From IMG/VR virus record IMGVR_UViG_3300032236_002285, positions 412,237 through 476,236 of that record: a stretch of DNA of 64,000 nucleotides. One strand, written 5' to 3'. The stretch's first letter is position 1. The number at the start of each line of letters is the position of its first letter. Source of the DNA: a virus. This document shows, one piece after another, positions 1-64,000 of the stretch. Below the pieces are notes generated by a model. It worked only from the letters and a program-made list of their open reading frames with translations, was not told the DNA's origin and searched no databases. The translations under genes were made by a program, and so were the position numbers.

Positions 1-219
1 AAATTCTATTTCTTTTTGATTTATTATGTCTATATCCTCTGTCTCAAAAATAATTTCCCATTTTATTGAATCAAAGCCATATTTATTTATAGCATTTGTA
101 AGTTTTGTATTATAATATCGTGTACTATAAGAGTGTTTGATTTTTCTACTATCAAAGTCTTTACTTTTACCAATATAAACTTTACCATTTGGAAATTCTG
201 CTTTATATATAACAAACAT
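1..219 (-). CDS. GIY-YIG endonuclease, partial at left edge
   Basis: Seen: an ATG at 217-219 opens 73 codons leftward that stay open to the window edge. Residues 5-19 contain the GIY-YIG signature (Y5...VYIGKS at 14-19), followed by R25 and H29 and a NAINKYG...WEII segment, as in phage Seg/I-TevI-type nuclease domains. Known: such enzymes are homing or free-standing DNA endonucleases cutting related phage genomes. The catalytic Glu and any DNA-binding C-terminus lie outside the window. An AT box (223-234) sits just upstream. No intron boundary is visible, so free-standing is the simplest reading. Confidence 0.8.
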   Translation of the reverse strand, partial: MFVIYKAEFPNGKVYIGKSKDFDSRKIKHSYSTRYYNTKLTNAINKYGFDSIKWEIIFETEDIDIINQKEIEF

Positions 220-222
220 AGA

Positions 223-234
223 TTATATATTAAA
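223..234 (-). promoter_or_regulatory. Late-type AT-box promoter
   Basis: Reads TTTAATATATAA on the minus strand, 4 nt before the GIY-YIG start. Same box as at 3282, 5683, 9377, 20411 and other virion-gene starts. Confidence 0.45.
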
Positions 235-279
235 CAAAGTGAACTCTTAGAACTATAATTAAAAAAACATAATAAATAG

Positions 280-1458
280 ATGCCAAAATTAATTTTAAAT
301 ACTATCGTTAAAGATGAATCACATTGTATTTTAACAATGTTAAAATCAGCTATACAAATATCAGATGCTATAGTTATAGCAGACACTGGTTCTACTGATG
401 GAACACAAGAAATAATTAGAAAATTTGGAGAGGAAAATAATATTCCAACATATGTCGTTGAAAGACCATTTGATGACTTTGAGAAAAGTAGAAATTTTGG
501 AATGGAGAAGGCAAGAGAAATTGTAAAAGAGTTAGGTTGGAATCCAAATGATTGTTGGACTTGGTGGTGTGATGCTGATGAAACTATTATAGTTGATTCA
601 AAGTTTGATAAAAAACAATTTGTTAATGACCTTTATATGATAAACACATACATAGGTCAAATGAAATATACAAGAAATACATTTGCTAGAGTTTCAAAAC
701 CTTTTAGGTTTTATGGTCCAATTCACGAGTTCATTGTTTGTGATGACCAAAACATCACATCTGGTTTAGCAACTGATATTCACGTTGATGTTAAGATGAT
801 TGGTGCTTCTTGGCAAGGTGATATCCCAACTAAATATAAGAACCACGCTTTTGTATTAGAAAAGTACATTGATGCTAATCGTCAAGATCCTCGTTGGATT
901 TTCTATACAGCTCAGTCATATCACGACTCTGCTTCTATTCCTGATAATAAAGAAGAAAATGAAGAAAGATTGCGTAGAGCAATGAAGTATTACAAAGAAC
1001 GTGTTAATAGACCGGATGGTTATGCTGAAGAGGTTTACTATTCACAGTTCCGTATTGGTACTATTATGCGTGCTATGGAAGAACCTTGGAACTTAACACA
1101 CCAAGAGTTATTGAAAGCTTATAATATGGATCCAATGAGAGGTGAATCTATTAAGATTATCATTGATTACTACTTACAAATGAATGAGTGGAATATGGCT
1201 TATTTATATTCTAAGTTTGCTAAATTAAACTTCCACGGTAAGAATCCTTATCCTAATAGATTATTATTTGTTGATGAAGCTCTTTATGTTTGGAAATTTG
1301 CTGAAGCTCACGCCGCTTCTTGTTTCTACACAGGTAGAATGGATGAGGCTAAAGCATCATTTACTGAGATAATGCAAATATCTAAAACAAGTCCTCAGTA
1401 CTTTACACCAGAAGATATGGCTAAGATCCAACAAAACGCACAATTCTTCTTAAAGTAA
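280..1458 (+). CDS. Family 2-like glycosyltransferase with helical repeat tail
   Basis: GT-A fold glycosyltransferase: N-terminal NTIVKDE, DTGSTDGT (residues 35-42) and the metal/nucleotide-sugar motif DADE (98-101). Residues ~200-392 are helical with tyrosine/alanine repeats like TPR units (for example YTAQSYHDS and AHAASCFYTGRMDEA), the usual C-terminal partner in this subgroup. Likely adds sugar to a phage or host surface protein, DNA base or glycan; the acceptor cannot be told. Its stop is one base before the DHFR start, so the two are probably co-transcribed. Two more glycosyltransferases lie at 39.9-41.4 kb. Confidence 0.85.
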   Translation: MPKLILNTIVKDESHCILTMLKSAIQISDAIVIADTGSTDGTQEIIRKFGEENNIPTYVVERPFDDFEKSRNFGMEKAREIVKELGWNPNDCWTWWCDADETIIVDSKFDKKQFVNDLYMINTYIGQMKYTRNTFARVSKPFRFYGPIHEFIVCDDQNITSGLATDIHVDVKMIGASWQGDIPTKYKNHAFVLEKYIDANRQDPRWIFYTAQSYHDSASIPDNKEENEERLRRAMKYYKERVNRPDGYAEEVYYSQFRIGTIMRAMEEPWNLTHQELLKAYNMDPMRGESIKIIIDYYLQMNEWNMAYLYSKFAKLNFHGKNPYPNRLLFVDEALYVWKFAEAHAASCFYTGRMDEAKASFTEIMQISKTSPQYFTPEDMAKIQQNAQFFLK

Positions 1459-1459
1459 A

Positions 1460-1939
1460 ATGGTAAAGATAATAGTAGCAATGTCTGAGAATAGAGTTAT
1501 TGGAAACAATAATGAATTGATATGGAAACTATCATCTGACCTCAAACGATTCAAAGAGTTAACTACAGGACATCCGGTTGTGATGGGTAGAAAGACCTAT
1601 GAATCAATTGGTAGACCTCTTCCTAATAGAAGAAACATAATCATAACAAGAAATTCAGAATATGAAGTTGAAGGTTGTGAGATTGTTTCTTCATTAGAAG
1701 AGGCTTTACTTTTAACAGGTAGCAACTGTTTTATTATAGGTGGTGGAGAAATCTATAAACAATCATTAGAAATAGCTGATAAGATATATCTAACAGTAGT
1801 TCATAAAGACTTTGAAGGTGATACATCATTTCCAGAATTGGATGAAACCTGGGCCAAGTTAGATGTCAAAGACTTCACATCTGATGAGAAGAATGAATAT
1901 GATTATTCATTTATTGAATACGAAAGATATCAGTTTTAA
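1460..1939 (+). CDS. folA: Dihydrofolate reductase
   Basis: Reduces dihydrofolate to tetrahydrofolate with NADPH, supporting phage thymidylate synthesis. Full-length (159 residues) with the expected landmarks: IVAMSENRVIGNNNELIW (active-site/Met20 loop), VVMGRKTYESIGRPLPNR (NADPH binding), FIIGGGEIYKQ (GG motif) and the C-terminal TSFPELD. The catalytic acidic residue near 30 (here L-S-S-D-L) is present. A folate enzyme without thymidylate synthase in this window suggests ts genes elsewhere. Follows the glycosyltransferase with a 1-nt gap. Confidence 0.96.
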   Translation: MVKIIVAMSENRVIGNNNELIWKLSSDLKRFKELTTGHPVVMGRKTYESIGRPLPNRRNIIITRNSEYEVEGCEIVSSLEEALLLTGSNCFIIGGGEIYKQSLEIADKIYLTVVHKDFEGDTSFPELDETWAKLDVKDFTSDEKNEYDYSFIEYERYQF

Positions 1940-1940
1940 A

Positions 1941-2004
1941 ATAAGAAACCCATTCATTTCTGAATGGGTCAGTCAAGGGATGCTATCCTAAGAGGGGTTC
2001 TTAT
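1941..2004. other. Branched hairpin between convergent genes
   Basis: Outer stem ATAAGAA (1941-1947) pairs with TTCTTAT (1998-2004). It encloses hairpin CCCATTCA/TGAATGGG (1949-1956/1961-1968, loop TTTC) and a small hairpin GGAT-gct-ATCC (1978-1988). Lies exactly between the DHFR stop and the stop of the leftward gene. May end transcription or stabilise 3' ends; it lacks a clear T-run. Confidence 0.45.
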
Positions 2005-2531
2005 TTACAAGATTTTATAATAGAAGAAATCTCAGCTTTAATTTTACCTAACTCTTCATATCCTAATTCTTTAGGGAATTTATTACCTACTTTCTTAACA
2101 CCAACATAGTCAGCTCTAAACATTACTTGACCAACGTGTTCATCACAACAATGAATCTCCAAGTCATCACCTACTTGTTTAGTTTTACAATCTTTATTTG
2201 ATTCAATAATATCTTTGATTTTCTTTCTGAAAGAATCTCTCTTATCAGCTTTAACTTCTTTATGTTTATCTTTAGTTCTTACTGACTTCTCAGCAACACC
2301 TTCACCTAACCAACTTGGTTTGCCCATACCATCTTGCCAACCACCTTTTGAGTCAGAGTCATCATATCTTTCATCATCTCTTGGATACATTCCATCTGGA
2401 TCTTCTTTCTGAGATCTTTTTATTCTTTTTTCTCTTTTCTCAGCATCCTCTTTAGCTTTGTGTGGAAAATTAGAGATAGCTGTTTTTTCTGCTGGAGATA
2501 ACTCCTCATTAAATCTCTTTAAGTATTTCAT
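2001..2531 (-). CDS. Unknown protein with N-terminal MKYLKRFNEE motif
   Basis: Unrecognised, 176 residues. Starts MKYLKRFNEEL, one of about ten proteins here with this opening. Residues ~20-105 are very rich in K, R, D and E and probably disordered. The last ~70 residues look folded and hold three cysteines (DCKTK, IHCCDE). The start is preceded by a TATATA-rich stretch. It is grouped with baseplate genes on the same strand. Inferred to be a virion or capsid-interior protein; function unknown. Confidence 0.75.
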   Translation of the reverse strand: MKYLKRFNEELSPAEKTAISNFPHKAKEDAEKREKRIKRSQKEDPDGMYPRDDERYDDSDSKGGWQDGMGKPSWLGEGVAEKSVRTKDKHKEVKADKRDSFRKKIKDIIESNKDCKTKQVGDDLEIHCCDEHVGQVMFRADYVGVKKVGNKFPKELGYEELGKIKAEISSIIKSCK

Positions 2532-2576
2532 ATTTTAATATGTATTTTTATAATGTATATATAAAATTTTACTGCA

Positions 2577-2601
2577 TAAAAAAACTCACCGAAGTGAGTT
2601 T
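2577..2601 (-). terminator. Rho-independent terminator
   Basis: On the minus strand AAACTCAC-TTCG-GTGAGTTT followed by a T-run: 8-bp stem with a stable TTCG tetraloop, directly after the stop of the gene at 2608. Confidence 0.9.
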
Positions 2602-2607
2602 CTTAAA

Positions 2608-3258
2608 TTATTTACTTAAAAGTTTTATTAAGTCTTCTGTGATTTTAGTAATCATCTTTTTACCTTCAACTTCTAATAAAGGAATGTTTTTAACCATTGA
2701 GTATTTATCATTACCATCAACAACTATTTTAGAAATAGCTTCAATGAACTTTTTATCTTTACCATATTTCTTAGTATAGTATCCTTTTAACTCGTTAACG
2801 AATTTAGATAAATCAACACCTTCTTTGTAGTTATATTTAACCATTTGAAGTTCGTTGTCTTGCTTCTCAACCATAATATACCAAATAGACTTCTTAGAAA
2901 CTTTAACATTCTCAAGGAAGTTATAAGCTTTAGATGCTTTAGTATTCTTAGGGAACTTAGCAACCTTACCAGTGAAGTTTACATTTTCATGTGTTTTATC
3001 ACCTTTCATTTCAATATCATTTTCAAATTCATCTTCGTCAGAAGGTAAATCTACCGTTTGATCTTGAGGAATCAAGTTTTTTCTTGAAGCTGGTTTTTCG
3101 ATTTTTTTAGAATCTTTAGGCACATTAGGATTTGCTGGCAAATCTGAATCAGTAGCCGGTTGAGCGTCTAACGAAGGATTAACCTCTTCAATCTTAGATT
3201 TGCTCTTGATATCTGAGAATTTCTTAAATCCAACAATCTTTTTGTTTTCTTCTGCCAT
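2608..3258 (-). CDS. Unknown probable virion protein, disordered N-terminal half
   Basis: 216 residues, not recognised. Residues 1-100 are acidic and proline/serine-rich (PATDSDLPANPNVPKDSKK), likely unstructured. Residues ~105-216 alternate hydrophobic and basic residues and look like a compact alpha/beta domain ending in LIKLLSK. Residues 8-18 (IVGFKKFSDIK) weakly recall the N-terminal motif of its neighbours. A late-type AT box is 23 nt upstream and a strong terminator follows it. Neighbouring the baseplate operon suggests a structural or assembly role. Confidence 0.75.
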   Translation of the reverse strand: MAEENKKIVGFKKFSDIKSKSKIEEVNPSLDAQPATDSDLPANPNVPKDSKKIEKPASRKNLIPQDQTVDLPSDEDEFENDIEMKGDKTHENVNFTGKVAKFPKNTKASKAYNFLENVKVSKKSIWYIMVEKQDNELQMVKYNYKEGVDLSKFVNELKGYYTKKYGKDKKFIEAISKIVVDGNDKYSMVKNIPLLEVEGKKMITKITEDLIKLLSK

Positions 3259-3281
3259 TTGATTTTATTACGTTTTGTCTA

Positions 3282-3293
3282 TTATATATTAAA
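3282..3293 (-). promoter_or_regulatory. Late-type AT-box promoter
   Basis: TTTAATATATAA on the minus strand, 23 nt upstream of the ATG at 3258. Confidence 0.5.
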
Positions 3294-3323
3294 TAAATTA
3301 TTTAGTTTTCTTGATTTTTAAAA

Positions 3324-3575
3324 TTATCTTTGTCTATAGTGATATTTGTCTACCATATAGTTCTTCCAGTTCTTCATAATGTTCATTTGGTCAAACAAAA
3401 TAGCTACCAATGGTTGCATTTTATTTAGCCAATTATTCATTAAGTCATTTTGAAAAATGTAAGGTGACAAAGACTTATCAAGTATAACCTCATCATATTT
3501 CACAAAATTAGTATCATCATCATGAAGATGTTTCATATGATATAATTCTGGTAACTGATTCTTTTCGTATAACAT
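3324..3575 (-). CDS. Small unknown protein next to baseplate gene
   Basis: 83 residues, rich in aromatic and basic residues (WLNKMQPLVAILFDQ, NWKNYMVDKYHYRQR). Starts 13 bp after the baseplate wedge gene stop, same strand, with TAATATATAA at 3579-3588 just before the ATG. Not recognised. Position suggests a minor tail or baseplate component. Confidence 0.65.
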   Translation of the reverse strand: MLYEKNQLPELYHMKHLHDDDTNFVKYDEVILDKSLSPYIFQNDLMNNWLNKMQPLVAILFDQMNIMKNWKNYMVDKYHYRQR

Positions 3576-3588
3576 ATCTTATATATTA

Positions 3589-5319
3589 TTAAACAGCGGG
3601 TCTGTTTTTAGCATCTATAGTTCCTTTCTTAATAATATTAACAGATTTCAAACCATTGCCATCTATATCATCAGAATAATAAACACCATTTCTATCAAAC
3701 CAACCACCTCTAATAATAGGAATTTCATTTGGTTCGAATATGATATCACCTAAAATAGGATCAAGACCTTTAACATCACTATATGAATAATCAGGATTCA
3801 TGTTAGAAATTGATATATCAGTTTGGTAACTTGAGTTATACATATTTAATTTATTTTGAGCATCGGTCATTGCTTGTGTATGATAATCCTCATTCTTTTT
3901 AGATATAATTTGAATATCAACTGAGTGAATATCTTGTATGCTTGAAAGAGCTCTAATTAAATCTAATTTAGGTATTCTATCAATTCTGGTTAAATTCAAA
4001 AAGTAATCAGAAATAGCTTGTAATATTTGAGAATTAACAGAATCATCTAAAGCATCTGAATAAGACATCACATAGACATTCATCACATAATATGATAAGT
4101 CAGGTGATTTAATTCTATACTTCTTAGTTAATTGTAAGTTACCACCCGCCTTCAAATAAGTATCTATCTTTGATATCTCATAAGCATCTAAACTAAAAGC
4201 CGCAATATCAATCGTAAAATAATCAGAATCTGGACTTTTGAACAATTTAATATTTGGTGTTGCCACTATGAAAATTGTTCCTGTTTGCTCATAAGCATTA
4301 ACATGTGAGAAAACACCTAATTTTTTAATCTCATAAGCATATTGTTGAGGCAAACCTAATACGAAGTTATTAGAAGCAATAGGAAGAATGTTTTTAGTAA
4401 ACATCAAATCCTCTTTATCAGCGCCAAAATTAATATCAGTGTAAATATCAACATCAAATACTTTTGTTATATCTAGTGTGTCACCATTACCATCAAATAC
4501 ATCTTCTACAAACTTCCAATCATTTCTAGTTCTTCTGAAGATATTACCATTAGAACCATTAGTTTTTAAGTAGTTAATTTGTATTACAGAACCTATTGGA
4601 GGAATAGCACCGAATCCACTATTACCAAATACAACATCAATACCACCGTTGAATCCAGTTCTAACAACACAAGCGTTTTCATCTGGAATCATCTCCCAAA
4701 TGTGTTTTTTTATTGACCAATAAACACCATTAACTAAAACTTCAACATTAAAATTTTCGACATCTTGATTAGCTGACTCTGAAAAGTTAAAAGTTTGTAA
4801 AGAAGTTCCATCACCTGTTCTAGTATTTTGAACCCACTCACCTTGAATTATTGGTAAGAAAAATTGATAGTTAGGAGTTATTTTATGACTAACTCTTTCA
4901 GTACCTATATTAAGAATATAACTTAAACTATTAGTTATGTTTTTAATTCTGGTTCTATTTATAATAACAACTCTACCACCTGGTATATCAGTTCCTAAAT
5001 CTACATTACTTTTCAATGTCAGCCTTAATGTACCAGTAGCACTAATAGCTCTACCTGGATTATGACCAGCAAAAATAGCAGCATTTCTAATAATTCTTTC
5101 ATTTATTGAGTTATTATCACCAAGATCAAACTGATTAATAGCATTCTTCAAATATAAGAATGACAACTGATGTAGATTTTCTAAAACAGATAAAATCTGA
5201 CCATAAGGTGATGCAGGACTATAAAGGATGTTGCCTTTATTATGCTCGTTTCTAAGGAAAGTTTCTATATCAGCTTTGATATTTGAGTATGTAATCTGTA
5301 TGAAATTATTTAATGCCAT
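3589..5319 (-). CDS. Baseplate wedge protein, gp6 / baseplate-J-like
   Basis: 576 residues. The N-terminus carries the pattern of T4 gp6/baseplate-J-like wedge proteins: an amphipathic start (IKADIETFLRN, GQILSVLENLHQLSFLYLKNAINQF), then INERIIRNAAIFAGHNPGR and a beta-rich GTLRLTL segment. The C-terminal third has the acidic RIPKLDLIRALSSIQDIHSVDI region seen in this family. In contractile tails this protein forms the dimer that triggers sheath contraction. Same operon as 5331-5663 and 3324-3575. Assigned from motif pattern rather than alignment. Confidence 0.75.
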   Translation of the reverse strand: MALNNFIQITYSNIKADIETFLRNEHNKGNILYSPASPYGQILSVLENLHQLSFLYLKNAINQFDLGDNNSINERIIRNAAIFAGHNPGRAISATGTLRLTLKSNVDLGTDIPGGRVVIINRTRIKNITNSLSYILNIGTERVSHKITPNYQFFLPIIQGEWVQNTRTGDGTSLQTFNFSESANQDVENFNVEVLVNGVYWSIKKHIWEMIPDENACVVRTGFNGGIDVVFGNSGFGAIPPIGSVIQINYLKTNGSNGNIFRRTRNDWKFVEDVFDGNGDTLDITKVFDVDIYTDINFGADKEDLMFTKNILPIASNNFVLGLPQQYAYEIKKLGVFSHVNAYEQTGTIFIVATPNIKLFKSPDSDYFTIDIAAFSLDAYEISKIDTYLKAGGNLQLTKKYRIKSPDLSYYVMNVYVMSYSDALDDSVNSQILQAISDYFLNLTRIDRIPKLDLIRALSSIQDIHSVDIQIISKKNEDYHTQAMTDAQNKLNMYNSSYQTDISISNMNPDYSYSDVKGLDPILGDIIFEPNEIPIIRGGWFDRNGVYYSDDIDGNGLKSVNIIKKGTIDAKNRPAV

Positions 5320-5330
5320 AAAGCTATTTA

Positions 5331-5663
5331 TTATTTATTTACTTCTTTTAAGTAATCTTCAGAAAACCTATTTTTTTCAAAGATTTCTTTAATATCAGAT
5401 GTGATATCATCAACACTTGAAAATCTTTCAACAAAATCTGAACTTTCATTAAGTGGATTTTCTGAATATCTCCAAGGGAAACTATAATTCTCTAAATCTT
5501 TCTTAGTCATAATCATTTTGACCTCTTTACCTTCATTGATAACAGAAACCTCAATGTAACTACCATATTTTAAGTTTGATTTTTCTTCTATTTTAATCTC
5601 TGCGTTATAAAACTGCGAAAGAAGATCGCTATGAATCTTATTAATATTATATTTCAAGTCCAT
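5331..5663 (-). CDS. Unknown small protein upstream of baseplate wedge gene
   Basis: 110 residues, acidic, with a likely mixed alpha/beta fold (SYIEVSVINEGKEVKMIM) and a charged helical end. First gene of the leftward baseplate operon, 11 bp before the wedge gene, with AT box 5683-5694 upstream. Possibly a baseplate/tail assembly component such as a gp25-like or chaperone-type protein, but no family motif was recognised. Confidence 0.7.
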   Translation of the reverse strand: MDLKYNINKIHSDLLSQFYNAEIKIEEKSNLKYGSYIEVSVINEGKEVKMIMTKKDLENYSFPWRYSENPLNESSDFVERFSSVDDITSDIKEIFEKNRFSEDYLKEVNK

Positions 5664-5682
5664 TTTTATTAATTTATTTTAT

Positions 5683-5694
5683 TTATATATTAAA
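5683..5694 (-). promoter_or_regulatory. Late-type AT-box promoter
   Basis: TTTAATATATAA on the minus strand, 19 nt before the ATG at 5663; heads the baseplate operon. Confidence 0.55.
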
Positions 5695-5771
5695 TTGGAG
5701 CCACCACTTACTTATTTTTTAATAAAAGAGTTTCAATAATAAATATATACTCCTATAAAATATAATTAAAG

Positions 5772-6491
5772 ATGGATATAAAAGATATAGCAGACCTTTT
5801 AGGTAAATACGGTTTTAAAGGAACCTTATTTGCTGTTTTTGTTTTTTTACTGGTTACTATGTTGAAAAGCAACTGGTTTAGTGGTGTAATGAGTAAGTTG
5901 TCTGATAAGTTTGTTGAAAAGTTTATGAGAAGCAAGGTTAAAGAAGTTAACTCTCATGTTAAATCAATTACTGACTCTGATATAACAAATCATGATATAT
6001 TCAACTATATTGACTTCTGGACTTATTCTAAGGTTCCTACTATTCAATTCTCAACTGAGTATAGAACCGTAGTATTTAGAAAATATTTAACAATATATCT
6101 TAAATCATACAAAAAGAAAATATCAGATTTTGTAAATAGCAAAGAATATCAAGCTATGGATGATGCTAAGGTTTGGAAAGCGTTACTTGATTTAATTAAT
6201 CAAATTGTCTTTGATTACGAAAGAGAGATGATAGATGCTGGTTTACCTAAGATTGTTGTTGATAAAATGAAGGCTAAAAACAATGATACAATTACTTTAA
6301 CAATAGATTTAATTGAGGGTATTTGTAACTCACAATTTTATGATTCGGATAAAAACTTCTTAAAAGTTTATTCTATTCTAAATATTTTATTATCAGTTTT
6401 AGAAAATACAATTTCTAATTCCGAAAATGTTTGTAATTCTATTAACGGTCAGTTAAAAGGATTAAAATTTGATGGAAAAATTGAACCGTAA
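5772..6491 (+). CDS. Membrane-anchored protein of unknown function
   Basis: 239 residues. One hydrophobic segment (about residues 17-33, GTLFAVFVFLLVTMLKS) then a ~200-residue soluble, mostly helical region rich in lysine and aspartate. Membrane anchor plus helical body would fit a tail-tube/tape-measure partner or an inner-membrane effector; neither can be shown. Four bases separate its stop from the next gene's preferred ATG. Confidence 0.8.
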   Translation: MDIKDIADLLGKYGFKGTLFAVFVFLLVTMLKSNWFSGVMSKLSDKFVEKFMRSKVKEVNSHVKSITDSDITNHDIFNYIDFWTYSKVPTIQFSTEYRTVVFRKYLTIYLKSYKKKISDFVNSKEYQAMDDAKVWKALLDLINQIVFDYEREMIDAGLPKIVVDKMKAKNNDTITLTIDLIEGICNSQFYDSDKNFLKVYSILNILLSVLENTISNSENVCNSINGQLKGLKFDGKIEP

Positions 6492-6495
6492 TGAA

Positions 6496-6933
6496 ATGAA
6501 ACACTTAAAATCATATAAGATCTACGAAAGTGATAATGTTTGTACTACTTGTAACGGAACTGGTGAAGTAGATAGAGAGATTAATATGTGGGGTGATATG
6601 GGTAGATATGAGTGTGAGGATTGTAATGGAACTGGTAAACTAAGCACTCAATCATTTACAAAAGATTTAAGATCATTCACAGATGAATCTCAATCAGAAT
6701 TGAAATCATTACTGGATAAGTATGAAATAAAATACGGCGCTGTTTTACCTAAAGTTGAAAGATATTCTGATAATCATGAAGATGTTGAGAAGGTAGAAAT
6801 AGAAGCTCAGTTATACTCAACTTCTACATTAACTAAAGAATTACTTGAAGAAATAAATGAAAAATATGTTGATTATAATATTCATTTTGATACTTACAAT
6901 CACTTATATCTAATGGTTTATAAACTTTACTAA
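6496..6933 (+). CDS. Zinc-finger (CxxCxGxG) protein with N-terminal MKHLK motif
   Basis: Start chosen at 6496, not the upstream in-frame ATG at 6469, because it gives MKHLKSYKIYE, matching neighbouring starts, and no overlap with the previous gene. Two DnaJ-type zinc motifs CTTCNGTG (16-23) and CEDCNGTG (40-47) form one zinc site. The remaining ~100 residues are acidic and probably a ferredoxin-like fold (VEIEAQLYSTSTLTKELLEEI). Likely a virion-associated or chaperone-like protein. Overlaps the kinase gene tail-to-tail by 4 bp. Confidence 0.8.
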   Translation: MKHLKSYKIYESDNVCTTCNGTGEVDREINMWGDMGRYECEDCNGTGKLSTQSFTKDLRSFTDESQSELKSLLDKYEIKYGAVLPKVERYSDNHEDVEKVEIEAQLYSTSTLTKELLEEINEKYVDYNIHFDTYNHLYLMVYKLY

Positions 6934-7475
6934 TCCATAAAATCATAAATATCATCTGGTAAAAATTCTGGATCAGTTATTTTTAAATCATAGTCTCTAA
7001 AGTCTCCGAAGTCAATATCATCAGCATCTAGTCTTCTTGTAATTGAGTCATTTTTATCTTGTCGTCCTAATAGTCTTGACTCTCTAACCTCTCTATCAAT
7101 ATCAAGATAAACAACAAAGCAACCTTCTCTCATCTCAGGTGTTAAGTTAGTAAACTCACCAGGTGTCATAATAAATACTTGTGACTCATTGAATTCTTGT
7201 AAGGTTATACCATAGTACCATGTTTCTGGTTCTCTACCATCAGGTGTAACATAAAATGTTTGGTAAGCTAAAAATTTATTTTCATTTATAGATTGTGTAA
7301 ACTCATAATCAGATACAAAATTGTAAGTAATACCTTGTTCTTCATTTAGTCTTTGAGGTCTTGTTGTCCATTTAAGACAAGCTTTTAATCCTTTTTCAAC
7401 AAGCTTTCTCATTAAGAAGTCCTTACCTGAACCAGATTTACCTAAAATAATTAGTTTCTCATTTTTAACATTCAT
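6930..7475 (-). CDS. Guanylate kinase-like nucleotide monophosphate kinase
   Basis: P-loop GKSGSGKD (12-19), then KWTTRPQRLNEEQGITYNFVS (from residue 36), which is the GMP-binding signature of guanylate kinases, and the later acidic/Arg-rich lid (DREVRESRLLGRQDK, SITRRLD). 181 residues is normal length. Would phosphorylate (d)GMP with ATP, feeding nucleotides to replication; substrate could be another dNMP as with T4 gp1. Its C-terminus (DDIYDFMD) is acidic. Confidence 0.85.
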   Translation of the reverse strand: MNVKNEKLIILGKSGSGKDFLMRKLVEKGLKACLKWTTRPQRLNEEQGITYNFVSDYEFTQSINENKFLAYQTFYVTPDGREPETWYYGITLQEFNESQVFIMTPGEFTNLTPEMREGCFVVYLDIDREVRESRLLGRQDKNDSITRRLDADDIDFGDFRDYDLKITDPEFLPDDIYDFMD

Positions 7476-7535
7476 TATATTGTTAATAAATTTATTAATT
7501 ATAATTTGTAAATATGAAAAAGTTTAAGTATTGAA

Positions 7536-7548
7536 TTTTTAATATATA
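7536..7548 (+). promoter_or_regulatory. Late-type AT-box promoter
   Basis: TTTTTAATATATA, 20 nt upstream of the adhesin ATG at 7569. Confidence 0.5.
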
Positions 7549-7568
7549 CTAAAAACAAATAATAATAT

Positions 7569-8612
7569 ATGTCAGTTGGTACAAAATATGCTACAGCCTT
7601 TACGAATGGTGTTACAATTCCAGGTTTTACTAATATTGGTAAAGTTGCCATAGATACAAACCCAGGTGTCGGAGATTATACACTCGGTAACTTTGTTGGT
7701 GGTATAAATGGCTCATATGACTACACTTCATATATTATTATATCTGATACAACTACAGCTCTTATTGATAATAGAAGCACTGGTAATCACACGGGTTCGG
7801 CTTTACCTAATCAACCAACATTTTTTGCTTCTAAATTTAAAACTGATGAAAGTTTTTTAAGAATGGTTAATAGACTACCAGCAAGATCAGGTCAAACTGC
7901 TTTTACTGATCCTTTATTAGCTTCTTCCTGGCTTAGGTCAAATGGTTATTGGACTACTTATGTAACACCGGTACTATCATTAGATGCTGGTAACCCAGCA
8001 AGTTACCCAGGAACCGGAAATACATGGACTGATACTATTGGTGGTAAAACATTCAATTTATATAATGGCGTTGGTTACGATCCAAACAATGGTGGTAAGT
8101 TTTATTTTTATGCACCAGCGGGTCAATATGCTGAGTGTAATACAAGTTTACCTGATTTAAATACTTGGTCAGTTGGTGTTTGGCACTATTATACTGGTCA
8201 AAATATTGGTTCTGGTATGTGTATTGTAACTGAAGTTTACCCAGGAGTAAATAATAATATAAACTACTCTTTAGGAGATAACGATACTGGCGGTGATATA
8301 AGTGCAGGATTTTTTGATGGCGCTTGGAGAGTAAGTAATCCTTATAGTTTAACACCTAATAATTGGTATTATATCGTTGGTACCTATGATGGTAGTACAA
8401 TTAGTCTTTATGTTAATGGTAGTCTAGTACAATCAAATAATTATAATGGTTACCCAATATCATCCCAGGGTGGTATAAGATTAATGAGAAGATGGGATAA
8501 TCCTGATTATTGGGATGGTTATTTATCTACGGTTGATATTTATGATCAAGCATTAGATTCATCAAAGATATCATCTATCTTTAATTCAACTAAATCAAGA
8601 TTTGGTTTGTAA
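7569..8612 (+). CDS. Tail adhesin with concanavalin A-like (LamG) domain
   Basis: 347 residues. Residues ~1-140 form a Gly/Thr/Asn-rich attachment region. From ~140 (TPVLSLDAGNPASYPGTGNTW) to the end is a LamG/ConA-like lectin beta-sandwich, with the typical WYYIVGTYDGSTISLYVNGSLV core and a closing GYLSTVDIYDQALDSSKI helix-strand. Such domains bind glycans and sit on tail fibres or capsid decorations. Inferred receptor-binding or surface-adhesion protein, transcribed alone from its own late-type box. Confidence 0.8.
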   Translation: MSVGTKYATAFTNGVTIPGFTNIGKVAIDTNPGVGDYTLGNFVGGINGSYDYTSYIIISDTTTALIDNRSTGNHTGSALPNQPTFFASKFKTDESFLRMVNRLPARSGQTAFTDPLLASSWLRSNGYWTTYVTPVLSLDAGNPASYPGTGNTWTDTIGGKTFNLYNGVGYDPNNGGKFYFYAPAGQYAECNTSLPDLNTWSVGVWHYYTGQNIGSGMCIVTEVYPGVNNNINYSLGDNDTGGDISAGFFDGAWRVSNPYSLTPNNWYYIVGTYDGSTISLYVNGSLVQSNNYNGYPISSQGGIRLMRRWDNPDYWDGYLSTVDIYDQALDSSKISSIFNSTKSRFGL

Positions 8613-8614
8613 TA

Positions 8615-8860
8615 TTATCTAATTGGTTTGTAATTAGGAATAGCACCTTTGTAATTAGTGTTACCTTTTCTGATTTCTTCATGTTCAGCTTCTACTGCTG
8701 CTTGATATTCAGGATCATTCTTTTCATCCTGTTTACAATTCATACAAATAACATCTTCATTAAACATAGACATTGTAGTAACACCATTAGTTGGCTCACC
8801 ACATCTATCACAGATAGATTTATTCATTTCAAATGATTCGTATGTTTTTAAGTGTTTCAT
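8615..8860 (-). CDS. Zinc-ribbon protein with N-terminal MKHLKTYESF motif
   Basis: 81 residues. MKHLKTYESFE opening, then CDRCGEP and CMNC (about residues 17-40) making a four-cysteine zinc ribbon, then an acidic helix and a basic tail (NYKGAIPNYKPIR). Its ATG shares the last base of the stop of the gene at 8860. The motif plus the late context suggest it is carried in virions; partner unknown. Confidence 0.75.
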   Translation of the reverse strand: MKHLKTYESFEMNKSICDRCGEPTNGVTTMSMFNEDVICMNCKQDEKNDPEYQAAVEAEHEEIRKGNTNYKGAIPNYKPIR

Positions 8861-9372
8861 TATTTCTTAATAGTATTGATATCATTCTTTTGAAAGTCAT
8901 CAAAACTCATAACTTTCTTTTCACCATTTTTAGATTGACCTGATGTGAAATCTTGTTTTTTAGCAAAAACACTTTTAAGAGCTTTTAAGTCTAATTTTTT
9001 AGTTCTTGATTTCTTACCGGTTCTTGGTCCGTGGTCATTACCCATTGGTGCTGGTATTTTCTGAAATACTCTATTAGCACCACTTGGATTATAAGGAACA
9101 TCAACATCACCTGAACCTGTTGTACCACCGTGAGATGCCCAACTTGTACCAATTGTAGCACCTGCTAAACCTGAAGGTTGAGCATTAACAACAGCACCCA
9201 TACCACCAACAGCTGGACCACCAGTAGCAGAAGTACCACCACCATCTTCAAGAAGACTTTCTCTGTTTGATATTTTCTCACAAAGTTTCAAATACCCTTC
9301 TTCAGAAGAAAGATTTTCTTTTTCCATTGTTTCTTTTAAAAGATGTAATTGGTATAATGATAATTGATTCAT
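8860..9372 (-). CDS. Glycine-rich probable structural protein
   Basis: 170 residues. Helical N-terminus (QLHLLKETMEKENLSSEEGYLKL), then a Gly/Ala/Thr-rich stretch (~residues 43-90), a conserved-looking PSGANRVFQKIPAPMGNDHGP segment, and a basic C-terminal region (KKSRTKKLDLKALKSVFAKK). Composition resembles virion linker or scaffold-type proteins. Not recognised. AT box at 9377-9388 lies 4 nt before its ATG. Confidence 0.7.
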   Translation of the reverse strand: MNQLSLYQLHLLKETMEKENLSSEEGYLKLCEKISNRESLLEDGGGTSATGGPAVGGMGAVVNAQPSGLAGATIGTSWASHGGTTGSGDVDVPYNPSGANRVFQKIPAPMGNDHGPRTGKKSRTKKLDLKALKSVFAKKQDFTSGQSKNGEKKVMSFDDFQKNDINTIKK

Positions 9373-9376
9373 AAAC

Positions 9377-9388
9377 TTATATATTAAA
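9377..9388 (-). promoter_or_regulatory. Late-type AT-box promoter
   Basis: TTTAATATATAA on the minus strand, 4 nt upstream of the ATG at 9372. Confidence 0.5.
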
Positions 9389-9453
9389 TATTAAACTCAC
9401 TATTTTGTTTTCAACAAAAGCAGTGACTAATTATATATAAACTACCTATTTGT

Positions 9454-10086
9454 ATGAGCAAGATAAAACAACTTGAGATTAAAAAACTATTGAAAGAGTT
9501 AGATTTTATTGAATCTGATTATAACTATAAAAGTGAAATAATAAATGAGGCTGATAGTAATTTCATTAAAACGGTTAATGATCTACTTGAAGAGCATCCA
9601 TTATTAAAAGAGGTATTTGACAAAAAAATTAATAGTAAGCTAGATCAAATATTTGAAAAAAAATCAGAACAGATAAAAGAAAAGATTGAAGTTGATATCG
9701 AAAAAGAAAATCAAGAGGAAGTATTTGAAGATGTTATAATTGAAAAGTTTGTAGATGATAAGGTTAAAAAACTTTATAGAGAAATAGCTAAACTAACACA
9801 TCCAGATAGAGTCAGTAATAAAAAACTAAACGACCTGTATATTAAAGCAACCGATTGCTATCATAACAATGATAGACCCGGAACTTATACTATTTGTGAT
9901 GAGTTAGATATAGACTATGAACCAGATGATTCAGATAATCAAATGATAAGTAGTAAGATTTCTAGCATTAAAGGTAAGATTAATTTCATAGAATCAACTA
10001 TGACTTGGAATTGGTACCACTCAAATGATGAAAAAGAAAAAGAACAAATGGTGTTAAGATATATTAAAAATAGATTAGATAATTGA
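9454..10086 (+). CDS. J-domain (DnaJ-like) protein
   Basis: 210 residues. The segment KLYREIAKLTHPDRV (about 107-120) holds the HPD triad (116-118) that in J-domains stimulates DnaK/Hsp70 ATPase. It is preceded by a long charged helix and followed by an amphipathic helix (DLYIKATDCYHNND). No Gly/Phe or zinc region, so a specialised co-chaperone that may redirect host DnaK to virion assembly. Its end overlaps the convergent gene at 10075 by 12 bp. Confidence 0.8.
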   Translation: MSKIKQLEIKKLLKELDFIESDYNYKSEIINEADSNFIKTVNDLLEEHPLLKEVFDKKINSKLDQIFEKKSEQIKEKIEVDIEKENQEEVFEDVIIEKFVDDKVKKLYREIAKLTHPDRVSNKKLNDLYIKATDCYHNNDRPGTYTICDELDIDYEPDDSDNQMISSKISSIKGKINFIESTMTWNWYHSNDEKEKEQMVLRYIKNRLDN

Positions 10087-10707
10087 TATTTTAACTTTTC
10101 TTTCGTTTAATAATGATTGTAACTCATCTTTTCTGAAAAATCTCTTATAAATATCGTTTTCCTTATCAAGGTTTTGAAGTTCCCAAGTATTACCATCAGC
10201 TGTTGTGTAGATATAATTCTCGTCACCATCTGCAACTTCAATAGTTTTAGATGAAAGTTTATCATAAAACTTTTTAACATCACCATTAATTTGAAATAGT
10301 TTAACATCTTCCCAGTCTTTATTAGTTTCATTCCATGTTTGAAAAGCAATATAAACAGGGTTTTCTAGTTCATTGGAATTAATATCATAAATAAACATCC
10401 ATTTACAAGGTTTATTGACAAATGTTTGATAATCTTCTGTATTTTGAACTGGTGACTTTTTCAAACCTAAAGAAGATAGAGAATTAATAAATTCTATGTT
10501 ATCTGATAAAAAGTCTAAAGTAAGTCTACCTTGATAAAAATCTTTAGGTAATTTTAAAGTATCAAAAATATCTTTTTCTTCAGCTGAAATAGCCGAAAGA
10601 AGCACATCATGCCATATATTCATCGATTCTAGTATATCAACTGACATAGTAACCAAGTCGATAACTAAAGATTCTTTGAATTGTTTGTATGTTTTTATTG
10701 TCTTCAT
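10075..10707 (-). CDS. Unknown protein with N-terminal MKTIKTYKQFKE motif
   Basis: 210 residues. Begins MKTIKTYKQFKES, close to the T4 internal-protein targeting peptide MKTYQEFIAE in spacing of K, Y/F and E. The rest is a soluble alpha/beta protein with many Trp and Asp residues (WMFIYDINSNELENPVYIAFQTWNE), not recognised. Divergent from the gene at 10763 and sharing one palindromic AT box with it. Confidence 0.75.
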   Translation of the reverse strand: MKTIKTYKQFKESLVIDLVTMSVDILESMNIWHDVLLSAISAEEKDIFDTLKLPKDFYQGRLTLDFLSDNIEFINSLSSLGLKKSPVQNTEDYQTFVNKPCKWMFIYDINSNELENPVYIAFQTWNETNKDWEDVKLFQINGDVKKFYDKLSSKTIEVADGDENYIYTTADGNTWELQNLDKENDIYKRFFRKDELQSLLNERKVKISII

Positions 10708-10724
10708 AAAAAAAGAATTAATAC

Positions 10725-10744
10725 TTTTAATATATATATTAAAA
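10725..10744. promoter_or_regulatory. Bidirectional AT-box promoter
   Basis: Perfect 20-bp palindrome TTTTAATATATATATTAAAA centred between divergent genes starting at 10707 (minus) and 10763 (plus), spaced 17 and 18 nt from their ATGs. Confidence 0.55.
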
Positions 10745-10762
10745 TACTACATCACAAATCGA

Positions 10763-12136
10763 ATGAAATGGTTGAGAGGTTATAAATTATTCAAAGAAGC
10801 TAAGCAAGAAAAATCTTATAAGAATTTAATTAATGAGATATGTACTTGTATGGTACTCTTAAACAATGAATTCTTAGATAATTTATTAGATAGAGGATTG
10901 AAAGCAAGATATTCTGAAAACTCAGAAATATTTGTTACTGACTTAAAAAATTTGTTATTAGCTAAGAATAGATTGAATTTAGGTAAGTTTGAAGGTGATA
11001 CTTGTATTGCTGATGATGAGCTAGCAAAGGTTAATATGGCTTTTGATGGTATTGAGTTTGATATTGAGAAAGATTGGGATAAATTAGTTTCTGCTAGAAC
11101 AACTGCTAGAAATATTATTGATAAGTTATTATTAGATTCTAAACTAAAACCAGAGATGATTAAAAATATCTACTGGATTGGTCCTAATAAAGATACCGAT
11201 CATGAGGAAGATATAGTTATAGAAGATAAAAATGGTCAACAATATAGTTTTTACTTAAATAAAAATCTTGCTACACAAAAAACTGCTTCATTTAGTTTAT
11301 TTGCTGATGACTTGATTGGTGCTGATATTGATAAATTATATAAAGATGAGTATTTACCTAAATGGGATAAATTAACTCAAGAATGGATTAGATTAATCTA
11401 TGAGAATGCTAATAAAAATATTCAACAATTAATTGAGAAGTTTATTGACCCTAAAAGAATTGATACAATTGGTTATTTTGAATACTATGACATAAGACAT
11501 AAAGACCCAAAATTCAAACACTTAGGTGAATTTGTTAGAGAGTTTGAAAAGAATATTTTAAAGTTTTCAGATTTAATGTCTGAAATATGGAAGAATAAAG
11601 ATAATTGCTTTATGGACTCAAATAGAGTTACTAAGGAATGGATGGAAGTTAAAATAGTTATTCTTAACTCTAAAATTCTTGAGAATCTATTAACAACAAG
11701 TCTTAAATCAAATCATGTTGATGATATTCAAAAAGTTGAAGATAGTTGGAAATTGGCTGGTGGAACCGTTAAGATGAAACTATTTAAGACTTTAGTTGAA
11801 AAAATGGGTTGTCTAGAAAGACCTGTTTACTTCTTGGGTAAAAATGGTGACATCTTTAATCTAGTCCCATCAAGAGAATTCTTTAGAGAAAACTATGATG
11901 ACTTAAATATTAAATTTGATTATCATGTTAACTTTAATGTTAGTGACGAAGAAGAGAATAATGATTTCACAATTAAAATAAAACTAGAGTTAGATGACAA
12001 CACATTGATAGATATGTTTGTTATAGTTAAATTCTCTGGTGGTGAAATGTCTGGTAAATTATCAGCTAAATATAAATTTGATATCGCTGATAACTTTAAT
12101 TATTTAATTTCCAAAAAACAATCTAGTGTTGAATAA
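10763..12136 (+). CDS. Unknown late protein with N-terminal MKWLRGYKLFKEA motif
   Basis: 457 residues from the ATG at 10763. A longer frame from 10676 would put a hydrophobic leader across the promoter, so the internal ATG with MKWLRGYKLFKEA is preferred. The body is helical and acidic with many Lys/Asp/Glu (FDIEKDWDKLVSARTTARNII), ending in a beta-rich domain (FTIKIKLELDDNTLIDMFVIV). No family recognised. Motif and promoter suggest a virion protein. Confidence 0.8.
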   Translation: MKWLRGYKLFKEAKQEKSYKNLINEICTCMVLLNNEFLDNLLDRGLKARYSENSEIFVTDLKNLLLAKNRLNLGKFEGDTCIADDELAKVNMAFDGIEFDIEKDWDKLVSARTTARNIIDKLLLDSKLKPEMIKNIYWIGPNKDTDHEEDIVIEDKNGQQYSFYLNKNLATQKTASFSLFADDLIGADIDKLYKDEYLPKWDKLTQEWIRLIYENANKNIQQLIEKFIDPKRIDTIGYFEYYDIRHKDPKFKHLGEFVREFEKNILKFSDLMSEIWKNKDNCFMDSNRVTKEWMEVKIVILNSKILENLLTTSLKSNHVDDIQKVEDSWKLAGGTVKMKLFKTLVEKMGCLERPVYFLGKNGDIFNLVPSREFFRENYDDLNIKFDYHVNFNVSDEEENNDFTIKIKLELDDNTLIDMFVIVKFSGGEMSGKLSAKYKFDIADNFNYLISKKQSSVE

Positions 12137-12187
12137 ATTTTAGGAATACATGATATAAAAATATATATCTAAAATTCTTAAAATTAA

Positions 12188-15100
12188 ATGGCTTTACCTG
12201 GTTTATTTCCACTTTACCCCGATCCAATACCAATGAAATATCAAGTTTCATTAGGTCTACCGCCTCTTCCGGTAAGTGAAATAACTAAGTCAATTGGTAT
12301 AACTTCATCAAGCTCATTTTTAGTTCCTAATATTGAATATCTTCAAAAGTTTATTGAAGGTGATTTAGGAATTGCTGATAAGGCAGTAAAAGAAACATTA
12401 TATAAAAACTTTAATGACCCTATTGCTCAGAATAATGATAAAGTATTCAAAAGCTATGCTAGTCTAAATCAAATTGACATACCAGATATTAATAAGTATA
12501 AAGTAGATGGTAAAATAAAATTCCCTAAAGAAGATGTAACAGCTCCTAATTTAGATGGCATTGGATTCAAAGCATTTGAGAAAACCATTATGACTTCTAT
12601 CTTTGAAACTCAGAAACCATATCTTGAAGTTGCTAAATTAGTTATTGCTAATGTTGCTAAAATAGAAGACATAACCGCAAGAGTCATGCCTTTATTGGGT
12701 GTTCCTCTTAAAACTAAATCGCTAAAACCAACAGGTAATAGTGGTGCGGGTGATAGACCTAAAGCAATTGGTTATCAAAATGGTGATGAGTTAAAGAAAG
12801 CTCTTTCTCAATTACAAACACTAACTAATCAAGGATCAAAGATAAAAATAGATAAAAATGGTAATGCTACTCAAAGTATAACACCAACCGGAACAGCAAG
12901 CGTTTCGGGTAACGGTGATAATACAAACTGGCAGATACTATCAAGTGTTTATTCAACTGGTAAATTCATACCAGGCATAGACTATCAATATACTTATATT
13001 GATTTACCAAGCCAAACAAAGAACACACCAGAAACAGCTGACTTAAATTTAGGAGATGATGATCCATATAGTGGTTATAAACCAGAGAGAATAATATTGG
13101 GTATATTTAGATCGGATGGAACGCCATTAGATCCTAATGAATATCTAAAGACTATTGGTTCAAATGGCAATAATATAACATATAATGAAACAAATTTCAA
13201 AAGAGCTGATTGGGTATTAAAATCACCGAAGTGGCATTTACCACCATATCTTTCAGATACAAGATCGGCTATTTACTCTTGGCCGGCATTTGGCTCACCA
13301 ACATATAAGTGGAAAGGTCCTTTATTATTAACTCAAGATAGTAAGACGAAACCAGCGGATGGTTGGGAAATAATGAAATATGAAAAAGGAGATAAGAATG
13401 TAATTACCGGAGATGACGCTATCGAAGGTGACCCAATAATAACTGGGTTTGATACTAATCAAATTAATGAGTATAAGTCTTATTTTACCGATACGGTTAA
13501 ATATAAAATGAATCAATCTGATGGTTTAGAACAAACAGAAAAAGATCAATATTCTAATGAAATAATTAGCAAACTAAATATTCAATCACATCTTCAAAAT
13601 GTTTACTTATATGGTCAATCAAAGTCATCTGTTTACAAACAAATTAATAATAAACCGGCTTACCCTGAATCATTAAAAATATCTTTTAAGCCTTTTCAGA
13701 TATATTCAGCATCGGCTTCTCAAGATGTTAATCTTGCTGCTTATAATAAATCAGTGGGTTTACAACCAGGATTTATTTGGATTGATCCAGAATCTGATTA
13801 TGAAACAAAGATAATAAGAGTTGATCCTACAACTAAAATTGCTTTTGAAGAGGGAAAAGGTCAGCCTCAAATTTCATCAACAATTAAATCATTTGTTAAA
13901 AACAAAGCCAGTTTTAGTATATCTAATGGTCAAAACTTTAATATTGATATTCAAAAGAACGGCTTAGTAACGGAATCATTTACAAATGTTAATCAGTATG
14001 TTCTTGAAAATTGGAATTATAATTCAGATACTAATTTACCACCAGAAAATAGATTTGAGAATACTAACTTTTATAACATCTCTATTTGGTCAACAACACC
14101 TACAAAAGACTATGTTAATAAATCAGGAACAATAGAATTAAATCCTGACTCCTACTATCGTGAGTTAGTTAGAGAAAATGATAAATGGCTATATAAATCA
14201 TATATCTATGATAGCAATGGTGATAAATCTTATGTCGTGATATCAGATGGTGATATACTACTTAATGATAATATGAAAACTAGAGTTAGAATTCAAAATG
14301 GTTATATTATAAGATGGTATTATGCTTATAATAGAGTATTTAATGCTACAAACCTACCCGCATTTGGAAAAGGAAGAAACTTAGTATTAAACTACACAAA
14401 CGATTTGGATTCAAATTCTAACTTAATCATAAACACAACAGATACTGATATACCTTTATATCAATTAAAAGTCGAAAATAGTGATTTTCCTTATGGTAAA
14501 ATTATAGACCCATCAAAAATAACTAACGACAACTTAATTAAAGACCAATTATTCTCAAAAGGTAAGTATGGTCATGGTGATGCTGAAAATCCACAAGAGA
14601 TAGAAGTTATACAAAGATATATGCTAACTGATTTAGACACAGAGTCTTATTATATCATAGAGGGAGTTTTAACAGAAAAAAATACACAAACTGACACGGT
14701 ACCTTCAACAGGCGGCGCTGCGTCCGGTGGTGGTTATTATAGACTACCACATGCTTTAGGTGCGACTAAAGTTTTCTTATCTTTATTAGTAGATATCTTT
14801 TCAAAGTTAATACCTCAAATAACTAAGATGATAGCTCTTTTCAAAAATCCAGGAAGTTTTATAATAGACATTATACAAAGAAAGTTAGGTGAAGGTTTTT
14901 CTATTTTTTCTAAACAATCATTTGATACATTTGAAAAGGCAAAATCTATTTCAAATAAGAAAGTTGATAGCACCAATAGAGTATCCGATAAGGTTAATAG
15001 GCTTAAAGATACATTTAAAAACTCACCATTATCTAATGTGGTTTATGTTGATAAAAAAGGTAATTACAAATTTTTACTTGATGGTGTAGCTATGTTACCA

Positions 15101-16483
15101 TTTGAGATGTTTGGTTTAAGTATTCCTTTTGGTGCTGATTTGAACTTTTCTAATTTACCTGATGTGCCTATAAAATTAATAACAGATGTTAAAACAGCAA
15201 AAGCTAAAAATATTCAAGACTTCTTAAAACCTAAGTTAAAAGAATTTAACGGACCAGGTAGTACCGGTGTTGCGCCAACAGGAGCAGGAAAGCTAGCACC
15301 TGGATTAAATATCTCAGATATAAAGTCAATTAAAGATGATCCTATTTATAATACTAATGTAAATAATGGTAAAACCAATCCTAATGATTATCAGATTATT
15401 GATGTTAAATATTCAACTGGTTCTTATATAAATGGTGTGAATTATAATTATATTTATATTAATCAAGATGAAGATAAAATATTAACTGATGCTAATAATT
15501 TAGTAAATACTCCTAATGAAGCGGTCGATTTACCTAAGGCTCAAAAAACTTTACAGGATTTGAATGATGCTCAAAAGAAAGACCCTACAAATGAGGCAAT
15601 AAAAGATATGATTAATAAACTTAAAAATAAGTTAGCAAATCTTTCTGATAATACTCAACCAATTATTAAAATGTTATTAGGCTTTGTTACAATACCTGTA
15701 AAAATAATTGGTGGTATAATAAGTTGGTTAATGGACTTTTTCAAAAGTCTAACAAATCCACTAACACTACCTGCTAAAATAGCAGAATTATTATCTTTTA
15801 GTTGGCTCATGAAGTTTTTCACACCTATTGGTATGATGGAACTTATAGGATTTAAGTTTGAACCAGCTAAACTAGCAGAGTGGCTTGCCTTGGTTAAGGT
15901 ACCAAGTGTAAAACCACCTAATATATCACCTAAAATACCAGATGGTTTTGATTTACCAAGTGCTCATTATTACAAGGATGCAACACCAAAAGGTAGATTT
16001 TTAATACCAGATGATTTTGATATAGCTGACTTAAATATGGTAATTGCTGCTCCGTTTATTCCTAAATTACCAACCTATACAGCTAGACAATTCAGAGAGA
16101 ATCCAACAAGACCTATTAAGTTAATATTGCCTTTTCTTTGTTTCTTTGAAAAAATAATAAATGGTATAATTGATTTTATTTGGTCAACATTAGGTATAGA
16201 AGCTTTAATACCAGCACCTCATATAAAATTATGTAGTAATTCAGTAAATCCTAGTATAAGTGATGCTGTTAAGATAGCTGATGACTTGAAGAAAACGGGA
16301 ACTGAACCGGTTGCTACAGGTGGTACCTTTAGTAATGGTAGTAGCACTAATATACCAACAGATGCTGGGTTTTTATATGATATAACTCTTGATAATGGGA
16401 CCGTAGTAAAAGGTTTAAACTATGAAGAAATGCAAAAGTATATTAAAGACCATGAGAATATTGGTTATGATTTTAAATTCTAA
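12188..16483 (+). CDS. Giant tail/baseplate structural protein
   Basis: 1431 residues, the longest gene here. Opens with a Pro-rich MALPGLFPLYPDPIPMKYQ. Residues ~248-290 (SVYSTGKFIPGIDYQYTYI) and ~1075-1110 (KYSTGSYINGVNYNYIYI) are an internal repeat. Amphipathic or hydrophobic stretches occur near 860-900 (FLSLLVDIFSKLIPQITKMIALF) and 1165-1200 (IPVKIIGGIISWLMDFF). Size, repeats and position beside other virion genes fit a baseplate wedge, tail hub or tape-measure-like protein; no specific family recognised. A TATATA stretch lies ~20 nt upstream. Confidence 0.75.
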   Translation: MALPGLFPLYPDPIPMKYQVSLGLPPLPVSEITKSIGITSSSSFLVPNIEYLQKFIEGDLGIADKAVKETLYKNFNDPIAQNNDKVFKSYASLNQIDIPDINKYKVDGKIKFPKEDVTAPNLDGIGFKAFEKTIMTSIFETQKPYLEVAKLVIANVAKIEDITARVMPLLGVPLKTKSLKPTGNSGAGDRPKAIGYQNGDELKKALSQLQTLTNQGSKIKIDKNGNATQSITPTGTASVSGNGDNTNWQILSSVYSTGKFIPGIDYQYTYIDLPSQTKNTPETADLNLGDDDPYSGYKPERIILGIFRSDGTPLDPNEYLKTIGSNGNNITYNETNFKRADWVLKSPKWHLPPYLSDTRSAIYSWPAFGSPTYKWKGPLLLTQDSKTKPADGWEIMKYEKGDKNVITGDDAIEGDPIITGFDTNQINEYKSYFTDTVKYKMNQSDGLEQTEKDQYSNEIISKLNIQSHLQNVYLYGQSKSSVYKQINNKPAYPESLKISFKPFQIYSASASQDVNLAAYNKSVGLQPGFIWIDPESDYETKIIRVDPTTKIAFEEGKGQPQISSTIKSFVKNKASFSISNGQNFNIDIQKNGLVTESFTNVNQYVLENWNYNSDTNLPPENRFENTNFYNISIWSTTPTKDYVNKSGTIELNPDSYYRELVRENDKWLYKSYIYDSNGDKSYVVISDGDILLNDNMKTRVRIQNGYIIRWYYAYNRVFNATNLPAFGKGRNLVLNYTNDLDSNSNLIINTTDTDIPLYQLKVENSDFPYGKIIDPSKITNDNLIKDQLFSKGKYGHGDAENPQEIEVIQRYMLTDLDTESYYIIEGVLTEKNTQTDTVPSTGGAASGGGYYRLPHALGATKVFLSLLVDIFSKLIPQITKMIALFKNPGSFIIDIIQRKLGEGFSIFSKQSFDTFEKAKSISNKKVDSTNRVSDKVNRLKDTFKNSPLSNVVYVDKKGNYKFLLDGVAMLPFEMFGLSIPFGADLNFSNLPDVPIKLITDVKTAKAKNIQDFLKPKLKEFNGPGSTGVAPTGAGKLAPGLNISDIKSIKDDPIYNTNVNNGKTNPNDYQIIDVKYSTGSYINGVNYNYIYINQDEDKILTDANNLVNTPNEAVDLPKAQKTLQDLNDAQKKDPTNEAIKDMINKLKNKLANLSDNTQPIIKMLLGFVTIPVKIIGGIISWLMDFFKSLTNPLTLPAKIAELLSFSWLMKFFTPIGMMELIGFKFEPAKLAEWLALVKVPSVKPPNISPKIPDGFDLPSAHYYKDATPKGRFLIPDDFDIADLNMVIAAPFIPKLPTYTARQFRENPTRPIKLILPFLCFFEKIINGIIDFIWSTLGIEALIPAPHIKLCSNSVNPSISDAVKIADDLKKTGTEPVATGGTFSNGSSTNIPTDAGFLYDITLDNGTVVKGLNYEEMQKYIKDHENIGYDFKF

Positions 16484-16535
16484 TAAACATTTTAGTAAGC
16501 TTCATATATAACTAAAAACATAAATTAAATTAAAA

Positions 16536-16757
16536 ATGGGAAAAGCAGCAAAAGAACACCGTAAGAAAGTTCAAGCAAGAAACAATCGCATCAATCAACA
16601 AAAGCAAAAAGTGCAAAAGATGCAAAAAGATTTTATCATGAATTTGATTAAGCAAGAGCAAGAAAAAGGAATGTTTGAGAATAATCCAAGTATTACACCA
16701 ATGCCGGGATTGAATGGACCAGCAATCGATACAACAATAGAAGGACCTTCTATCTAA
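16536..16757 (+). CDS. Small basic virion-type protein
   Basis: 73 residues. Strongly basic helical N-terminal half (GKAAKEHRKKVQARNNRINQ, then QKQKVQKMQKDF) and a neutral Pro/Gly/Ile tail (ITPMPGLNGPAIDTTIEGPSI). Follows the giant structural gene by 52 bp with its own TATATAA box at about 16505. May be a nucleic-acid-binding or linker component of the virion; not recognised. Confidence 0.75.
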   Translation: MGKAAKEHRKKVQARNNRINQQKQKVQKMQKDFIMNLIKQEQEKGMFENNPSITPMPGLNGPAIDTTIEGPSI

Positions 16758-16763
16758 TACTAT

Positions 16764-16943
16764 TTAAAATAAAAAAAAGGCTTTGCTTGGTTGAACTAAT
16801 TTAGTTCTCTCAAACAGAGCCTTATTTATTTTAGCAACAAGATATTTTCTTGCTAGTTCCGTCTTAGGACAAGATGGCTTTTCCATCTTACACTTAATAA
16901 GGTACCAATTTGCTAAAAGAATCGAATCTATGTCTTGTTTCAT
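16764..16943 (-). CDS. Small unknown protein (59 residues)
   Basis: ATG at 16943, TAA at 16764. Starts MKQDIDSILLANWYLIKCKM and continues EKPSCPKTELARKYLVAKI; the first ~45 residues look like a helical protein with two Cys, while the last ~15 codons lie inside the terminator hairpin. Upstream is an AT-rich TTTAAATATTAA leader. Convergent with 16757. Real expression is plausible, function unknown. Confidence 0.5.
   Translation of the reverse strand: MKQDIDSILLANWYLIKCKMEKPSCPKTELARKYLVAKINKALFERTKLVQPSKAFFLF
16771..16812. terminator. Bidirectional hairpin terminator
   Basis: AAGGCTTTG pairs with CAGAGCCTT (one G-T pair), enclosing GAACTA-att-TAGTTC. Flanked by an A-run on the left and a T-rich stretch on the right, between convergent genes ending at 16757 and 16764. 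Confidence 0.7.
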
Positions 16944-17001
16944 TTAATATTTAAACTTTTAATGAGATTATATATAAAAAAATAAAATCAATTTTCTTAT
17001 T

Positions 17002-18087
17002 TTGAAAAATAAATCTACATACACAACACCTACACTGAATCTTAATGTAAATAAAGATGATGCTGAATTAAATGACTTTTTATATTGTTGGGAACAATTT
17101 GGAACTCGTCCTAATAAAATAGTTATACATAATACATACTCAACAAAGCCATTTAACCAGCTTTTATCAGAGTTAATAATTGAAAAAAATTATTTTACAG
17201 AGATTTTACCAGCAGAAGATGAGTTTGTCATCAATGATAAAATGTTTGTTAAAATAACAGATGAAGTTTATTGCGCATATGTGGTTGTTGATAGAAAACA
17301 TGAAAACTCTATTATCAGCGAACTAACATTCTTTTACAAATCAGAAGAAGATTTCAAAACTATTCAAGAAATTGTAGAAGATCTAAATACTTGCACACTT
17401 AATTTTCAAGAAGAAGAATCTAATAATCTAAATACAATTGCGCTAAGCACTACCAGTGGTTTAGAAATAGAGCCTATTGAAATGTCTGAGCTAGATATTG
17501 ATAATTTTGATTTGTATTACACAAAGAGTACCGGTAAAGATATTAACAAACTAGTAAAAGAGATTAAAAAATCTGATAAAGGTTTAAGTATATTATACGG
17601 TGAAAGAGGAACAGGTAAAACATCAGTTATTAACTTCTTAGCATCTAAACTTGATAGAATTGTAATATTCATACCAAATAGTATGATTGAACACACTATA
17701 AACAATCCAGAGTTTAGAAAATTCTTAAAAAGATATACCAAACCGGTAATTGTAATTGATGATTGTGAGATGATGTTTCATGAATATTTTAATAAATCAA
17801 ATATGTTTGTAAATAATCTTTTACAAATGGTAGATGGTTTCTTATCTGATTCAATGGAGGTAAATGTAGTTGCTATATTTAATGTTAATAGTGATGATGA
17901 AATAGACCATTCTCTTTTAGAGTCAAATAACTTGATAAGAGTTATTGAATTTGATCATTTATCATCTGAAGAAGCAACGGATTTATCTGAATTTATAGGA
18001 TACAAAAAGCAATATAAAAACAAAACAAAGGTTTTAGATATAATAAGGAATAGAAAACCAAAGGATGTGAAGGAGTTTGGTTTGTAA
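17002..18087 (+). CDS. AAA-type ATPase
   Basis: 361 residues from a TTG start; no in-frame ATG precedes the conserved-looking N-terminus and a TATATA box lies ~25 nt upstream, so TTG is accepted. Residues 1-180 form an N-terminal adaptor domain. The AAA core has Walker A GERGTGKT (200-207), Walker B VIVIDDCE (249-256) and sensor-like AIFNVNSDDEIDHSLLE. Likely an energy-dependent remodeller or motor; role unknown. It heads a rightward cluster with the membrane coiled-coil gene and DNA methyltransferase. Confidence 0.85.
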   Translation: MKNKSTYTTPTLNLNVNKDDAELNDFLYCWEQFGTRPNKIVIHNTYSTKPFNQLLSELIIEKNYFTEILPAEDEFVINDKMFVKITDEVYCAYVVVDRKHENSIISELTFFYKSEEDFKTIQEIVEDLNTCTLNFQEEESNNLNTIALSTTSGLEIEPIEMSELDIDNFDLYYTKSTGKDINKLVKEIKKSDKGLSILYGERGTGKTSVINFLASKLDRIVIFIPNSMIEHTINNPEFRKFLKRYTKPVIVIDDCEMMFHEYFNKSNMFVNNLLQMVDGFLSDSMEVNVVAIFNVNSDDEIDHSLLESNNLIRVIEFDHLSSEEATDLSEFIGYKKQYKNKTKVLDIIRNRKPKDVKEFGL

Positions 18088-18104
18088 AAAAAATATATAT
18101 ACAC

Positions 18105-18446
18105 ATGATTTCAGAACTAAAAGATGACGAAATATTAGATTTCTTGATGACTTCCGACTTCGAAGATGATTATTCTCCAACAGAGCTAAAATATCTATTG
18201 GTTAAATGGAGATATTTTTACAGACTTCAAAACGGTGCGTTAGAAAGAAGGTCAGTTGATTTAGAAGGTAAAATAAGAATTTTAGAAGAAAAAGTTAATG
18301 CTCAAGAAAGAGAGAAAACAAATCTTCAAATTCAATTAGCTGATAGTCAAAACACCATCGATAGTATGAAAAACAGAAATCTTACCTTCAAGGAAAGATG
18401 GTCTGGAAAAATTATTCTAAAAGAAGATGAAAATACAAGAGTTTAA
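18105..18446 (+). CDS. Coiled-coil protein
   Basis: 113 residues. N-terminal helical domain (DDEILDFLMTSDFEDDYSPTE; KYLLVKWRYFYRLQNGALERR) then a heptad coiled coil (~45-95, DLEGKIRILEEKVNAQEREK). Overlaps the next gene by 20 bp, so translation is coupled. Probably forms a complex with the membrane coiled-coil protein that follows. Confidence 0.75.
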   Translation: MISELKDDEILDFLMTSDFEDDYSPTELKYLLVKWRYFYRLQNGALERRSVDLEGKIRILEEKVNAQEREKTNLQIQLADSQNTIDSMKNRNLTFKERWSGKIILKEDENTRV

Positions 18447-19551
18447 AAAACTAGAAGAGAAAATAACGGGTCAAGACTTCAATAGAGGTTATAAAAACAT
18501 TAATACTTTAATGCTTATACTTTCTATTTTTGGACACTTTGCCTCTATTTTCTTGGCTTATTTTATGGTTTCTAAAGTTTTATCAGGTGCTATGACTGAT
18601 AACCCTGTTGCTGTGTTCATAGCTTCAATCGTAATCCTTTCTGGATTAGAGTTATTAAAAAGAGATATCTTTGATAAATTCAGTATTCAATACTTGAAAT
18701 TCAAATCATTTACAAAAGAAGTTTTACCGCTTTTTATTTTAAGTGTTGCTATTATAAGTATATCTTTCTACTCATCTATATCAGGTGCTAAAGAGTTTTC
18801 ATCTAAAGCCGCAGTGATTGAGCAAAACAAAAAAGAAGTGGTTAGTCAGTTTGCTGATAGTTTAACTAAAATTTATGATGCTAAAGTATCTGAAATTGAT
18901 AGTGAAATTAAATCAGATAAAGATAAAATTGATGCTAAAGATAAAGAACAAACAGATCTTGAAGCTATTCAACCACCTACTCGTTCTCAAAGATCTAGAA
19001 TTAAAGACTTAAAAGATGAGAAGACTATTTTAAGAAATGAGATTACTAAATTTGAAAGTGATCAAAATAATATTAAAGCTGAGCTTGCTACTAAGTTAAA
19101 AGAACATGAAACTGAAGTAAGTAAAGATGCTGATAGTAAAAAGAAAGATAACAGCTCTAACTCTTTAGCATTTGTTTTAATATCAACTTTGATTGAATTG
19201 GTTATCTTAGCTGGTGTTTATTTCAATGAGTATTATAAATTCAGATCGTATAGAGAATTTAGAAATAAAATTGAAAAAGATCCTAACTATCAAAAATGGA
19301 TGCTTTACGACCAAATGTTACACATTGTTTACACAGAAGATTCTAAAATGAATCAAAAACTACCAGCTAATAAAGGTATTGCTGATATGTGTAAAGTAAA
19401 TGATATCATTGTTATGCCTAAAGATATCACAGATTTCTTAAAAGTTATGAACGGTCTTGGTATTATTAAAACATCTGGTTCAACTAGGTATATAAATAAG
19501 CAAAGAGATTTAGCTTTTGAGATTTTAAGAAGACATTTTAATATTCAATAA
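18427..19551 (+). CDS. Membrane protein with periplasmic or cytoplasmic coiled coil
   Basis: 374 residues. Hydrophobic segments at ~27-49, 60-77, 99-117 and ~245-265 with a highly charged coiled coil between the third and fourth (SEIDSEIKSDKDKIDAKDKE). The C-terminal ~110 residues look like a winged-helix-type domain (GIADMCKVNDIIVMPKDITDF). Resembles phage proteins that anchor complexes at the membrane; family not recognised. Starts MKIQEFKKLEE. Confidence 0.75.
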   Translation: MKIQEFKKLEEKITGQDFNRGYKNINTLMLILSIFGHFASIFLAYFMVSKVLSGAMTDNPVAVFIASIVILSGLELLKRDIFDKFSIQYLKFKSFTKEVLPLFILSVAIISISFYSSISGAKEFSSKAAVIEQNKKEVVSQFADSLTKIYDAKVSEIDSEIKSDKDKIDAKDKEQTDLEAIQPPTRSQRSRIKDLKDEKTILRNEITKFESDQNNIKAELATKLKEHETEVSKDADSKKKDNSSNSLAFVLISTLIELVILAGVYFNEYYKFRSYREFRNKIEKDPNYQKWMLYDQMLHIVYTEDSKMNQKLPANKGIADMCKVNDIIVMPKDITDFLKVMNGLGIIKTSGSTRYINKQRDLAFEILRRHFNIQ

Positions 19552-19552
19552 T

Positions 19553-20359
19553 ATGTATATAGATTCTGTAATGAATTACACGGGAAGTAAATTCAAGCTA
19601 CTTGAACAATTACTTCCCGTTTTTGATTATACAAAACCTTACTTTGTAGATGTATTTGCCGGTGGTGGCTCAATCTACACAAATGTCGTTGATAAGTATC
19701 AAAAGGTATTAGTCAATGATGTTATATCTGATTTAGTCGGAATACATCAAAATCTTCTATTAGGAGACGAAATTATTCAAACAACTAAAGAACTATGCCC
19801 GGGTAAAAATAACCCAACCAAGTTCGCCGAATTGAGAAATTCATACAATTTAGAACCAACACCTGCTAAACTTTGGGCTTTGATGTTATCATCAACTAAT
19901 AATATGATGAGGTTCAATCAAAAGTTCAAGTATAATCAAACTTATGGTGATAGAGGTTGGAATGCTAACACTGATAAGAAGGTAGAAACATTTACTAATC
20001 ATATCAGACAATACAAAGAAAGGATTAAATTCATTTCTAAACCATTTGATCAGATAGAGATATCTTCAAATAAAATTATGTTTTATTGTGATCCGCCATA
20101 CAAAAACTCAAATGCTGGTTATAACGCATATTGGAAAAATGAAGATGAGGATAAGTTATATGAATATCTAAAAAAAATAGACAACCATGGTTCTTCATTT
20201 ATGGTATCTGGAGTTTTAAAACATAATAATATTGAATCTGAGTTGTTAAAAAAACTGATATCAGATGGATATAAGTATAAAGAGTTAAGATTTGATTATA
20301 ATAAGGTCTCAAGAGTTGGTAAAAAAGAAACAACGGAGATTATAGTTATGAACTATTAG
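19553..20359 (+). CDS. dam: DNA adenine methyltransferase (D12 class)
   Basis: 268 residues with NYTGSK near residue 8-13, the AdoMet-binding FAGGGS (35-40) and the catalytic DPPY (180-183), in the order typical of alpha-class N6-adenine methyltransferases of the Dam/D12 family. Methylates adenine in phage DNA, usually protecting it from restriction. No partner nuclease is adjacent. Translation may begin at the second ATG (residue 7). A strong stem-loop covers codons ~10-23 (see 19580-19620). Confidence 0.92.
   Translation: MYIDSVMNYTGSKFKLLEQLLPVFDYTKPYFVDVFAGGGSIYTNVVDKYQKVLVNDVISDLVGIHQNLLLGDEIIQTTKELCPGKNNPTKFAELRNSYNLEPTPAKLWALMLSSTNNMMRFNQKFKYNQTYGDRGWNANTDKKVETFTNHIRQYKERIKFISKPFDQIEISSNKIMFYCDPPYKNSNAGYNAYWKNEDEDKLYEYLKKIDNHGSSFMVSGVLKHNNIESELLKKLISDGYKYKELRFDYNKVSRVGKKETTEIIVMNY
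19580..19620 (+). promoter_or_regulatory. Long stem-loop inside 5' end of methyltransferase gene
   Basis: Perfect 11-bp stem ACGGGAAGTAA (19580-19590) / TTACTTCCCGT (19610-19620) enclosing a second 6-bp stem TTCAAG-cta-CTTGAA (19592-19606). It lies 9 codons downstream of the ATG within coding sequence, so it could modulate translation or be a bound operator. Confidence 0.6.
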
Positions 20360-20410
20360 ATATATTTAAATATATTGATCCTCCCTATTAAAAATCCAAA
20401 GAAAGCGCAC

Positions 20411-20423
20411 TTTTTAATATATA
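20411..20423 (+). promoter_or_regulatory. Late-type AT-box promoter
   Basis: TTTTTAATATATA, 24 nt before the ATG of the H1-like gene at 20448. Confidence 0.55.
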
Positions 20424-20447
20424 AACCATAAAAAATAAAAATAAATT

Positions 20448-20663
20448 ATGGAATACTTAGACAAATACGATAAATTGGTTAAGTTACTTACAGAAGATTT
20501 TGAGATTGAAGGTAAGAATTTTAATCTAAAAGATGACTTTGAAAAGTTCTTCGTAAAAGGCAACAAAACTGCAGGCACTCGTATTAGAAAAGCAATGCAA
20601 GAGTTAAAGAAATTATCTCAAGAAGTTAGAAATGATGTTCAAGAGTATAAAACTAAAATCTAA
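20448..20663 (+). CDS. Histone H1-like protein
   Basis: 71 residues. The C-terminal half (FFVKGNKTAGTRIRKAMQEL, then KKLSQEVRNDVQEYKTK) has the GNK-AGTR-RKA-QELK pattern of the small histone H1-like proteins of Bacteroidota. These are helical DNA-binding proteins of the nucleoid. In a phage it may compact phage DNA or alter host nucleoid. Own AT-box promoter and a strong terminator make it a single-gene unit, suggesting high expression. Confidence 0.8.
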   Translation: MEYLDKYDKLVKLLTEDFEIEGKNFNLKDDFEKFFVKGNKTAGTRIRKAMQELKKLSQEVRNDVQEYKTKI

Positions 20664-20675
20664 TGAAAAGATATT

Positions 20676-20709
20676 AAAACCCATCTCAAAAAGATGGGTT
20701 TTGCTTTTT
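20676..20709 (+). terminator. Rho-independent terminator
   Basis: Stem AAAACCCATCT (20676-20686) / AGATGGGTTTT (20692-20702) with loop CAAAA, then T-rich tail. The T-tract merges into the next AT-box promoter (20705-20717). Confidence 0.9.
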
Positions 20710-20717
20710 AATATATA
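20705..20717 (+). promoter_or_regulatory. Late-type AT-box promoter
   Basis: TTTTTAATATATA, 23 nt before the ATG at 20741. Confidence 0.55.
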
Positions 20718-20740
20718 ATTATACAAATAAGATTTATAAT

Positions 20741-21325
20741 ATGAAAAAGTTCAGTAACATATCAAACGTAAAGGTTTCAGAAGAACCTAAAATAGAAGTT
20801 AAACAATTAAACGAAGAAGAAATGTTTAAGGTTAAGGTAATGAACCTTATGGAACAACTTCTTTCTGTAAGAACTTATGGCCCGGTTGATAGATATCTAA
20901 GAGCCGGTAACATTAAAGTTGTTGGTAAAGAAATGTTTTTAGAAGCTTTAATGGACTTACTAAAAGATAAATCTTCAAAAGATGAAAAGAAAATATTAGA
21001 ATCACTTAAAGCTGAAGTTTCCAACTGGGAAGTGATTGATTCTAAAATTGATGAAGTAAATCAAAAAATTGCTGAGAATCAAGAAAAGGATAAAATGATT
21101 CCTCATAGAAACAAGCTCAAATCTCTTTATAATAACTACGGTCAAGACGAAGAAATGTTTATGAACATGGTTCAAGAAGCTTGTAACAAAATTACAAATA
21201 GCGAAACAGCTTATTTAAGAGGTTTAACAGCCGAATATATGGCTAATGAAGGTAAATACCCAAAAGAAGTATTTGCTAAAGTATCTGAATTATTTAAAGA
21301 AAAATCTAAACAATTAGGCTCATAA
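20741..21325 (+). CDS. Unknown helical protein
   Basis: 194 residues, almost entirely charged amphipathic helix (MFKVKVMNLMEQLLSVRTY, KIDEVNQKIAENQEKDKMI). A central VDRYLRAGNIKVVGKEMFLEAL may be a small helical-bundle core. Not recognised; its promoter type places it with late genes. Followed 7 bp later by another small gene on the same strand. Confidence 0.75.
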   Translation: MKKFSNISNVKVSEEPKIEVKQLNEEEMFKVKVMNLMEQLLSVRTYGPVDRYLRAGNIKVVGKEMFLEALMDLLKDKSSKDEKKILESLKAEVSNWEVIDSKIDEVNQKIAENQEKDKMIPHRNKLKSLYNNYGQDEEMFMNMVQEACNKITNSETAYLRGLTAEYMANEGKYPKEVFAKVSELFKEKSKQLGS

Positions 21326-21332
21326 TTAATTA

Positions 21333-21587
21333 ATGACTGATCTAACAGACAATCAACTTGAAAAGCTTTATGCTATGTCTGAAATCCACTACAAATGGTT
21401 CCAGATATATTCTCCTGAGACTAAATATGAAGATGTTTTAAAGCTTAATCATATAAAGATGTTAAGTATAATGGAAGGTTGTTCTGATTGTTCAGAAGAT
21501 ATGTTAGATTTTATTTTTGATGCTATTATTAGAGATTATAAAGAAATGTTAAATGATTATTCAATTGGCTTAGACGATATTATCTAA
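21333..21587 (+). CDS. Small acidic helical protein
   Basis: 84 residues, acidic, with paired cysteines (GCSDCSED). 7 bp after the preceding gene, so likely the same transcript. The 3' end overlaps the leftward gene at 21570 by 18 bp. Not recognised. Confidence 0.7.
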   Translation: MTDLTDNQLEKLYAMSEIHYKWFQIYSPETKYEDVLKLNHIKMLSIMEGCSDCSEDMLDFIFDAIIRDYKEMLNDYSIGLDDII

Positions 21588-21950
21588 GTTCTTTCTTCTG
21601 CGATACTTTTGTTTTGACTTTTCCACTTCATCTTCGTTGTTTCCGTACATATAGTTATAATAATAAAGAAGTGTTGCGTCTTGTAAGTTTTCTTTAATAC
21701 AATCATCACAAATAGCAATCACGAATTGATCACCATCATGTGTTGAACCATAACCAGCGTCAATGATATGAATTATACCATTATCAATCATTTCATTATT
21801 GACATTAACCAAACTACCATCTTCTCTTCTTTCTCTTTTCCAAATAACATCCTCTTCACTTTGAGGGGGTGAATCTTCAGTTGAGATTTTAGAACCCATT
21901 CTTGGTGTATAAGGAATTACATTATTTTTCTTACAACAGATGCAATACAT
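21570..21950 (-). CDS. Zinc-binding small protein
   Basis: 126 residues. N-terminal CICC and later CDDC (residues ~3-6 and ~78-81) can form one zinc site; middle is acidic; C-terminus is basic (KSKQKYRRRKNLDNIV). Last gene of the long leftward array starting at RNase P protein. Its ATG overlaps the stop of the upstream 49-residue gene by one base (TAATG). The KYRRRKNLDNIV end is a weak match to the array's C-terminal peptide. Confidence 0.75.
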   Translation of the reverse strand: MYCICCKKNNVIPYTPRMGSKISTEDSPPQSEEDVIWKRERREDGSLVNVNNEMIDNGIIHIIDAGYGSTHDGDQFVIAICDDCIKENLQDATLLYYYNYMYGNNEDEVEKSKQKYRRRKNLDNIV

Positions 21951-22099
21951 TAGTTAAATATCTTTTTAATTTTTTTCATTCTTTTCTTTTCTCTACTTAA
22001 TGGTCTGTTATAAGTTATAATAGAAGATATTCTTGTTTCTAAATTAGGTAGAAACCTTATTTTAGCACCTGGCTTTAACTCAAAGAATTCTTTTTTCAT
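21950..22099 (-). CDS. Tagged small protein, 49 residues (end RMKKIKKIFN)
   Basis: ATG at 22099, TAA at 21950-21952. Begins MKKEFFELKPGAKIRFLPNL and ends RMKKIKKIFN, matching the ends of its two upstream neighbours (RMKKIKNIFDI, RKEKIKNLFNL). Stop and next start overlap as TAATG. Short N-terminal beta-type segment (AKIRFLPNLETRISSI). Function unknown. Confidence 0.7.
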   Translation of the reverse strand: MKKEFFELKPGAKIRFLPNLETRISSIITYNRPLSREKKRMKKIKKIFN

Positions 22100-22281
22100 A
22101 TATCAAATATGTTTTTAATTTTTTTCATTCTTCTGCTTTGCTTAGAAGGAAACTTCATTGTCATAAAAGATGGATAAATAATTCTATCGTAGTTTTTAAT
22201 ACTATCTTGAATTTTACCCTTCTGTTCTTTTCTAAGTGATGCTAGTTCTTCTAACATCTTCTTCATTTGTTCTTCGTTCAT
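22096..22281 (-). CDS. Tagged small protein, 61 residues (end RMKKIKNIFDI)
   Basis: Acidic/basic helix at the N-terminus (EEQMKKMLEELASLRKEQKG), a short YPSFMTMKFPSK segment and the tag SRRMKKIKNIFDI. ATGA overlaps at both ends link it to the genes on either side. Confidence 0.75.
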   Translation of the reverse strand: MNEEQMKKMLEELASLRKEQKGKIQDSIKNYDRIIYPSFMTMKFPSKQSRRMKKIKNIFDI

Positions 22282-22421
22282 AGATTAAACAAGTTCTTTA
22301 TTTTCTCTTTTCTTTTTGTTCGTCTTGATGGTAGAATAGTTACTGAATGTGTTAAAGAGGATATACCACCTTGTAATCCACTTGGTAAAGTAAAAACAAA
22401 ATCAAAATTCTTTATATTCAT
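22278..22421 (-). CDS. Tagged small protein, 47 residues (end RKEKIKNLFNL)
   Basis: ATG at 22421 overlaps the nucleotidyltransferase stop (ATGA); TGA at 22278-22280 overlaps the next ATG. Core FDFVFTLPSGLQGGISSLTH is beta-prone, followed by a basic SRRTKRKEKIKNLFNL tail. The same IKN-[IL]-F ending as the next two genes suggests a local triplication of the tag variant. Confidence 0.7.
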   Translation of the reverse strand: MNIKNFDFVFTLPSGLQGGISSLTHSVTILPSRRTKRKEKIKNLFNL

Positions 22422-23260
22422 TTCTCTGCTACTTTTCTAAAGTCAGTTAAGATAGTGTTTCTTAGTTCTCTGAACTCTTCATCTAATTCCTCCCAAGTCC
22501 ATCTTTTTCTTTTAATCTTATCCCAAATAAAGTTAGCACAAGAAAAATCTGTAATACGACCTGACGTTGCTATTTGAGTAGCAAACATAGGAATTCTCAA
22601 TGAGTGAAAAAGAGATTTAACTCCGGTGTGGTATTCGTCAGTTAGTTCTAATTTCTTTTTGCACTTGACCCAGCTATTAGAACTTATATGAGAAGTTGCG
22701 TGTCTGAGTTTAGCTAAGTTGATTTTGAAATTATCAAACTTGATAGTTTCTTTTAACTTAGCCCAATCTGGTGCCCAAATACATTCTAGATTGTTTATAC
22801 GATGCCATTCTAAATCAGCTTTGAACTTATCAGGAGTGTAAACGTGAATGTTGAATAAACCATTACGAATCTCAGTTGATTCAACAGAGTTGTTAGCGAT
22901 CATAATAATATCCCAATCAGAATCAGAGGTAGCTGTTCCGTATACCTGAGACCCGAAGATGTACACGTTAAAGACCCGACTTGGGTGTATCTTTGATGCT
23001 TTAATTATTGTTTCTAATGTTGGTATCATTATCTTATCTATTTTAATATTTCTTACTGCTGATGGATCTAAACTCTCTAAAATCCCCTCAATACAATCTT
23101 GACAAAGAATTGAAACTCCACCATCTAATGTGTGTATAGAAGCACACTTCACAACGTGAGAGTCACAACCATCACATATCTTATTATCATCAACAAACAT
23201 TAGAGATGCTTTAAGTACTTGTGGTCTTTCTGGAAACTTAGATAAGTGTATTTTTCTCAT
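22418..23260 (-). CDS. Pol-beta-type nucleotidyltransferase with zinc finger
   Basis: 280 residues. N-terminal zinc site C29-x2-C32 with C53-x2-C56. Residues 100-118 read YIFGSQVYGTATSDSDWDI: the GS motif and catalytic DxD of minimal nucleotidyltransferases (MNT/KNTase class). Such enzymes transfer NMP to RNA, proteins or small molecules. The C-terminal helical region (HTGVKSLFHSLRIPMFATQ) resembles the substrate domain of these enzymes. No HEPN partner is adjacent. No array tag; ends DFRKVAEK. Confidence 0.8.
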   Translation of the reverse strand: MRKIHLSKFPERPQVLKASLMFVDDNKICDGCDSHVVKCASIHTLDGGVSILCQDCIEGILESLDPSAVRNIKIDKIMIPTLETIIKASKIHPSRVFNVYIFGSQVYGTATSDSDWDIIMIANNSVESTEIRNGLFNIHVYTPDKFKADLEWHRINNLECIWAPDWAKLKETIKFDNFKINLAKLRHATSHISSNSWVKCKKKLELTDEYHTGVKSLFHSLRIPMFATQIATSGRITDFSCANFIWDKIKRKRWTWEELDEEFRELRNTILTDFRKVAEK

Positions 23261-23478
23261 ATTCCTAATTCTTTTAACTTGTCGTCTCTTAATTTACTAA
23301 GCAATTCATACTTACTACGAATGAATCTTGTTTCACCAATACAATTACCATTATCATCTTCTAAATCAAGACCTCTAATGTCATCATCACCTGTAATAGT
23401 GAACTGATGTCCTTTCTTATATACTTTACCGTTAAATTCAAAGTCCTCTAAAAAAACTACTCTGTCTCCAATTCTCAT
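23257..23478 (-). CDS. Tagged SH3-like small protein (end LRDDKLKELGI)
   Basis: 73 residues. MRIGDRVVFLEDFEFNGKVY and KKGHQFTITGDD are typical of small SH3/KOW-like beta barrels, then YELLSKLRDDKLKELGI. ATGA overlaps on both sides. Confidence 0.75.
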   Translation of the reverse strand: MRIGDRVVFLEDFEFNGKVYKKGHQFTITGDDDIRGLDLEDDNGNCIGETRFIRSKYELLSKLRDDKLKELGI

Positions 23479-23717
23479 TTTAATATTTTATTTATTTGTT
23501 GTTCTCTAAATTCTTCTAACGTCATAAAATGTTTAGCATCCATCTTCCTAAACTTACCATCATCACACTTGATAACATATGATGGTGCTACAGGTTTTAA
23601 TGTAACTGGATCATAAATAACAGGAGTCAATTCACACTCATAAAAGCTACCTGGCTTTACATAGTAAGCCATTTCATCAACTGGTGATATAGTATCTTTA
23701 AGATAGAGTGTAGCCAT
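23475..23717 (-). CDS. Tagged SH3-like small protein (end REQQINKILK)
   Basis: 80 residues. Beta-rich KPGSFYECELTPVIYDP...YVIKCDDGKFRKM resembles the barrel of the neighbouring gene; LEEFREQQINKILK is the ILK variant of the tag. A TATCTTTG box at 23722-23729 lies 4 nt upstream of its ATG, so a new transcript may begin here. Confidence 0.75.
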   Translation of the reverse strand: MATLYLKDTISPVDEMAYYVKPGSFYECELTPVIYDPVTLKPVAPSYVIKCDDGKFRKMDAKHFMTLEEFREQQINKILK

Positions 23718-23721
23718 TTTA

Positions 23722-23729
23722 CAAAGATA
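23722..23729 (-). promoter_or_regulatory. Bacteroidota -7 box, internal promoter
   Basis: TATCTTTG on the minus strand in the only gap (23718-23740) of this array. No clear TTTG at -33, so weaker than other examples. Confidence 0.35.
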
Positions 23730-23740
23730 GTTATTTTTAT

Positions 23741-23974
23741 TTAGATTCCTAATTCACTTAACTTTTTATCTCTATCCTCTTTAACTGAACAAGATTCACA
23801 TTTTGTAGGCTCTCCTCTGAATCCACCTTTATATAGGTCTAATTCTTTTTTACAAGATTCACAAAGCTCACCAATACCAATTGAAAATAATTCATCAGAA
23901 TCATATTTACCATATGACTTAGGTTCTTTCAAATCAAGATGTAAAATTGTTTTGATAAGATCTACAAATTTCAT
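23741..23974 (-). CDS. Tagged zinc-ribbon protein (end DRDKKLSELGI)
   Basis: 77 residues. CESCKKE and CESCSVK (roughly 38-66) form a zinc ribbon; the tag follows at once (KEDRDKKLSELGI). The last codons are TTA GGA ATC then TAA with no following overlap, so LGI here is not dictated by an ATGA junction. Confidence 0.75.
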   Translation of the reverse strand: MKFVDLIKTILHLDLKEPKSYGKYDSDELFSIGIGELCESCKKELDLYKGGFRGEPTKCESCSVKEDRDKKLSELGI

Positions 23975-24198
23975 ATACCTAATTCATTTAGTTTATCTTC
24001 TCTTAAATCTACTATATCAATACAATCTTCTGGTATTATAGCCCAACTAGTCAAACCATGTGACTTAATAACACGGTAATATTCATCTTTGTCATTAAGA
24101 CCAACCTCAAATACTTCACCCACTTTATCATGATACCAATATCTGTCTGTACTAGATTCTGAGTAATCACAAGAGCATTTTATAATTTTTACTTTCAT
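23971..24198 (-). CDS. Tagged SH3-like small protein (end LREDKLNELGI)
   Basis: 75 residues. MKVKIIKCSCD, KVGEVFEVGLND and YYRVIKSHGLTSWAIIPEDC form the beta-barrel pattern shared with genes at 61127 and 61623. Overlaps both neighbours by ATGA. Confidence 0.75.
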   Translation of the reverse strand: MKVKIIKCSCDYSESSTDRYWYHDKVGEVFEVGLNDKDEYYRVIKSHGLTSWAIIPEDCIDIVDLREDKLNELGI

Positions 24199-24482
24199 AT
24201 TCCTAAATCATTTAGCTTAATATCTCTATCTAATTCAGTTGAGATATTTTTTAACTTCTTTGATAGAAACCACATTAAGCCAGAATCACCAAACTGATAT
24301 GGTTCTTCGGGCCAAGAGTCTCTATCTTTTGAGTTCATCTGTCTTGCTTCTTCGCACCATTCTTCTGGTATCAATTTATAGATTTCTTCATCCAAGTCAT
24401 TACAACCGTGATTATCAAATTCATCTTTAGCCATCATCAACATCTTTGATGATAACTCTAATAGCAATTTTATATCTTTCAT
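24195..24482 (-). CDS. Tagged NHGCND-type small protein (end DRDIKLNDLGI)
   Basis: 95 residues. FDNHGCNDLDEEIYKLIPEEW resembles a group of small phage hypothetical proteins with an NHGCND motif. Aromatic/helical middle (GDSGLMWFLSKKLKNIS), then the tag. Function unknown. Confidence 0.72.
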   Translation of the reverse strand: MKDIKLLLELSSKMLMMAKDEFDNHGCNDLDEEIYKLIPEEWCEEARQMNSKDRDSWPEEPYQFGDSGLMWFLSKKLKNISTELDRDIKLNDLGI

Positions 24483-24706
24483 ATCCCTATGTGTTTAAGT
24501 TTCTTTTGTCTTAACAAGTTTAAGTATTCTGACTTTAATAAACAAAGAGTATGTCCATCCATTTGTCTATTTGGTACATCAAATGAAACTAAAATATCAT
24601 TCTCTCTTTGAGAGATAGTATGAATTTTAATATCCATTGGATTTTCTAAACCAATGTTCCATTTGTATAAACAAATGTCATATAACAACTCTTCATCTAA
24701 TATCAT
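24479..24706 (-). CDS. Tagged small protein (end LRQKKLKHIGI)
   Basis: 75 residues. Beta-rich ENDILVSFDVPNRQMDGHTL then SEYLNLLRQKKLKHIGI. This end is homologous in pattern to residues ~75-97 of the nucleotidyltransferase at 33952 (DIYLQFMREEKLRHIAV), suggesting that gene contains a fused copy. Confidence 0.72.
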   Translation of the reverse strand: MILDEELLYDICLYKWNIGLENPMDIKIHTISQRENDILVSFDVPNRQMDGHTLCLLKSEYLNLLRQKKLKHIGI

Positions 24707-25065
24707 ATACCCAAACCATTTAACTTTTGATCTCTCTTATATAACAAAGAAACTTCAATGTTATTATCTTCTGGATAACTTAAAACATTTTGTAAGTAGT
24801 CATAAACTTCTTGAGTTCTACCTTCGTCTGATTCATATCCATAAAGATATCCACCTCTGAATATTCTACCATCAGATGGATCATCAATCTCACCTTGAGC
24901 AGTTAGTATCAATGATTCTATTTCACCTTCATCAATACCAAAAGATTTTAATTGATTAAGTAAATCAATCAAATCTTCCAATCTTTCTTTATAGTCCCAA
25001 CCCCAGTTGCCTCTAAGGTCTAATTGTAAGTGACCAATTGCGGTTTTCAATTCTTCTATATTCAT
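24703..25065 (-). CDS. Tagged acidic protein (end KRDQKLNGLGI)
   Basis: 120 residues. Helical acidic body (KTAIGHLQLDLRGNWGWDYK, DGRIFRGGYLYGYESDEGRT) with no recognised motif. Tag LLYKRDQKLNGLGI; ATGA junctions. Confidence 0.7.
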   Translation of the reverse strand: MNIEELKTAIGHLQLDLRGNWGWDYKERLEDLIDLLNQLKSFGIDEGEIESLILTAQGEIDDPSDGRIFRGGYLYGYESDEGRTQEVYDYLQNVLSYPEDNNIEVSLLYKRDQKLNGLGI

Positions 25066-25277
25066 ATTCCTATTTTTTCTAAATTATCTATTCTTGTTTT
25101 TACTTTAACTGATATCCAATGTTCATCACCACAAAATTGAGATTCCGGATCAGTTATACTGGCTTCTGAGCCGTGTAAGTGACAAGCAAACTCAACACAC
25201 CAATTAGCTGATGTGTATAGTTCAGGTCTGCTTTTATCAATAAAAAACAAACAATTTTTACAACACTTTTCTCTCAT
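25062..25277 (-). CDS. Tagged Cys-rich protein (end TRIDNLEKIGI)
   Basis: 71 residues. CCKNC, then WCVEFACH and FCGDEHW: at least seven Cys/His able to bind zinc. Ending VKTRIDNLEKIGI is a divergent tag lacking the usual R-D-x-K. Confidence 0.72.
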   Translation of the reverse strand: MREKCCKNCLFFIDKSRPELYTSANWCVEFACHLHGSEASITDPESQFCGDEHWISVKVKTRIDNLEKIGI

Positions 25278-25528
25278 ATTCCTAAATCGGTTAAAGTGTT
25301 ATCTAATTTCAAATCTTTATTCCATTCTTCTAACTCATTTAAATAATATTCTTTGCTTACCCATTTAGCACCATTATAAACTGCCTTATCCATTCCATAC
25401 CAAACGGTTGCCATTGCTTTATCAAACTCAACATAAAGACCGTTGTGAGGTGTATCTATGCTTACGAGTATACCAAACCCATCTTCAGTTTTAACCTCTT
25501 GAAATATTCTTAAAAATGATGGTTTCAT
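25274..25528 (-). CDS. Tagged SH3-like small protein (end NTLTDLGI)
   Basis: 84 residues. FQEVKTEDGFGILVSIDTPH and GLYVEFDKAMATVWYGMD are beta-strand-rich; end LKLDNTLTDLGI keeps only the L-x-x-LGI part of the tag. Confidence 0.7.
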   Translation of the reverse strand: MKPSFLRIFQEVKTEDGFGILVSIDTPHNGLYVEFDKAMATVWYGMDKAVYNGAKWVSKEYYLNELEEWNKDLKLDNTLTDLGI

Positions 25529-26352
25529 ATAGCAACTAAATCTTCGTATTTAAATTTTGTTTGTTTTTTCTTTTTATTAATGAACTTAACCTCATTTACC
25601 ACTAAATCACCTTTTTCTATCTCAGATTTAATTTTATCAAATGTTTCTTTTTTTGGTTCAAATAATTTAAGTGAGTCCCAAATGCTACCAGAATGTATTG
25701 AAGCATTATAAACTTCTATCAAACCATCTTTATAGTCATATGAAAACCAAACACCTTCTACCCAAACAGATCTACCTCTTTGAATATTAAATGCGATATC
25801 AAGTGCAACTTCTCTCCAGTAAGATTTAGTGAGAGCTTCACAAGCTGGTTTTGACCAATCTAATATACCTCTAGCATCCTTGACATTCTCAGGAAAACTA
25901 ACTTCATATTTTACTCCTTCAATTCCATCCACACTAAATCTTCTCTCTTCTGAATAGTGACCCGCGTATTTGAGTTTATCTTTTTGGTGAACTACTGGTA
26001 TAGTCCATTCATCAATATTGCTAAATTCTGGATTTCTTTCTAAAAATGTTTTTAGCTTAATACTCACATTTGATGAGGTTTTGTAATGATCATACCCATT
26101 AACGCCTGTTATAAATTTAGGCGATGTATCTGATTTAGGATTAAAAAAGAAACCAACATTTATTGTAAGAACATCCCAGTTGTTAGCATTGAAACTTAAT
26201 CCGTAGATATCACGACTACACAAAGGCCTGCTGTCAATAGAAGGTGGACAAATACCAATTAAATCCTTAGTATATCCTGGTGAGTTTAGAATTTCTTGTC
26301 TAATGACTTCTAATACCGGATGGTCTTTTTTTATTGTATAAATTTTTTTCAT
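25525..26352 (-). CDS. Unknown 275-residue array protein
   Basis: Not recognised. Mixed alpha/beta with several Cys/Trp (DLIGICPPSIDSRPLCSRDI; VGFFFNPKSD; SVWVEGVWFSYDYKDGLIEV). Could be an enzyme, but no catalytic motif stands out. Ends FKYEDLVAI, at best a degenerate tag. ATGA junctions place it in the array as one of two large untagged members. Confidence 0.75.
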   Translation of the reverse strand: MKKIYTIKKDHPVLEVIRQEILNSPGYTKDLIGICPPSIDSRPLCSRDIYGLSFNANNWDVLTINVGFFFNPKSDTSPKFITGVNGYDHYKTSSNVSIKLKTFLERNPEFSNIDEWTIPVVHQKDKLKYAGHYSEERRFSVDGIEGVKYEVSFPENVKDARGILDWSKPACEALTKSYWREVALDIAFNIQRGRSVWVEGVWFSYDYKDGLIEVYNASIHSGSIWDSLKLFEPKKETFDKIKSEIEKGDLVVNEVKFINKKKKQTKFKYEDLVAI

Positions 26353-26864
26353 ATTCCTAATTTATTTAATACTTTACTTCTAATGTTTGCTTTAGTGTCC
26401 CAATATTTCTTTGTGTCTAAGTAATACAACTCAATATCACCTTTTGATTGGTCTAAAAATCTAATCTTCCAATCTGCTGATGTTTCTTTAACATCAATAA
26501 TAACAAGTTCAGTACCTTTTGAAATCTTCCACCAGTTTGGCTTCTGACTCGGATCGCTGTGATTGATATATTTCTTAAATATACCATCATAATAGAAATC
26601 TTTTTTAACTACAACTATCTCACCAACTTGAGGAACTTGATAGCCACTTCTATCAAAGTCAACCATTCCATCATAAATAAGAATTCGATAGAGACCTAAG
26701 ACACAAAGTATCAATATCATTGACACACCGAAGAATAGATTGCCAGTTTGTATGTTAATCATACTAAAGGCAACAATCGAAACCATGAAAAGAAACTTAA
26801 ATACTTCATTTCTGTCTAACCAACGATTCAATCTAAAAATACTATTCTTTAACATGCTAACCAT
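26349..26864 (-). CDS. Tagged membrane protein (end IRSKVLNKLGI)
   Basis: 171 residues (an ATG 9 nt downstream is an alternative start). Two hydrophobic segments (~residues 22-41 and ~45-66), then a soluble domain with a small-barrel look (GEIVVVKKDFYYDG...GTELVIIDVKETSADWKI). Ends KANIRSKVLNKLGI, so the tag would face the cytoplasm beside the soluble domain. Confidence 0.75.
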   Translation of the reverse strand: MVSMLKNSIFRLNRWLDRNEVFKFLFMVSIVAFSMINIQTGNLFFGVSMILILCVLGLYRILIYDGMVDFDRSGYQVPQVGEIVVVKKDFYYDGIFKKYINHSDPSQKPNWWKISKGTELVIIDVKETSADWKIRFLDQSKGDIELYYLDTKKYWDTKANIRSKVLNKLGI

Positions 26865-27190
26865 ATACTTTCTTTTGGTAATTTATCTAAAACTTCATCA
26901 ATTTTAATTTGTCTTTTATAAGCAATCATCTTACTCAAAGTATCTCTGAGAAAGGTTAATGTTTTTTGCTTTCTCGTTTCACTTCTGAATTTAGTATTCT
27001 CGGTTTGTCTGATATTTGATTTCATTTGTTCAATATTAATCTTCATATCAAAATTATAATCATTAGCATTCTGCCAATAGAGAATTTCATCATTTTTTAA
27101 GATGATGAAATCCTTCTTTTCATTGAAAGGACATTTTAATTCCTCAATGATTTGATACCACTCTCCGTTATTACTTGACATTATTCTCAT
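26849..27190 (-). CDS. Unknown protein with tag-like end
   Basis: 113 residues. Basic helical C-terminal half; KRQIKIDEVLDKLPKESIW near the end resembles the tag followed by a short extension. Overlaps the gene at 26864 by 16 bp and joins 27187 by ATGA. Confidence 0.7.
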   Translation of the reverse strand: MRIMSSNNGEWYQIIEELKCPFNEKKDFIILKNDEILYWQNANDYNFDMKINIEQMKSNIRQTENTKFRSETRKQKTLTFLRDTLSKMIAYKRQIKIDEVLDKLPKESIWLAC

Positions 27191-28143
27191 GACCCAAATA
27201 AACTATTTAATAAATCATCACGATGTGACTGAACATCTTCAAAACAAGAATACTGAAACCAATTTGAACGATTGTCGTCACCATAAATTAAAACATTTAC
27301 ATAACCATTAGAAATGCTTGTACTACGAACTTCATAATATTGGTCTTTAGTAAGACTTTTCTGACCATAATTATAAACATCATTCAAACACTTTAATCTT
27401 GTTCCTTCAGGAACTTTCATCAACTTAGATATCTTTTCAGAAATTGAACTAATGATATAATCAGAGTTTAATTTTCTAAAATCAATTTTACTATCATCAA
27501 CAATCTGAGCCAAACTACTCAATAACTTACGAGTTACATCAATCTCACGCTTAGGTACACCAGAGAAGTCTAACTCTTTATCTATATACCAACGAACTGA
27601 TGATTCAATTATTGATTGATTTTTGAAATAAGAATAATGTTCTTTACGATCATCATAACTATCATAGACATCAATGTTATTTTCCATGATATAGTTAATC
27701 ATTGGGACAATACAATACTTGAAACCCTCAATATGTTCGTGACTTCTGCGACCAGAAGTTCTACGACCTCTACTAGTTACACTGGGTTTGGAAACCCAAC
27801 GACCATTTAGATAACGATCAAAAGTAGCACCATCATTTAGTATCTCATTGAACTGACGTTGAGTTCTATTAAGTAAAAACTTCTTAAATCTTTCATTGTT
27901 AGTTTGTTCAACTAACATTGGTTTTAATCTACGCCAAGTCATACCTTTCATAACAGGATTAAATCCTGCGTTGAAACAATTAGTTAAAAAAGAACCAAAA
28001 CTAGCAAAGTCACCAAGACCTAACTTGTTCATTGTACCATAACTAACTTGACCCTGCTCATATTCAGATATGATAGGGAATATCTCTTTTGCTTCTTTGT
28101 AAGTTTCTAAGTTCTTTTTAATTAGATCGTAGTTTAACTTCAT
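27187..28143 (-). CDS. Unknown 318-residue protein downstream of RNase P protein
   Basis: Directly coupled (ATGA) to rnpA, so they may act together. Basic, with an Arg/Ser patch (SVTSRGRRTSGRRSHEHIEG) suggestive of nucleic-acid contact, and a long helical second half. Ends HRDDLLNSLFGS, a tag variant. No family recognised; an RNA-related role is inferred only from its partner and composition. Confidence 0.75.
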   Translation of the reverse strand: MKLNYDLIKKNLETYKEAKEIFPIISEYEQGQVSYGTMNKLGLGDFASFGSFLTNCFNAGFNPVMKGMTWRRLKPMLVEQTNNERFKKFLLNRTQRQFNEILNDGATFDRYLNGRWVSKPSVTSRGRRTSGRRSHEHIEGFKYCIVPMINYIMENNIDVYDSYDDRKEHYSYFKNQSIIESSVRWYIDKELDFSGVPKREIDVTRKLLSSLAQIVDDSKIDFRKLNSDYIISSISEKISKLMKVPEGTRLKCLNDVYNYGQKSLTKDQYYEVRSTSISNGYVNVLIYGDDNRSNWFQYSCFEDVQSHRDDLLNSLFGS

Positions 28144-28439
28144 AGTTTAGATATGATTTTAGAAACACTTTTGTTGATCTCATCAAAAGTAGGAACACCT
28201 TCACCGATGTAAACAAAAGCTATATTCTTGTTATTGATTGTTGATTTTCTAACAGATTCTTTCATTAATCTTTTGATTCTATTTCTATCAACAGCTCTTT
28301 TGAACTTCTTAGATGAAACAGCAAAAAGAAAAGAAGTAGATTCAGATTCTAAAACTTTAGCCAATACGATACCATTTGAAACGGACTTACCCCTTTCAAA
28401 AAGTGCATCAATTGATATCTTATTTTTTAGAATATTCAT
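28140..28439 (-). CDS. rnpA: Ribonuclease P protein component
   Basis: 99 residues, slightly short for the family (about 110-130). LFERGKSVSNG (13-23), then FAVSSKKFKRAVDRNRIKRL (39-58) continuing MKESVR: the RNR signature of bacterial RnpA that binds the RNase P RNA and the 5' leader of pre-tRNA. Known role: cofactor of the RNase P ribozyme that matures tRNA 5' ends. First gene behind a consensus Bacteroidota promoter (28444-28474). No RNase P RNA was seen, so it would work with host M1 RNA, possibly changing its specificity. Confidence 0.9.
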   Translation of the reverse strand: MNILKNKISIDALFERGKSVSNGIVLAKVLESESTSFLFAVSSKKFKRAVDRNRIKRLMKESVRKSTINNKNIAFVYIGEGVPTFDEINKSVSKIISKL

Positions 28440-28443
28440 TAAG

Positions 28444-28474
28444 CAAAGATAAGAAATATTTTTGATAAAACAAA
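28444..28474 (-). promoter_or_regulatory. Bacteroidota sigma promoter for rnpA array
   Basis: Minus strand TTTG (28471-28474), 19-bp spacer, TATCTTTG (28444-28451): matches TTTG-N19-TAnnTTTG. The -33 box overlaps the terminator of the ClpP transcript. Confidence 0.8.
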
Positions 28475-28502
28475 AAACCCACCAATTACTTGATGGGTTT
28501 TA
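28472..28502 (-). terminator. Terminator after clpP
   Basis: Minus strand AAAACCCATCAA-gtaa-TTGGTGGGTTTTTTG: long stem with T-run, 16 bp after the ClpP stop. Confidence 0.85.
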
Positions 28503-28517
28503 ATTCTAAAAAAAGAA

Positions 28518-29276
28518 TTACTTCTTTTTCTTATCAGTGCCAGGTACTTGTAAGATTTCTCTTTGATAGTATTCATCGAAACCATCCATTAAAGTTGTGA
28601 TTGAAGATGTTTTATCACTAATGATAATTTCATCAATAAATCCAAAGTCTAATGCTTCTTGTGAATTTAACCACTTGTCTCTACGAGCACTTTCCAAAAC
28701 TTCTTCAAATGATTTACCAGAGTTTTCAGCCAACATCTTAAACAAGATGTAGTTGTACTTTTCAGACTCCATTTGAGAGATACGATTATCTTGAACGTGT
28801 CCTTGAGCACCAGAACTAACTTGGTGAATCATTACTTTAGAGAAGTTCAAAGAAGATCGTTTACCTTTTGTACCAGATGATAGTAAGATAGACCCCATTG
28901 ATGCTGCCATACCAGTATTAATAGTTGCTACATCAGATTTGATATATCTCATTACGTCTACCATAGATAAACCAGATTTAACTGAGCCACCTGGTGAGTC
29001 AACGTGCATTGTGATGTCGCTGTTGTTTAAATTATCCAAGAACATTAACTGAGCTTGAACAATAGTTGACATATTGTCGTTAACAACACCGGCTACCCAC
29101 AAAATACGATCTCTCATTAAACGAGAGAAGATATCCATTTGAGTTACACGCATTTCTCTTTCTTCAAGAATGTATGGTGTCATACTATTCTCCAAGTTTT
29201 TATCGAAATAGTGTAGGTTAAGTGACGAGATACCTTCACTCAAGGCGTACTTTTGAAATTCTTTTCCGTAATTCAT
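28518..29276 (-). CDS. clpP: ClpP serine protease, Bacteroidota type
   Basis: 252 residues. Catalytic triad visible: S126 in GMAASMGS, H151 in MIHQ, D200 in RRDKWLNSQEA. The N-terminal MNYGKEFQKYA and MTPYILEEREMRVTQMDIFSRLM are the Bacteroidota ClpP form, pointing to acquisition from the host. SPGG is preceded by Asp where the host form usually has Asn. Needs an AAA unfoldase (host ClpX/ClpC or a phage ATPase). Last gene of the leftward unit from 31892, ending at a terminator. Possible uses: head maturation or host-protein turnover. Confidence 0.95.
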   Translation of the reverse strand: MNYGKEFQKYALSEGISSLNLHYFDKNLENSMTPYILEEREMRVTQMDIFSRLMRDRILWVAGVVNDNMSTIVQAQLMFLDNLNNSDITMHVDSPGGSVKSGLSMVDVMRYIKSDVATINTGMAASMGSILLSSGTKGKRSSLNFSKVMIHQVSSGAQGHVQDNRISQMESEKYNYILFKMLAENSGKSFEEVLESARRDKWLNSQEALDFGFIDEIIISDKTSSITTLMDGFDEYYQREILQVPGTDKKKK

Positions 29277-29301
29277 ATTAGTTATATTAGTTGTTTGTTA
29301 T

Positions 29302-29667
29302 TTAGTTTATAGAATATTTTCTTTTGTGAATGATTTCTTTTACCTCAGATAGTTCTTTAGCATACTTTCTACGAAGATGATCTTTAAGATTACTTGGTAA
29401 CATTCTTTGATTATCAATTATTTCTAAAACGGCTACAACACCTCGTTCTTTAATATCATTATCAATCTTTAGTAGTTCTTCATCTGAAAGCATAGTAGGT
29501 TCAACCCAAGTATCTAAAATCATTTCTCCTTTAAGGAAATTCTCCCAAAGGTCTGCTTTTTTGGTACCAGGTACAGGAATAGAATTGATATACTTATCAA
29601 TCTGTTCGAACTTATCTTCTGATAGTAAGCCTTTAGCTTTTTCTTTTGCTGCTTCTAATCTTGTCAT
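29302..29667 (-). CDS. Unknown protein upstream of clpP
   Basis: 121 residues, helical and charged (AAKEKAKGLLSEDKFEQIDK; DHLRRKYAKELSEVKEIIHK). Sits 25 bp upstream of clpP on the same transcript, so an adaptor or substrate-delivery role is conceivable but unsupported by motif. No tag. Confidence 0.72.
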   Translation of the reverse strand: MTRLEAAKEKAKGLLSEDKFEQIDKYINSIPVPGTKKADLWENFLKGEMILDTWVEPTMLSDEELLKIDNDIKERGVVAVLEIIDNQRMLPSNLKDHLRRKYAKELSEVKEIIHKRKYSIN

Positions 29668-29669
29668 TT

Positions 29670-30146
29670 TTATTTATTTAACAATTCATTTATTTTATCG
29701 TCTCTAACAATAGACTTATCAACGGATTTTTTTACATCCATTACATATTTGTTTACTTTTTCTTCATCAAGATCTCTTTTCTTTTGAGTATCTAAAAAAT
29801 AAAGAGTATCGAATATGAATTTTTGTTTTGAGTAAGAATTATCTTTTCTTGAGTCAAAAATTAACTCTTCAATATCATTACCATAGCTTTTATTTTCAGT
29901 AATAATAACGGTTGTTATATATCTATTGCGGAATAATCTTTTTATCCTATATACGTTAATAGCGTATCTATAATTCATACCATCTTCTGATATTTTAAAT
30001 GAGTAGTAATCTGATTTTTTATTAATATCATCAATATCTCTATTTCTAAAAGAAATACGAGAAGTGTTTAACATCTTTATCCAATCTTTTCTACTTTTTA
30101 TAGAATTTAAGATAGTATCTAATAACGGGTTATATTTATTCATCAT
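29670..30146 (-). CDS. Tagged protein (end VRDDKINELLNK)
   Basis: 158 residues, strongly basic, with an alpha/beta core (YRYAINVYRIKRLFRNRYIT) not recognised. Ends DKSIVRDDKINELLNK. Confidence 0.72.
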   Translation of the reverse strand: MMNKYNPLLDTILNSIKSRKDWIKMLNTSRISFRNRDIDDINKKSDYYSFKISEDGMNYRYAINVYRIKRLFRNRYITTVIITENKSYGNDIEELIFDSRKDNSYSKQKFIFDTLYFLDTQKKRDLDEEKVNKYVMDVKKSVDKSIVRDDKINELLNK

Positions 30147-30148
30147 AA

Positions 30149-30601
30149 CTAATTTAATATTTGATTAATCTTACGGTCTCTTCGCATTTGATCATCAACA
30201 ACAAGCTCAATATCTTTCCTAGAAATCCATTTTTTGTTCATGAAATCAATAATACCTTGTCGGTTTTGAGGATCTCTACCTACTTTATCAGTTGATGTGA
30301 AATCAATTGCTTTGACTTTTACTTTATCCGTTGAGACTTCAAGTATTTCAATCTCATAAGTAACCTTAAAATTCTGTTCTTCTTTGGTACCACCATGGTA
30401 ACAAAGACCATAGTTTGGTATAATAGCTTTATCACCTGGTTCTATTGAGACCAATTCTTCAAGTTGGCTAACTTTTTCGTCAACTTTGGATATCATGCCG
30501 GTGATTTCTTTTCGTAAGTTAGTATTATCTGAATATAACTTACCAATAAAAAATAAACTAATTAGTAAAGTAAAAGACAATACAATTAATGATATTTCCA
30601 T
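30149..30601 (-). CDS. Tagged membrane-anchored protein (end RRDRKINQILN)
   Basis: 150 residues. N-terminal membrane helix (ISLIVLSFTLLISLFFIGKL), coiled-coil linker (KVDEKVSQLEELV), then a beta-barrel-like domain (GDKAIIPNYGL; KVTYEIEILEVSTDKVKV) and the tag. The tag is thus on the side opposite the membrane anchor. Confidence 0.75.
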   Translation of the reverse strand: MEISLIVLSFTLLISLFFIGKLYSDNTNLRKEITGMISKVDEKVSQLEELVSIEPGDKAIIPNYGLCYHGGTKEEQNFKVTYEIEILEVSTDKVKVKAIDFTSTDKVGRDPQNRQGIIDFMNKKWISRKDIELVVDDQMRRDRKINQILN

Positions 30602-30603
30602 AA

Positions 30604-30876
30604 TTAAATTTCTTGTGCTAACTCTGAATAAATAGGTGAACGTTTAACGATTTCGCGGATTATCTCTGAGCCTAAATCTTGTAGTGCAAACTTCAATATC
30701 GCATCATCTGTTTCTTTTTCAAGTATATCACCTGAGCACAATTTCTTCATATCAATTCTGGTGAATCTCACATCATAAGTACCAGAGAGTGTGCTTTGGT
30801 GTTTAATAAATCCATGCTTACAAATGTTTGTAAACATTCCTTCTGTTAATGATATTCTAATTTCTTTCATATTCAA
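30604..30876 (-). CDS. Unknown small protein
   Basis: 90 residues. EIRISLTEGMFTNICKHGFIKH then TYDVRFTRIDMKKL; mixed alpha/beta, not recognised. Ends SPIYSELAQEI with no clear tag. Separated by 2 bp from its neighbours. Confidence 0.7.
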   Translation of the reverse strand: MNMKEIRISLTEGMFTNICKHGFIKHQSTLSGTYDVRFTRIDMKKLCSGDILEKETDDAILKFALQDLGSEIIREIVKRSPIYSELAQEI

Positions 30877-30878
30877 TT

Positions 30879-31091
30879 TTATATTTTTTTATCAGTAAAG
30901 TTTATTGAACCAATACAAACATTTTTTTCATCAATTTTGGTTTTATAACCCCATACATCTTTATTTATCATATGACAAGAATGGTTTTCTATCTTACCGA
31001 GTTTGCGCATCTTTTCTACATAGGTTCTGAATTTCAAACTATGTACATTATCATTTTTCCAGGGGCATTCTTTACACGGCTTTCTGCACAT
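30879..31091 (-). CDS. Cys-rich PCxECPW protein
   Basis: 70 residues. CRKPCKECPWKND at the N-terminus with HSLKFRTYVEKM and HSCHM resembles the small PCxxCPW family (DUF6283-like) proposed to bind a metal or cluster. Its start overlaps the upstream gene by 20 bp. Confidence 0.72.
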   Translation of the reverse strand: MCRKPCKECPWKNDNVHSLKFRTYVEKMRKLGKIENHSCHMINKDVWGYKTKIDEKNVCIGSINFTDKKI

Positions 31092-31659
31092 TCTTTTGAG
31101 CTTTTAAGAAGTTATCTTTTCTTTTATTAGACACCATTACTCTGGTATTATAACCATTAATTTTTTGATAAAAAACATCTACCATTTCTTTAATATCCAA
31201 AAAGTCAATAAGTATCTCAAACCATCTAACATCATCAGTGATCTCACATAATAGAAAATCTTTTTGTGATTTAAGATATTTGGTGATAACTTTTTTATCA
31301 TTACCCAACATATTTAACTTATCAAGGAGTGGATGAATCATCAAACTTACACCCTTAGAATTTATATTGGAATATTTAATCAGTTCGGATTTGAAATTTT
31401 CAAATTTTGAAAACCAAGGATCTTTAGATACAATCGCTTGTATTTTACTATCACGAGCATTTGCTTCTTTAATTGAATCGACATAGCTTTGTAAGCTAGT
31501 TTCTTGTAAAACTTCTGCCTCAAGAATTTTTACTTCTTTTGATTGTTTTGATGTTTTTGGTGTAAATACATTAGGTAAAATTCTACTTTGTTTTAATAAT
31601 TCCATATTAAAACTAGATTCATCAAAAAATACTTTATCACCTATAATCCAAATTTTCAT
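31072..31659 (-). CDS. Unknown 195-residue protein
   Basis: Beta-type N-terminus (MKIWIIGDKVFFDESSF), linker, then a helical domain ending in basic KRKDNFLKAQKNVQKAV. An internal EANARDSKIQAIV (about 69-81) resembles the tag. ATGA coupled to 31656. Function unknown. Confidence 0.7.
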   Translation of the reverse strand: MKIWIIGDKVFFDESSFNMELLKQSRILPNVFTPKTSKQSKEVKILEAEVLQETSLQSYVDSIKEANARDSKIQAIVSKDPWFSKFENFKSELIKYSNINSKGVSLMIHPLLDKLNMLGNDKKVITKYLKSQKDFLLCEITDDVRWFEILIDFLDIKEMVDVFYQKINGYNTRVMVSNKRKDNFLKAQKNVQKAV

Positions 31660-31892
31660 AATTTTTTTATCTTTTCTTTTCTTAGTAAACTTCTCTTCTT
31701 TGATTTGTAATGTCTTAATGATATTTCATCGGATTCATCTGATGTCCAACCATTCTTACAATTATCACAATAGTAAGATAAATATTCATTACCATTTTGA
31801 TTTTGCCACTCAAGATTCGCCTCAATATTACTTTCTAGTGAGTAACAAATTGGACACTTTATACTATGAGGTATAGAATCTGGTAAATTCAT
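31656..31892 (-). CDS. Tagged zinc-finger protein (end LRKEKIKKL)
   Basis: 78 residues. CPICYS and CDNCKNGW form a zinc ribbon of the kind that scans foreign-looking small proteins; GWTSDESDEI follows, then a basic KSKKRSLLRKEKIKKL end. First gene of the leftward clpP unit, behind TATATTTG. Confidence 0.75.
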   Translation of the reverse strand: MNLPDSIPHSIKCPICYSLESNIEANLEWQNQNGNEYLSYYCDNCKNGWTSDESDEISLRHYKSKKRSLLRKEKIKKL

Positions 31893-31896
31893 TTAG

Positions 31897-31904
31897 CAAA
31901 TATA
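31897..31904 (-). promoter_or_regulatory. Bacteroidota -7 box for the clpP unit
   Basis: TATATTTG on the minus strand 4 nt before the ATG at 31892; the nearest TTTG lies 16 bp upstream (31921-31924), shorter than ideal. Confidence 0.45.
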
Positions 31905-31992
31905 AGGAAAATATAAATAACAAAATAAAAATTATTTTTAGATTTTATTAAACTTTTTAAAACTTAATGCCTGCCTACATCTATAAGAATCA

Positions 31993-32015
31993 TACGGATA
32001 ATAAAGGATTCCGTA
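31993..32015. promoter_or_regulatory. Inverted repeat upstream of HU gene
   Basis: TACGGA-N11-TCCGTA, 20 nt before the HU ATG; a possible operator or leader hairpin. Confidence 0.35.
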
Positions 32016-32035
32016 ATAAAAAAATATAATGACAC

Positions 32036-32308
32036 ATGAATAAGACAGATTTAGTAAACTCGATAGCTAAACAAACAGGTCTATCAAAGTCAAAGTCTAA
32101 CGAGGTTATCAACGCTTTCGTTTCAGCTGTATCTGAATCACTTTCAAAAGGTGAGAAAGTTACACTTGTAGGCTTCGGTACATTTACCACTTCCGAAAGA
32201 GAAGCTCGTAAAGGTCGTAACCCTAAGACTGGTGAAGTTATTAACATCTCGGCTAAAACCGTTGCTCGCTTCAAAGCCGGCTCTGAACTTAGCAAGAGTG
32301 TTAATTAA
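32036..32308 (+). CDS. HU-family DNA-binding protein
   Basis: 90 residues, full-length HU. MNKTDLVNSIAKQTGLSKSK N-terminal helices; VTLVGFGTFTTSEREARKGR; then NPKTGEVINISAKTVARFKA with the NP intercalating tip. Binds and bends DNA as a dimer. Single rightward gene between leftward arrays, with its own terminator, implying high separate expression. Codons are a little richer in G/C than neighbours, fitting a later acquisition. With the H1-like protein it gives the phage two nucleoid proteins. Confidence 0.96.
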   Translation: MNKTDLVNSIAKQTGLSKSKSNEVINAFVSAVSESLSKGEKVTLVGFGTFTTSEREARKGRNPKTGEVINISAKTVARFKAGSELSKSVN

Positions 32309-32323
32309 TAACATCTTGATATT

Positions 32324-32352
32324 AAAAGCCCACTCAAATGAGTGGGTTTTTT
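32324..32352 (+). terminator. Terminator after HU gene
   Basis: CCCACTC-aaat-GAGTGGG then TTTTTT. Confidence 0.9.
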
Positions 32353-32365
32353 ATTTTAAACATAA

Positions 32366-32391
32366 AAAACCCCATTTGATAATGGGGTTTT
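32366..32391. terminator. Bidirectional terminator
   Basis: AAAACCCCATT-tgat-AATGGGGTTTT (32366-32376/32381-32391), flanked by A-run and T-run. Serves leftward transcripts coming from 33039. Confidence 0.85.
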
Positions 32392-32392
32392 G

Positions 32393-32523
32393 TTTGTGTG
32401 AGGGTTAACGGTTATTACCTCAACTTACTACCTGATACAAGCATGATGTATCTTCTATTGCCAGGGACTAATAGTATGTGCTACTTATATACCGTTCAGC
32501 CATCTAGGACCTTTTACACTACA
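32393..32523 (-). other. Structured non-coding 3' region
   Basis: 131 bp without a credible gene between the gene at 32524 and the terminator. More G+C than the surroundings and contains perfect hairpins GATACA-N7-TGTATC and AGTA-N5-TACT. Could be a processed 3'-UTR RNA; not a recognisable tRNA. Confidence 0.35.
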
Positions 32524-33039
32524 CTAATTCAACATATAAGTGAAACCTTTTGAAATAGTATCACCATATTCTTTTTTCATTTCGTGATCTCTGTATTTAA
32601 TACCAACAATCAAATCAGAGCAACCATCTAATAATTCAAGTGTTTCAGCAATTATCAAGCTTGGATCAAAGTCTTCATCAGTTTCTAAAACATAGTTAAA
32701 GAAATTACCCTTTTGATAATCCTCTGCTGAAAAATAAGTTGTATCATTGAATTTATAATCATCTTCATACTCCTCAAATTCAAAATCATCGTCTGATTCC
32801 CAAACTACTTCACCCGATTCATCTTTAACAATGATTTGAATATTCTCACCACCGGGATAAATACCCATCACGATATCTTCACTATCTAAAAAATCAATAC
32901 CTAAAACCTCATTGATTTGTTCGTGTTCCATTAAATCATCTTCAACACCACCTTCTTGTAGTTGTTCGTATTGTTCTTCATTTAATTTATGAATAAAAGC
33001 TTCAGCACCTTTACCATTAACTTCAATTGTATATTTCAT
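32524..33039 (-). CDS. Very acidic unknown protein
   Basis: 171 residues with an Asp/Glu-rich centre (WESDDDFEFEEYEDDYKFND). Such acidity recalls DNA-mimic inhibitors, but the ends (KYTIEVNGKGAEAFIHKLN; GIKYRDHEMKKEYGDTISK) look like a normal fold. Last gene of the leftward unit from 34914. No tag. Confidence 0.72.
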   Translation of the reverse strand: MKYTIEVNGKGAEAFIHKLNEEQYEQLQEGGVEDDLMEHEQINEVLGIDFLDSEDIVMGIYPGGENIQIIVKDESGEVVWESDDDFEFEEYEDDYKFNDTTYFSAEDYQKGNFFNYVLETDEDFDPSLIIAETLELLDGCSDLIVGIKYRDHEMKKEYGDTISKGFTYMLN

Positions 33040-33040
33040 A

Positions 33041-33352
33041 TTATCTTTTTACATACATTATACAATCAACATTACCTAAAGTTTTTATGTTGATTTTTTT
33101 ATACTCAAGACCTTCATATTCATCTATTAAAGGCATCATTTCTTCTGGTATATGAACAATTGCTCCTAAAATAGGTGATTTTTTATTCTCACTTGGAATA
33201 GCAACATTATAGTAAATACCACTCATTTTAACTTTTATAATATCCCAACCATTGATGAAGTCTAAATCAGGCTCAACATAAAACTCTTGACCAAACTCTC
33301 TAAGTTGAACTTCTTTTTCACAAAGTGTACCATATGAGAATAACTTAATCAT
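33041..33352 (-). CDS. Gamma-glutamylcyclotransferase-like (AIG2) protein
   Basis: 103 residues. LFSYGTLCEKEVQ at the N-terminus is the substrate-loop motif, and IPEEMMPLIDEYEGLEYKK holds the conserved acidic residue region of the GGCT/AIG2 fold. Known members cyclise gamma-glutamyl amines or act on related amide bonds. Function in a phage is unclear. Confidence 0.82.
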   Translation of the reverse strand: MIKLFSYGTLCEKEVQLREFGQEFYVEPDLDFINGWDIIKVKMSGIYYNVAIPSENKKSPILGAIVHIPEEMMPLIDEYEGLEYKKINIKTLGNVDCIMYVKR

Positions 33353-33746
33353 TGATTATGCTTTTAATAGTTATATCTCTTTTAAGTTTTTTGAATGTTT
33401 CTCTATCACAATCTTTCCAATTCATTTTGAAATGAAATGCAAAAGCTTGTTCGAATCCAAACTCACCAACACCAACACTATCTTCTAATAATTTTCTTTC
33501 TTTTACAGGTAGTGATATCCAATCTAAACAAAATTCTGGTGTTGCTTTTTTAGCAAAATCTTGAATCATTCTATCCCACTCAAAATCTAATGAGTCTTGC
33601 TCATCAAATTTATGACCACAAAAACAACATTGATATAATTGTTCATCATCAAGTATGATAACTAAGTCAGTTGCCTTGCCATCTGGATTACAAGTTTTAC
33701 AATCACATTTATTTATCTTCTCACATTTTGGACAAAGCAAAGCCAT
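33345..33746 (-). CDS. Tagged zinc protein (end KRDITIKSIIND)
   Basis: 133 residues. CPKCEKINKCDCKTC and later CCFCGHKFDE give two zinc sites. KLKRDITIKSIIND ends it, a clear but divergent tag. Overlaps the cyclotransferase by 8 bp. Confidence 0.75.
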   Translation of the reverse strand: MALLCPKCEKINKCDCKTCNPDGKATDLVIILDDEQLYQCCFCGHKFDEQDSLDFEWDRMIQDFAKKATPEFCLDWISLPVKERKLLEDSVGVGEFGFEQAFAFHFKMNWKDCDRETFKKLKRDITIKSIIND

Positions 33747-33949
33747 TATAAATTATTTTTATAATTATTAAGAAAATTCTTTTCATGTATTGATAAACTA
33801 TCATATCCTTCTTTAGATATTCTATCTAAAATAGAGTTTAGTTTATCTTCTCTACCTTTACGCATAGAATTGAATTCATCATCACTGATAACTCTTTTTC
33901 TAACTTGCTTAGGTTTAGACTTAAATAAATTTTTGAACCAATTAAACAT
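33746..33949 (-). CDS. Small basic protein like the rhomboid C-terminal segment of Bacteroidota
   Basis: 67 residues from ATG 33949 (an upstream TTG at 33958 is less likely). Basic N-terminus (FNWFKNLFKSKPKQVRKR), then REDKLNSILDRISKEGYDSL and SIHEKNFLN. This EKx-D-ILDKIS-GYDSL-EEK-FL pattern is the C-terminal segment known from Bacteroidota rhomboid-family proteins (DUF6576-like). REDKLNSIL also looks like the array tag, now internal, hinting that both share origin or partner. Confidence 0.7.
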   Translation of the reverse strand: MFNWFKNLFKSKPKQVRKRVISDDEFNSMRKGREDKLNSILDRISKEGYDSLSIHEKNFLNNYKNNL

Positions 33950-33951
33950 AA

Positions 33952-34914
33952 TTAACAACCATATACGCTTTCGTGAGGTGAAAACCTAAGTGTAGGTTTT
34001 TCATCTAATACGTTAGCAATTTTTAACTCTCTATTTATATTTTTAATATTTTCAATTTCTTTCCAACCTCTATCCTCTAACTTAGCTTTTCTATGTTGTG
34101 CTCTTTTTTGAGAATACATTTTAGCAAACATATTAACTGAGAAAACTTTGCTCTGACAATGAACAATAGCATTAGGAAAATCCTCATAAAGTGTTTCACC
34201 ATCATAAGAAACACCACAACAACTAAAGTCAACATTAGCAATTAAATCTGAAAATCCTTGACGATAAACTTGTTCATCTTTACCTTTAGAACCTATTGAT
34301 GGTCTAATTAACTGAACAATCTTTTTACCTTTAATCCAAGTGTGTGGCTCATTAATAACGTGAATATCAGAATAAATTTCTTGAAGATCTTTACCATTCA
34401 ACATTTCCATATACTGATAATCATTTTGTTCTAAAACAGATTCAATATACCTAAGTGCTTTAGAGCCACAAAGAATATCAACATCATTGATTGGTTGTTC
34501 TGCTAGAATATCTCTGATGGCTCCACCAAAAATTCTAACTAAATTAAACTTACTTTTGAATAATTCATCTGAATCAAATTCTAAATATTCATTTAATGAT
34601 TGTCTAATCTTATCTTCTTGAGTTACTGCTATGTGCCTCAGTTTTTCTTCTCTCATAAATTGTAGGTAAATATCCTTCTTTATACTTAAAGTCTCGTATT
34701 TGTTTATAACATCATCCGGATTTTTATAATTAGTAAGAGTAACTGCAAAACTAACACTAATAGTATCTTCAATTTCAAATACTCTTGTTAATCTAATCTT
34801 TAGTTTATATTCATTAAGATTAGGTTTAAGAAGGGTGAATTTTTTATCTAACCAATTATCATTAGTTACCACATTGTAAACTATTTTCTCAACTAACTTG
34901 TCGTAGATTTCCAT
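33952..34914 (-). CDS. tRNA nucleotidyltransferase / poly(A) polymerase-like head, fused to a tagged domain
   Basis: 320 residues. Residues 130-146 (GGAIRDILAEQPINDVD) show the G-G-x-x-RD...DxD of class II nucleotidyltransferases (CCA-adding/poly(A) polymerase head). No C-terminal tRNA-binding domain of usual length. Residues 1-97 end in FMREEKLRHIAV, which matches the end of the separate tagged protein at 24479, so this is probably a fusion. First gene behind a good Bacteroidota promoter. Confidence 0.78.
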   Translation of the reverse strand: MEIYDKLVEKIVYNVVTNDNWLDKKFTLLKPNLNEYKLKIRLTRVFEIEDTISVSFAVTLTNYKNPDDVINKYETLSIKKDIYLQFMREEKLRHIAVTQEDKIRQSLNEYLEFDSDELFKSKFNLVRIFGGAIRDILAEQPINDVDILCGSKALRYIESVLEQNDYQYMEMLNGKDLQEIYSDIHVINEPHTWIKGKKIVQLIRPSIGSKGKDEQVYRQGFSDLIANVDFSCCGVSYDGETLYEDFPNAIVHCQSKVFSVNMFAKMYSQKRAQHRKAKLEDRGWKEIENIKNINRELKIANVLDEKPTLRFSPHESVYGC

Positions 34915-34920
34915 AATTTA

Positions 34921-34951
34921 CAAATATAAAAAAACCCTTTGATAATTCAAA
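34921..34951 (-). promoter_or_regulatory. Bacteroidota sigma promoter
   Basis: Minus strand TTTG (34948-34951)-N19-TATATTTG (34921-34928) before the gene at 34914. The -33 box is inside the hairpin of the tyrosinase terminator. Confidence 0.75.
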
Positions 34952-34958
34952 GGGTTTT
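34931..34958 (-). terminator. Terminator after tyrosinase gene
   Basis: AAAACCCTTTGA/TCAAAGGGTTTT, 12-bp stem, T-run on the minus strand. Confidence 0.88.
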
Positions 34959-34977
34959 AATAATTAGTTTTAAGATT

Positions 34978-36435
34978 TTATCTACCAGTGACGGTAACAT
35001 TATCAATAATCATATCAGATGTAACTTGATTATGCTTATAGATTGTTATATTATATTCACCAGAAGTAACTGATTCTTTTGATAACTCAAAATAGAATTT
35101 AGTATAAGGTCTGCCATTTGAATTCAATGGAGTGCAACATCCTTTTCTACAAGATTTACCTTGCATCTTATCATCAAAGCCAAAGAAGTTCATAAATCCA
35201 ACAAAGTATTTACTACCAGGATAATAGATTTCACTAGCTGGTATGTTTAAGTAAACTTCATAAATACCTCTTGGTACTTTATCAAAAGACACAGATACTT
35301 CCATATTCATTTTACGGAATGAATTATTATCAGATGTTAATAAACCATCAACTCTAAGACTTGTAAAACCTGAGGCAACCTTAACATTTACATTCTTATT
35401 AGCAATAACTTTAATAGGTGTTGCTTGAACTAATGTGTTTTGAGATTTAGGTTGAACCTTTGTATCATCAAAATCATAATCCATATTGTATATGATTTTA
35501 ATAACCGAATCCATTGTATATTCTACCTTTTTACCATTCTCATCAAAGAATACATAGGGCCATTCAACAGACTTCAATTCTTCTAAAGTAATCATTTTAC
35601 CATTTTCAGAATTAGTCCATTGTTGCCAGATTCTATCAATGTTAGAGTGATGTAACCAAAAAATTGGATCAAAACCAGCAGTTGGTACCCAACCCATTAA
35701 TCCTGTATTAGTAACAGAGTTTGTGATAGGATTGTTAAATTTAAGTAACCCTGTTGTATCATTACCAGCACCAATATAATCATGCATTGCTCCGTGAGGT
35801 GCCGCATTGATATTCATACAAAAAGTATAATAATCTGTATAAGACATTAACTTAGTCATATCTAATGCTCTTTCGATTTCACCAGAGATAGGGTAACCAT
35901 TGTTTAAACTATCATATCTACAAGATTCATATAAAGCTGACTTTGAATCTCTAAACATAACAGGCATCATTTTGTCAGAATCGTTTAAGTTTGTATAACC
36001 CCAATAAGGTAAAGCAAAGTCTTTCTTTCCTGATAATTTTCTTACAATCTTTTCAAAGTGCCAGATATAAAGTCTGTGCCAAACTAAGAAGTGTATTTTT
36101 TCTTTACCAGAAGGTGAGTGAGTACAATTGTCCCAAGCTTCTTTTAAATCAGCTACGGTGCTATAAGATTCACATAAAGGATTCTTACCAATTGAATCTG
36201 GAATCCAGTGCATTGCACCTTGATAGTACCAACTCATTGGATCAGTACATCCTTTCTCTCTCATAATAGTCAAAGCCTTATTCATAGCCTCAATATCTGA
36301 CTGAGCTTCTGTCGAGTTAGCATTCTTTCTAACAAAACGACCTATCTTATTATGTGCGAAGTGAGTATAAACAACACCAGTCATGATAGATAACACCAAT
36401 ATAATGATTAGTGATGAAATTGTTTTTCTATTCAT
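34978..36435 (-). CDS. Membrane-anchored tyrosinase (type 3 copper oxidase)
   Basis: 485 residues. Signal anchor at ~8-24 (SLIIILVLSIMTGVVYT), so the enzyme faces the periplasm or surface. CuA ligands: H76 (AMHW), H106 or H115 and H120 in FLVWHRLYIWHFE. CuB: H214 and H218 (PHGAMHDY) and H262/H263 in DPIFWLHHSNIDRIW. A ~200-residue C-terminal beta-rich domain with a Cys cluster (CRKGCC) follows. Known: oxidises phenols/tyrosine to quinones. Role in a phage unknown; might crosslink surface proteins or pigments. Own terminator and TATATA-type upstream region. Confidence 0.9.
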   Translation of the reverse strand: MNRKTISSLIIILVLSIMTGVVYTHFAHNKIGRFVRKNANSTEAQSDIEAMNKALTIMREKGCTDPMSWYYQGAMHWIPDSIGKNPLCESYSTVADLKEAWDNCTHSPSGKEKIHFLVWHRLYIWHFEKIVRKLSGKKDFALPYWGYTNLNDSDKMMPVMFRDSKSALYESCRYDSLNNGYPISGEIERALDMTKLMSYTDYYTFCMNINAAPHGAMHDYIGAGNDTTGLLKFNNPITNSVTNTGLMGWVPTAGFDPIFWLHHSNIDRIWQQWTNSENGKMITLEELKSVEWPYVFFDENGKKVEYTMDSVIKIIYNMDYDFDDTKVQPKSQNTLVQATPIKVIANKNVNVKVASGFTSLRVDGLLTSDNNSFRKMNMEVSVSFDKVPRGIYEVYLNIPASEIYYPGSKYFVGFMNFFGFDDKMQGKSCRKGCCTPLNSNGRPYTKFYFELSKESVTSGEYNITIYKHNQVTSDMIIDNVTVTGR

Positions 36436-36538
36436 TTTTATTTTATTTTTATTTCTTATATAAAATCAAGGATTAAATGTTTAATTATTAATATATACAG
36501 AAAATTAAACCGTTAAAATTGGTTTTTACCAAAATAAA

Positions 36539-36550
36539 TTTAATATATAA
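36539..36550 (+). promoter_or_regulatory. Late-type AT-box promoter
   Basis: TTTAATATATAA, 6 nt before the ATG at 36557. Confidence 0.5.
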
Positions 36551-36556
36551 TCTACT

Positions 36557-38224
36557 ATGAAATGGATAAAAGACAGAGAAAAATTCTTAAACGAGGCTAA
36601 GCTTCGTGACGTTATTTTCCAAAGACAAGCTAAAGAAGTTAGCCGTATTTGGGGAGAAAAATTCCTTGATTATGAAGAAGTTACACCTACTGATAAAATT
36701 AAACAAGGTAAGTGGAAGCTATCTGAAGAAGATAAAAATAAAGTATTAGGCAAATTTTTTGATGCTAATATGGAAGTTGTTACTGGTATATTCAATAGTT
36801 TACCAGATAAATTTGCTGAAGTTTTGGCACAATCTATTAACACTGAATTACTTAGAAATGATAAATTCAAAGTAATAGCTAAAGACTTAAATATTAAAAA
36901 TCCATCCATAGACCAAATTGTTATTATATTCGATCCTATCTTTAGAAAAATATCAGTATCTGAAACAATGGCTACTGAGATTATCCAAAAAGATGAGAAT
37001 GGTAGACCAGTAAAAGATGAAGCTGGTAATATGATTAAAATTAAGAAAGAAAAAGGCGATTTAATGTTCACTAATAACTTAGTTAATATCAATACATTTG
37101 TTGATGACTTTAATAGATGTTTCACTGAAGAAAAAGTAGGTGTTAATTTTGAAGAAAGAAATATACAAAGATTAAGAAGTGCTGCTAGTATGGATGAGAA
37201 TCAAGAGTATAAAGTTGATTTCAAAATTTTTGACAAAGATGTTTATTTATCTATCACACATAATCCAAAAGACATTTTGAATATGTCTATTTCTAAGTTC
37301 TATGCTTCTTGTCAACATTTATATTCAGGTGGTTATAGAGAACAAGTTTTAGGTAACGTATTTGACCCTAACTCTATTCCTGCTTTCTTAACATTTGAGA
37401 CTCCAATTTATTGGGATGATGAAAAGATATCTGATCAATTACCACTTTCAAGAATGGTGATTAGAAATATTGAAACATTTGACGAACAATCAACTGAGGC
37501 TAAATTATTTTTTGATAGAGCTTATCCAGATAGAATGAAAGAAGTATTTGATGAGATAGTTGAAAAGTATGCTGATATGAAACAAAATACTGATAGAAAT
37601 AGTATTACTTATGTATTTACACCAGATATTGACACAGAAGATAAGTTAAGAGATCCTTATATGGATAGATTAGGAATTCAAAGAAAACCTTATATCGGTA
37701 AAAACACTAGAACTCTTTACTTAAATAGAATGCATGACTGGTCTAATGTTAAGATTGCTCCAGATGCTAAGATTAAAGAATTAATTATTGAAACAACTGA
37801 TATTCCTGAAGACTTAACTAAAGTTCCTTTGAATCCAGATTGGGTTAAATTCAAATACCTAACTATTAATTCATTATCAAACTTTGATAAAATTAAAACA
37901 GATTCAATTGCTTTTGATAAGTGTAAATTAGATACTTCAGTTTTAGAAGAGATGAACAAATCAAATCCTAATATCAAAAAGTTACAAATTGTTAGTTGTG
38001 ATTTAACAGGGTCTTTAGGTTTCTCTCAATTCCAAAGCTTAGAAGAGCTACATATTATTTATACATTAGATACTATTGAAGAGTTAAAAGACCTAACTGA
38101 AAACCTTAAAATTAAGAAACTTGTTATATCAGGTGACTTGATTAAAAATAAAGAAGCTAAGACTCAAATTAACCAGGTTAGACAACGTGGTATAAAAGTA
38201 GAAATCGTAGGTCCAGTTATATAA
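36557..38224 (+). CDS. Large late protein with N-terminal MKWIKDREKFLNEAK motif
   Basis: 555 residues. Begins MKWIKDREKFLNEAKL. A conserved-looking core FYASCQHLYSGGYREQVLGN, then FDPNSIPAFLTFETPIYW, and a C-terminal leucine-rich-repeat-like region (FKYLTINSLSNF, IKKLQIVSCDLTGSL, LEELHIIYTLDTIEEL). Likely a virion protein; specific role unknown. One base separates it from the next gene, with which it forms a unit. Confidence 0.8.
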   Translation: MKWIKDREKFLNEAKLRDVIFQRQAKEVSRIWGEKFLDYEEVTPTDKIKQGKWKLSEEDKNKVLGKFFDANMEVVTGIFNSLPDKFAEVLAQSINTELLRNDKFKVIAKDLNIKNPSIDQIVIIFDPIFRKISVSETMATEIIQKDENGRPVKDEAGNMIKIKKEKGDLMFTNNLVNINTFVDDFNRCFTEEKVGVNFEERNIQRLRSAASMDENQEYKVDFKIFDKDVYLSITHNPKDILNMSISKFYASCQHLYSGGYREQVLGNVFDPNSIPAFLTFETPIYWDDEKISDQLPLSRMVIRNIETFDEQSTEAKLFFDRAYPDRMKEVFDEIVEKYADMKQNTDRNSITYVFTPDIDTEDKLRDPYMDRLGIQRKPYIGKNTRTLYLNRMHDWSNVKIAPDAKIKELIIETTDIPEDLTKVPLNPDWVKFKYLTINSLSNFDKIKTDSIAFDKCKLDTSVLEEMNKSNPNIKKLQIVSCDLTGSLGFSQFQSLEELHIIYTLDTIEELKDLTENLKIKKLVISGDLIKNKEAKTQINQVRQRGIKVEIVGPVI

Positions 38225-38225
38225 T

Positions 38226-39857
38226 ATGAAACATTTAAAACACATACAAGTATTTGAAGCCTTTGAATCTAAGATTCTTAGCAAAACATTAGGTTATATT
38301 AAAGAACCAAATGATAGAGAAAAGTTTTTTGACCAAATCAAAAGACTATGTAATTCTATAGATTATCCTTATTCAGAAATGTCTGATGACTTCTTTGAAT
38401 ATTTACCATTTAAAAAAGCAATCAACAAAGCAGCAATGACTGGTGATGAACCTTGTGAAGCAACTTCAAAAAGTGAATTCCCGGAATATGCGGTAGATGG
38501 AGCTAAGTGTGAAGGTGGTAAACTTAAAAGAAAATGGGGAGCTAGGACAAGAGAGGTAGTTTGTCCAGTTTGTAATGGTACTGGGGTTAAACCAAAAAAA
38601 TCTGAAGTAAAATTAGTTAAATTCTGGTTTACATCAGAAGGTAAATATGTTACTACAACAATTGTTGATGGTGTGATAAGAAGTGGTAAATCTGGTTCTA
38701 AAATATCAACTAGATTATCAGATTATATAGTATCTTCAAATGTTTCGGATATAAACACACTAACCGGTGGTGAAATTGTTAGTGTTAATATAAGAGGTGA
38801 TCAAGTTATTGCCTACATAGTCAAAGAGTATGGTAGATATTTTGCTATACAAAATAAAGTCTCAGGTAGCACACCAAGTTCTTCAAGTTGGAGGTCATAT
38901 GGTAAGTATTCATGGGCTTTAGGTCGTGGTGAATACTCTGATATGAAACTTCTTACAAAAAAACCAAAAAGTAAAGAAGAGGAAGAAGTAGATCCATATA
39001 CTTGGAATGTTGGTGTTAATTTCTCATATGGTCAAGTATCAGTAAATAGTTCAATAGATGTTCAAAATGTAATTAAAGATGCTCACTTTGCTATTGTATT
39101 TGATTATGGTAAATTGAAAAAGTCTGAATTTAAAAATAGAGAAGAAACTAAACAAAAAAGAGAAGAGGCTAAAGAAGGCTCTAAATTAGATCCTAATCAA
39201 TCAGATGTAGAAATAAGAAAAAGAAATATTGAAAGATATGTTAATTTACTTTCTCAAAAGTTAGACATATCGACTGATATAGGAAATTGTAATAGACTAG
39301 TAGTTAGAGCTTTAGGTCATAAAGCTGCTTTATATATTGTTTATGGAACAAACATCTATTCTTATTTAACAAACCTTATCGACTCTTATATGAAGTTTAT
39401 GAAGGCTGATGACAATAATACTAAAAAATCATATGCTGAAGATATATCAGAAAAAACAAATGATATGTTTAAGAGTGGTATGAAAAGAGCTGATAGAGCC
39501 AACGATATTGTTAAAGATGTTAGATCCAAACTTAAAGCAAATAATGCAGATGAAAAATATATTCAATTGTTAGATTTAACTCAAAAACTAAGTGATGCTA
39601 TCTATGATAATATTAAAAACTATCAAATAGATAGTATTGAAGATTTAGAAGTTGTTGCTCAAAAGATTAGCTCAATCAGAAACATTCTTAAATCAGATAG
39701 ATATGGACTAAGTAGATATTTCAATTATTATATTTCTTATGTAGTGGATAATAGACCAGAGAGGGCATATGATTATTTATCAGATCCTTATTATGTAAAT
39801 ATTGATGCTGCCTTAGAAAACTTACCAAGAATAATAACAATTATCTCTAAACTATAA
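38226..39857 (+). CDS. Large late protein with MKHLKHIQVFEAFE motif and zinc site
   Basis: 543 residues. Starts MKHLKHIQVFEAFES. Residues ~78-122 carry Cys (EPCEATS, AKCEGG, CPVCNGTGV), a CxxCxGxG zinc motif similar to 6496. Middle beta-rich, C-terminal ~200 residues helical (SEKTNDMFKSGMKRADRAND). Probably a virion component; family not recognised. Confidence 0.8.
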   Translation: MKHLKHIQVFEAFESKILSKTLGYIKEPNDREKFFDQIKRLCNSIDYPYSEMSDDFFEYLPFKKAINKAAMTGDEPCEATSKSEFPEYAVDGAKCEGGKLKRKWGARTREVVCPVCNGTGVKPKKSEVKLVKFWFTSEGKYVTTTIVDGVIRSGKSGSKISTRLSDYIVSSNVSDINTLTGGEIVSVNIRGDQVIAYIVKEYGRYFAIQNKVSGSTPSSSSWRSYGKYSWALGRGEYSDMKLLTKKPKSKEEEEVDPYTWNVGVNFSYGQVSVNSSIDVQNVIKDAHFAIVFDYGKLKKSEFKNREETKQKREEAKEGSKLDPNQSDVEIRKRNIERYVNLLSQKLDISTDIGNCNRLVVRALGHKAALYIVYGTNIYSYLTNLIDSYMKFMKADDNNTKKSYAEDISEKTNDMFKSGMKRADRANDIVKDVRSKLKANNADEKYIQLLDLTQKLSDAIYDNIKNYQIDSIEDLEVVAQKISSIRNILKSDRYGLSRYFNYYISYVVDNRPERAYDYLSDPYYVNIDAALENLPRIITIISKL

Positions 39858-39860
39858 AAT

Positions 39861-39886
39861 AAAAGCCTTTCAAATGAAAGGCTTTT
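39861..39886. terminator. Bidirectional terminator
   Basis: 12-bp stem AAAAGCCTTTCA/TGAAAGGCTTTT between convergent genes ending at 39857 and 39887; T-run in both directions. Confidence 0.92.
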
Positions 39887-40732
39887 TTATTTCATAACAC
39901 TTAAATATCTACTATGTTGTTCTGCTGATTTTGAACCGTGAACAAATAGTAAACTCTCAAAGTTATTATTTATCAACACAATTCTATTATGTCTAGCTAA
40001 AGTCCAACCATGACTTAAAATGAAAGTGTCTTCATTATCAGCTATTCTATGACTAATATCAAATAAATTATAATATTCTTCAGATGTTTTAGACATCAAA
40101 GCCGCTTCCACTATATAAGGACTAAAATAATGTGTGCATAAAAACACATCACCTAAATTACTAGTCAGTTTATCACGCCACATTATACAATTAATAATAC
40201 TTTCATCACCATAAGGATAAACATCACTACTAAAATCTTTATAGTATTTAAGAATTTCATTAAAGAAGCTTATACATTTTTTATTAAAAACCATACAACA
40301 AGCTTGTAAATAAGTATTACTAAAATCATTATTAGTAACACCTATTCTTCTTTTAGCTTCACCTAAGAAATTAGGATCGTTGTAATTTGGCTTAGGACTA
40401 GGCCAAATATGAAAGTTATTGAATCGTTCTGTTGGTAATAAAGGATAGTTATCAACTTTATAATCCCACACCTTATCTATATTATATGTAGGTAAGCAAT
40501 CATTGTCTAACCAAACAACATCATCATACTTTTCTAATGCTTTTAAACAAGAAAGAACCTTATAAATAAAGACATAAGCAGGTTGCCAGTTCTCTGGTTC
40601 CCATTTAATATCAAAGTCTTCTGGTTTATAAACAATCAATTTATAATCAGAGAACTCATCAATACTATCTTTTAGAACCTCTGCTAATTTTTCATATTGT
40701 TCACCAGCGGCAAATGTTATAAATCTTTTCAT
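39887..40732 (-). CDS. Glycosyltransferase, GT-A fold (DxD)
   Basis: 281 residues. WLDNDCLP (75-82) is the DxD motif; KVLSCLKALEKYDDVVWLD and QACCMVFNKKCISFF match nucleotide-sugar GT8/GT-like transferases; PYGDESIINC is the usual acidic motif. Acts on unknown acceptor. Pairs with the transferase 8 bp upstream. Confidence 0.82.
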   Translation of the reverse strand: MKRFITFAAGEQYEKLAEVLKDSIDEFSDYKLIVYKPEDFDIKWEPENWQPAYVFIYKVLSCLKALEKYDDVVWLDNDCLPTYNIDKVWDYKVDNYPLLPTERFNNFHIWPSPKPNYNDPNFLGEAKRRIGVTNNDFSNTYLQACCMVFNKKCISFFNEILKYYKDFSSDVYPYGDESIINCIMWRDKLTSNLGDVFLCTHYFSPYIVEAALMSKTSEEYYNLFDISHRIADNEDTFILSHGWTLARHNRIVLINNNFESLLFVHGSKSAEQHSRYLSVMK

Positions 40733-40740
40733 TATTATAG

Positions 40741-41427
40741 TTATCTAGATCTTTCGGGTCTATATGTGTTGTCAATTATAGAATCACCACCTGCCTGACT
40801 AGTTAGTATAAAGTCTTTAAAAGCTGGCATTTTCTCACCTACTTTTTCAAATGCGTAATTTAAAAAGAAATCAGGCGAGTGCCAACCAACATTTTTTATT
40901 CTATCTAGCCAAAAATCCATATTTCTTGAATGTACCATATAACAATGACCAAGTGTCATCATATTACCTAAATATAAGTTATCAGATAACTTATCAGTGT
41001 AAACAACTTGATGATTTGGTGATTCAAATCTAACTATCTTATAATCAGAATTCTCTAATAGATTGATGGCTTCATCTACTCTATCCCTAAAGAATTGAGG
41101 ATCAACGGTAATTAAACAATCACATTCACATATTAAAGTATAATCCTCATCAACAAAAGATGCTAGAATCGCAGACATGTGTCCCTGCCATGCGCCATAA
41201 TGGCCCGATGTAAACCCAAATTTATTAGGATCCGGTTTTGTTATACCAACTATCCAATCAGTCCTCCCCTCAAAAACATTATGGGTTGGTGGATATTGCA
41301 TATATCTTGGGTTAATAATTCTAATATATCTATAACCTAATTGAGATAAAGATTTATGTGACCTTACTTCTCTTTGCTTATCTGGTTCAGATGATACTTG
41401 TATAATCTTTACATCAGTTCTATTCAT
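40741..41427 (-). CDS. Glycosyltransferase-like protein
   Basis: 228 residues. Short beta/alpha start VKIIQVSSEPDKQREVR, SGHYGAWQGHMSAILAS and acidic ECDCLI (101-106, DxD-equivalent) resemble GT25-type or surface-glycan transferases. LGHCYMVHSRNMDFWL fits the acceptor side. Same transcript as 39887. Confidence 0.72.
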   Translation of the reverse strand: MNRTDVKIIQVSSEPDKQREVRSHKSLSQLGYRYIRIINPRYMQYPPTHNVFEGRTDWIVGITKPDPNKFGFTSGHYGAWQGHMSAILASFVDEDYTLICECDCLITVDPQFFRDRVDEAINLLENSDYKIVRFESPNHQVVYTDKLSDNLYLGNMMTLGHCYMVHSRNMDFWLDRIKNVGWHSPDFFLNYAFEKVGEKMPAFKDFILTSQAGGDSIIDNTYRPERSR

Positions 41428-41481
41428 CTAATTTATATTTTTTATTTTATATACTAAATGGCTTATTTAGTTTAAAACTAA

Positions 41482-41505
41482 AAACCCATCATTTCTGATG
41501 GGTTT
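41482..41505 (-). terminator. Terminator after CPBP protease
   Basis: AAACCCATCA-gaaa-TGATGGGTTT followed by T-run on the minus strand. Confidence 0.88.
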
Positions 41506-41520
41506 AACTGATTGATAAGA

Positions 41521-42168
41521 TTATTTATACAAAGTCAGTAAGATTGCTAACAAAGAACCTAAAGTGATAATCAAGAAATTATACTTAGCATGAACAGAGG
41601 TAGAAGCCAAAACCGCAATCTTATCTGATGATGGTGGATTATATGGATTATGATTTTTATTAAAAGATTTTACATAAAAAATAGAAAAAATATAACCAAC
41701 AACTGATAGAATCAAAGCTATAAACAAAGGCACACCAACAAACATATGAACTAAGCCAAATATAATATTAGCAGTAATTCGTTTTCTAACACCAAACACC
41801 ATACTACGGAAAGTTTCTTCTTCACTTTTTGCTAAGTAGGGTAAAGCCAAGCTCAATAGGAACCAGAAACCAACAATGATTAAGACTGAATTAGATCTGA
41901 ACGGTGCGGTGATGATGTTACCACTCGGAGCATCAGTACCACTACCTAACATACTAACCCAAGACCAAGTCATGAATTTAGGTAGACCAATAGAAGCTAA
42001 AACACCAACAGAAATAATCACAAAAATAACAATTAAGAAAGCCCATAGGTAGTCAATTTTGTTATTTAAGTAAGCATTCCTCAAAACTGAGGAGTCTTTG
42101 CGAAAGTCTTTGTAAGAGTTGTAAAAGGCTGAGCCAATAAGTAAAGTTGCGATTATATTAAATATCAT
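41521..42168 (-). CDS. CPBP-family intramembrane metalloprotease
   Basis: 215 residues from ATG 42168 (a TTG at 42177 lies inside the -7 box and is rejected). Several membrane helices. All three CPBP motifs: EEETFR (116-121, EExxxR), FGLVH (137-141, FxxxH) and HAKYN (193-197, HxxxN). Known members (CAAX processing, bacteriocin self-immunity, abortive-infection proteins) cut within membranes. In a phage it could be superinfection exclusion, immunity or processing of a membrane effector. Confidence 0.85.
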   Translation of the reverse strand: MIFNIIATLLIGSAFYNSYKDFRKDSSVLRNAYLNNKIDYLWAFLIVIFVIISVGVLASIGLPKFMTWSWVSMLGSGTDAPSGNIITAPFRSNSVLIIVGFWFLLSLALPYLAKSEEETFRSMVFGVRKRITANIIFGLVHMFVGVPLFIALILSVVGYIFSIFYVKSFNKNHNPYNPPSSDKIAVLASTSVHAKYNFLIITLGSLLAILLTLYK

Positions 42169-42174
42169 ATTATA

Positions 42175-42182
42175 CAAATATA
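42175..42182 (-). promoter_or_regulatory. Bacteroidota -7 box before CPBP gene
   Basis: TATATTTG on the minus strand, 6 nt before ATG 42168; no convincing -33. Confidence 0.4.
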
Positions 42183-42201
42183 CGGATAAAAAATAAAAAA
42201 A

Positions 42202-42215
42202 CCTAATTAATTAGG
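42202..42215 (-). terminator. Short palindromic terminator
   Basis: CCTAATTAATTAGG with a T-run on the minus strand; the stop codon of the gene at 42211 lies inside it. Confidence 0.7.
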
Positions 42216-42444
42216 CTTTTAATTTTTCTTTAAGATGATTAATCTTTATTTTTAACTCTTCTCTTCTAGCAAGTTTCAATTTACAATATTCATTGAACCT
42301 ATCGTTTATATTCAACTTACCATCAAAGAACTTAGTGTTATTAGAAATTAAATAAACTTTATAATACATAATATCATTATATATTGAGTCTATTTCAGAT
42401 TCAAGCTTCCATATTTTATATCTAATATACAGCTTTTTTAACAT
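42211..42444 (-). CDS. Small coiled-coil protein
   Basis: 77 residues, basic N-terminus (MLKKLYIRYKIWKLESEID) then a coiled coil ending EELKIKINHLKEKLKA. AATTAATATATAG lies just upstream (42449-42460), the late-type box. Not recognised. Confidence 0.7.
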   Translation of the reverse strand: MLKKLYIRYKIWKLESEIDSIYNDIMYYKVYLISNNTKFFDGKLNINDRFNEYCKLKLARREELKIKINHLKEKLKA

Positions 42445-42477
42445 AAACTATATATTAATTAATATCATGGAAAACCT

Positions 42478-43281
42478 TTATTTATCTATATTTGATAAGA
42501 TATTATTTAATTTATTATCTCTTACTCTTTGATTGATTAATTTCAATAATTCTTCTTCTTTTTCTGGATAATAGCGAGCTAACCCAAATGGCTCAAACTG
42601 CATATTATCAATCAAATCTTGATTAACATTTAACTTAAACTTATGCCTAATCGAATCATTATATTTTTTAACAAACTCAGTTGATCTATCAACTACTAAA
42701 CCACCACCTGTTTGAAACTTCCAGAACCTAAATAACATCAAGCTTCTTGATAAAACAGAGTGCTCGAAATAAAAGTTATCTCTTTGTTCATCAGTCATTG
42801 GTAGTTTAGGTGACACACTACTTAAATGTAAATCAGCATTGTAAATATAAATAGCGTCATTAATTAGATAGAAAAATGATTCTACAAAACTAGTAGCAGG
42901 TGATAGAAGATTTTCTCTAACATTTGTATCAAATGGTCTTTGACGATTCCACTCTTCAGTAGCCATCTTACTTAAATGTAAACATTCATCGTAATAAGAT
43001 TGTGTCATTTTGAACTTAGAATATTTATCAAAGACATATTTATACTTTTGCGGATAAAGATATTCTAACCAGTCAACTTCTTTTAACATTTGTTTAAGTG
43101 CTAACGATTGTTCTTTAGTTGCTTTAGGTATACCATATTTTTTATACCAGTTTTTGCGAGATTGAATTTTATAATTATCGAATTCAAACCAATCTAATTG
43201 AACAACTAAAAGTTCTTTTACACCAAGATTTGTATTATCGTTTGGAACTCTATCTATAATCTTTAACTCTGGAAATTTCAT
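42478..43281 (-). CDS. Tagged protein (end VRDNKLNNILSNIDK)
   Basis: 267 residues, helical and aromatic (WLEYLYPQKYKYVFDKYSKF; HSVLSRSLMLFRFWKFQ), not recognised. One of the largest tagged members; tag NQRVRDNKLNNILSNIDK. Last gene of the leftward AAA-led unit. Confidence 0.75.
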   Translation of the reverse strand: MKFPELKIIDRVPNDNTNLGVKELLVVQLDWFEFDNYKIQSRKNWYKKYGIPKATKEQSLALKQMLKEVDWLEYLYPQKYKYVFDKYSKFKMTQSYYDECLHLSKMATEEWNRQRPFDTNVRENLLSPATSFVESFFYLINDAIYIYNADLHLSSVSPKLPMTDEQRDNFYFEHSVLSRSLMLFRFWKFQTGGGLVVDRSTEFVKKYNDSIRHKFKLNVNQDLIDNMQFEPFGLARYYPEKEEELLKLINQRVRDNKLNNILSNIDK

Positions 43282-43892
43282 ATACCTAATTCATTTAACT
43301 TTTTACCACGGTCTTCACTAATAATCTGACCAATGATATCAGAACCAAAACAATTTATCAACTCAGAACGCTTACTATAGATATCATTTTGTTTGAAAAA
43401 TGTTTCTAAATCAGGTTGATTTTTAGTGATGAAGTTAATCCATTCATCACCAGAGTTTATATCAACTGGACAATTCCAATCACATGCAATAGGATGTGAT
43501 TTATCAAAAATAGGATAACTATTCCTAACACTCATTTTGATATTCAAATGCCAGTTAGATTTTAACTCCAGTAACCGCTTATTATCAGTTATAATCTGCA
43601 TAAGAGTACGACCAATCGCAATAACTTTTATCTCACCTTTTGTAGTAAGTGTATTAAAATAATACTTTGTGGACCTACTTATCTCCCTGTTCATAAATTT
43701 TTCATTAGTAGATCTATGATAGTAGATTTTTGAAACCCATTTGTACTCTGGATCATAAAGAACACTAAGCTGGCCAGTATCACCTTGATACATTAAACTA
43801 TCAACTTTTGTTACCCATTGAATTTTACCATCAACTATTCTTGGGATAAGTTTAATGATATCACCATCTTCTAATTTATGAATTTTTATCAT
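43278..43892 (-). CDS. Tagged protein (end DRGKKLNELGI)
   Basis: 204 residues. DGDIIKLIPRIVDGKIQW is a small-barrel start; second half has SDIIGQIISEDRGKKLNELGI. ATGA junction with the following gene, 17-bp overlap with the preceding one. Confidence 0.75.
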   Translation of the reverse strand: MIKIHKLEDGDIIKLIPRIVDGKIQWVTKVDSLMYQGDTGQLSVLYDPEYKWVSKIYYHRSTNEKFMNREISRSTKYYFNTLTTKGEIKVIAIGRTLMQIITDNKRLLELKSNWHLNIKMSVRNSYPIFDKSHPIACDWNCPVDINSGDEWINFITKNQPDLETFFKQNDIYSKRSELINCFGSDIIGQIISEDRGKKLNELGI

Positions 43893-44244
43893 CTAATATC
43901 GTTTTTAATTTCATATCTCGAATAGCATCTTGGTTATTCATTTCATAAAGTCTTTTACGAATTGAACTAACCTTATCATTTATTTTATTGAGAATCTTAC
44001 TATGTTCAAAAATTTCTTCAATAAACTCTTTTGTCATTTCATTTGGTATTCTTACTTCCACATCTTCTTTATTAACCCAAACACTACAATACCAAATACA
44101 ATCTGGTTTAGATGAATCTTGATTATAAGTAAAAAACCTTAAACCAGGTAAATCAATAACAGAGTATTTACTTTTTGGCTCTAAATAAATTGATTGACCA
44201 ACAAATACTTTATCTAATATGTCTAATATTTCTAACTTAGTCAT
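43876..44244 (-). CDS. Tagged protein (end IRDMKLKTILDDKNS)
   Basis: 122 residues. Mixed alpha/beta (DKVFVGQSIYLEPKSKYSVI, WYCSVWVNKEDVEVRI), then NQDAIRDMKLKTILDDKNS with a short extension past the tag. Confidence 0.73.
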   Translation of the reverse strand: MTKLEILDILDKVFVGQSIYLEPKSKYSVIDLPGLRFFTYNQDSSKPDCIWYCSVWVNKEDVEVRIPNEMTKEFIEEIFEHSKILNKINDKVSSIRKRLYEMNNQDAIRDMKLKTILDDKNS

Positions 44245-44587
44245 TTCCTAAAACATTATTTAGTTTCTCATCTCTCTTTTTCTCAATTTTCAATAAATCT
44301 ATATCTTCTCTTGATAATTTTTCATATTGCTTGAACTCACGAATGTTTTTACAATAGATAATAAAATCCCATTCCCAATAATTTTCATCATCAATATCTT
44401 CCACAATATGCACACCTAACCACAAATGAGACTTTGTTCCATAACTTTCGTGTGACCAAAGAATAATATTAAACATTTGATCACGAATAAAATCAGTAAA
44501 ACTTCTAGCATTATCAAACTCCCAAAACATAGGTATATGGCTATATGATCCATTACCACCACCTATATTCATTGATACTTTTATCAT
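44237..44587 (-). CDS. Tagged protein (end KRDEKLNNVLGND)
   Basis: 116 residues. Beta-rich with many aromatics (MFNIILWSHESYGTKSHLWL; YWEWDFIIYCKNIREFKQYE); ends KIEKKRDEKLNNVLGND. Overlaps its neighbour by 8 bp. Confidence 0.73.
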   Translation of the reverse strand: MIKVSMNIGGGNGSYSHIPMFWEFDNARSFTDFIRDQMFNIILWSHESYGTKSHLWLGVHIVEDIDDENYWEWDFIIYCKNIREFKQYEKLSREDIDLLKIEKKRDEKLNNVLGND

Positions 44588-44603
44588 AACAAAACATTTA
44601 ATT

Positions 44604-44648
44604 TTAAATATCTAATATTATCTTTTCTCTACACTCTGGTATATTCAT
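44604..44648 (-). pseudogene. Tag-only 14-codon remnant
   Basis: ATG at 44648 overlaps the stop of the upstream gene (ATGA), and the frame reads MNIPECREKIILDI then stop: little more than a degenerate tag. Probably the ends of a deleted array gene, or a real tag micropeptide. Confidence 0.45.
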
Positions 44649-44986
44649 AATAATCTATCTAGTTTATACTGACGTTTCAATTGTTTCTCCCATTCTGGTG
44701 AAGGATACAAACCCAAAGGATTTCTATCAGACTGCATTTTATCCATCAAACTACCTTCTGCTTTAATCATAACTTTAACACTCCAGAAAGTTAAGTGTTG
44801 AGTATATTCAACTATTTCATAGTTATATATATCAGGTCCTAAACCAACCATCATACCAATTGGATACCACTTCTCTAAAATCTGTAATTGTAAATCTTTA
44901 GGAGTAGAATTAAAACGCAATAAGGCGGCCCTATCACGAGTGTGATAGTCCCACCATATTAACGATTTTTTACCAAATGTGCTCAT
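44645..44986 (-). CDS. Tagged protein (end KRQYKLDRLL)
   Basis: 113 residues. Basic/aromatic (KKSLIWWDYHTRDRAALLRF), beta-rich middle (IYNYEIVEYTQHLTFWSVKV) and EKQLKRQYKLDRLL. Stop/start share one base with the AAA ATPase gene upstream, so a partner role is possible. Confidence 0.73.
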   Translation of the reverse strand: MSTFGKKSLIWWDYHTRDRAALLRFNSTPKDLQLQILEKWYPIGMMVGLGPDIYNYEIVEYTQHLTFWSVKVMIKAEGSLMDKMQSDRNPLGLYPSPEWEKQLKRQYKLDRLL

Positions 44987-45672
44987 TAGCTCTTTACCAT
45001 ATATTTAGCCATATCCACCCAGTTATCAGGATAAGCGGCTTTCATTTTAATTACCATAATCAACATACGCATATTCAAGTTGACTTCATTTTTAACACTA
45101 GCTAAGAAATTCAAAGCCTCAAGTTTATCTTCTAATACATAGTCTGGTAAGATTGAACCTATAATAGAAGTCATACGGTCAATTTTATCATCTGGTGTCA
45201 TACTCAAATCTACGGTCAAACTTCTCGATAAGATAGCATCATTCATGCTTTCTTTAGATTTGTTAGAGATAAAGATTATACGACCAGTGAAGTCAAATTG
45301 TTGAGGGTACTCGTCATTTTTATTCATCTTAGCCATCCAAGTGATAGTTCTCTTCTCATAAGAATCTAACGCAGACTTCAAAATATTTAGTGCTACTTTA
45401 TCTTCTAAAACCGAATCACAATCGTCAAAGATAATCAATTTACCATTATTATCATAAAGTGCGTTGTATAAGCCACGAGCAGTTGAGTAACCTTTGAAGA
45501 AAACATAATCATCTTCAGTCATATCGGTGCTCTCAATAGTTTGATTAACTGAGTGTGTCTTACCTAAGCCACCTTCACCAGTAACAATTAGTGATGGCGT
45601 AACACCACCAATAACCATATGAGTTAAGTTATTAAGAAATTCAAATCTTTGATTTATTGTAAATGTAGACAT
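44986..45672 (-). CDS. AAA+ ATPase
   Basis: 228 residues. Walker A GEGGLGKT (about residues 27-34), Walker B LIIFDDCDS, arginine/sensor region GRIIFISNKSKESMNDAILSRS. Single compact AAA domain with no extra domain. Heads a unit of tagged proteins behind a consensus Bacteroidota promoter, so it is a candidate docking partner for the tag (inference). No array tag; ends MAKYMVKS. Confidence 0.85.
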   Translation of the reverse strand: MSTFTINQRFEFLNNLTHMVIGGVTPSLIVTGEGGLGKTHSVNQTIESTDMTEDDYVFFKGYSTARGLYNALYDNNGKLIIFDDCDSVLEDKVALNILKSALDSYEKRTITWMAKMNKNDEYPQQFDFTGRIIFISNKSKESMNDAILSRSLTVDLSMTPDDKIDRMTSIIGSILPDYVLEDKLEALNFLASVKNEVNLNMRMLIMVIKMKAAYPDNWVDMAKYMVKS

Positions 45673-45692
45673 AGTGGTTATTATTTGTTATA

Positions 45693-45723
45693 CAAAGATA
45701 AGGAATTTATACCAATAAACAAA
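45693..45723 (-). promoter_or_regulatory. Bacteroidota sigma promoter for AAA unit
   Basis: TTTG (45720-45723)-N19-TATCTTTG (45693-45700) on the minus strand. Confidence 0.8.
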
Positions 45724-45788
45724 AAAAATTGATTTTTAGAGATATGTATTTTTATATATACAAGTAATAAAAAAATAATTTTTTAACC

Positions 45789-47885
45789 ATGGCAGGTAGA
45801 TCAATTGAAGATATTTTGAGACAACAGGCGGCTCAACGTCAAGCTCAAATTCAACAACAACAAGCTCAAGAAAGAGCTCTTCATGAACAAAGAGAAAGAG
45901 CAAGACAAGACTATTTACAAAGAATGAGAATGTTTGAAAAGCTTTCTAATACAAATCCAGCGGCAGCAGCATCTGCGGCAGCAGGTGGTCACACGACACC
46001 AATAATTAACGGTCATACTGAAATCATTTTATTCAGTACAACAGACTCATCTAACTGGCATTATGTAATACTAGATTTTCAACATGATACTATCAGTGAT
46101 TCTAAAGACACTGGAATTTCAAATTCACTAAATATAAATCACTATTATGTTATTGATAACACAGGTTATGTTGTAAAAATCAGTGATAACTATTTGTGTA
46201 TAAATGATAGCACTCATATAGTTAAAACTATTACTGGTTCATATGGTGTTCATGCTAAGAGTGATTTAGTTATCTTCTATGATGAGACTGCTGGTGAAAT
46301 TAATTACTTTGATGGTAAGGTTTTCTCTACATTTACTGGTGCTCCTGTTTCACCAAACTCATATAATTTAACAAGAGGTGGATATTTAATCATTGAATAT
46401 AGAAATTCAGATAATGGTGATATTACAATTTATAACTGGACACCTACTGATGGTTTAACATCTATTTATACGGATGTTTATTGGGGATTCACTGGTGAAT
46501 ACAATGGTATTGATGTAGACCCATCAGTTCCATTTTTCTGTGTTGAGATTAACCCAGGTGGTCATTGGAAAAAAATTAAAATTATAGGTGAACAAGGTGA
46601 TGCTAGATCTATACTTGATGTTGATGCTCTTAGTGGTGGTACAATGGCAAGTGGATATATTCAGTTTTATGGTGATAGTAAAGTAGAATGGCAGTTTAAT
46701 GCTTTTGGTGGTTCTGTAAGATATATTGGTAACTATGACTATAATACAGATACTTGGAAAACAACAAGACACAATACAACAGCTAACTATGTTAACCAAG
46801 AAAATGTTTTTCAATATTCTCCAATAGGAACACAATTTACATCTCCATCAAATGGTAAAGTAAACTTATTTCATGATGGTGCTAGTGGTAGCCAATATAA
46901 TATTGACCTATATAGACACTTAGATGTAATTTGGACAATTGATGGTGGCAACTACCTTACTTATTCAGTTAACAATACAACAACTTGGTCAAAAGGCGTT
47001 GACTTAAACGATGCTAGTCGTGATTATGGTAACAATACTTTGTATTGTGGTAAATCAATGTTCTTCCCTATGTGGTTGAACAATAGCTACCTTTCTTTAT
47101 TATGTTTAACATCTACACAATCTGTAGTTATACAAGCTGGTTCAACTACAGGATTAACCGGTAGTCAAGGTTATGGTCATATTCCAGGATGGTATAATGG
47201 CCAAAGATATGCTACATTTAGAGTAGGTGATTATTTTGGTATTTGGTTAGCTTATGCTACTAGTGATGTTTATAAAATTTATGATTATACAGGTAATAAA
47301 GTTGTATCATTAACAATGAGTGTTGGTACTTACCTAAACTATAGAGGTAATATAGCTGTTATAACAACACCAACTACTGATTATCTTTTTGCTGAAAGTA
47401 CATTAGGTGCTTCACCTTCTTACGCTACTTATTCAAATTTAGGTTGGAACGCTATAGGACAATCACCTGATTACTCTAGCACAGAAGATGCGTCACTTAT
47501 AATTAATTCTAATTTATCAACTGGTCAATTTAGAATATTCAAAAATCCAGGAGCTATTGATGGTACGGTGCCTTCTGGAAAGATATCTTACGCATTTGCT
47601 AGTACTACATATGTTGGATTTGTGGATGATAGTAGTGGTAGTGTTGTTGTTTATTTATATGACTCAGATGCTAATCTTTTACAAACAGCTGATCTTGGTG
47701 TATCATCTATCAATAACTGGTTTATAGTAGAAGATAGAATAAATCTTGAAAAAGATAATGGTTCTACAAAAACATTCTGGTATGTTTCTCCAACTAAGGT
47801 AGATACTAAAGTAATAAAAAATGTATCATCATATGATGTTTACTATGACAATTACAACTGGTGGGCTCAACAATCTTGGTGCTAA
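45789..47885 (+). CDS. Tail fibre-like protein with coiled-coil attachment
   Basis: 698 residues. N-terminal Gln/Arg-rich coiled coil (ILRQQAAQRQAQIQQQQAQ; QRMRMFEKL), Ala/Gly hinge (AAAASAAAGGH), then ~600 residues of beta-strands rich in Asn/Gly/Tyr/Thr, repeating short strand-turn units (for example GDSKVEWQFNAFGG; TWKTTRHNTTANYVNQ), as in beta-propeller or fibre shafts. Likely receptor-binding or accessory fibre. Strong late-type TATATATA upstream and terminator downstream. Confidence 0.75.
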   Translation: MAGRSIEDILRQQAAQRQAQIQQQQAQERALHEQRERARQDYLQRMRMFEKLSNTNPAAAASAAAGGHTTPIINGHTEIILFSTTDSSNWHYVILDFQHDTISDSKDTGISNSLNINHYYVIDNTGYVVKISDNYLCINDSTHIVKTITGSYGVHAKSDLVIFYDETAGEINYFDGKVFSTFTGAPVSPNSYNLTRGGYLIIEYRNSDNGDITIYNWTPTDGLTSIYTDVYWGFTGEYNGIDVDPSVPFFCVEINPGGHWKKIKIIGEQGDARSILDVDALSGGTMASGYIQFYGDSKVEWQFNAFGGSVRYIGNYDYNTDTWKTTRHNTTANYVNQENVFQYSPIGTQFTSPSNGKVNLFHDGASGSQYNIDLYRHLDVIWTIDGGNYLTYSVNNTTTWSKGVDLNDASRDYGNNTLYCGKSMFFPMWLNNSYLSLLCLTSTQSVVIQAGSTTGLTGSQGYGHIPGWYNGQRYATFRVGDYFGIWLAYATSDVYKIYDYTGNKVVSLTMSVGTYLNYRGNIAVITTPTTDYLFAESTLGASPSYATYSNLGWNAIGQSPDYSSTEDASLIINSNLSTGQFRIFKNPGAIDGTVPSGKISYAFASTTYVGFVDDSSGSVVVYLYDSDANLLQTADLGVSSINNWFIVEDRINLEKDNGSTKTFWYVSPTKVDTKVIKNVSSYDVYYDNYNWWAQQSWC

Positions 47886-47894
47886 TAAAACTAA

Positions 47895-47920
47895 AAACCC
47901 TCTCAAATCGAGAGGGTTTT
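47895..47920. terminator. Bidirectional terminator
   Basis: AAACCCTCTC/GAGAGGGTTT with loop AAATC, T-run in the plus direction and A-run before it. Confidence 0.9.
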
Positions 47921-47921
47921 T

Positions 47922-48194
47922 TTATTTTAAAATATTATCAATCTTTTTATCACGTTCTTCTTCTAAATATTCATAAACCCAACCTGGGCAGTTTCCTTCT
48001 TCTTCACCTCTGAATGTATCTTCATTGATATCACATCCAGCAATATGGTCTTCATAACCATCTTCATGAGAAAACTTACAAGTATAACAATGCTTTGTTG
48101 CTTTATTAAAACAACACACTGGCTCATGTTTAGCCATCAAATCAGCATTTATATCTGTATGTGAACAATGGTCACACTTCCAAACTTGTTTCAT
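47922..48194 (-). CDS. Tagged zinc protein (end ERDKKIDNILK)
   Basis: 90 residues. CDHC, CCFNKATKHCYTCKFS and CDINED give at least two zinc sites; LEEERDKKIDNILK ends it. Stop/start overlap with the transglycosylase upstream. Confidence 0.77.
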   Translation of the reverse strand: MKQVWKCDHCSHTDINADLMAKHEPVCCFNKATKHCYTCKFSHEDGYEDHIAGCDINEDTFRGEEEGNCPGWVYEYLEEERDKKIDNILK

Positions 48195-48742
48195 TAAAAA
48201 TCAGGTCTAACCCATTTAGTTTTATAATTCTTGTTATTAACGGCATAAGCCGCATAATCATTGACTTGAGGATAACCAGTATTGTAATAACCTAAAGTCA
48301 AGTCCCATCGACCATATATGCCATATATCTTTCTTAACATCTTACAACTAACATCAACATTTAACTCTAAATTAGTTCTTAATTCTTTGGCACTAACATG
48401 ATGTCCAGCGTGAGCATGTGCAAACTTGGTTATAATTTGCATTGGGCCTTGAGCACCACCATCAGATGTTAAATAAGGATCATAATCCCAATCAAAAGGA
48501 CCACAATACCTTGTTTCAAGCCAAGCAACATTATACAAGATATGTTTTGGTATTGAATATTGCTTTGACTTACGTTCAATTAAGTTATACATTTGTAAGC
48601 AAGCAGGTGAATTAGTAGAGTCACCTAACGAAATGATTTTCATTTCAAACTTAGACTTTTGAGTTTGTAACAAATAACCACAGGTCAGAACGGCACTAAT
48701 AACCAAAAGTGTAATCAGTATTAATGTGCTTTTAATCTTCAT
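48194..48742 (-). CDS. SLT-type lytic transglycosylase, membrane-anchored
   Basis: 182 residues. N-terminal hydrophobic segment (LILITLLVISAVLTCGYLL) then an SLT domain with catalytic Glu76 in AWLETRYCG, GAQGPMQI (96-103) and GYYNTGYPQV. Cleaves peptidoglycan; probable endolysin or tail lysozyme for release. No array tag. Paired with the membrane protein 48748 in an operon that looks like a lysis cassette. Confidence 0.85.
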   Translation of the reverse strand: MKIKSTLILITLLVISAVLTCGYLLQTQKSKFEMKIISLGDSTNSPACLQMYNLIERKSKQYSIPKHILYNVAWLETRYCGPFDWDYDPYLTSDGGAQGPMQIITKFAHAHAGHHVSAKELRTNLELNVDVSCKMLRKIYGIYGRWDLTLGYYNTGYPQVNDYAAYAVNNKNYKTKWVRPDF

Positions 48743-48747
48743 AGAAA

Positions 48748-49074
48748 TTATTTAGGTGTAACCGGAGTATGCTGACTCCAAATGTTTTTAGCATAAATAT
48801 CAAAAATAGCTCTACCTACACTATCATCAAGTAAAGTATAAGTACCATCATTTTTAGTGATAATCATAAAATCCGAGTTTTCATCAATTGCTAGTGTAAC
48901 CTCAGAACGTCTGATTGTAACGGGTTTGTGTTTAACTGAATAAGACTTTAAGTCTTTGTAGTAGTAGCCTAATGTAAAAAACATAGACATACCTAAAATA
49001 ACTAATGAATAATGTAAAATTACTTTTAAAATCTTGAGAGCCTTTTCTTTAATCTGTTGTAGTTGTTCCTTCAT
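48748..49074 (-). CDS. Small membrane protein of lysis cassette
   Basis: 108 residues. One membrane helix at ~17-38 (VILHYSLVILGMSMFFTLGY), then an exported ~65-residue beta-type domain (RRSEVTLAIDENSDFMIITK). Next to the transglycosylase, so possibly a holin, spanin or anchor; topology alone cannot tell. TACCTTTG box at 49102-49109. Confidence 0.7.
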   Translation of the reverse strand: MKEQLQQIKEKALKILKVILHYSLVILGMSMFFTLGYYYKDLKSYSVKHKPVTIRRSEVTLAIDENSDFMIITKNDGTYTLLDDSVGRAIFDIYAKNIWSQHTPVTPK

Positions 49075-49101
49075 AAAATTGTATTTAAATTGTTAATGTG
49101 A

Positions 49102-49109
49102 CAAAGGTA
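49102..49109 (-). promoter_or_regulatory. Bacteroidota-like -7 box before lysis genes
   Basis: TACCTTTG on the minus strand, 27 nt before ATG 49074; -33 box not clear. Confidence 0.35.
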
Positions 49110-49133
49110 ATACAAAAAATTCAAAAATAAAAG

Positions 49134-49355
49134 TCAGATAAGCAATTTAATCTTATTATCTCTTATAGTTTCTTTTGATAAAGGTTTCAATCTATCTTGA
49201 TCAGTACACTGATAACACCTGGTGCCTTGATGTTGATAATGTATCGTGAATGTATAAGAACAATCTTCACAATATACCTCACCACACATATCACATATCA
49301 TAATATCTGGTTCAACATTAGTTGTATAGCAAATATGACAATGTGGTTGAATCAT
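49134..49355 (-). CDS. Tagged RING-like zinc protein (end IRDNKIKLLI)
   Basis: 73 residues. CHIC, CDMCGEVYCEDC, then CYQC: four pairs in RING/LIM-like spacing. End SKETIRDNKIKLLI. Confidence 0.77.
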   Translation of the reverse strand: MIQPHCHICYTTNVEPDIMICDMCGEVYCEDCSYTFTIHYQHQGTRCYQCTDQDRLKPLSKETIRDNKIKLLI

Positions 49356-49639
49356 TTTAATATTTTACTTATTTTACTATCTCTTGAATCTCTTAACTTA
49401 TAAAATTCTTTATATTCTTTTTTAGCAACTGATATTATTTCTTTAGCTTGTGTTTTAGTTGGGTTATCTGTTCTTGTGTTAGGTAAACCATCTACAAAAT
49501 CCCAATAGATTTCATCATTTAAGTAAACAATAGCTTTTAGATATGAACCACCCCATTTTGAACTGGTGTAATAAACATAATCTACTCGCCAAACATCCTC
49601 ATTACTTTGAAAGTAAAAACTTGACTTAATATGTTCCAT
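49352..49639 (-). CDS. Tagged protein (end SRDSKISKILK)
   Basis: 95 residues. SH3-like strand pattern (DVWRVDYVYYTSSKWGGSYL; KAIVYLNDEIYWDF) and LRDSRDSKISKILK. Confidence 0.75.
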   Translation of the reverse strand: MEHIKSSFYFQSNEDVWRVDYVYYTSSKWGGSYLKAIVYLNDEIYWDFVDGLPNTRTDNPTKTQAKEIISVAKKEYKEFYKLRDSRDSKISKILK

Positions 49640-49964
49640 TTAATATAGTATTAATTTTTTTATCTCTTAGAAAAGAAGCATAAGCCGACTTAAACAACGA
49701 CTCATGCCTAATCATAGAAAGTATTTCATCTTCACCAACATTACCAGGTATAGAATGAATTAACTCATTTATATTTGAAATCTTTAACTTAACATCATTA
49801 TACTCAAATAAAACAGCATCAAATTCAAAAGTAATATGATTATATAAAAATGACATTTCTAACATCATCTTTATTTGATCAGGTGAAAACTTATCATTGA
49901 ACTTACCATCAATGATATCTTGAAAACTATCCTTTATAAACTGATTTGTGTCATTTAATTTCAT
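49626..49964 (-). CDS. Tagged acidic helical protein (end LRDKKINTILNGTY)
   Basis: 112 residues. FSPDQIKMMLEMSFLYNHIT and FEFDAVLFEYNDVKLKI; ends FLRDKKINTILNGTY. Overlaps the next gene by 14 bp. Confidence 0.73.
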   Translation of the reverse strand: MKLNDTNQFIKDSFQDIIDGKFNDKFSPDQIKMMLEMSFLYNHITFEFDAVLFEYNDVKLKISNINELIHSIPGNVGEDEILSMIRHESLFKSAYASFLRDKKINTILNGTY

Positions 49965-50500
49965 AATAGTGCTTTTAATTTAATTGTTCTTTGTAATTGA
50001 ATATCATGTGGATACTTCTTTGCTTCTTTCAATATTACTGAAGCAACCCACTCTTCTAATGTTACTGACTTACCTTTGATATCTAACATACCATCTTTAT
50101 AAGAATACCAGTAACCATAAGAATCATCTGATATCATATCTTTATGAATATCATTCATATAAACCGTTATCCAAGAATCACCAAAAATAAATCTTTGAGT
50201 AAATACCGTTTTATCCTTTCTTTTCAAAGATTTCATTGCCGTAACATTCAACTCTAGTGACCAATCATTAAACACCCGTTCAATATGCTTCAACATCACA
50301 GATGGTCTTTTACTAAGTATTAATGTCTTATCAACACGACCATCTACATAATGAACCACATGATATGAATCTTCATCCCACTTAGTTAAGTAATCACCTT
50401 CTACTGCACGACTAACCGTTTCAGTTGAAATTGTAGAAACTTCTTCAAGCCACTTGCGAAGCTGAATATCTCTTTGCGAATTATGTATTTGTAAATCCAT
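49961..50500 (-). CDS. Tagged protein (end LQRTIKLKALL)
   Basis: 179 residues. Mixed alpha/beta with basic patch (KSLKRKDKTVFTQRFIFGDS). DIQLQRTIKLKALL is a divergent tag; ATGA junctions. Confidence 0.72.
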   Translation of the reverse strand: MDLQIHNSQRDIQLRKWLEEVSTISTETVSRAVEGDYLTKWDEDSYHVVHYVDGRVDKTLILSKRPSVMLKHIERVFNDWSLELNVTAMKSLKRKDKTVFTQRFIFGDSWITVYMNDIHKDMISDDSYGYWYSYKDGMLDIKGKSVTLEEWVASVILKEAKKYPHDIQLQRTIKLKALL

Positions 50501-50889
50501 TATATTCCTATTTGTTCTAATTTTTTATTTCTTAACCACTCATTATATAATGATTCAAATGCTTCATCATCCCATTGAAAACCAAAGATATAAGTTGAAC
50601 CACCACACCATCTTGACCAAACATCATAAAATAAATTCCAAGATTTAAATAACTTTTCTAATGACTCAGCTTCTTCCCTTGTAGTGTATAATTGAAAACC
50701 TGACTCAGATAAGTACATCATTAAAACATCAATCTTATGTGAACGGTTGCTCCAGTTTTCTAAGTACCACTCACCTTTCAAGTCTTTAACTTGTTGCTTT
50801 ATCTCAGGTAAATGATGGTCACAATATCCCTTTGTAACAATATCAAATACCTCAAAAGGTTTTAGTTTCCTAATTATACGCCAACTCAT
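50500..50889 (-). CDS. Tagged protein (end LRNKKLEQIGI)
   Basis: 129 residues, Trp/Tyr-rich (FGFQWDDEAFESLYNEWLRN) and not recognised. Stop/start share one base with neighbours. Confidence 0.73.
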   Translation of the reverse strand: MSWRIIRKLKPFEVFDIVTKGYCDHHLPEIKQQVKDLKGEWYLENWSNRSHKIDVLMMYLSESGFQLYTTREEAESLEKLFKSWNLFYDVWSRWCGGSTYIFGFQWDDEAFESLYNEWLRNKKLEQIGI

Positions 50890-51158
50890 ATTCCTAACTT
50901 ATTTAGTTTTAAATCTCTTTCACCAGCCAAATCCACAAAACACTCAATTGGTACAAACTCTTCATGAAAGTAATAAGGACCTTTTAACTTAACACATATT
51001 CTATCCGGAAAATGAAAATCAACATCAGTTACTTTATATTTTTCACCTATGATTAAACGCTCATTATCATAATCACCACCTATATAACCAATAGAATAAG
51101 AATTTAACTTAACACAAGTTAAAATATCACCTATTTTGAAATCTTTATATGTTTTCAT
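50886..51158 (-). CDS. Tagged SH3-like protein (end ERDLKLNKLGI)
   Basis: 90 residues. KIGDILTCVKLNSYSIGYIG and GEKYKVTDVDFHFPDRICVK are beta-barrel strands, closing LAGERDLKLNKLGI. Its MKTYKDF start resembles the late-gene motif but it lies in the tag array. Confidence 0.75.
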   Translation of the reverse strand: MKTYKDFKIGDILTCVKLNSYSIGYIGGDYDNERLIIGEKYKVTDVDFHFPDRICVKLKGPYYFHEEFVPIECFVDLAGERDLKLNKLGI

Positions 51159-51544
51159 ATACCTAACTCACTTAATATTTTATCACGCTTAATCGCTTCA
51201 TCTGAATCAAAGTAAATATCACCACGAAGATAAAACTCCATCGTCTCAGTATAGTTTTGACCATGTTGTGATGAACGAAACTGAACCGTTAACCTCTTTG
51301 CTTTAGCAACCAAATCTGGACAATCCAATATCTTTGATTTTAACTGCTCACGAATATCCTTTTTAACCCAATTCATCAACTCATGTGTTAAACACGAACC
51401 GTTCATTGTACTGCGCTCAACTTCTTCATAAGCATCCTGATATCGTGTAGGTAATCTAAACTCTAAAGTATCAACCTGCCAAAACATCCACCAATACTTG
51501 CGGTAAACCGCATAACCCTTATTATGTTTTTTAATATAACCCAT
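51155..51544 (-). CDS. Tagged protein (end IKRDKILSELGI)
   Basis: 129 residues, basic; HKGYAVYRKYWWMFWQVDTL near the start. Ends SDEAIKRDKILSELGI. Overlaps 51531 by 14 bp. Confidence 0.73.
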   Translation of the reverse strand: MGYIKKHNKGYAVYRKYWWMFWQVDTLEFRLPTRYQDAYEEVERSTMNGSCLTHELMNWVKKDIREQLKSKILDCPDLVAKAKRLTVQFRSSQHGQNYTETMEFYLRGDIYFDSDEAIKRDKILSELGI

Positions 51545-52043
51545 CTAATATCTTATTTAAAACATTATCTCTTCTTAAAGCAACATAGTCAAAGTATTCA
51601 TCTACCAAGCGAACCGTATAAACAAAACACGGCTTACCTAAACTATTACCACCTTTACCTTTAGCAGCACCTAATCTATACAATTCATCATCAGATAATA
51701 AACAAAATGAATTAATTTGACTATCTGAACAAAGGCATTGAAAGTAAGGCATATCTATCTTCTTGGTATATAAATCATGAAATTCTTTAGTAGTTTTATA
51801 ACCAGGTATCACCTCATGTAAAGTTTCTTCAGTATAACCCTTACGAATCCACTCAATTGAATTACAAACCAATCCATTGTAATACCAATACTTATCATAA
51901 TCAGTAATAATCTGAGTTGATTTAAAAACAATTTTACCAAGATACTCTTGACCAGGTATAAGTATCTCACCCCAATGAGCCGCCATTGATTTCTTACACT
52001 TCAATGTCAAAGATTCTCCTAATTTTGTTTTTTCTAAGTTCAT
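51531..52043 (-). CDS. Tagged protein (end RRDNVLNKILDGLY)
   Basis: 170 residues with a barrel-like core (GEILIPGQEYLGKIVFKSTQ) and Cys-rich FQCLCSDSQINSFCLL. Ends VALRRDNVLNKILDGLY. Confidence 0.74.
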   Translation of the reverse strand: MNLEKTKLGESLTLKCKKSMAAHWGEILIPGQEYLGKIVFKSTQIITDYDKYWYYNGLVCNSIEWIRKGYTEETLHEVIPGYKTTKEFHDLYTKKIDMPYFQCLCSDSQINSFCLLSDDELYRLGAAKGKGGNSLGKPCFVYTVRLVDEYFDYVALRRDNVLNKILDGLY

Positions 52044-52116
52044 TTCTCAAAGTTTTAATTGTTTGCCTCATAGCACGAGCAAACGTTTCATCAGCTAATC
52101 CATTCATCCAACTCAT
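51994..52116 (-). CDS. Tagged micro-gene, 40 residues (end LRKNKIRRIFDIEV)
   Basis: ATG at 52116 overlaps the stop of the ACP-like gene (ATGA). Reads MSWMNGLADETFARAMRQTI then KTLRNELRKNKIRRIFDIEV, an IFDI tag variant as at 22096. It overlaps the next gene by 50 bp, which is unusual; a real gene or a shifted remnant. Confidence 0.5.
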   Translation of the reverse strand: MSWMNGLADETFARAMRQTIKTLRNELRKNKIRRIFDIEV

Positions 52117-52403
52117 AAACCCAACTCTTCTATTTTCTTATTACGAAGATACGATTTAAATACCATCGGCTTTTTATTTCCTCCAATAAAAGCATCCACC
52201 ACTTCATCTGGAATAACAATGTCTAATCTTTTCTCTAGCTCCATTGCCAACTCAACACAATCTAAATCATCATAACCATTATCATTCCAAGTTTTATTCA
52301 TATCTAATGGATAACCTATCTTTTCATTAGCAACCTCCATCAAAATCTCTGGAGTTACCTTAACTATATCTGGACACTTTTCGATCATTTCTAATTCTGT
52401 CAT
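52113..52403 (-). CDS. Acyl-carrier-protein-like domain without the prosthetic Ser, tagged (end LRNKKIEELGL)
   Basis: 96 residues. GYDDLDCVELAMELEKRLDI then VIPDE matches the core of acyl carrier proteins around the phosphopantetheine site (normally DSL). Here Asp46 replaces the attachment Ser, so it should not carry an acyl chain. May mimic ACP to bind an ACP partner. Tag YLRNKKIEELGL follows. Confidence 0.75.
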   Translation of the reverse strand: MTELEMIEKCPDIVKVTPEILMEVANEKIGYPLDMNKTWNDNGYDDLDCVELAMELEKRLDIVIPDEVVDAFIGGNKKPMVFKSYLRNKKIEELGL

Positions 52404-52777
52404 AGTATTTGCTTTAATTTTTTATCTCTTATTTCTTGTAATAGTGAAGGTATATACTGACCCCACTTTATATAAATCTTCATCTTTTCAGCATCCCAAT
52501 CAAAATCATCAATTGATTTATAACTATTTTTGCCATATACCGCCGTGTGATGATTAATCAACATATCAATACACTCATTCATAAACACCTGACGAATTCC
52601 AATATCCGATATCTCACCAGCCCAATCTGTTAACTGCTTATGAAATTCAGACCACTCATTTAACTTTCTCATTCGCTTACTATGTTGACGGGTTTCTTTA
52701 AAGAATCTCCAAACTATTCCAACAATTACAAACAAAAACACTAAAAATAATGCCGCTTGTATAATCTTAAATATCAT
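52400..52777 (-). CDS. Tagged membrane protein (end IRDKKLKQIL)
   Basis: 125 residues. N-terminal membrane helix (IIQAALFLVFLFVIVGIVWRF) then a helical cytoplasmic body and LLQEIRDKKLKQIL. Confidence 0.75.
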   Translation of the reverse strand: MIFKIIQAALFLVFLFVIVGIVWRFFKETRQHSKRMRKLNEWSEFHKQLTDWAGEISDIGIRQVFMNECIDMLINHHTAVYGKNSYKSIDDFDWDAEKMKIYIKWGQYIPSLLQEIRDKKLKQIL

Positions 52778-53067
52778 ATACCTAACTTATTTAACTTTTC
52801 TTGACGATTTATTAATTTAGTAATATCAACCAAATACCCTTTAGTAAAACAACCAGCAATAGTTAACCTAACACTCGTCATTTTATCCCAATCTATTGTA
52901 AATTCAGCATCATACTCTACCTTACCAAACACCACCTTAGGACCTTTATCTGAATACATATGAATAGTAATAATATCACCAATATCAAAATGATGATAAT
53001 AATGAACATCAGTATCTAAACAGATACTAACACCACCCTTCATTACTTCTAAATAATAAACCGTCAT
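52774..53067 (-). CDS. Tagged SH3-like protein (end NRQEKLNKLGI)
   Basis: 97 residues from ATG 53067; a TTG at 53076 lies inside the -7 box and is rejected. GDIITIHMYSDKGPKVVFGK and SVRLTIAGCFTKGYL are barrel-like; tag LINRQEKLNKLGI. First gene of the unit. Confidence 0.75.
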   Translation of the reverse strand: MTVYYLEVMKGGVSICLDTDVHYYHHFDIGDIITIHMYSDKGPKVVFGKVEYDAEFTIDWDKMTSVRLTIAGCFTKGYLVDITKLINRQEKLNKLGI

Positions 53068-53073
53068 AAAACA

Positions 53074-53105
53074 CAAAGATACGAATAATATTTTAAAAAA
53101 ACAAA
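53074..53105 (-). promoter_or_regulatory. Bacteroidota sigma promoter
   Basis: TTTG (53102-53105)-N20-TATCTTTG (53074-53081) on the minus strand, 6 nt before ATG 53067. Confidence 0.75.
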
Positions 53106-53112
53106 AATCAAT

Positions 53113-53331
53113 CTATTGATTGATCTTCTTACACTTTTTAAGTAAAACATTAATAGTTTTTACCACATCACCTCCAAAACTTAACCTACAGAATTTATAA
53201 ATATGTCCTTCACGATTACGATAATATATCCTATCTACTTGACATATAATATCACTGCCATAATAATTATCACCGCAAGTAACCTTATCACCTACTTTTA
53301 TATCACTACTTAAAAAATTAAACCATTTCAT
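53113..53331 (-). CDS. Small SH3-like protein, tag-like end KKCKKINQ
   Basis: 72 residues. IKVGDKVTCGDNYYGSDIIC and GHIYKFCRLSFGGDVVKTI are beta-barrel-like; the end LLKKCKKINQ may be a worn tag. Late-gene-like MKWFNFL start. No clear promoter. Confidence 0.68.
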   Translation of the reverse strand: MKWFNFLSSDIKVGDKVTCGDNYYGSDIICQVDRIYYRNREGHIYKFCRLSFGGDVVKTINVLLKKCKKINQ

Positions 53332-53447
53332 ACTAACTCTTATTTATATTATACTTTTTAATTATTACGATGTTTTTAGTTTAAAAATTTTTTCTTTTCG
53401 AGTTTACGAGTTTAAAAATTTTCCAGGAATCTCCACCCACCACAACA
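53332..53447. other. Non-coding gap with short direct repeat
   Basis: 116 bp. AGTTTAAAAATTTT occurs twice (about 53379-53392 and 53409-53422). No gene or promoter recognised. Confidence 0.3.
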
Positions 53448-53672
53448 TTAAACCCTACTCAACCTATCTCGCAACCTTTTCATAGCTTCTATACGAAAAT
53501 AAACACTATCCGCCCAACGATTAACCAAATCATCAACATCACCACGACCACAATAATATAAATTATTCATAATAGTCATATCATACCTATACTTAAATAT
53601 ATTCATCTCTAAAACACGAATACGATGGTCCAAAATAGCTACCTTCATTTTATTAGATATACTTACACACAT
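53448..53672 (-). CDS. Small basic helical protein
   Basis: 74 residues (or 66 from the second ATG). Charged helices, end RIEAMKRLRDRLSRV, a weak tag match. TTAATATATAA lies just upstream (53676-53686), the late-type box. Divergent from 53764. Confidence 0.62.
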   Translation of the reverse strand: MCVSISNKMKVAILDHRIRVLEMNIFKYRYDMTIMNNLYYCGRGDVDDLVNRWADSVYFRIEAMKRLRDRLSRV

Positions 53673-53763
53673 AAGTTATATATTAATAACATATTATTAA
53701 CAATGATAAATTTTACTTATTTTTTATAATAAAACAAATAAATAACAAATTCATATAAACACT

Positions 53764-54024
53764 ATGATAGAACACTTTAAACTAACAGATATAAATATAC
53801 AATCAAACGAAGGTAAATTACTAATGGCAGCAGTAGCCATTCTTACCTCTATCGATCATAAACATATCATCTCAGGTAGATGGGGTGGCACAATAACACC
53901 AGATACAGCAGTTAAACAAATAACAGAACTATCTAACAAAATCTACTACGAAGAAGAATACAAAGCAGAACAACAAAGAATCGAAAGAGATAATAAAATT
54001 AATAAGATACTAAGAAATGAGTAA
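53764..54024 (+). CDS. Tagged protein on plus strand (end ERDNKINKILRNE)
   Basis: 86 residues; first gene of a five-gene rightward island. DRWGGTITPDT-like core (SGRWGGTITPDTAVKQITEL). Ends QRIERDNKINKILRNE. Overlaps the next gene by 8 bp. Confidence 0.73.
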   Translation: MIEHFKLTDINIQSNEGKLLMAAVAILTSIDHKHIISGRWGGTITPDTAVKQITELSNKIYYEEEYKAEQQRIERDNKINKILRNE

Positions 54025-54406
54025 TTTAACTAACAGGTCAGCGTGGCACGGTGCTGGTATTGCACAAATAACAGGGTCTCAAGGCTCTATAGGAATAACA
54101 GGCGCTAAAGGTACACCAGGTAACCAATTCCAAATAGAAGAACTTGAAGAACTACAAAAAAAGTATCATAACCGCTTTATCATTAGAATAGAATACGATG
54201 ATGTAGACTTATCTCCTACTAACCTAATAAAAGATACTCACGAAGTGAGAGTGTCTAAAGACACTACTACTACCAATAGAGAATATAAGCTCATACCTAA
54301 AAGTATTTCTAATATAGTAAACGAAACAGATAAATTCATACAAACTCTAATAGTAATGATTAGAGATGAAAAATTAGACAAAATCATCAATGGCAGAAAA
54401 AGTTAA
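54017..54406 (+). CDS. Tagged protein with collagen-like repeat (end IRDEKLDKIINGRKS)
   Basis: 129 residues. GSQGSIGITGAKGTPG gives five Gly-X-Y triplets, then a beta/alpha domain and VMIRDEKLDKIINGRKS. Collagen-like stretches in phages usually trimerise fibre-type proteins. 17-bp overlap with the next gene. Confidence 0.73.
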   Translation: MSNLTNRSAWHGAGIAQITGSQGSIGITGAKGTPGNQFQIEELEELQKKYHNRFIIRIEYDDVDLSPTNLIKDTHEVRVSKDTTTTNREYKLIPKSISNIVNETDKFIQTLIVMIRDEKLDKIINGRKS

Positions 54407-54629
54407 AAAAATAGGTTGGGAAAAAGCTTCACTATTTAATAAGAACTTCGATAAAATATACGACTTCTGGAAAAAGAAAGCCGAAGACGAATATAACTAC
54501 TACGATGACCTGAAACTAATCAAAGAACATAATAAAGTAATTATCTATATTATAATAGATGATATTGACCAATACACAGAACGTGAAGAATGGCATAATG
54601 ACCCAGATGACCCAGAAACAATAATATAA
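54390..54629 (+). CDS. Small acidic protein
   Basis: 79 residues. Helical (SLFNKNFDKIYDFWKKKAED) with an acidic HNDPDDPETII end and no tag. Third gene of the island. Confidence 0.68.
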   Translation: MAEKVKKIGWEKASLFNKNFDKIYDFWKKKAEDEYNYYDDLKLIKEHNKVIIYIIIDDIDQYTEREEWHNDPDDPETII

Positions 54630-54632
54630 GAT

Positions 54633-54821
54633 ATGGTAAGAGTACCTTGTTATAACTGCGGAATAGGAATTGATTTAGAACCAATCGGGATTCGGTCGGG
54701 TTATGATACCTTATGTAAAGAATGTAAATGCCATATAGAATCAGATAAAAGAGATAAGAAGTTAGACAAACTATTGAAAAGAAATATATGGCAACGAATA
54801 AAACAACTTATAAAAATATAA
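54633..54821 (+). CDS. Tagged zinc protein (RDKKLDKLL then basic tail)
   Basis: 62 residues. CYNC and CKECKC zinc site, SDKRDKKLDKLLKRNIWQRI then KQLIKI: tag followed by an amphipathic basic extension shared with the next gene. Confidence 0.72.
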   Translation: MVRVPCYNCGIGIDLEPIGIRSGYDTLCKECKCHIESDKRDKKLDKLLKRNIWQRIKQLIKI

Positions 54822-54976
54822 ACGGGGTTTATAAATTAAAGATAATAGTATGTAATAATTGCGGTACTATCATGGATGGTGAAGTTAGTTCTTGTACCGT
54901 ATGCAGAGATGCGAAATTGGGTAAATTACTGAAAAGGTCTATTTGGAGGAAAATTAGAGATTTTGTTAGATTATAA
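54788..54976 (+). CDS. Tagged zinc protein, paralog of preceding gene
   Basis: 62 residues. CNNC...CTVC zinc site and CRDAKLGKLLKRSIWRKIRD then FVRL, closely matching 54633. The first ~15 residues (MATNKTTYKNINGVY) overlap the previous gene; the real start could be elsewhere. Tandem duplication likely. Confidence 0.65.
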   Translation: MATNKTTYKNINGVYKLKIIVCNNCGTIMDGEVSSCTVCRDAKLGKLLKRSIWRKIRDFVRL

Positions 54977-54982
54977 AAACAT

Positions 54983-55009
54983 TACAGAAAAGTGCTACGT
55001 TTTTCTGTA
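54983..55009. repeat. 27-bp imperfect palindrome, copy A
   Basis: TACAGAAA...TTTCTGTA ends with 11-bp variable centre (AGTGCTACGTT). Begins 6 bp after the stop at 54976. Confidence 0.85.
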
Positions 55010-55231
55010 GAATTTTGTGTTGATCCTATTCACGCTTATCAGCATCTACCGAAACCTTCTACTCTGTACTGATCCGTATATACAAGCACCTCTGAAAGCC
55101 GCACCCCCATTACGTTTCCGAGGTGTCATTTTTTCACAAAAAATCGATGTTAATTTGGCCTTACCACAAAGGTTTTCAGCGGCCGAATGACGATTTGACA
55201 AAACCAAATAAAGTTGTCCACATATTACATA
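55010..55231. other. Non-coding region with hairpins, higher G+C
   Basis: 222 bp with no convincing gene. Holds the terminator at 55086 and a GGCC-bounded hairpin (CCTT-N6-AAGG inside) near 55158-55186. Possibly an RNA leader/3' end of the plus island. Confidence 0.4.
55086..55134 (+). terminator. Terminator of plus island
   Basis: CACCTC (55087-55092), GAAA, loop, TTTC, GAGGTG (55120-55125) then T-run; stem 6+4 bp with one mismatch. Confidence 0.75.
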
Positions 55232-55258
55232 TACAGAAATTTGCTGCGTTTTTCTGTA
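55232..55258. repeat. 27-bp imperfect palindrome, copy B
   Basis: TACAGAAA...TTTCTGTA, centre TTTGCTGCGTT. On the minus strand it follows a tag remnant stop (55264) by 5 bp. Confidence 0.85.
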
Positions 55259-55263
55259 GTCAA

Positions 55264-55293
55264 TTATATACCTAATGACTCTAATTTATCATA
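55264..55293 (-). pseudogene. Tag remnant YDKLESLGI
   Basis: Shifted frame just past the stop of the next gene encodes YDKLESLGI then TAA: a second, orphan tag end without any gene body. Confidence 0.5.
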
Positions 55294-55534
55294 TACCTAA
55301 TGATTTTAGTTTTTTATCACGACTTTCGTCTAAGTTTAATTCTGTATCGCGCCAGTGAGCGTATAAACTCTTAGTTTGTAATTGCTTTTTAGAACATCTT
55401 TTACATATTCGGAATAAGGTATGCTGCTGCCAACGGTAGGTTGAGCTGTTTTGCTTTTTTACCACAAGAGAGCCAAAAGAATCGCGATCTGTAAAGTATC
55501 GCCAGTTGTGGCCTATTATTTTACAAAGTATCAT
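55289..55534 (-). CDS. Tagged zinc protein (end SRDKKLKSLGI), paralog of 60058
   Basis: 81 residues. MILCKIIGHNWRYFTDRDSF, FRICKRCSKKQLQ, HWRDTELNLDESRDKKLKSL then GI. The order GH-x-W, CxxC, WR-x-x-x-LN, tag is the same as in 60058-60315. Confidence 0.77.
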   Translation of the reverse strand: MILCKIIGHNWRYFTDRDSFGSLVVKKQNSSTYRWQQHTLFRICKRCSKKQLQTKSLYAHWRDTELNLDESRDKKLKSLGI

Positions 55535-55632
55535 ATTCCTAAATTTCTTAGTTTCTGCTGTCCTACTGGTGATGTAGCATCTTCATTTACATCACCATAG
55601 AATGTTATAAAGATAAAGATAAAAAGTGGGTC
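55531..55632 (-). pseudogene. Truncated tagged gene (end GQQKLRNLGI)
   Basis: Open frame ending GQQKLRNLGI with its TGA overlapping the ATG of the next gene (ATGA), as in intact array genes, but no start codon in frame. Upstream it runs into repeat copy C (55633-55659). Readable part: FYGDVNEDATSPVGQQKLRN and LGI. Confidence 0.55.
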
Positions 55633-55659
55633 TACAAAATTATGTAGCGTTTTTCTGTA
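55633..55659. repeat. 27-bp imperfect palindrome, copy C
   Basis: TACAAAAT...TTTCTGTA, centre TATGTAGCGTT. Ends 2 bp after the stop of 55661 on the minus strand. Confidence 0.8.
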
Positions 55660-55660
55660 A

Positions 55661-55882
55661 CTACTTTAGAATAGAATCTATCTTTGTTTCTCGCCATTTG
55701 TCTAATGGGGTTAGTATCCTTTCAATTGTGTTTAAGTGTAGTGTTGTTACCCGTTTATTTTCGGTGGTGAATATATCACGGTATGCACCGCCTAGTGATA
55801 GTGGTGTTTTTATTATATAGATGTTACCTTTTTGGAAGGTGATATCGTGTAGAGTAAAGGTTTTTATACAGATGTATTTCAT
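55661..55882 (-). CDS. Tagged SH3-like protein (end WRETKIDSILK)
   Basis: 73 residues. MKYICIKTFTLHDITFQKGN, IYIIKTPLSLGGAYRDIFTT then LDKWRETKIDSILK; the barrel pattern with LDEWRRRQLDKIL of 61623 suggests a paralog. Confidence 0.76.
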   Translation of the reverse strand: MKYICIKTFTLHDITFQKGNIYIIKTPLSLGGAYRDIFTTENKRVTTLHLNTIERILTPLDKWRETKIDSILK

Positions 55883-55903
55883 ACTTTTTCGAGTATTACA
55901 TAT

Positions 55904-55930
55904 TACAGAAAAGTGCCGCGGATTTCTGTA
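55904..55930. repeat. 27-bp imperfect palindrome, copy D
   Basis: TACAGAAA...TTTCTGTA with centre AGTGCCGCGGA. Five bp after the stop of 55936 (minus strand). Confidence 0.85.
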
Positions 55931-55935
55931 GTTTA

Positions 55936-56274
55936 TTAGAATAATATTACTGGTGGTTGGTTATTTAAGTAAAGTGCATAGGTGAATAAGCAAATTGTGG
56001 TTATAAGCCATATCCACCAAGATTTTTTTGTCATAAATCTGTTTTCGGATTGAACTTCTTTGTTTTTAGCGAACAAGAGTAGATATAGATATGCTTTGAT
56101 AGTTGATGATATCAGTATAAGTATTAAGATTAATGTTTTTAATTCAAATCCTATCATTTTAGAATTAGGTCCAAACTTCAGTGAATTAAAACTTAACAAA
56201 TTAGTTGTTCTGCTTATGATAAATAGCATGGCAAATCCGATAATGAATGCTATTAGTTTGTGTGATGCTTTCAT
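55936..56274 (-). CDS. Four-helix membrane protein
   Basis: 112 residues. Hydrophobic segments at ~8-24, ~46-66 (possibly two) and ~88-104. Ends NNQPPVILF with no tag. Function unknown. Confidence 0.7.
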   Translation of the reverse strand: MKASHKLIAFIIGFAMLFIISRTTNLLSFNSLKFGPNSKMIGFELKTLILILILISSTIKAYLYLLLFAKNKEVQSENRFMTKKSWWIWLITTICLFTYALYLNNQPPVILF

Positions 56275-56353
56275 AGTTTTGTTTTAAGCAAAGTTACTAT
56301 AATATAAAATAACTACCAAAATCATATGTAATCTAGCGTGTGTATTTCATACT

Positions 56354-56692
56354 TTATAATGATTCAATCTTAGCAATTACTTTATCTCTACGTTTGATAG
56401 CTGATTCGTTTTTATCACCGGTAGAGTTGTTAGACCAGAATGTATTGAAGTCAAATCTTACATAGAAGTTGTAGTTATCATTACCTGAGATACCACCTGA
56501 ACGAGCATTATAAGATTTAGGGAATTTGGCTTTATAAGCTTCAGCTTCGTCTTTTGTTTCAAAGTAAGCGGTAATACTTCTTACTTCATTAGCATCTCCA
56601 ATATCATTTACAGATGTTAATAAAGGTAGGGCGTAGTAGCCACTGGTATCTGTAGGGTTTTTATAATCTAGACGGTGAACAAGTAGTTTCAT
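56354..56692 (-). CDS. Tagged protein (end RRDKVIAKIESL)
   Basis: 112 residues. SYNARSGGISGNDNYNFYVR-type beta region; ESAIKRRDKVIAKIESL end. Single-gene unit behind a consensus promoter. Confidence 0.74.
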   Translation of the reverse strand: MKLLVHRLDYKNPTDTSGYYALPLLTSVNDIGDANEVRSITAYFETKDEAEAYKAKFPKSYNARSGGISGNDNYNFYVRFDFNTFWSNNSTGDKNESAIKRRDKVIAKIESL

Positions 56693-56708
56693 AGTGTAGT
56701 GATTTATA

Positions 56709-56739
56709 CAAAGATATGAAATATTACTAACAAAACAAA
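56709..56739 (-). promoter_or_regulatory. Bacteroidota sigma promoter
   Basis: TTTG (56736-56739)-N19-TATCTTTG (56709-56716). The leader (TATAAATCACTACA) resembles that before 63322. Confidence 0.82.
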
Positions 56740-56748
56740 ATTGTGAGG

Positions 56749-57306
56749 TTAAATGTTATTATATCCCTCAACGGATTCTACTGGTGGTTTTCCAATCTCT
56801 TGTAGGAAATCGTTTAATCTATCGATGATTATCTCATCATCATGTATAATATCATAATCATTAAACAATTCTATATAATCTTTATTATAGAATAATAGCC
56901 AAATGTCACTAACTGGGTTATTATAAAGGTAAATATCACCAACAACCACCTTTGGAAAATGTTCTAACGATGTTAATTTATTATTTTTACAACTAAAATA
57001 ACCACCAACGGATTCAGGACAATCTTCCAAAGATGTTAATTGATTATAAGAACAATTAAAATTACCACCAACGTATTTAGGAGCACCTTCCAAAGATATT
57101 AGTTTATTATCAATACAATTAAAATCACCAGTAACCTTTCTAAACTTTAATGGTAGCTTTGCTAATCCTTTATTTTCTAAATCAACATTACCATCAACAT
57201 CAATCGAACCATCTTCGTTAATAGTATAATCTTCTATACCACAAATTTTACATATATCATCAATGTCATTTTCAATAAATGATTCATATAGTTTTAAGTA
57301 TTTCAT
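56749..57306 (-). CDS. Repeat protein, MKYLKLYESF start
   Basis: 185 residues from ATG 57306; an upstream ATG (57333) would skip the motif start. After MKYLKLYESF a helical lead, then ~20-residue repeats (for example LISLEGAPKYVGGNFNCSYN, LTSLEDCPESVGGYFSCKNN) forming an LRR-like ladder. Paralog of 57311 by tandem duplication. Confidence 0.78.
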   Translation of the reverse strand: MKYLKLYESFIENDIDDICKICGIEDYTINEDGSIDVDGNVDLENKGLAKLPLKFRKVTGDFNCIDNKLISLEGAPKYVGGNFNCSYNQLTSLEDCPESVGGYFSCKNNKLTSLEHFPKVVVGDIYLYNNPVSDIWLLFYNKDYIELFNDYDIIHDDEIIIDRLNDFLQEIGKPPVESVEGYNNI

Positions 57307-57310
57307 TATC

Positions 57311-57922
57311 TTATATATTATTATATCCTTCAACGGATTTCACTGGTGGCTTACCAATCTCTTGTAAGAACTCATTTAATCTATCAATGATAATGCTATT
57401 ACCACGAATAACATCGTAATCGTTGAGTAATTCAATCTTATCTTTATCCTTGAATAATTGCCAAATATTATCAACCGGATTATCATAAAGGTAAATATCA
57501 CCACCAACCTGTGGGAAATGTTCTAAAGATCTTAATTGATTATTACAACAATTAAAATAACCACTAACTGATCTAGGAGAACCAACCAAACTAGTTAATT
57601 GATTATGACTACAATCAAAACGATCACCTACCGATTCAGGACAACCTTGCAAACTAGTTAATCTATTGAAAGAGCAATAAAAACTACCACCAACATATTG
57701 AGGAGAACCCTCTAATGATGTTAATTGATTATTAGAACAATAAAAAGTACCAGTAACCTTACCGAACTTTAGTGGTAGCTTTTTTAATCCTTTATTATTT
57801 AAATTAACATTACCATCGACATCAATAGATCCATCCGAGTTTATAGTATAGTTTTTTATACCATACTTTTTACAGATAGCATCAATTTCATTAAATGATT
57901 CATATAGTTTTAAGTATTTCAC
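57311..57922 (-). CDS. Repeat protein, MKYLKLYESF start (GTG)
   Basis: 203 residues from GTG 57922. Four or five repeats of C-S-x-N-x-LTSL-x-G-x-P-x-x-VGG-x-F (for example LTSLEGSPQYVGGSFYCSFN, LTSLVGSPRSVSGYFNCCNN). The ends of both copies match (KPPVKSVEGYNNI). Known as phage LRR-like proteins; the opening motif suggests packaging in the head. Confidence 0.8.
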   Translation of the reverse strand: MKYLKLYESFNEIDAICKKYGIKNYTINSDGSIDVDGNVNLNNKGLKKLPLKFGKVTGTFYCSNNQLTSLEGSPQYVGGSFYCSFNRLTSLQGCPESVGDRFDCSHNQLTSLVGSPRSVSGYFNCCNNQLRSLEHFPQVGGDIYLYDNPVDNIWQLFKDKDKIELLNDYDVIRGNSIIIDRLNEFLQEIGKPPVKSVEGYNNI

Positions 57923-57926
57923 AAGG

Positions 57927-57937
57927 TATATATTAAA
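57927..57937 (-). promoter_or_regulatory. Late-type AT-box promoter
   Basis: TTTAATATATA on the minus strand, 4 nt before the GTG at 57922. Confidence 0.45.
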
Positions 57938-57949
57938 TGTCTTTTATAT

Positions 57950-58043
57950 AAAAAAAGACAACCTGCCCTTGATTTCTTCAGACATTTTATAGTCCGCCCT
58001 TCGTACTTTGATATCCAGTCGGCAACCTGTTTATCGTTTCTGA
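57950..58043 (-). ncRNA. Candidate small RNA or non-AUG ORF
   Basis: Driven by the promoter at 58049-58080, followed by a T-run at 57950-57956. G+C above surroundings; contains AGGTTGCC and GCAGGTTGTC direct repeats. A frame beginning with ATT (58047) runs to a TGA overlapping the GTG of 57922: VRNDKQVADWISKYEGRTIK then a basic tail. Confidence 0.4.
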
Positions 58044-58048
58044 CAATA

Positions 58049-58080
58049 CAAAGATAAGGAGGATTACTTAATTAAACAAG
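58049..58080 (-). promoter_or_regulatory. Bacteroidota sigma promoter
   Basis: CTTG (58077-58080)-N20-TATCTTTG (58049-58056) on the minus strand. Confidence 0.65.
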
Positions 58081-58347
58081 GGATTCTAATAATTTATTTC
58101 TTTTATATACTTTATAATCTTCTAATGGCATCCAATGTGTTGGTTGAAAAGGAAATTGAGGATGATTGTCGGTAAAGAAGTTATCTGAATCTTGTGGGTC
58201 TTGAAAGTTCCATTTATATTCACTACTCATAAGATACCACATAATAGCTTCTTGGTTACCATCAGTAGTCATAACATCATATCCTTCTGGTGGATAGTTG
58301 CTATCTGGTTGGTTATTTAAATCTTTATTATTAAAGGCTATCCACAT
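58072..58347 (-). CDS. DUF551-like protein, tag-like end KRNKLLESLV
   Basis: 91 residues. QPTHWMPLEDYK matches the PTHWMPLP ending of DUF551 phage proteins; VYKRNKLLESLV is a divergent tag. Confidence 0.74.
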   Translation of the reverse strand: MWIAFNNKDLNNQPDSNYPPEGYDVMTTDGNQEAIMWYLMSSEYKWNFQDPQDSDNFFTDNHPQFPFQPTHWMPLEDYKVYKRNKLLESLV

Positions 58348-58349
58348 TG

Positions 58350-58613
58350 TTATATTAGTTCTGATAATTTAATACCTCTTAAAATTGATTTCCATTTACT
58401 TACTTCTGAGTTATCTATAATGCTATCTGCTTTATAGATAATAACTTTATCATCAACTATTTCATAGATAACTTTTTTAGTATGATTTAAATGTGACATT
58501 GGTTTACCAATTAACATAATCATATTATCACCTATAAGTTTAACATCTTGTATCTCAGTGGTGTGATTAGGATAGTGTAGTTTAATAAGGTCTATAATTT
58601 CTTGTTTATCCAT
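58350..58613 (-). CDS. Tagged small protein (end LRGIKLSELI)
   Basis: 87 residues. IQDVKLIGDNMIMLIGKPMS then VIYEIVDDKVIIYKADSIID; SILRGIKLSELI ends it. TATCTTTG box at 58618-58625. Confidence 0.73.
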   Translation of the reverse strand: MDKQEIIDLIKLHYPNHTTEIQDVKLIGDNMIMLIGKPMSHLNHTKKVIYEIVDDKVIIYKADSIIDNSEVSKWKSILRGIKLSELI

Positions 58614-58617
58614 TAGG

Positions 58618-58625
58618 CAAAGATA
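58618..58625 (-). promoter_or_regulatory. Bacteroidota -7 box
   Basis: TATCTTTG 4 nt before ATG 58613; -33 not clear. Confidence 0.4.
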
Positions 58626-58661
58626 ATATTTAGCAATTAATTATTTTTATAATGTATAGGT

Positions 58662-59045
58662 TTATTTCAAATCCTTTACTGATAACTTACCTTTAAATAA
58701 ACAACCTTGTGATTCAAAATCTTTTCTTTCAAGTCCTAAACTTGTTAAATAATTAGAAACTTCTTCTAATTTAGAAAGGTCAAATTCAAAAATACTAGAC
58801 ATATATTGTCCATTTTTATCTTTATTAAAACCTAAATTGAACTTATCATTCAACATATCCATTATTTTAACATTTACCTTGCTATCAAGATCCTTGTTTA
58901 ATATTCTTGGCATTCCATTATTTGTGAATACCCAAATAAAAACAGATTCTGCATATGTACCCATAACATTTCTTTTCCAAGATGTTTTAGCACCTGAGAC
59001 AATATCATTGAATAAACCTTCGTTAAATCTTTTTAAGTGTTTCAT
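58662..59045 (-). CDS. Unknown protein with MKHLKRFNEGLF motif
   Basis: 127 residues. Starts MKHLKRFNEGLFNDI, a late-type opening, preceded by a TATATA stretch. Middle has KMDMLNDKFNLGF-type helices; end SVKDLK. A packaging-motif gene embedded in the tag arrays. Confidence 0.73.
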   Translation of the reverse strand: MKHLKRFNEGLFNDIVSGAKTSWKRNVMGTYAESVFIWVFTNNGMPRILNKDLDSKVNVKIMDMLNDKFNLGFNKDKNGQYMSSIFEFDLSKLEEVSNYLTSLGLERKDFESQGCLFKGKLSVKDLK

Positions 59046-59099
59046 ATATTTAATTTTTTTACAGGAGTATATATAAAAGAAAATATTTATTTAATTTAG

Positions 59100-59819
59100 T
59101 TAGCTTAATATTTGATTTAACTTCTCATCACGATATTGTGATATGTCTGGTTGCCAATCATATAGATAAGAATGTATTCTAAATCTTTTATCTACATATT
59201 TAGTCCATTGTGGTCCATTATAACTAAAAGGACCACCCAACTCTGTTTGTTGAAAAGCAGTTACTGGTAGATAATAACCAACCTCAGTAAATAACTTTTC
59301 TAACATATCTACGAATTGATTCAAAGCTAATTGTTCTTCTACATAATCATTATAATTGTCTTCTAAGTGCCATTGAAGCATATTATCTCTATCAATGGCG
59401 GCTTGAACACCCTGATTAACCATTTCTTTCCTAACATCACCAAGAATATTAGAGTTACCAAATGGTCGTTTGAATTCCATAGTGATGTAAGTGTCATCTT
59501 CATCCCAATCTAAGTAAAGTTGTTTTAATAAACCAATCTGCCAATCCTCTACATTATACTTTTGTATAAAGTCAGGTTTTAATTGACACGATATGGTGAT
59601 AAACTGCATCGCAGGATAAATGTCATTTAATTCTTTTTTGGTTAAATACTCATTATCTTCTAAACGCCATTGAAGCATATTATCATAGTAACCACTCTCA
59701 TCTGAGTGGTGTGCTTTCAATGACTTAATCCTTTGTATCATATCATCGGTAATATGATATGCTCGTGGTATATTTTTTGATACCCACTTACCTGAATAAA
59801 AGAATTCTGATGTGTACAT
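59100..59819 (-). CDS. Tagged protein with internal repeat (end YRDEKLNQILS)
   Basis: 239 residues. YDNMLQWRLEDN recurs as DNMLQWHLEDN about 100 residues later. End ISQYRDEKLNQILS. Function unknown. Confidence 0.75.
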   Translation of the reverse strand: MYTSEFFYSGKWVSKNIPRAYHITDDMIQRIKSLKAHHSDESGYYDNMLQWRLEDNEYLTKKELNDIYPAMQFITISCQLKPDFIQKYNVEDWQIGLLKQLYLDWDEDDTYITMEFKRPFGNSNILGDVRKEMVNQGVQAAIDRDNMLQWHLEDNYNDYVEEQLALNQFVDMLEKLFTEVGYYLPVTAFQQTELGGPFSYNGPQWTKYVDKRFRIHSYLYDWQPDISQYRDEKLNQILS

Positions 59820-60061
59820 TATTTAATTTCTAATACGTTAAATACGTTATCAATCTTAGCTTCTCTGATATCTGCTAACTCTACATAATAGATAATAGCA
59901 GAGTATGATTCAATTGATCGATGAGGTCCAGAAGAAACACCTATTGAGTATTCTGTTTTGATAATCTGTCTGATATCAATTTTTTGTAGAAAGTCATTAA
60001 CCGCAACTTCTAATGTATGAGTATGGTCCTCATTAAATATCTTTACTTTAGCATTTATCAT
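59819..60061 (-). CDS. Tagged small protein (end IREAKIDNVFNV)
   Basis: 80 residues. VKIFNEDHTHTLEVAVNDFL start; end IREAKIDNVFNVLEIK. Shares one base with its neighbour's start. Confidence 0.73.
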   Translation of the reverse strand: MINAKVKIFNEDHTHTLEVAVNDFLQKIDIRQIIKTEYSIGVSSGPHRSIESYSAIIYYVELADIREAKIDNVFNVLEIK

Positions 60062-60315
60062 ATACCTAGTTCTTTTAATTTCTTATCTCTTTCTTGTTCT
60101 ACATTCAGCGCAACATTACGCCAATCCGTTTTTTCATCACCAGAATGTGCCACTCTAACTTGATTAATAAAACACCTTGGACAATATCTAAATTCAGTAT
60201 TTACTGGAAAGGTATATGATGGTATTACTCTATGTGTTAAATTAACAGGTGATGTTATATGGGGAACATCTTCTTTATAGTAGTTCCACTTATGACCAAA
60301 CAACTTACACTTCAT
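60058..60315 (-). CDS. Tagged zinc protein (end ERDKKLKELGI)
   Basis: 85 residues. MKCKLFGHKWNYYKEDVPHI, FRYCPRCFINQ, WRNVALNVEQERDKKLKELG: paralog of 55289. Confidence 0.78.
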   Translation of the reverse strand: MKCKLFGHKWNYYKEDVPHITSPVNLTHRVIPSYTFPVNTEFRYCPRCFINQVRVAHSGDEKTDWRNVALNVEQERDKKLKELGI

Positions 60316-60550
60316 TTGCTTCTGTTTGTTTTATCAACTCTAATATAATAGATTTATTATCTTGACAGGTTTGAATTAGTGAATGAAGTAATGGTATACC
60401 ACCATCAGTAGCAAGTATCTTTTGAAATTTATCTTCATTTGACAATATGTCAGTTAAGGTCCAAAATGGACTTAGTTTATTTCTAAGCTTTGCTTGTGGG
60501 GTTTCTGGTACCCAATTACCGTTAATATCTCTGGTGCCGCTATCTTGCAT
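60305..60550 (-). CDS. Small untagged protein
   Basis: 81 residues. PFWTLTDILSNEDKFQKILA helical body; ends EANEV. Overlaps 60058 by 11 bp. Not recognised. Confidence 0.68.
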   Translation of the reverse strand: MQDSGTRDINGNWVPETPQAKLRNKLSPFWTLTDILSNEDKFQKILATDGGIPLLHSLIQTCQDNKSIILELIKQTEANEV

Positions 60551-60553
60551 ATA

Positions 60554-60775
60554 TTACTTTAATTGTATCATAGAAACAGACTCTACACCTCTGTAAATAA
60601 GAATTGTAGTTGAGTCATTTAATTGTACTTTATATAAACCGTGATCTATTTCATCCATTACTTTTTCTACTTTAGTATTAGATGAAGGTGCGGGTGAGTT
60701 GTTTTCAGTTGTTACCACTGGTGTGTTACAAGCAAAAAGACATAGTGTGATTAGAATGATAAGTATATTTTTCAT
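60554..60775 (-). CDS. Small lipoprotein
   Basis: 73 residues. Signal MKNILIILITLCLFAC with lipobox Cys at 16, so exported and lipid-attached. Then a flexible Ser/Thr linker and a short beta domain. Candidate surface or superinfection-related protein. Confidence 0.76.
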   Translation of the reverse strand: MKNILIILITLCLFACNTPVVTTENNSPAPSSNTKVEKVMDEIDHGLYKVQLNDSTTILIYRGVESVSMIQLK

Positions 60776-60779
60776 AATG

Positions 60780-60810
60780 TAAATATAAGATAATTAATTG
60801 AATAAACAAA
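60780..60810 (-). promoter_or_regulatory. Bacteroidota-like promoter before lipoprotein
   Basis: TTTG (60807-60810)-N19-TATATTTA (60780-60787) on the minus strand. Confidence 0.6.
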
Positions 60811-60835
60811 ATAGATATAAAATATAAAAGTTTAT

Positions 60836-61132
60836 ATGATTATATATAAAGGTGTTTCTTATAACTCTACTAAATTAATTTGCACTAGTAAGCTATCTTT
60901 AATGTTAAGCTACCCTAATTATAACAAATTAGAAATAGGTAAGATATATGATGGTTTCTTAGTTTATGTTTATGGTAATGGTACATCTGGTTGTGTTGAT
61001 AAACCAAATGGAGATAATACTCAACCATGTGGTTGGTATATAGATGGAGTTAGTAGTTCTATAAATGAGAACTTTGGTCTTGAGTTTTTTAAGCCACTTA
61101 GAGATTACAACTTATCATTGATAAATTTATAA
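60836..61132 (+). CDS. Tagged-like protein on plus strand (end LRDYNLSLINL)
   Basis: 98 residues. Cys-containing beta domain (GCVDKPNGDNTQPCGWYIDG). PLRDYNLSLINL keeps R-D with changed following residues. Convergent with 61127, overlap 6 bp. Confidence 0.7.
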   Translation: MIIYKGVSYNSTKLICTSKLSLMLSYPNYNKLEIGKIYDGFLVYVYGNGTSGCVDKPNGDNTQPCGWYIDGVSSSINENFGLEFFKPLRDYNLSLINL

Positions 61133-61354
61133 TATTCCTAACTTCTTTAGTTTCTTATCACGAGTATATTCAATTGATTCAAATCTTTTATGATGATAAA
61201 AACGTTTATTGCCATAATCATTAATAATAGCAAATGAATGGTCGCTAATAGAAACATTATCACCTAACACTTCATAAGCTTTACCAATAGTTAAATTGAC
61301 ATGTTCATCTTGAGCACCATCAACTTCACCATTATTAATACAAACTACTTTCAT
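61127..61354 (-). CDS. Tagged SH3-like protein (end TRDKKLKKLGIL)
   Basis: 75 residues. HVNLTIGKAYEVLGDNVSIS, FAIINDYGNKRFYHHKRF: the most typical member of this small-barrel group in phages. Tag with one extra Leu. Confidence 0.77.
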   Translation of the reverse strand: MKVVCINNGEVDGAQDEHVNLTIGKAYEVLGDNVSISDHSFAIINDYGNKRFYHHKRFESIEYTRDKKLKKLGIL

Positions 61355-61626
61355 ATTCCTAACTGATCTAATTTTTGATTTCTATATTCTTCTAAGGTAA
61401 TAAAATTATTAGGGTCAACATCCATAGTTGTTTCTAATTTATCATGATGGATAATAAGATACGACTTACCATGACCCCTTCCTGTGCATTTATCATAAAC
61501 TTCAAAGATATCACCTTTATAATAAGCTCTTTCAATATAAACACCTTTATAATAATAACCTTTCTTAGGTATCGCCCGAAATGCCTTTAGGGGCAGCGGC
61601 GCGTCATTAATAGCAATCACTTTCAT
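61351..61626 (-). CDS. Tagged SH3-like protein (end YRNQKLDQLGI)
   Basis: 91 residues. AYYKGDIFEVYDKCTGRGHG, HHDKLETTMDVDPNNFITLE then EYRNQKLDQLGI. ATGA overlaps. Confidence 0.76.
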   Translation of the reverse strand: MKVIAINDAPLPLKAFRAIPKKGYYYKGVYIERAYYKGDIFEVYDKCTGRGHGKSYLIIHHDKLETTMDVDPNNFITLEEYRNQKLDQLGI

Positions 61627-61841
61627 AGAATCTTATCTAATTGTCTCCTTCGCCATTCATCTAATTTAAGGAATGTGCTTTTATAGTAATACTCTTTGTG
61701 ACCTCTATCATTTATTATCCACCAGTTGTAATTATCAATACCCGGTAGGCCGCATCCTGGCAGGACATCATATATCTTACCATAGGTTAATTCATATTGT
61801 AAACCTTGTGACCTGTATTTCTTAATACAAACTACTTTCAC
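61623..61841 (-). CDS. Tagged SH3-like protein (end WRRRQLDKIL)
   Basis: 72 residues. YELTYGKIYDVLPGCGLPGI, WWIINDRGHKEYYYKSTFLK then LDEWRRRQLDKIL; paralog of 55661. Confidence 0.76.
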   Translation of the reverse strand: MKVVCIKKYRSQGLQYELTYGKIYDVLPGCGLPGIDNYNWWIINDRGHKEYYYKSTFLKLDEWRRRQLDKIL

Positions 61842-62059
61842 TTCAATATCTTTTTAATCTTCTCTTCTCTGTGGCAAGCTTCACAAATTAACTTACTATC
61901 ACCAATAGTTAAATCACCTGTTGGTCTCAATATAACATGAATTATAATATTTACAATGGTAACAAATCTACTAGGTTTCTTAACAAAGTATTTATCTTTT
62001 ACTAAATCAAATTTAGATTGACAATCGGGACAAGTTCTTTCAGTTATTCTCTTACTCAT
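61838..62059 (-). CDS. Tagged zinc protein (end REEKIKKILK)
   Basis: 73 residues. CPDCQSK and CEACHREEK zinc site; the tag REEKIKKILK begins straight after the last Cys. A hydrophobic ITIVNIIIHVILRP-like stretch lies between the zinc halves. Confidence 0.77.
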   Translation of the reverse strand: MSKRITERTCPDCQSKFDLVKDKYFVKKPSRFVTIVNIIIHVILRPTGDLTIGDSKLICEACHREEKIKKILK

Positions 62060-62184
62060 ATGCCTAACTCATTTAACTTTTCTTCTCTAAGAATAGATGT
62101 TATATCATTAATACATCTAATTGGTTTTAATTCACCATCAACTAAAGATATGTAATAACTATTATCTTTAACAGGATAATTCAT
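62056..62184 (-). CDS. Tagged micro-gene, 42 residues (end LREEKLNELGI)
   Basis: ATG 62184, TGA 62056-62058 overlapping the next ATG. MNYPVKDNSYYISLVDGELK, PIRCINDITSILREEKLNEL and GI: a small beta core and full consensus tag. 17-bp overlap with 62168. Confidence 0.72.
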   Translation of the reverse strand: MNYPVKDNSYYISLVDGELKPIRCINDITSILREEKLNELGI

Positions 62185-62428
62185 TCTTTTTCCAGCTTCT
62201 TAGAGTATTATTACCAATCATTAAATTCAATTTATTCAATTGAATTTCATTGTCTAATCTAAATTTTATACCATAAACATTTTTCAAAAAGCTCATACCG
62301 AAATCATTTTCTAATAAAGTTTCAATAGGTGTACAATCAAATTCTTTTTTTACATTAGCAATAATGTTATTGTAAGAATTTATAAAATCTTCTTTAGATT
62401 GAAATTTAGATTTATAAATAAAATTCAT
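62168..62428 (-). CDS. Unknown helical protein
   Basis: 86 residues, FQSKEDFINSYNNIIANVKK and LNKLNLMIGNNTLRSWKKNE. No tag; ends ELSC. Confidence 0.68.
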   Translation of the reverse strand: MNFIYKSKFQSKEDFINSYNNIIANVKKEFDCTPIETLLENDFGMSFLKNVYGIKFRLDNEIQLNKLNLMIGNNTLRSWKKNELSC

Positions 62429-62474
62429 TTTAAATATATCATAATTAATGTGTAAAGTTGTAAATATTTATACC

Positions 62475-62501
62475 TACAAAATTCCGCATCGTTTTTCTGT
62501 A
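62475..62501. repeat. 27-bp imperfect palindrome, copy E
   Basis: TACAAAAT...TTTCTGTA, centre TCCGCATCGTT; 4 bp after the stop of 62506 on the minus strand. Confidence 0.8.
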
Positions 62502-62505
62502 GTTT

Positions 62506-62778
62506 TTAAATGCCTAACGCTTCGAGTTTATCTTGTCTAATAGATTGTGTATCTAATATCATAGTGCCACTATAATGACCTGTTACCATATTACGAAGTT
62601 GTTCATATGAATAGTTAATAATACGACCATTTTCCCATTCAATAGCAACTTCATACTCAAACGGAGCATTAACAACTTTCCCATGTGTATTTAATTTAGA
62701 GAGTGTATTTTCTTTATCAACCATTTCCTCTATCCAAATAACTTTATCACCTATATTTAGTTTCATAGAATCAATCAT
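62506..62778 (-). CDS. Tagged SH3-like protein (end IRQDKLEALGI)
   Basis: 90 residues. LNIGDKVIWIEEMVDKENTL, YEVAIEWENGRIINYSYEQL then SIRQDKLEALGI. LGI is coded TTA GGC ATT TAA with nothing overlapping after it, so it is kept as peptide. Confidence 0.76.
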   Translation of the reverse strand: MIDSMKLNIGDKVIWIEEMVDKENTLSKLNTHGKVVNAPFEYEVAIEWENGRIINYSYEQLRNMVTGHYSGTMILDTQSIRQDKLEALGI

Positions 62779-62866
62779 TATAAAATATTTAATTCAACTT
62801 CTTTGATTTCTAATTGGTCATTTGTGTACACTTCATGAGTGTATATCTACCCTAAATTAGGGTGTA
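62779..62866. other. Tandem hairpins between genes
   Basis: 88 bp holding ACACT-tcatg-AGTGT and ACCCTAA/TTAGGGT palindromes; possible terminator without T-run. Confidence 0.35.
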
Positions 62867-63322
62867 TTAAGCCCCTACCTTCCAAGCATTCTTAACAATC
62901 TTTCTAATTTGATTAGCATCTGCTTTATTACCAATCACTGAACCATCTTTAATAGTGAAAGCATGACCAGTTACACGAATAATATAAGTACCTTTATTAT
63001 ATTCTTTAACAAAAGTACCTACTGACATTTGTGATTTACCACCATTGGTCTTTAAATATTTACTATCAATCTTTTTAGTTACTTTACGATTAAGGCGAGT
63101 TTTAGCATCAGACATTCTATCCATGCCTTGAGGAAACCCACGAGTGCCTTTACGCATCTGACGATTGAATGTATCAGCTACCCAAGTATGAGCTTTATCA
63201 TATTCCATACCATAAGCAGAAGCAACAGCACGAACAACGCAGTCAGCTCGTTCTGAACGTGCTAAAGCAGAATCGGAATAACCTTTAATAGCTTCGGAGG
63301 TGGCTGTGTATGGTATCTTCAT
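62867..63322 (-). CDS. Papain-like/C39-like cysteine peptidase fold (probable)
   Basis: 151 residues. ADCVVRAVASAYGMEYDKAH supplies a catalytic-type Cys, and GTYIIRVTGHAFTIKDGSVI the following His with a D/N after it, in the order of phage C39-like peptidases. Untagged, single-gene behind a consensus promoter. Activity unproven; could be a structural relative. Confidence 0.68.
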   Translation of the reverse strand: MKIPYTATSEAIKGYSDSALARSERADCVVRAVASAYGMEYDKAHTWVADTFNRQMRKGTRGFPQGMDRMSDAKTRLNRKVTKKIDSKYLKTNGGKSQMSVGTFVKEYNKGTYIIRVTGHAFTIKDGSVIGNKADANQIRKIVKNAWKVGA

Positions 63323-63341
63323 AACTTGTAGTGATTTTATA

Positions 63342-63373
63342 CAAAGATACGAATAATTTACCTAACTAGCAAG
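63342..63373 (-). promoter_or_regulatory. Bacteroidota sigma promoter
   Basis: CTTG (63370-63373)-N20-TATCTTTG (63342-63349) on the minus strand; leader TATAAAATCACTACA similar to that at 56709. Confidence 0.7.
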
Positions 63374-64000
63374 TTAATACTTTATGAATATATTCGATAC
63401 ATTATCCACTATTAAATAATAAGTGCCTGGTACAAACCAACTAACATCTATTGAACCACAACCCATCGGCATATATTTAGAATACCAGATTCTACCATCT
63501 ATTGACATAATACTTACTTTACTATATTTAGGTAAGGTAACTACTATCTTACTATTAGTAGGGTTTGGATAAAAACTGAATTTAGGTAATTGATTATCTA
63601 CAATAACCAATGGACTACATTCTGTAATAGTATCATATAAAGCATCAAATGCTGTTACTGGCATATTATCATGTGACCAAGATTTCCTTATAGTTGGTGG
63701 CATTAAATCATCATAACACCAACAAATAGAATCACTGGTTGAAACGGTGACATAAGTGGTTAATGTGGCAAGTGTTATTGGTGGGAAAGGTAGTAACACT
63801 TTATATTTAAGTGTGGTATCACCATAAATAGTAAATGTAGTATCTAATAATAAAGTCCTGGCAGCATCACTGGTGAATACAGCCATTTCTACATTTGATT
63901 TACAATTACTAGGGTTGATAATAGTTTCATTAATATAGTAAGCTTGTGAGTAAGCATTTATTGATATTAGTAAACTAAGTAAGGTTAATAGTTTTTTCAT
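63374..64000 (-). CDS. Secreted protein with type IX secretion C-terminal sorting domain
   Basis: 208 residues from an ATG at the window edge. Signal peptide MKKLLTLLSLLISINAYSQ. A ~115-residue exported middle (Cys pairs SICWCYDD, TITECS). From ~138 to the end (FSFYPNPTNSKIVVTLPKY, VSIMSIDGRI, then PGTYYLIVDNVSNIFIKY) is the Por-type sorting domain (TIGR04183-like): YPNP start, G-x-x-x beta strands and GTYYL...KY close. In Bacteroidota hosts it targets proteins to the surface by T9SS. Host-like and unusual in a phage. Confidence 0.85.
   Translation of the reverse strand: MKKLLTLLSLLISINAYSQAYYINETIINPSNCKSNVEMAVFTSDAARTLLLDTTFTIYGDTTLKYKVLLPFPPITLATLTTYVTVSTSDSICWCYDDLMPPTIRKSWSHDNMPVTAFDALYDTITECSPLVIVDNQLPKFSFYPNPTNSKIVVTLPKYSKVSIMSIDGRIWYSKYMPMGCGSIDVSWFVPGTYYLIVDNVSNIFIKY

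Follow-up and report, generated by a model that had tools for sequence, protein, structure and literature searches.

A lineage-specific C-terminal peptide shared by unrelated small proteins of a T4-like huge phage

We note that many genes in one region of a huge phage end in variants of the same short peptide. The window (the whole stretch analysed, 64,000 nucleotides, positions 412,237 to 476,236 of IMG/VR record IMGVR_UViG_3300032236_002285) comes from a T4-like huge phage of Bacteroidota type, 476 kb in size. Between window positions 21950 and 62778, many genes, mostly small and otherwise unrelated, have ends that follow the ten-residue consensus R-[DE]-x-K-[LI]-[NK]-x-[LI]-[GL]-[IK], hereafter the tag. 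The features are given below with window coordinates, strand, gene and, where noted, the score against a tag-built profile (threshold 7 bits, stricter cut-off 10 bits).

21950-22313, minus: variant tag R[MK]xKIK[KN][IL]F on three adjacent small basic proteins (47-61 aa), at 21950-21982, 22096-22131 and 22278-22313; 10-16 bits
22418-23260, minus: internal tag RNIKIDKIM, residues 70-78, in a protein with Cys-rich and nucleotidyltransferase-like domains
23257-23289, minus: RDDKLKELGI, gene 23257-23478 (73 aa); 20 bits
23475-23507, minus: REQQINKILK, gene 23475-23717, SH3-like family; tagged homologs in G009 and G011
23741-23773, minus: RDKKLSELGI, gene 23741-23974; TAA stop, no ATGA overlap
23971-24003, minus: REDKLNELGI, gene 23971-24198; 20 bits
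24195-24227, minus: RDIKLNDLGI, gene 24195-24482; 18 bits
24479-24511, minus: RQKKLKHIGI, gene 24479-24706; 19 bits
24703-24735, minus: RDQKLNGLGI, gene 24703-25065; 17 bits
25062-25094, minus: divergent RIDNLEKIGI, gene 25062-25277; 6 bits, below threshold
26349-26381, minus: RSKVLNKLGI, gene 26349-26666; 7 bits
28518-29276, minus: phage ClpP (PF00574, E 1.6e-54), untagged, candidate part of a reader
29670-29705, minus: RDDKINELLNK, gene 29670-30146; 20 bits
30149-30181, minus: RDRKINQILN, N-terminally membrane-anchored protein, gene 30149-30601; tagged homologs in W01, G009 and G011
31656-31682, minus: RKEKIKKL, gene 31656-31892, Cys-rich, Zn-ribbon-like; 19 bits
33345-33380, minus: RDITIKSIIND, gene 33345-33746, Cys-rich; 9 bits
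42478-42522, minus: RDNKLNNILSNIDK, gene 42478-43281 (267 aa); 20 bits
43278-43310, minus: RGKKLNELGI, gene 43278-43892; 19 bits
43876-43920, minus: RDMKLKTILDDKNS, gene 43876-44244; 18 bits
44237-44275, minus: RDEKLNNVLGND, gene 44237-44572; 13 bits
44645-44674, minus: RQYKLDRLL, gene 44645-44986; 17 bits
47922-47954, minus: RDKKIDNILK, gene 47922-48194, Cys-rich; 21 bits
49134-49163, minus: RDNKIKLLI, gene 49134-49355, RING/Zn-ribbon-like; 17 bits
49352-49384, minus: RDSKISKILK, gene 49352-49639; 16 bits
49626-49667, minus: RDKKINTILNGTY, gene 49626-49964; 20 bits
49961-49990, minus: RTIKLKALL, gene 49961-50500; 9 bits
50500-50532, minus: RNKKLEQIGI, gene 50500-50889; 21 bits; homolog L129 also tagged
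50886-50918, minus: RDLKLNKLGI, gene 50886-51158; 18 bits
51155-51187, minus: RDKILSELGI, gene 51155-51544; 13 bits
51531-51572, minus: RDNVLNKILDGLY, gene 51531-52004; ortholog tails in four phages: RDKKLLEIGI, RDNKLNELLK, RDKKLKELGIC, RDKKLNTLGL
51994-52035, minus: RKNKIRRIFDIEV, gene 51994-52116; 18 bits
52113-52145, minus: RNKKIEELGL, ACP-like protein, gene 52113-52403
52400-52429, minus: RDKKLKQIL, gene 52400-52777; 24 bits
52774-52806, minus: RQEKLNKLGI, gene 52774-53076; 19 bits
53986-54024, plus: RDNKINKILRNE, gene 53764-54024; 21 bits
54362-54406, plus: RDEKLDKIINGRKS, gene 54017-54406; 21 bits
55289-55321, minus: RDKKLKSLGI, gene 55289-55534, DUF1660-like; 18 bits
55661-55693, minus: RETKIDSILK, gene 55661-55882; 12 bits
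58350-58379, minus: RGIKLSELI, gene 58350-58613; 16 bits
59100-59132, minus: RDEKLNQILS, gene 59100-59819; 24 bits
59819-59866, minus: REAKIDNVFNVLEIK, gene 59819-60061; 8 bits
60058-60090, minus: RDKKLKELGI, gene 60058-60315, DUF1660-like; 22 bits
61100-61132, plus: RDYNLSLINL, gene 60836-61132; 13 bits
61127-61162, minus: RDKKLKKLGIL, SH3-like protein, gene 61127-61354; AlphaFold2 helix, residues 61-71
61351-61383, minus: RNQKLDQLGI, gene 61351-61626; 19 bits
61623-61652, minus: RRRQLDKIL, gene 61623-61841; 6 bits, aligns with tagged homologs
61838-61870, minus: REEKIKKILK, gene 61838-62059; 19 bits
62056-62088, minus: REEKLNELGI, gene 62056-62184; 22 bits
62506-62538, minus: RQDKLEALGI, gene 62506-62778; TAA stop, no ATGA overlap; 13 bits

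The shared tag is real. All ten tails quoted in the initial annotation lie where it had placed them, and its figure of more than 50 tagged proteins was right to within a few: 50 of the 86 genes in 21950-62778 reach 7 bits and 42 reach 10 bits with a profile that was trained on part of the same genes it scored, and independent tests concur. The strict pattern R[DEN].K[LI]..[LI] matches 27 tails where internal positions predict 0.57 and shuffled tails give at most 2, and a wider pattern matches 47 against 1.3 expected. Over 264 kb of the same genome (first sample), 97 of 345 tails score at least 7 bits, where internal windows would predict 1.5. When every three-residue gapped pattern was ranked in an unbiased scan, R...[LI]..[LI] came first or close to first in five tag-bearing records (G000, W01, W02, G009 and G011; p <1e-47), while the same scan of T4 and PTm1 returned no such pattern.

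Selection acts on the peptide. The three LGI codings reported for 23741 (GGA ATC TAA), 62506 (GGC ATT TAA) and 43278 (GGT ATA TGA) are correct; pairs of tags share a codon barely more often than codon usage predicts (for instance 0.59 against 0.54 in the window's genome), and 236 of 395 tagged genes end without ATGA. Nearly free synonymous codons and so many tags away from ATGA junctions together indicate peptide-level selection, as do the tag's conservation across diverged phages, its occurrence on bodies that are not homologous and the coherent variant that a sister phage carries; the proposal that the tag is more than ATGA-junction DNA therefore holds.

Prolines are absent from 325 tags (68 expected), and the upstream residues favour Glu at -2 (3.6-fold), Ser at -3 and Thr at -5 (2.6-fold). 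The layout opens with an N-cap [ST]-x-x-E and a hydrophobic position; the invariant Arg comes next, followed by Asp/Glu and Lys, then by Leu or Ile at +4 and +7, and a Schellman-type L-G-I, or L-L-K, closes it. Helix propensity is evident, and judged from sequence the tag would form a self-capped amphipathic helix; the AlphaFold2 model of 61127 places it in the C-terminal helix (pLDDT about 85-90). The C-terminal preference is strong (162 copies against 13 internal), although the 13 non-terminal copies of the strict core themselves exceed the 0.7 expected by chance. This preference is compatible with a degradation signal too. A classical C-degron read by its free end is less likely, given that tags differ in their final residue and in their distance from it, and that some copies are internal.

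The tag has been added to unrelated bodies, soluble or membrane-anchored, and for 251 of 388 such bodies no homolog could be detected. Domain matches in PHROG, for instance that of the 23257 protein, stop before the tag. Membrane proteins do occur among them, as the N-terminal transmembrane segment of 30149-30601 attests. The proposed SH3-like barrels are plausible (the 61127 model resembles SH3 domains with a Foldseek probability of 0.99 but an E of 0.04), and the ACP-like and zinc-ribbon members draw weak to moderate Pfam matches. Among homologous pairs both members are tagged in 96 and one falls below threshold in 41, many of the latter members bearing recognisable divergent tags. Between homologs (mean body identity 43%) the Arg is kept in 100% and the Leu at +4 in 71%, whereas positions 5-6 diverge nearly as far as between unrelated tags, a behaviour typical of a short linear motif.

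The consensus is lineage-specific. Five related huge phages (T4-like judged by terminase, GC 27-40%) carry it on 18-34% of sampled genes; the full consensus occurs in 28 viral stretches and nowhere in 257 Gb of cellular genomes, and the tag was not found in T4, PTm1, PAU, MA9V-2, phage G or Vibrio phage 2.275.O. A sister phage (W03) carries the variant RKxKIEELL genome-wide, with the charge at +1 reversed, and a 735-kb relative has 103 copies of a different peptide, DPYGEExW.

Tagged genes also form a distinct promoter class. The element TAATATATA precedes 8 of 198 tagged operons (4%), 40 of 75 operons led by a gene with an N-terminus like the T4 capsid-targeting sequence (CTS; 53%) and 25-27% of other untagged operons; its depletion in tagged operons against all others has p 6e-13. 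Its link to the CTS suggests that the element is late. CTS-like N-termini sit on other genes of the same genomes and are anti-associated with the tag (odds ratio 0.36, p 1e-5); the two overlap on 19 genes, and when these were inspected, in no case did a convincing CTS accompany a convincing tag.

This leads us to propose, with a probability of roughly 0.55, that the tag is a lineage-specific modular docking motif which accessory proteins of the non-late class carry and which a single common partner recognises in trans. The self-capped helix, usually the final 10-14 residues, would present the face h(-1)/R0/K3/L4/L7 to a groove of the partner, and the acidic +1 residue may be a lineage-specific contact. 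The tag would face the cytoplasm on soluble and membrane-anchored clients alike, given the topology predicted for the N-anchored proteins. Many unrelated, fast-evolving host-takeover proteins might thereby be gathered at one place or machine during infection, and a new gene could plug into the scheme by acquiring the tag. Binding to a partner, its being phage-encoded, and what the gathering achieves are what we infer here. The shared docking or sorting tag of the initial annotation, which had listed docking, sorting, oligomerisation and degradation side by side without telling them apart, is supported; its suggested partner at 44986, a short AAA protein with weak Pfam matches, is unsupported.

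Alternatively, the tag might mark accessory proteins for recognition by an N-domain-less ClpC and a ClpP that the phage itself encodes, which would control their turnover directly or through an adaptor. We regard this as rather unlikely. The ClpP suggested earlier is indeed encoded in the window and a ClpC-type protein elsewhere in the genome, so proteolysis is conceivable, and a terminal tag suits an unfoldase. What makes this pair a candidate partner is co-occurrence: ClpP is present in G000, W01, W02, W03, G009 and G011, each of which bears the tag, and was not found in W04, PAU, PTm1, MA9V-2 and T4, which lack it, although the tag phages are one clade plus one sister, so that their traits do not co-vary independently. 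A ClpC-type AAA+ protein occurs in G000, W01, W02, W03, G009, G001 and G010; that of G000 has a UVR middle domain, no Clp_N and a VGF loop resembling the ClpP-binding loop, and that of W03 likewise lacks Clp_N and has VGF in the equivalent region, whereas W04 has a ClpC with Clp_N and no ClpP. Against this, a ClpP and a Clp-type ATPase occur together in phage G and in Vibrio phage 2.275.O, both without the tag, AAA_2 occurs without a detected ClpP in G001 and G010 (both fragments), and the variable last residue and spacing and the internal copies are unlike ssrA-type degrons. TAATATATA was not found at the ClpC and ClpP genes, which gives no tie to a late clearance programme.

It is improbable that tag helices bind one another and so gather the tagged proteins into a condensate or into mixed oligomers without needing a dedicated reader. 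An amphipathic helix with constant hydrophobic positions and one sequence common to all members would suit such an arrangement, and the genome-wide shift in W03, which fits one co-evolving reader, is equally expected from self-binding. However, a helix of some ten residues in which two hydrophobic positions are strongly conserved is short for a stable coiled coil, and the invariant Arg and the lysine on the face hint at binding to a specific acidic groove.

We give similarly little weight to docking on a host (Bacteroidota) protein. Huge phages above 634 kb have predicted Bacteroidetes hosts (PMC7162821), and the lineage variants could track the host; the absence of the strict consensus from the cellular proteins in 257 Gb, however, gives no sign of an endogenous ligand, while being compatible with a host receptor.

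A second capsid-targeting signal, packing accessory proteins into the prohead for injection, is also doubtful. The best-matching precedent for unrelated small phage proteins that share a short terminal peptide is found in T4 (PMC9026906), and the tag phages are T4-like, but the essentially disjoint CTS and tag gene sets and the avoidance of TAATATATA make packaging unlikely, and the tag occurs on membrane-anchored clients and contains no LxE-like cleavage site.

A constraint at the level of DNA or translation, in which ATGA coupling, ribosome-binding sites or an influence of the nascent chain on termination and re-initiation would produce the peptide incidentally, is very improbable and, as an origin, largely refuted: ATGA ends are commoner among tagged genes (159/395 against 125/1258), but 80 of 200 small genes before a gap of more than 100 bp or an opposite-strand neighbour are tagged, codons vary almost freely, and orthologs keep the tag through changes of spacing and of last residues. 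Descent of all tagged genes from one paralogous family with bodies diverged past recognition is scarcely credible; some genuine families are present, the SH3-like one being largest with 18 members, but the bodies differ in fold (ACP-like, Cys-rich Zn-binding, SH3-like, membrane-anchored and all-unknown) and the PHROG matches end ahead of the tag.

The initial annotation knew of no described system of this kind, and our literature searches likewise found no counterpart of the genome-wide scheme. The T4 CTS (IPI-III, Alt) is similar as a short terminal peptide that sorts unrelated small proteins through a common partner, the scaffold core, in related phages. It is N-terminal, about ten residues long and cut off by the prohead protease, whereas the tag is C-terminal and helical, has no cleavage site, and marks a separate gene set with another promoter class. 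Clp degrons of the ssrA type and adaptor-read tags likewise route many unrelated proteins to one machine by a C-terminal peptide, and genes for ClpP and a ClpC-type ATPase are present in the tag phages; however, ssrA is attached by tmRNA after translation and recognised through its free end, while the tag is part of the coding sequence of about 100 genes or more, with a variable end and some internal copies.

Two further systems invite comparison. Encapsulin cargo-loading peptides and bacterial microcompartment encapsulation peptides, the latter amphipathic helices, are short, often C-terminal and direct unrelated cargo to one shell. They serve a handful of cargo proteins per system, whereas here between a fifth and a third of the genes sampled are marked, and no shell protein is linked to the tag. 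Sliding-clamp motifs (the PIP box and the bacterial clamp-binding motif) differ in sequence, and the tag's clients are not recognisable DNA-transaction proteins, but they too are degenerate short linear motifs, often terminal, by which many unrelated proteins meet one reader.

A peptide shared at the C-termini of otherwise unrelated small proteins had been described in the initial annotation; every tail quoted there is present in the sequence, and the observation proves both sound and stronger than first claimed. Between 21950 and 62778 of the window 27 of 86 genes have the strict core R[DEN].K[LI]..[LI] within their final 20 residues, as against 0.57 expected from internal positions and a maximum of 2 in shuffled controls; a wider regular expression matches 47 of these tails (1.3 expected), and a position-specific profile places the tag, for instance SLEEWRDKKLNELGI, on 50 of the 86 genes. 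Up to 21.9 kb the window consists of a conserved core block with at most two tag matches, which are weak. Over the first 264 kb that we sampled of this phage the profile finds 97 tagged tails among 345 (1.5 expected), and a motif-blind scan of tails ranked R...[LI]..[LI] first or nearly first in all five well-sampled tag phages.

The window, with a GC content of 30%, spans positions 412237-476236 of an IMG/VR virus record of 476,236 bases, about 325 kb of which were sampled, read as stretches. The terminase of this phage shares 78-79% identity with those of the relatives LR745206 and LR756502, 41-43% with those of LR756504 and LR756501 (735 kb), and about 30% with those of Bacteroidota and Sphingomonas phages. 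A study that included these relatives predicted Bacteroidetes hosts for phage genomes larger than 634 kb (PMC7162821). A Bacteroidetes-type host is consistent with the protein at 63374-64000, whose start resembles a signal peptide and whose C-terminal domain resembles, weakly and below cut-off, the Bacteroidota T9SS (Por secretion tail) sorting domain PF18962, and which might perhaps be exported by the host's T9SS. We note also a phage tyrosinase gene at 34978-36435 (PF00264, E 1e-28).

The tag was found on 24% of sampled genes in the window's phage, 24% in LR745206, 34% in LR756502, and 18% and 29% in the further relatives G009 and G011, the sampling of relatives having favoured tag-rich stretches. 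Core replication, structural and large proteins almost never carry it. In G009, with a GC content of 37-43% and different codon choices, the peptide is unchanged. The full consensus R[DE]xKL[NK]ELGI followed by a stop codon matches 28 stretches in IMG/VR and none of 84,980 cellular species genomes. Fixed-length DNA pattern counts (21 as against 14 in the control) had suggested that LR756504 lacks the tag, a result overturned by the unbiased scan, which revealed a variant, R-K-x-[KR]-I-E-[ED]-L-[LI], on about 60 of 278 tails. No tag was seen in the stretches examined of T4, PTm1 and Vibrio phage 2.275.O, or by pattern counts in PAU, MA9V-2 and phage G. Two superficially similar cases were rejected: the C-terminal WKxxExYL or WKxxDxYL of phage G belongs to a tandem paralog array (locus L231, about 360-371 kb) of some 15 genes of 180-206 aa with a common WKxxDxYL C-terminal region, and the [KR]PNQRRRGIG ends of Vibrio phage 2.275.O occur on nine small clustered genes (L217-L218) that share further sequence and are probably diverged paralogs.

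The anatomy of the tag was compiled from 325 strong examples, with positions counted from the arginine as 0. T, S or D stands at -5, E at -2 (3.6-fold) and a hydrophobic residue at -1; the invariant arginine is followed by D, E or N at +1, K at +3, L or I at +4 and +7, G or L at +8 and I at +9, and not one proline occurs at positions 0 to 7, where 68 would be expected. Helix-capping rules include the S/T-x-x-E N-cap box and the Schellman end, and we assign the tag to a putative capped helix with both, in which residues +9 and +4 may be in contact. An AlphaFold2 model of the protein at 61127 places the tag in a helix (residues 61-71) behind the barrel. The distance from the arginine to the end ranges from 8 to 18 residues, 18 different residues serve as the last, and 13 internal copies of the strict core occur (0.7 expected), which together argue that recognition does not depend on a free carboxylate.

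The proteins that carry the tag are diverse. Within the sampled set 251 of 388 tagged bodies have no homolog, and the remainder fall into 60 families, the largest being SH3-like with 18 members; Pfam matches (ACP-like, DUF1660, DUF2158, zinc ribbon) are mostly single and weak, and no orthologs of the tagged proteins at 51531 and 30149 were found in viral contigs. Across 76 homologous pairs identity is 100% at the arginine and 71% at L4, as compared to 43% in the body and only 22-25% at positions 5-6. Homologs thus retain the tag even as its details vary; in one family a common RRD..L core is followed by ILDGLY, EIGI, LLK, LGIC or LGL. In several clients a transmembrane segment lies at the N-terminus and the tag at the opposite end, which by the positive-inside rule would be cytoplasmic. 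Non-homologous proteins share the peptide and selection acts on the peptide itself, as in a short linear docking motif, and these sequences are at present best read as a tag for docking or sorting.

Candidates for a common partner binding the tag were sought by co-occurrence, a phylogenetic profile being defeated by the many clade-specific core genes and by incomplete genomes. The strongest specific rival to docking is regulated proteolysis of the tagged proteins by a phage ClpC-ClpP, and in the window's phage a cognate peptidase and unfoldase are available, both ClpP and a ClpC-type ATPase being phage-encoded. Tag phages, including LR756504, pair ClpP with a ClpC-type ATPase lacking the Clp N-domain, and the tagless LR756501 has a ClpB/ClpC-type protein with that domain and no ClpP (domains were compared in the window's phage, LR756504 and LR756501); the larger tag-bearing records, which share ancestry, all hold both components. 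However, phage G and Vibrio phage 2.275.O have Clp without this tag, exceptions in one direction. TAATATATA, a promoter-like element concentrated 11-40 bases upstream of gene starts in the window's phage, LR745206, LR756502, G009 and G011, and their probable late promoter, is found upstream of none of the ClpC and ClpP genes, and late control of these genes was therefore dropped as an argument for Clp clearing early proteins. The ClpP gene of the window adjoins a phage gene for the RNase P protein component (28140-28439; PF00825, E 3e-13). In LR756504 the tag has shifted across the whole set, with charge reversal at +1 and L-to-I at +4, as would be expected of a single co-evolving reader; self-association would fit equally.

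Alternatively, the tag might direct proteins into the capsid. Tag phages do have N-termini resembling the T4 capsid targeting sequence (CTS; reference ipII/ipIII start MKTYQEFIAEA), namely MIKKYNQFLNES, MKYLKKFNES and MKxIKxYxxFLxES, in relatives as well as at these sites in the window:

10075-10707, CTS-like N-terminus
10763-12136, CTS-like N-terminus
36557-38224, CTS-like N-terminus
56749-57922, CTS-like N-terminus; two neighbouring proteins here, 65% identical, have leucine-rich-like repeats (NQLTSLEGxPxxVGG) after the CTS-like start
58662-59045, CTS-like N-terminus

Even a glutamyl-tRNA synthetase (L007, 2861-4486) has such a start, and the CTS-like genes differ from the C-terminally tagged ones. 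The two sets avoid one another (odds ratio 0.36, p 1e-5), and each of 19 formal overlaps resembles a regular-expression coincidence on one side, none being a convincing double. TAATATATA lies upstream of 40 of 75 CTS-like operons (53%) as against 8 of 198 tag-containing operons (4%), a depletion at the latter with p 6e-13 relative to all others and 1e-4 relative to small untagged ones; host-like TTG-N-TAnnTTTG sites show the opposite tendency (18/198 against 25/528, p 0.03). This distribution leads us to infer late expression of the CTS-like genes and non-late expression of the tagged ones. Disjoint gene sets and differing promoter classes disfavour the tag as a capsid-targeting signal.

An origin in gene junctions or ribosome-binding sites is rejected by codon freedom and by tagged uncoupled genes, which bears out the earlier statement that the tag is not just the DNA of the ATGA junction. 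Arginine is written AGA, CGT, CGA or AGG and leucine TTA, CTA, CTT, CTC or TTG, with I and G similarly varied, and same-codon frequencies are near those expected from codon usage (0.59 against 0.54 in the window's phage, 0.46 against 0.37 in G009); the ATA that ATGA junctions require makes up some of the excess. An ATGA end is absent from 236 of 395 tagged genes, and among small genes in tag-rich stretches the tag is carried by 52 of the 102 that are followed by a gap above 100 bp and by 28 of the 98 at strand switches.

LR756501 has a label of its own. The peptide L-D-P-Y-G-E-E-x-W occurs 103 times in the whole record, as against none in the reversed control and none in 12 other phages; LDPYGEE[DN]W sites (L179-L207) lie at C-termini, at N-termini and internally on unrelated proteins, among them some with CTS-like starts and a Peptidase_S77-like prohead protease, and about 25 IMG/VR contigs hold many copies. 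This shows that genome-wide peptide labels are not confined to one lineage, and the use of this one may differ.

Building on the docking reading, we speculate, at a probability of roughly one in four, that Mahaphage-type huge phages label their accessory proteome with lineage-specific peptides (RDxKLNELGI, RKxKIEELL and DPYGEExW, one for each of three related lineages), and that a hub or compartment made by the phage reads each label, such that new genes would be recruited by gaining the label and proteins of competitor phages would not be admitted. If true, these phages would possess a genome-encoded, modular system for addressing proteins, with some hundred clients or more in each genome, and the system would account for the ability of giant phages to take on many accessory genes that are unrelated to one another. 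The tag would then offer a handle for one-step purification of hub and clients and would mark accessory, probably host-takeover genes in metagenomes from sequence alone, and the variants in sister phages would make the reader findable through co-variation. To our knowledge addressing on such a scale has no precedent in a bacterial virus. The T4 CTS is N-terminal and K-x-Y-x-x-F-[ILT]-x-E-like, whereas the tag is C-terminal and unrelated in sequence, and an ssrA-like Clp degron has fixed free C-terminal residues, whereas the tag varies in both its distance to the end and its last residue.

Follow-up and report, generated by a model that had tools for sequence, protein, structure and literature searches.

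The last gene on a linear virus record of 476,236 bases probably encodes a small exported protein of a Mahaphage-type phage that borrows the type IX secretion system (T9SS) of its host, within a repertoire that, taken together, most likely serves to remodel the infected-cell surface. This reading is built on features evident from sequence, namely the signal peptide, the sorting domain, the phage origin, the repertoire and the preservation of related cargo at a syntenic position in relatives. Phage-encoded T9SS cargo as such is already known, as seen in the accessible text of reports published in 2019–2020 (PMC6949934, PMC7468147).

A type A sorting domain at the end of a phage record

The window, i.e. 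the whole stretch of DNA that was analyzed, comprises the last 64 kb of the record. The ATG of the gene described here (the window gene) forms the final three bases of the record, so that its ribosome site, promoter and upstream neighbor lie out of view. Its 208-aa open reading frame coincides exactly with that of the earlier note on this DNA (63374–64000, minus strand) and can be divided into three parts (Table 1).

Table 1. The window gene and its parts (window positions; residues counted from the initiator methionine).
Feature	Position	Strand	Basis
CDS, 208 aa, small secreted protein with T9SS type A sorting domain	63374..64000	minus	
Sec signal peptide, residues 1–18, predicted cleavage before Gln19	63947..64000	minus	sequence and hydropathy
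Cargo part, residues 19–137, orphan, Cys at 33, 93, 95 and 128	63590..63946	minus	without homolog in searches
T9SS type A C-terminal sorting domain, residues 138–208	63377..63589	minus	profiles and PDB relatives

The earlier note had claimed a signal peptide, and the N-terminus (MKKLLTLLSLLISINAYS before the predicted cleavage site, QAYY after it) bears this out: with two lysines and an 11-residue stretch of mean hydropathy 2.7, it is, as judged from its composition, a textbook Sec signal peptide, whose SP-Q pattern is also seen in other phage T9SS proteins. The complete YPNPTNSK...GTYYL...KY sorting domain, likewise claimed and proposed for a check against TIGR04183, held up as a type A domain of 71 residues that contains YPNPTNSK (residues 144–151), GTYYL (192–196) and the terminal KY. 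TIGR04183 matched residues 144–203 with 25.3 bits (E 1.1e-5), or 27.3 bits in a genome search, exceeding its curated cut-off of 23 bits; Pfam PF18962 yielded 25.6 bits (E 1.5e-5), 1.4 bits short of its gathering score of 27. A control profile, built solely from sorting domains that occur in other phages and with the window protein left out, scored the protein at 41 bits, its alignment reaching residue 206 of 208 and thus placing the domain at the extreme C-terminus. In the PDB, entry 7pzj (labeled a lipase) matched residues 127–200, and the isolated sorting domains 8glj and 8glk were matched with an alignment as the query. From the single sequence, AlphaFold predicted six strands at residues 151–207 with low confidence (pLDDT 55–61); its single-sequence model of the whole protein (pLDDT 35) was too poor for a structure search. 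By signal peptide plus sorting domain, the window protein is a predicted T9SS type A cargo, and its display on the surface is well supported by these predictions.

The region between signal peptide and sorting domain is less readily placed. Searches of IMG/VR and phage records returned no relatives of the window protein, and its sole match among GTDB contigs was a Flavobacterium protein aligned over residues 94–198, i.e. mostly the sorting domain. Querying 396 Bacteroidota genomes with the ~120-aa cargo part alone retrieved nothing credible; a single match at E 0.006 contained five stops and was discarded. As the cargo domain is an orphan, the purpose of the protein cannot be read from it.

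A phage origin had also been claimed, and it was confirmed by the baseplate wedge protein of the same record (window 3589–5319), which shares 70% identity across 99% of its length with that of LR745206 (634 kb), 69.5% with that of LR756502 (642 kb), and 39% with those of LR756501 (735 kb) and LR756504 (636 kb); the baseplate scan gave matches with an alignment as the query and none with one sequence. By the identity of this protein, the record falls among the Mahaphages, nearest to the complete genomes of 634 and 642 kb, which suggests that the window gene resides in a phage of this type with Bacteroidota as hosts. Circular genomes of 634, 636, 642 and 735 kb, all complete, have been described in the Mahaphage clade, with Bacteroidetes as predicted hosts (PMC7162821). 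Extending this clade-level prediction, the host would be a member of the Bacteroidetes, a T9SS-bearing phylum. The record itself is a fragment, since it ends at a start codon and its other end lies within the repeat of a collagen-like tail protein. The latter, an (SSG)n protein with a C-terminal chaperone-like domain, is entered midway at record positions 1–2679 (G000, L002), likely owing to an assembly break.

Inspection of the window revealed further features. Many unrelated open reading frames open with a tag resembling MK[HYF]LK.Y..F[NE] (57311–57922 and 58662–59045 on the minus strand, 38226–39857 on the plus strand; also L036, L038 and L142), which recalls a capsid-targeting or other sorting tag, as in T4 internal proteins. 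A long series of small minus-strand frames at 43–62 kb, sharing the C-terminal motif RD.KL..LGI or RDKKIN.IL, is an apparent expanded paralogous family. The window also encodes a tyrosinase with an N-terminal membrane segment (PF00264, 101 bits; 34978–36435, minus) as well as phage genes for RNase P protein, ClpP, DHFR and HU (28140–29276, minus; 1460–1939, plus; 32036–32308, plus).

Sorting-domain proteins in the record and its relatives

The record encodes at least five sorting-domain proteins, the type A protein of the window, which is the one described in the earlier note, and four of type B. The type B proteins carry their domain at the C-terminus, with 41.7–50 bits against TIGR04131 (cut-off 35) and 44.8–53.7 bits against CHU_C (PF13585; cut-off 27). 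Three of them measure 935–987 aa and one 111 aa, and their genes are surrounded by phage genes.

Five related huge genomes (LR745206, LR756502, LR756501, LR756504 and LR756500), which belong to the same lineage as the record, all encode T9SS cargo. Type A genes that exceed the cut-off number one or two per genome; type B genes number four (one of them below cut-off) and three in the two closest genomes and zero in the other three. Among 50 IMG/VR relatives, many of them fragments, type A genes above cut-off were present in 11 and type B genes in one. Four Bacteroidota isolate phages and one Lak phage contained no type A cargo, and some other large phages of the group, e.g. a 597-kb record, had no T9SS cargo at all, which argues that such cargo is not essential. 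The cargo domains are varied and include an M43 peptidase with fn3, PKD arrays, Fib_succ_major and a concanavalin-like domain; the combination of M43 metallopeptidase, fn3 and type A sorting domain was observed in Mahaphage relatives (L132, L133). Searches for a PorP/SprF partner gave 11 in a control Flavobacterium but none in any of the phages, so export would use the host machine.

One shared locus, flanked by a J-domain gene and large tail genes, harbors a type A protein of 186–199 aa in LR745206, LR756502 and one IMG/VR record. Identity at this locus is ~31% for the type A protein vs. 47–67% for its J-domain neighbor, a pattern that looks more like a gene kept despite rapid divergence than like recent debris. 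The window gene lies outside this locus, as its downstream neighbor differs: the latter encodes a 151-aa protein (phrog_3754) without a match in ten related phages.

Beyond these relatives, a single motif derived from the type B alignment identified 224 encoding places in IMG/VR, which suggests that the strategy is common and has largely escaped annotation. Among the best 80 of the 224, 36 fall into one family of ~188 aa, for which Foldseek returned generic Ig-like matches only (with low TM-scores), and 18 into one family of 731–819 aa. One 816-aa member of the larger family carries SprB repeats, which take their name from the Flavobacterium gliding adhesin. A type B cargo of ~817 aa combining SprB repeats (PF13573) with PKD_6 (L158:359–2806; relatives in L172 and L193) resembles, at the level of its repeats, that host adhesin. 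A conserved secreted cassette in phage contigs of IMG/VR consists of one or two signal-peptide proteins without a sorting domain, followed by a ~188-aa type B protein (L224:1033–2773; also L152, L156, L176, L189 and L230–L309). In all 77 readable loci the downstream frame encoded the type B protein, and the ~190-aa upstream proteins (58 distinct) ended exactly in PI.HN (56/58) or PI.HD (2/58), a tail that may serve a split adhesin as a signal for recognition or linkage.

Cargo-free type B proteins and competing explanations

The record and its two closest relatives each encode a protein composed of a signal peptide, a type B domain and almost nothing more (111 aa in the record, at record positions 254936–255271; 116 aa in LR756502; 106 aa in LR745206). 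These cargo-free proteins scored 53.7, 41.4 and 34.6 bits, respectively, against CHU_C, all above the cut-off of 27; against TIGR04131, the LR745206 copy fell below the cut-off (33.4 vs. 35). They are 31–38% alike, each in a different neighborhood. Only two of ~150 type B proteins in 41 Bacteroidota genomes were equally short, one of them a contig-end fragment. The resulting share of 3/12 in phages vs. 2/~149 in bacteria (the bacterial total being an approximate count; Fisher p about 0.003) does not represent three independent events, as the three phages are related, and an enrichment in phages is suggestive only.

Such proteins raise the possibility that phage sorting-domain proteins are decoy substrates, above all the cargo-free ones, which would crowd the shuttle or translocon of the host T9SS, stop the export of host surface proteins, and block gliding and later phages. 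Their occurrence in three sister genomes, their rarity in bacteria and the phage resistance conferred by loss of the host T9SS are consistent with this idea. However, the window protein has 120 residues of cargo, most phage sorting-domain proteins are large, and the relatedness of the three phages and the sub-threshold LR745206 copy count against it as well; we therefore regard it as unlikely. In its broadest form—a large-phage lineage with a standing T9SS-addressed set, in which cargo-free domains competitively inhibit the host secretion machine and thereby disable both gliding and the T9SS-dependent receptors of phages in the course of infection—the proposal is similarly doubtful.

Ig-like domains are frequent in phage structural proteins and some related type A genes adjoin tail genes, as would be expected if the window protein decorated the virion or tail and its Ig-like C-terminal domain merely resembled a sorting domain. 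A Sec signal peptide, however, would take the protein out of the cytoplasm, where virions assemble; moreover, the domain is exactly C-terminal, like that of T9SS cargo, and two sorting-domain classes coexist within one genome. Decoration is hence quite improbable. An equally slim chance is given to a host gene that reached the contig end by chimeric assembly, or that was captured recently and has no function. While the terminal position of the gene and its missing upstream side would fit, its GC content equals that of the window (30.3% vs. 29.8%), four further sorting-domain genes are found in the interior of the record with phage genes around them, and such genes occur in the five related huge genomes, four with sizes published as curated to completion; the chimeric contig end was rejected on these grounds. 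Finally, a chance match, to which the modest scores in single curated models might point, is practically negligible and was refuted by the phage-only profile, against which the real tail scored 43.8 bits vs. 13.6 for the best of 20,000 shuffled tails, and the runner-up among the 428 window frames 9.5 vs. 41 for the window protein.

Relation to known systems and proposed role

Like the window gene, genes of Cryophage encode T9SS type A sorting domains, and this phage has been proposed to hijack the T9SS of its host, perhaps in connection with superinfection (Bellas et al. 2020, PMC7468147). Cryophage, however, is a smaller phage whose cargo comprises endoglucanase, GH39 and PA14 proteins encoded in variable islands (PMC7468147), whereas here a small orphan cargo occurs in a Mahaphage whose five sorting-domain genes span both classes. 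T9SS sorting domains have also been noted near crAss-BACON open reading frames (de Jonge et al. 2019, PMC6949934). As far as the accessible text of that report goes, crAss-like phages share phage proteins with a T9SS sorting domain, but represent other lineages in which the domain is tied to BACON repeats, and type B or cargo-free proteins are not among the reported features (PMC6949934). In light of the Cryophage report and the accessible part of the crAss report, the window gene is a further case of a known kind. For huge phages, Al-Shayeb et al. (2020) mentioned surface-localized phage proteins in general terms, and the word "secretion" is absent from their main text (PMC7162821).

The phage proteins share with Bacteroidota T9SS cargo (type A, TIGR04183/PF18962; type B, TIGR04131/PF13585) the signal peptide and C-terminal sorting domain, and one type B protein of the record has the PKD and Ig_7 domains usual for such cargo. 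They differ in being phage-encoded, in that no PorP/SprF partner was found, and in that some copies are practically cargo-free. A text search of the literature other than subscription papers and preprints returned no phage genome with type B sorting domains; within this searchable literature, the secreted cassette, the cargo-free proteins and the set of type B genes look new.

In the T9SS route, PorV captures the sorting domain after Sec export, the protein passes through SprA, and a sortase then removes the domain. The window protein would accordingly use Sec to cross the inner membrane, where its signal peptide would be cleaved; the host T9SS, with its PorV-type shuttle and SprA translocon, would then take up the C-terminal beta-domain. 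The sorting domain would then be cut off and the ~120-residue cargo displayed on, or shed from, the infected-cell surface, the phage contributing cargo only and the host the secretion machine. With at least five T9SS-tagged proteins in one genome, the phage probably remodels the outside of the infected cell; jointly, these proteins might above all mask or replace T9SS-dependent entry structures of other phages. The earlier note had raised blocked superinfection, altered adhesion and a modified prey interaction as possible consequences of surface display. Actual export, its timing and its purpose (superinfection exclusion, adhesion or T9SS interference) are what we infer. Phage-resistant F. columnare were repeatedly mutated in sprA, gldK, gldM, gldN or sprE (PMC9233685), meaning that T9SS-made structures matter for phage entry in Bacteroidota, and for this reason surface remodeling that limits later infection is favored.

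The T9SS builds a surface on which Bacteroidota phages can depend. Cargo-free proteins would offer a natural entry point for finding a specific T9SS blocker, and a phage stock of T9SS-addressed proteins provides a direct route to testing whether phages rewrite or block the host surface.
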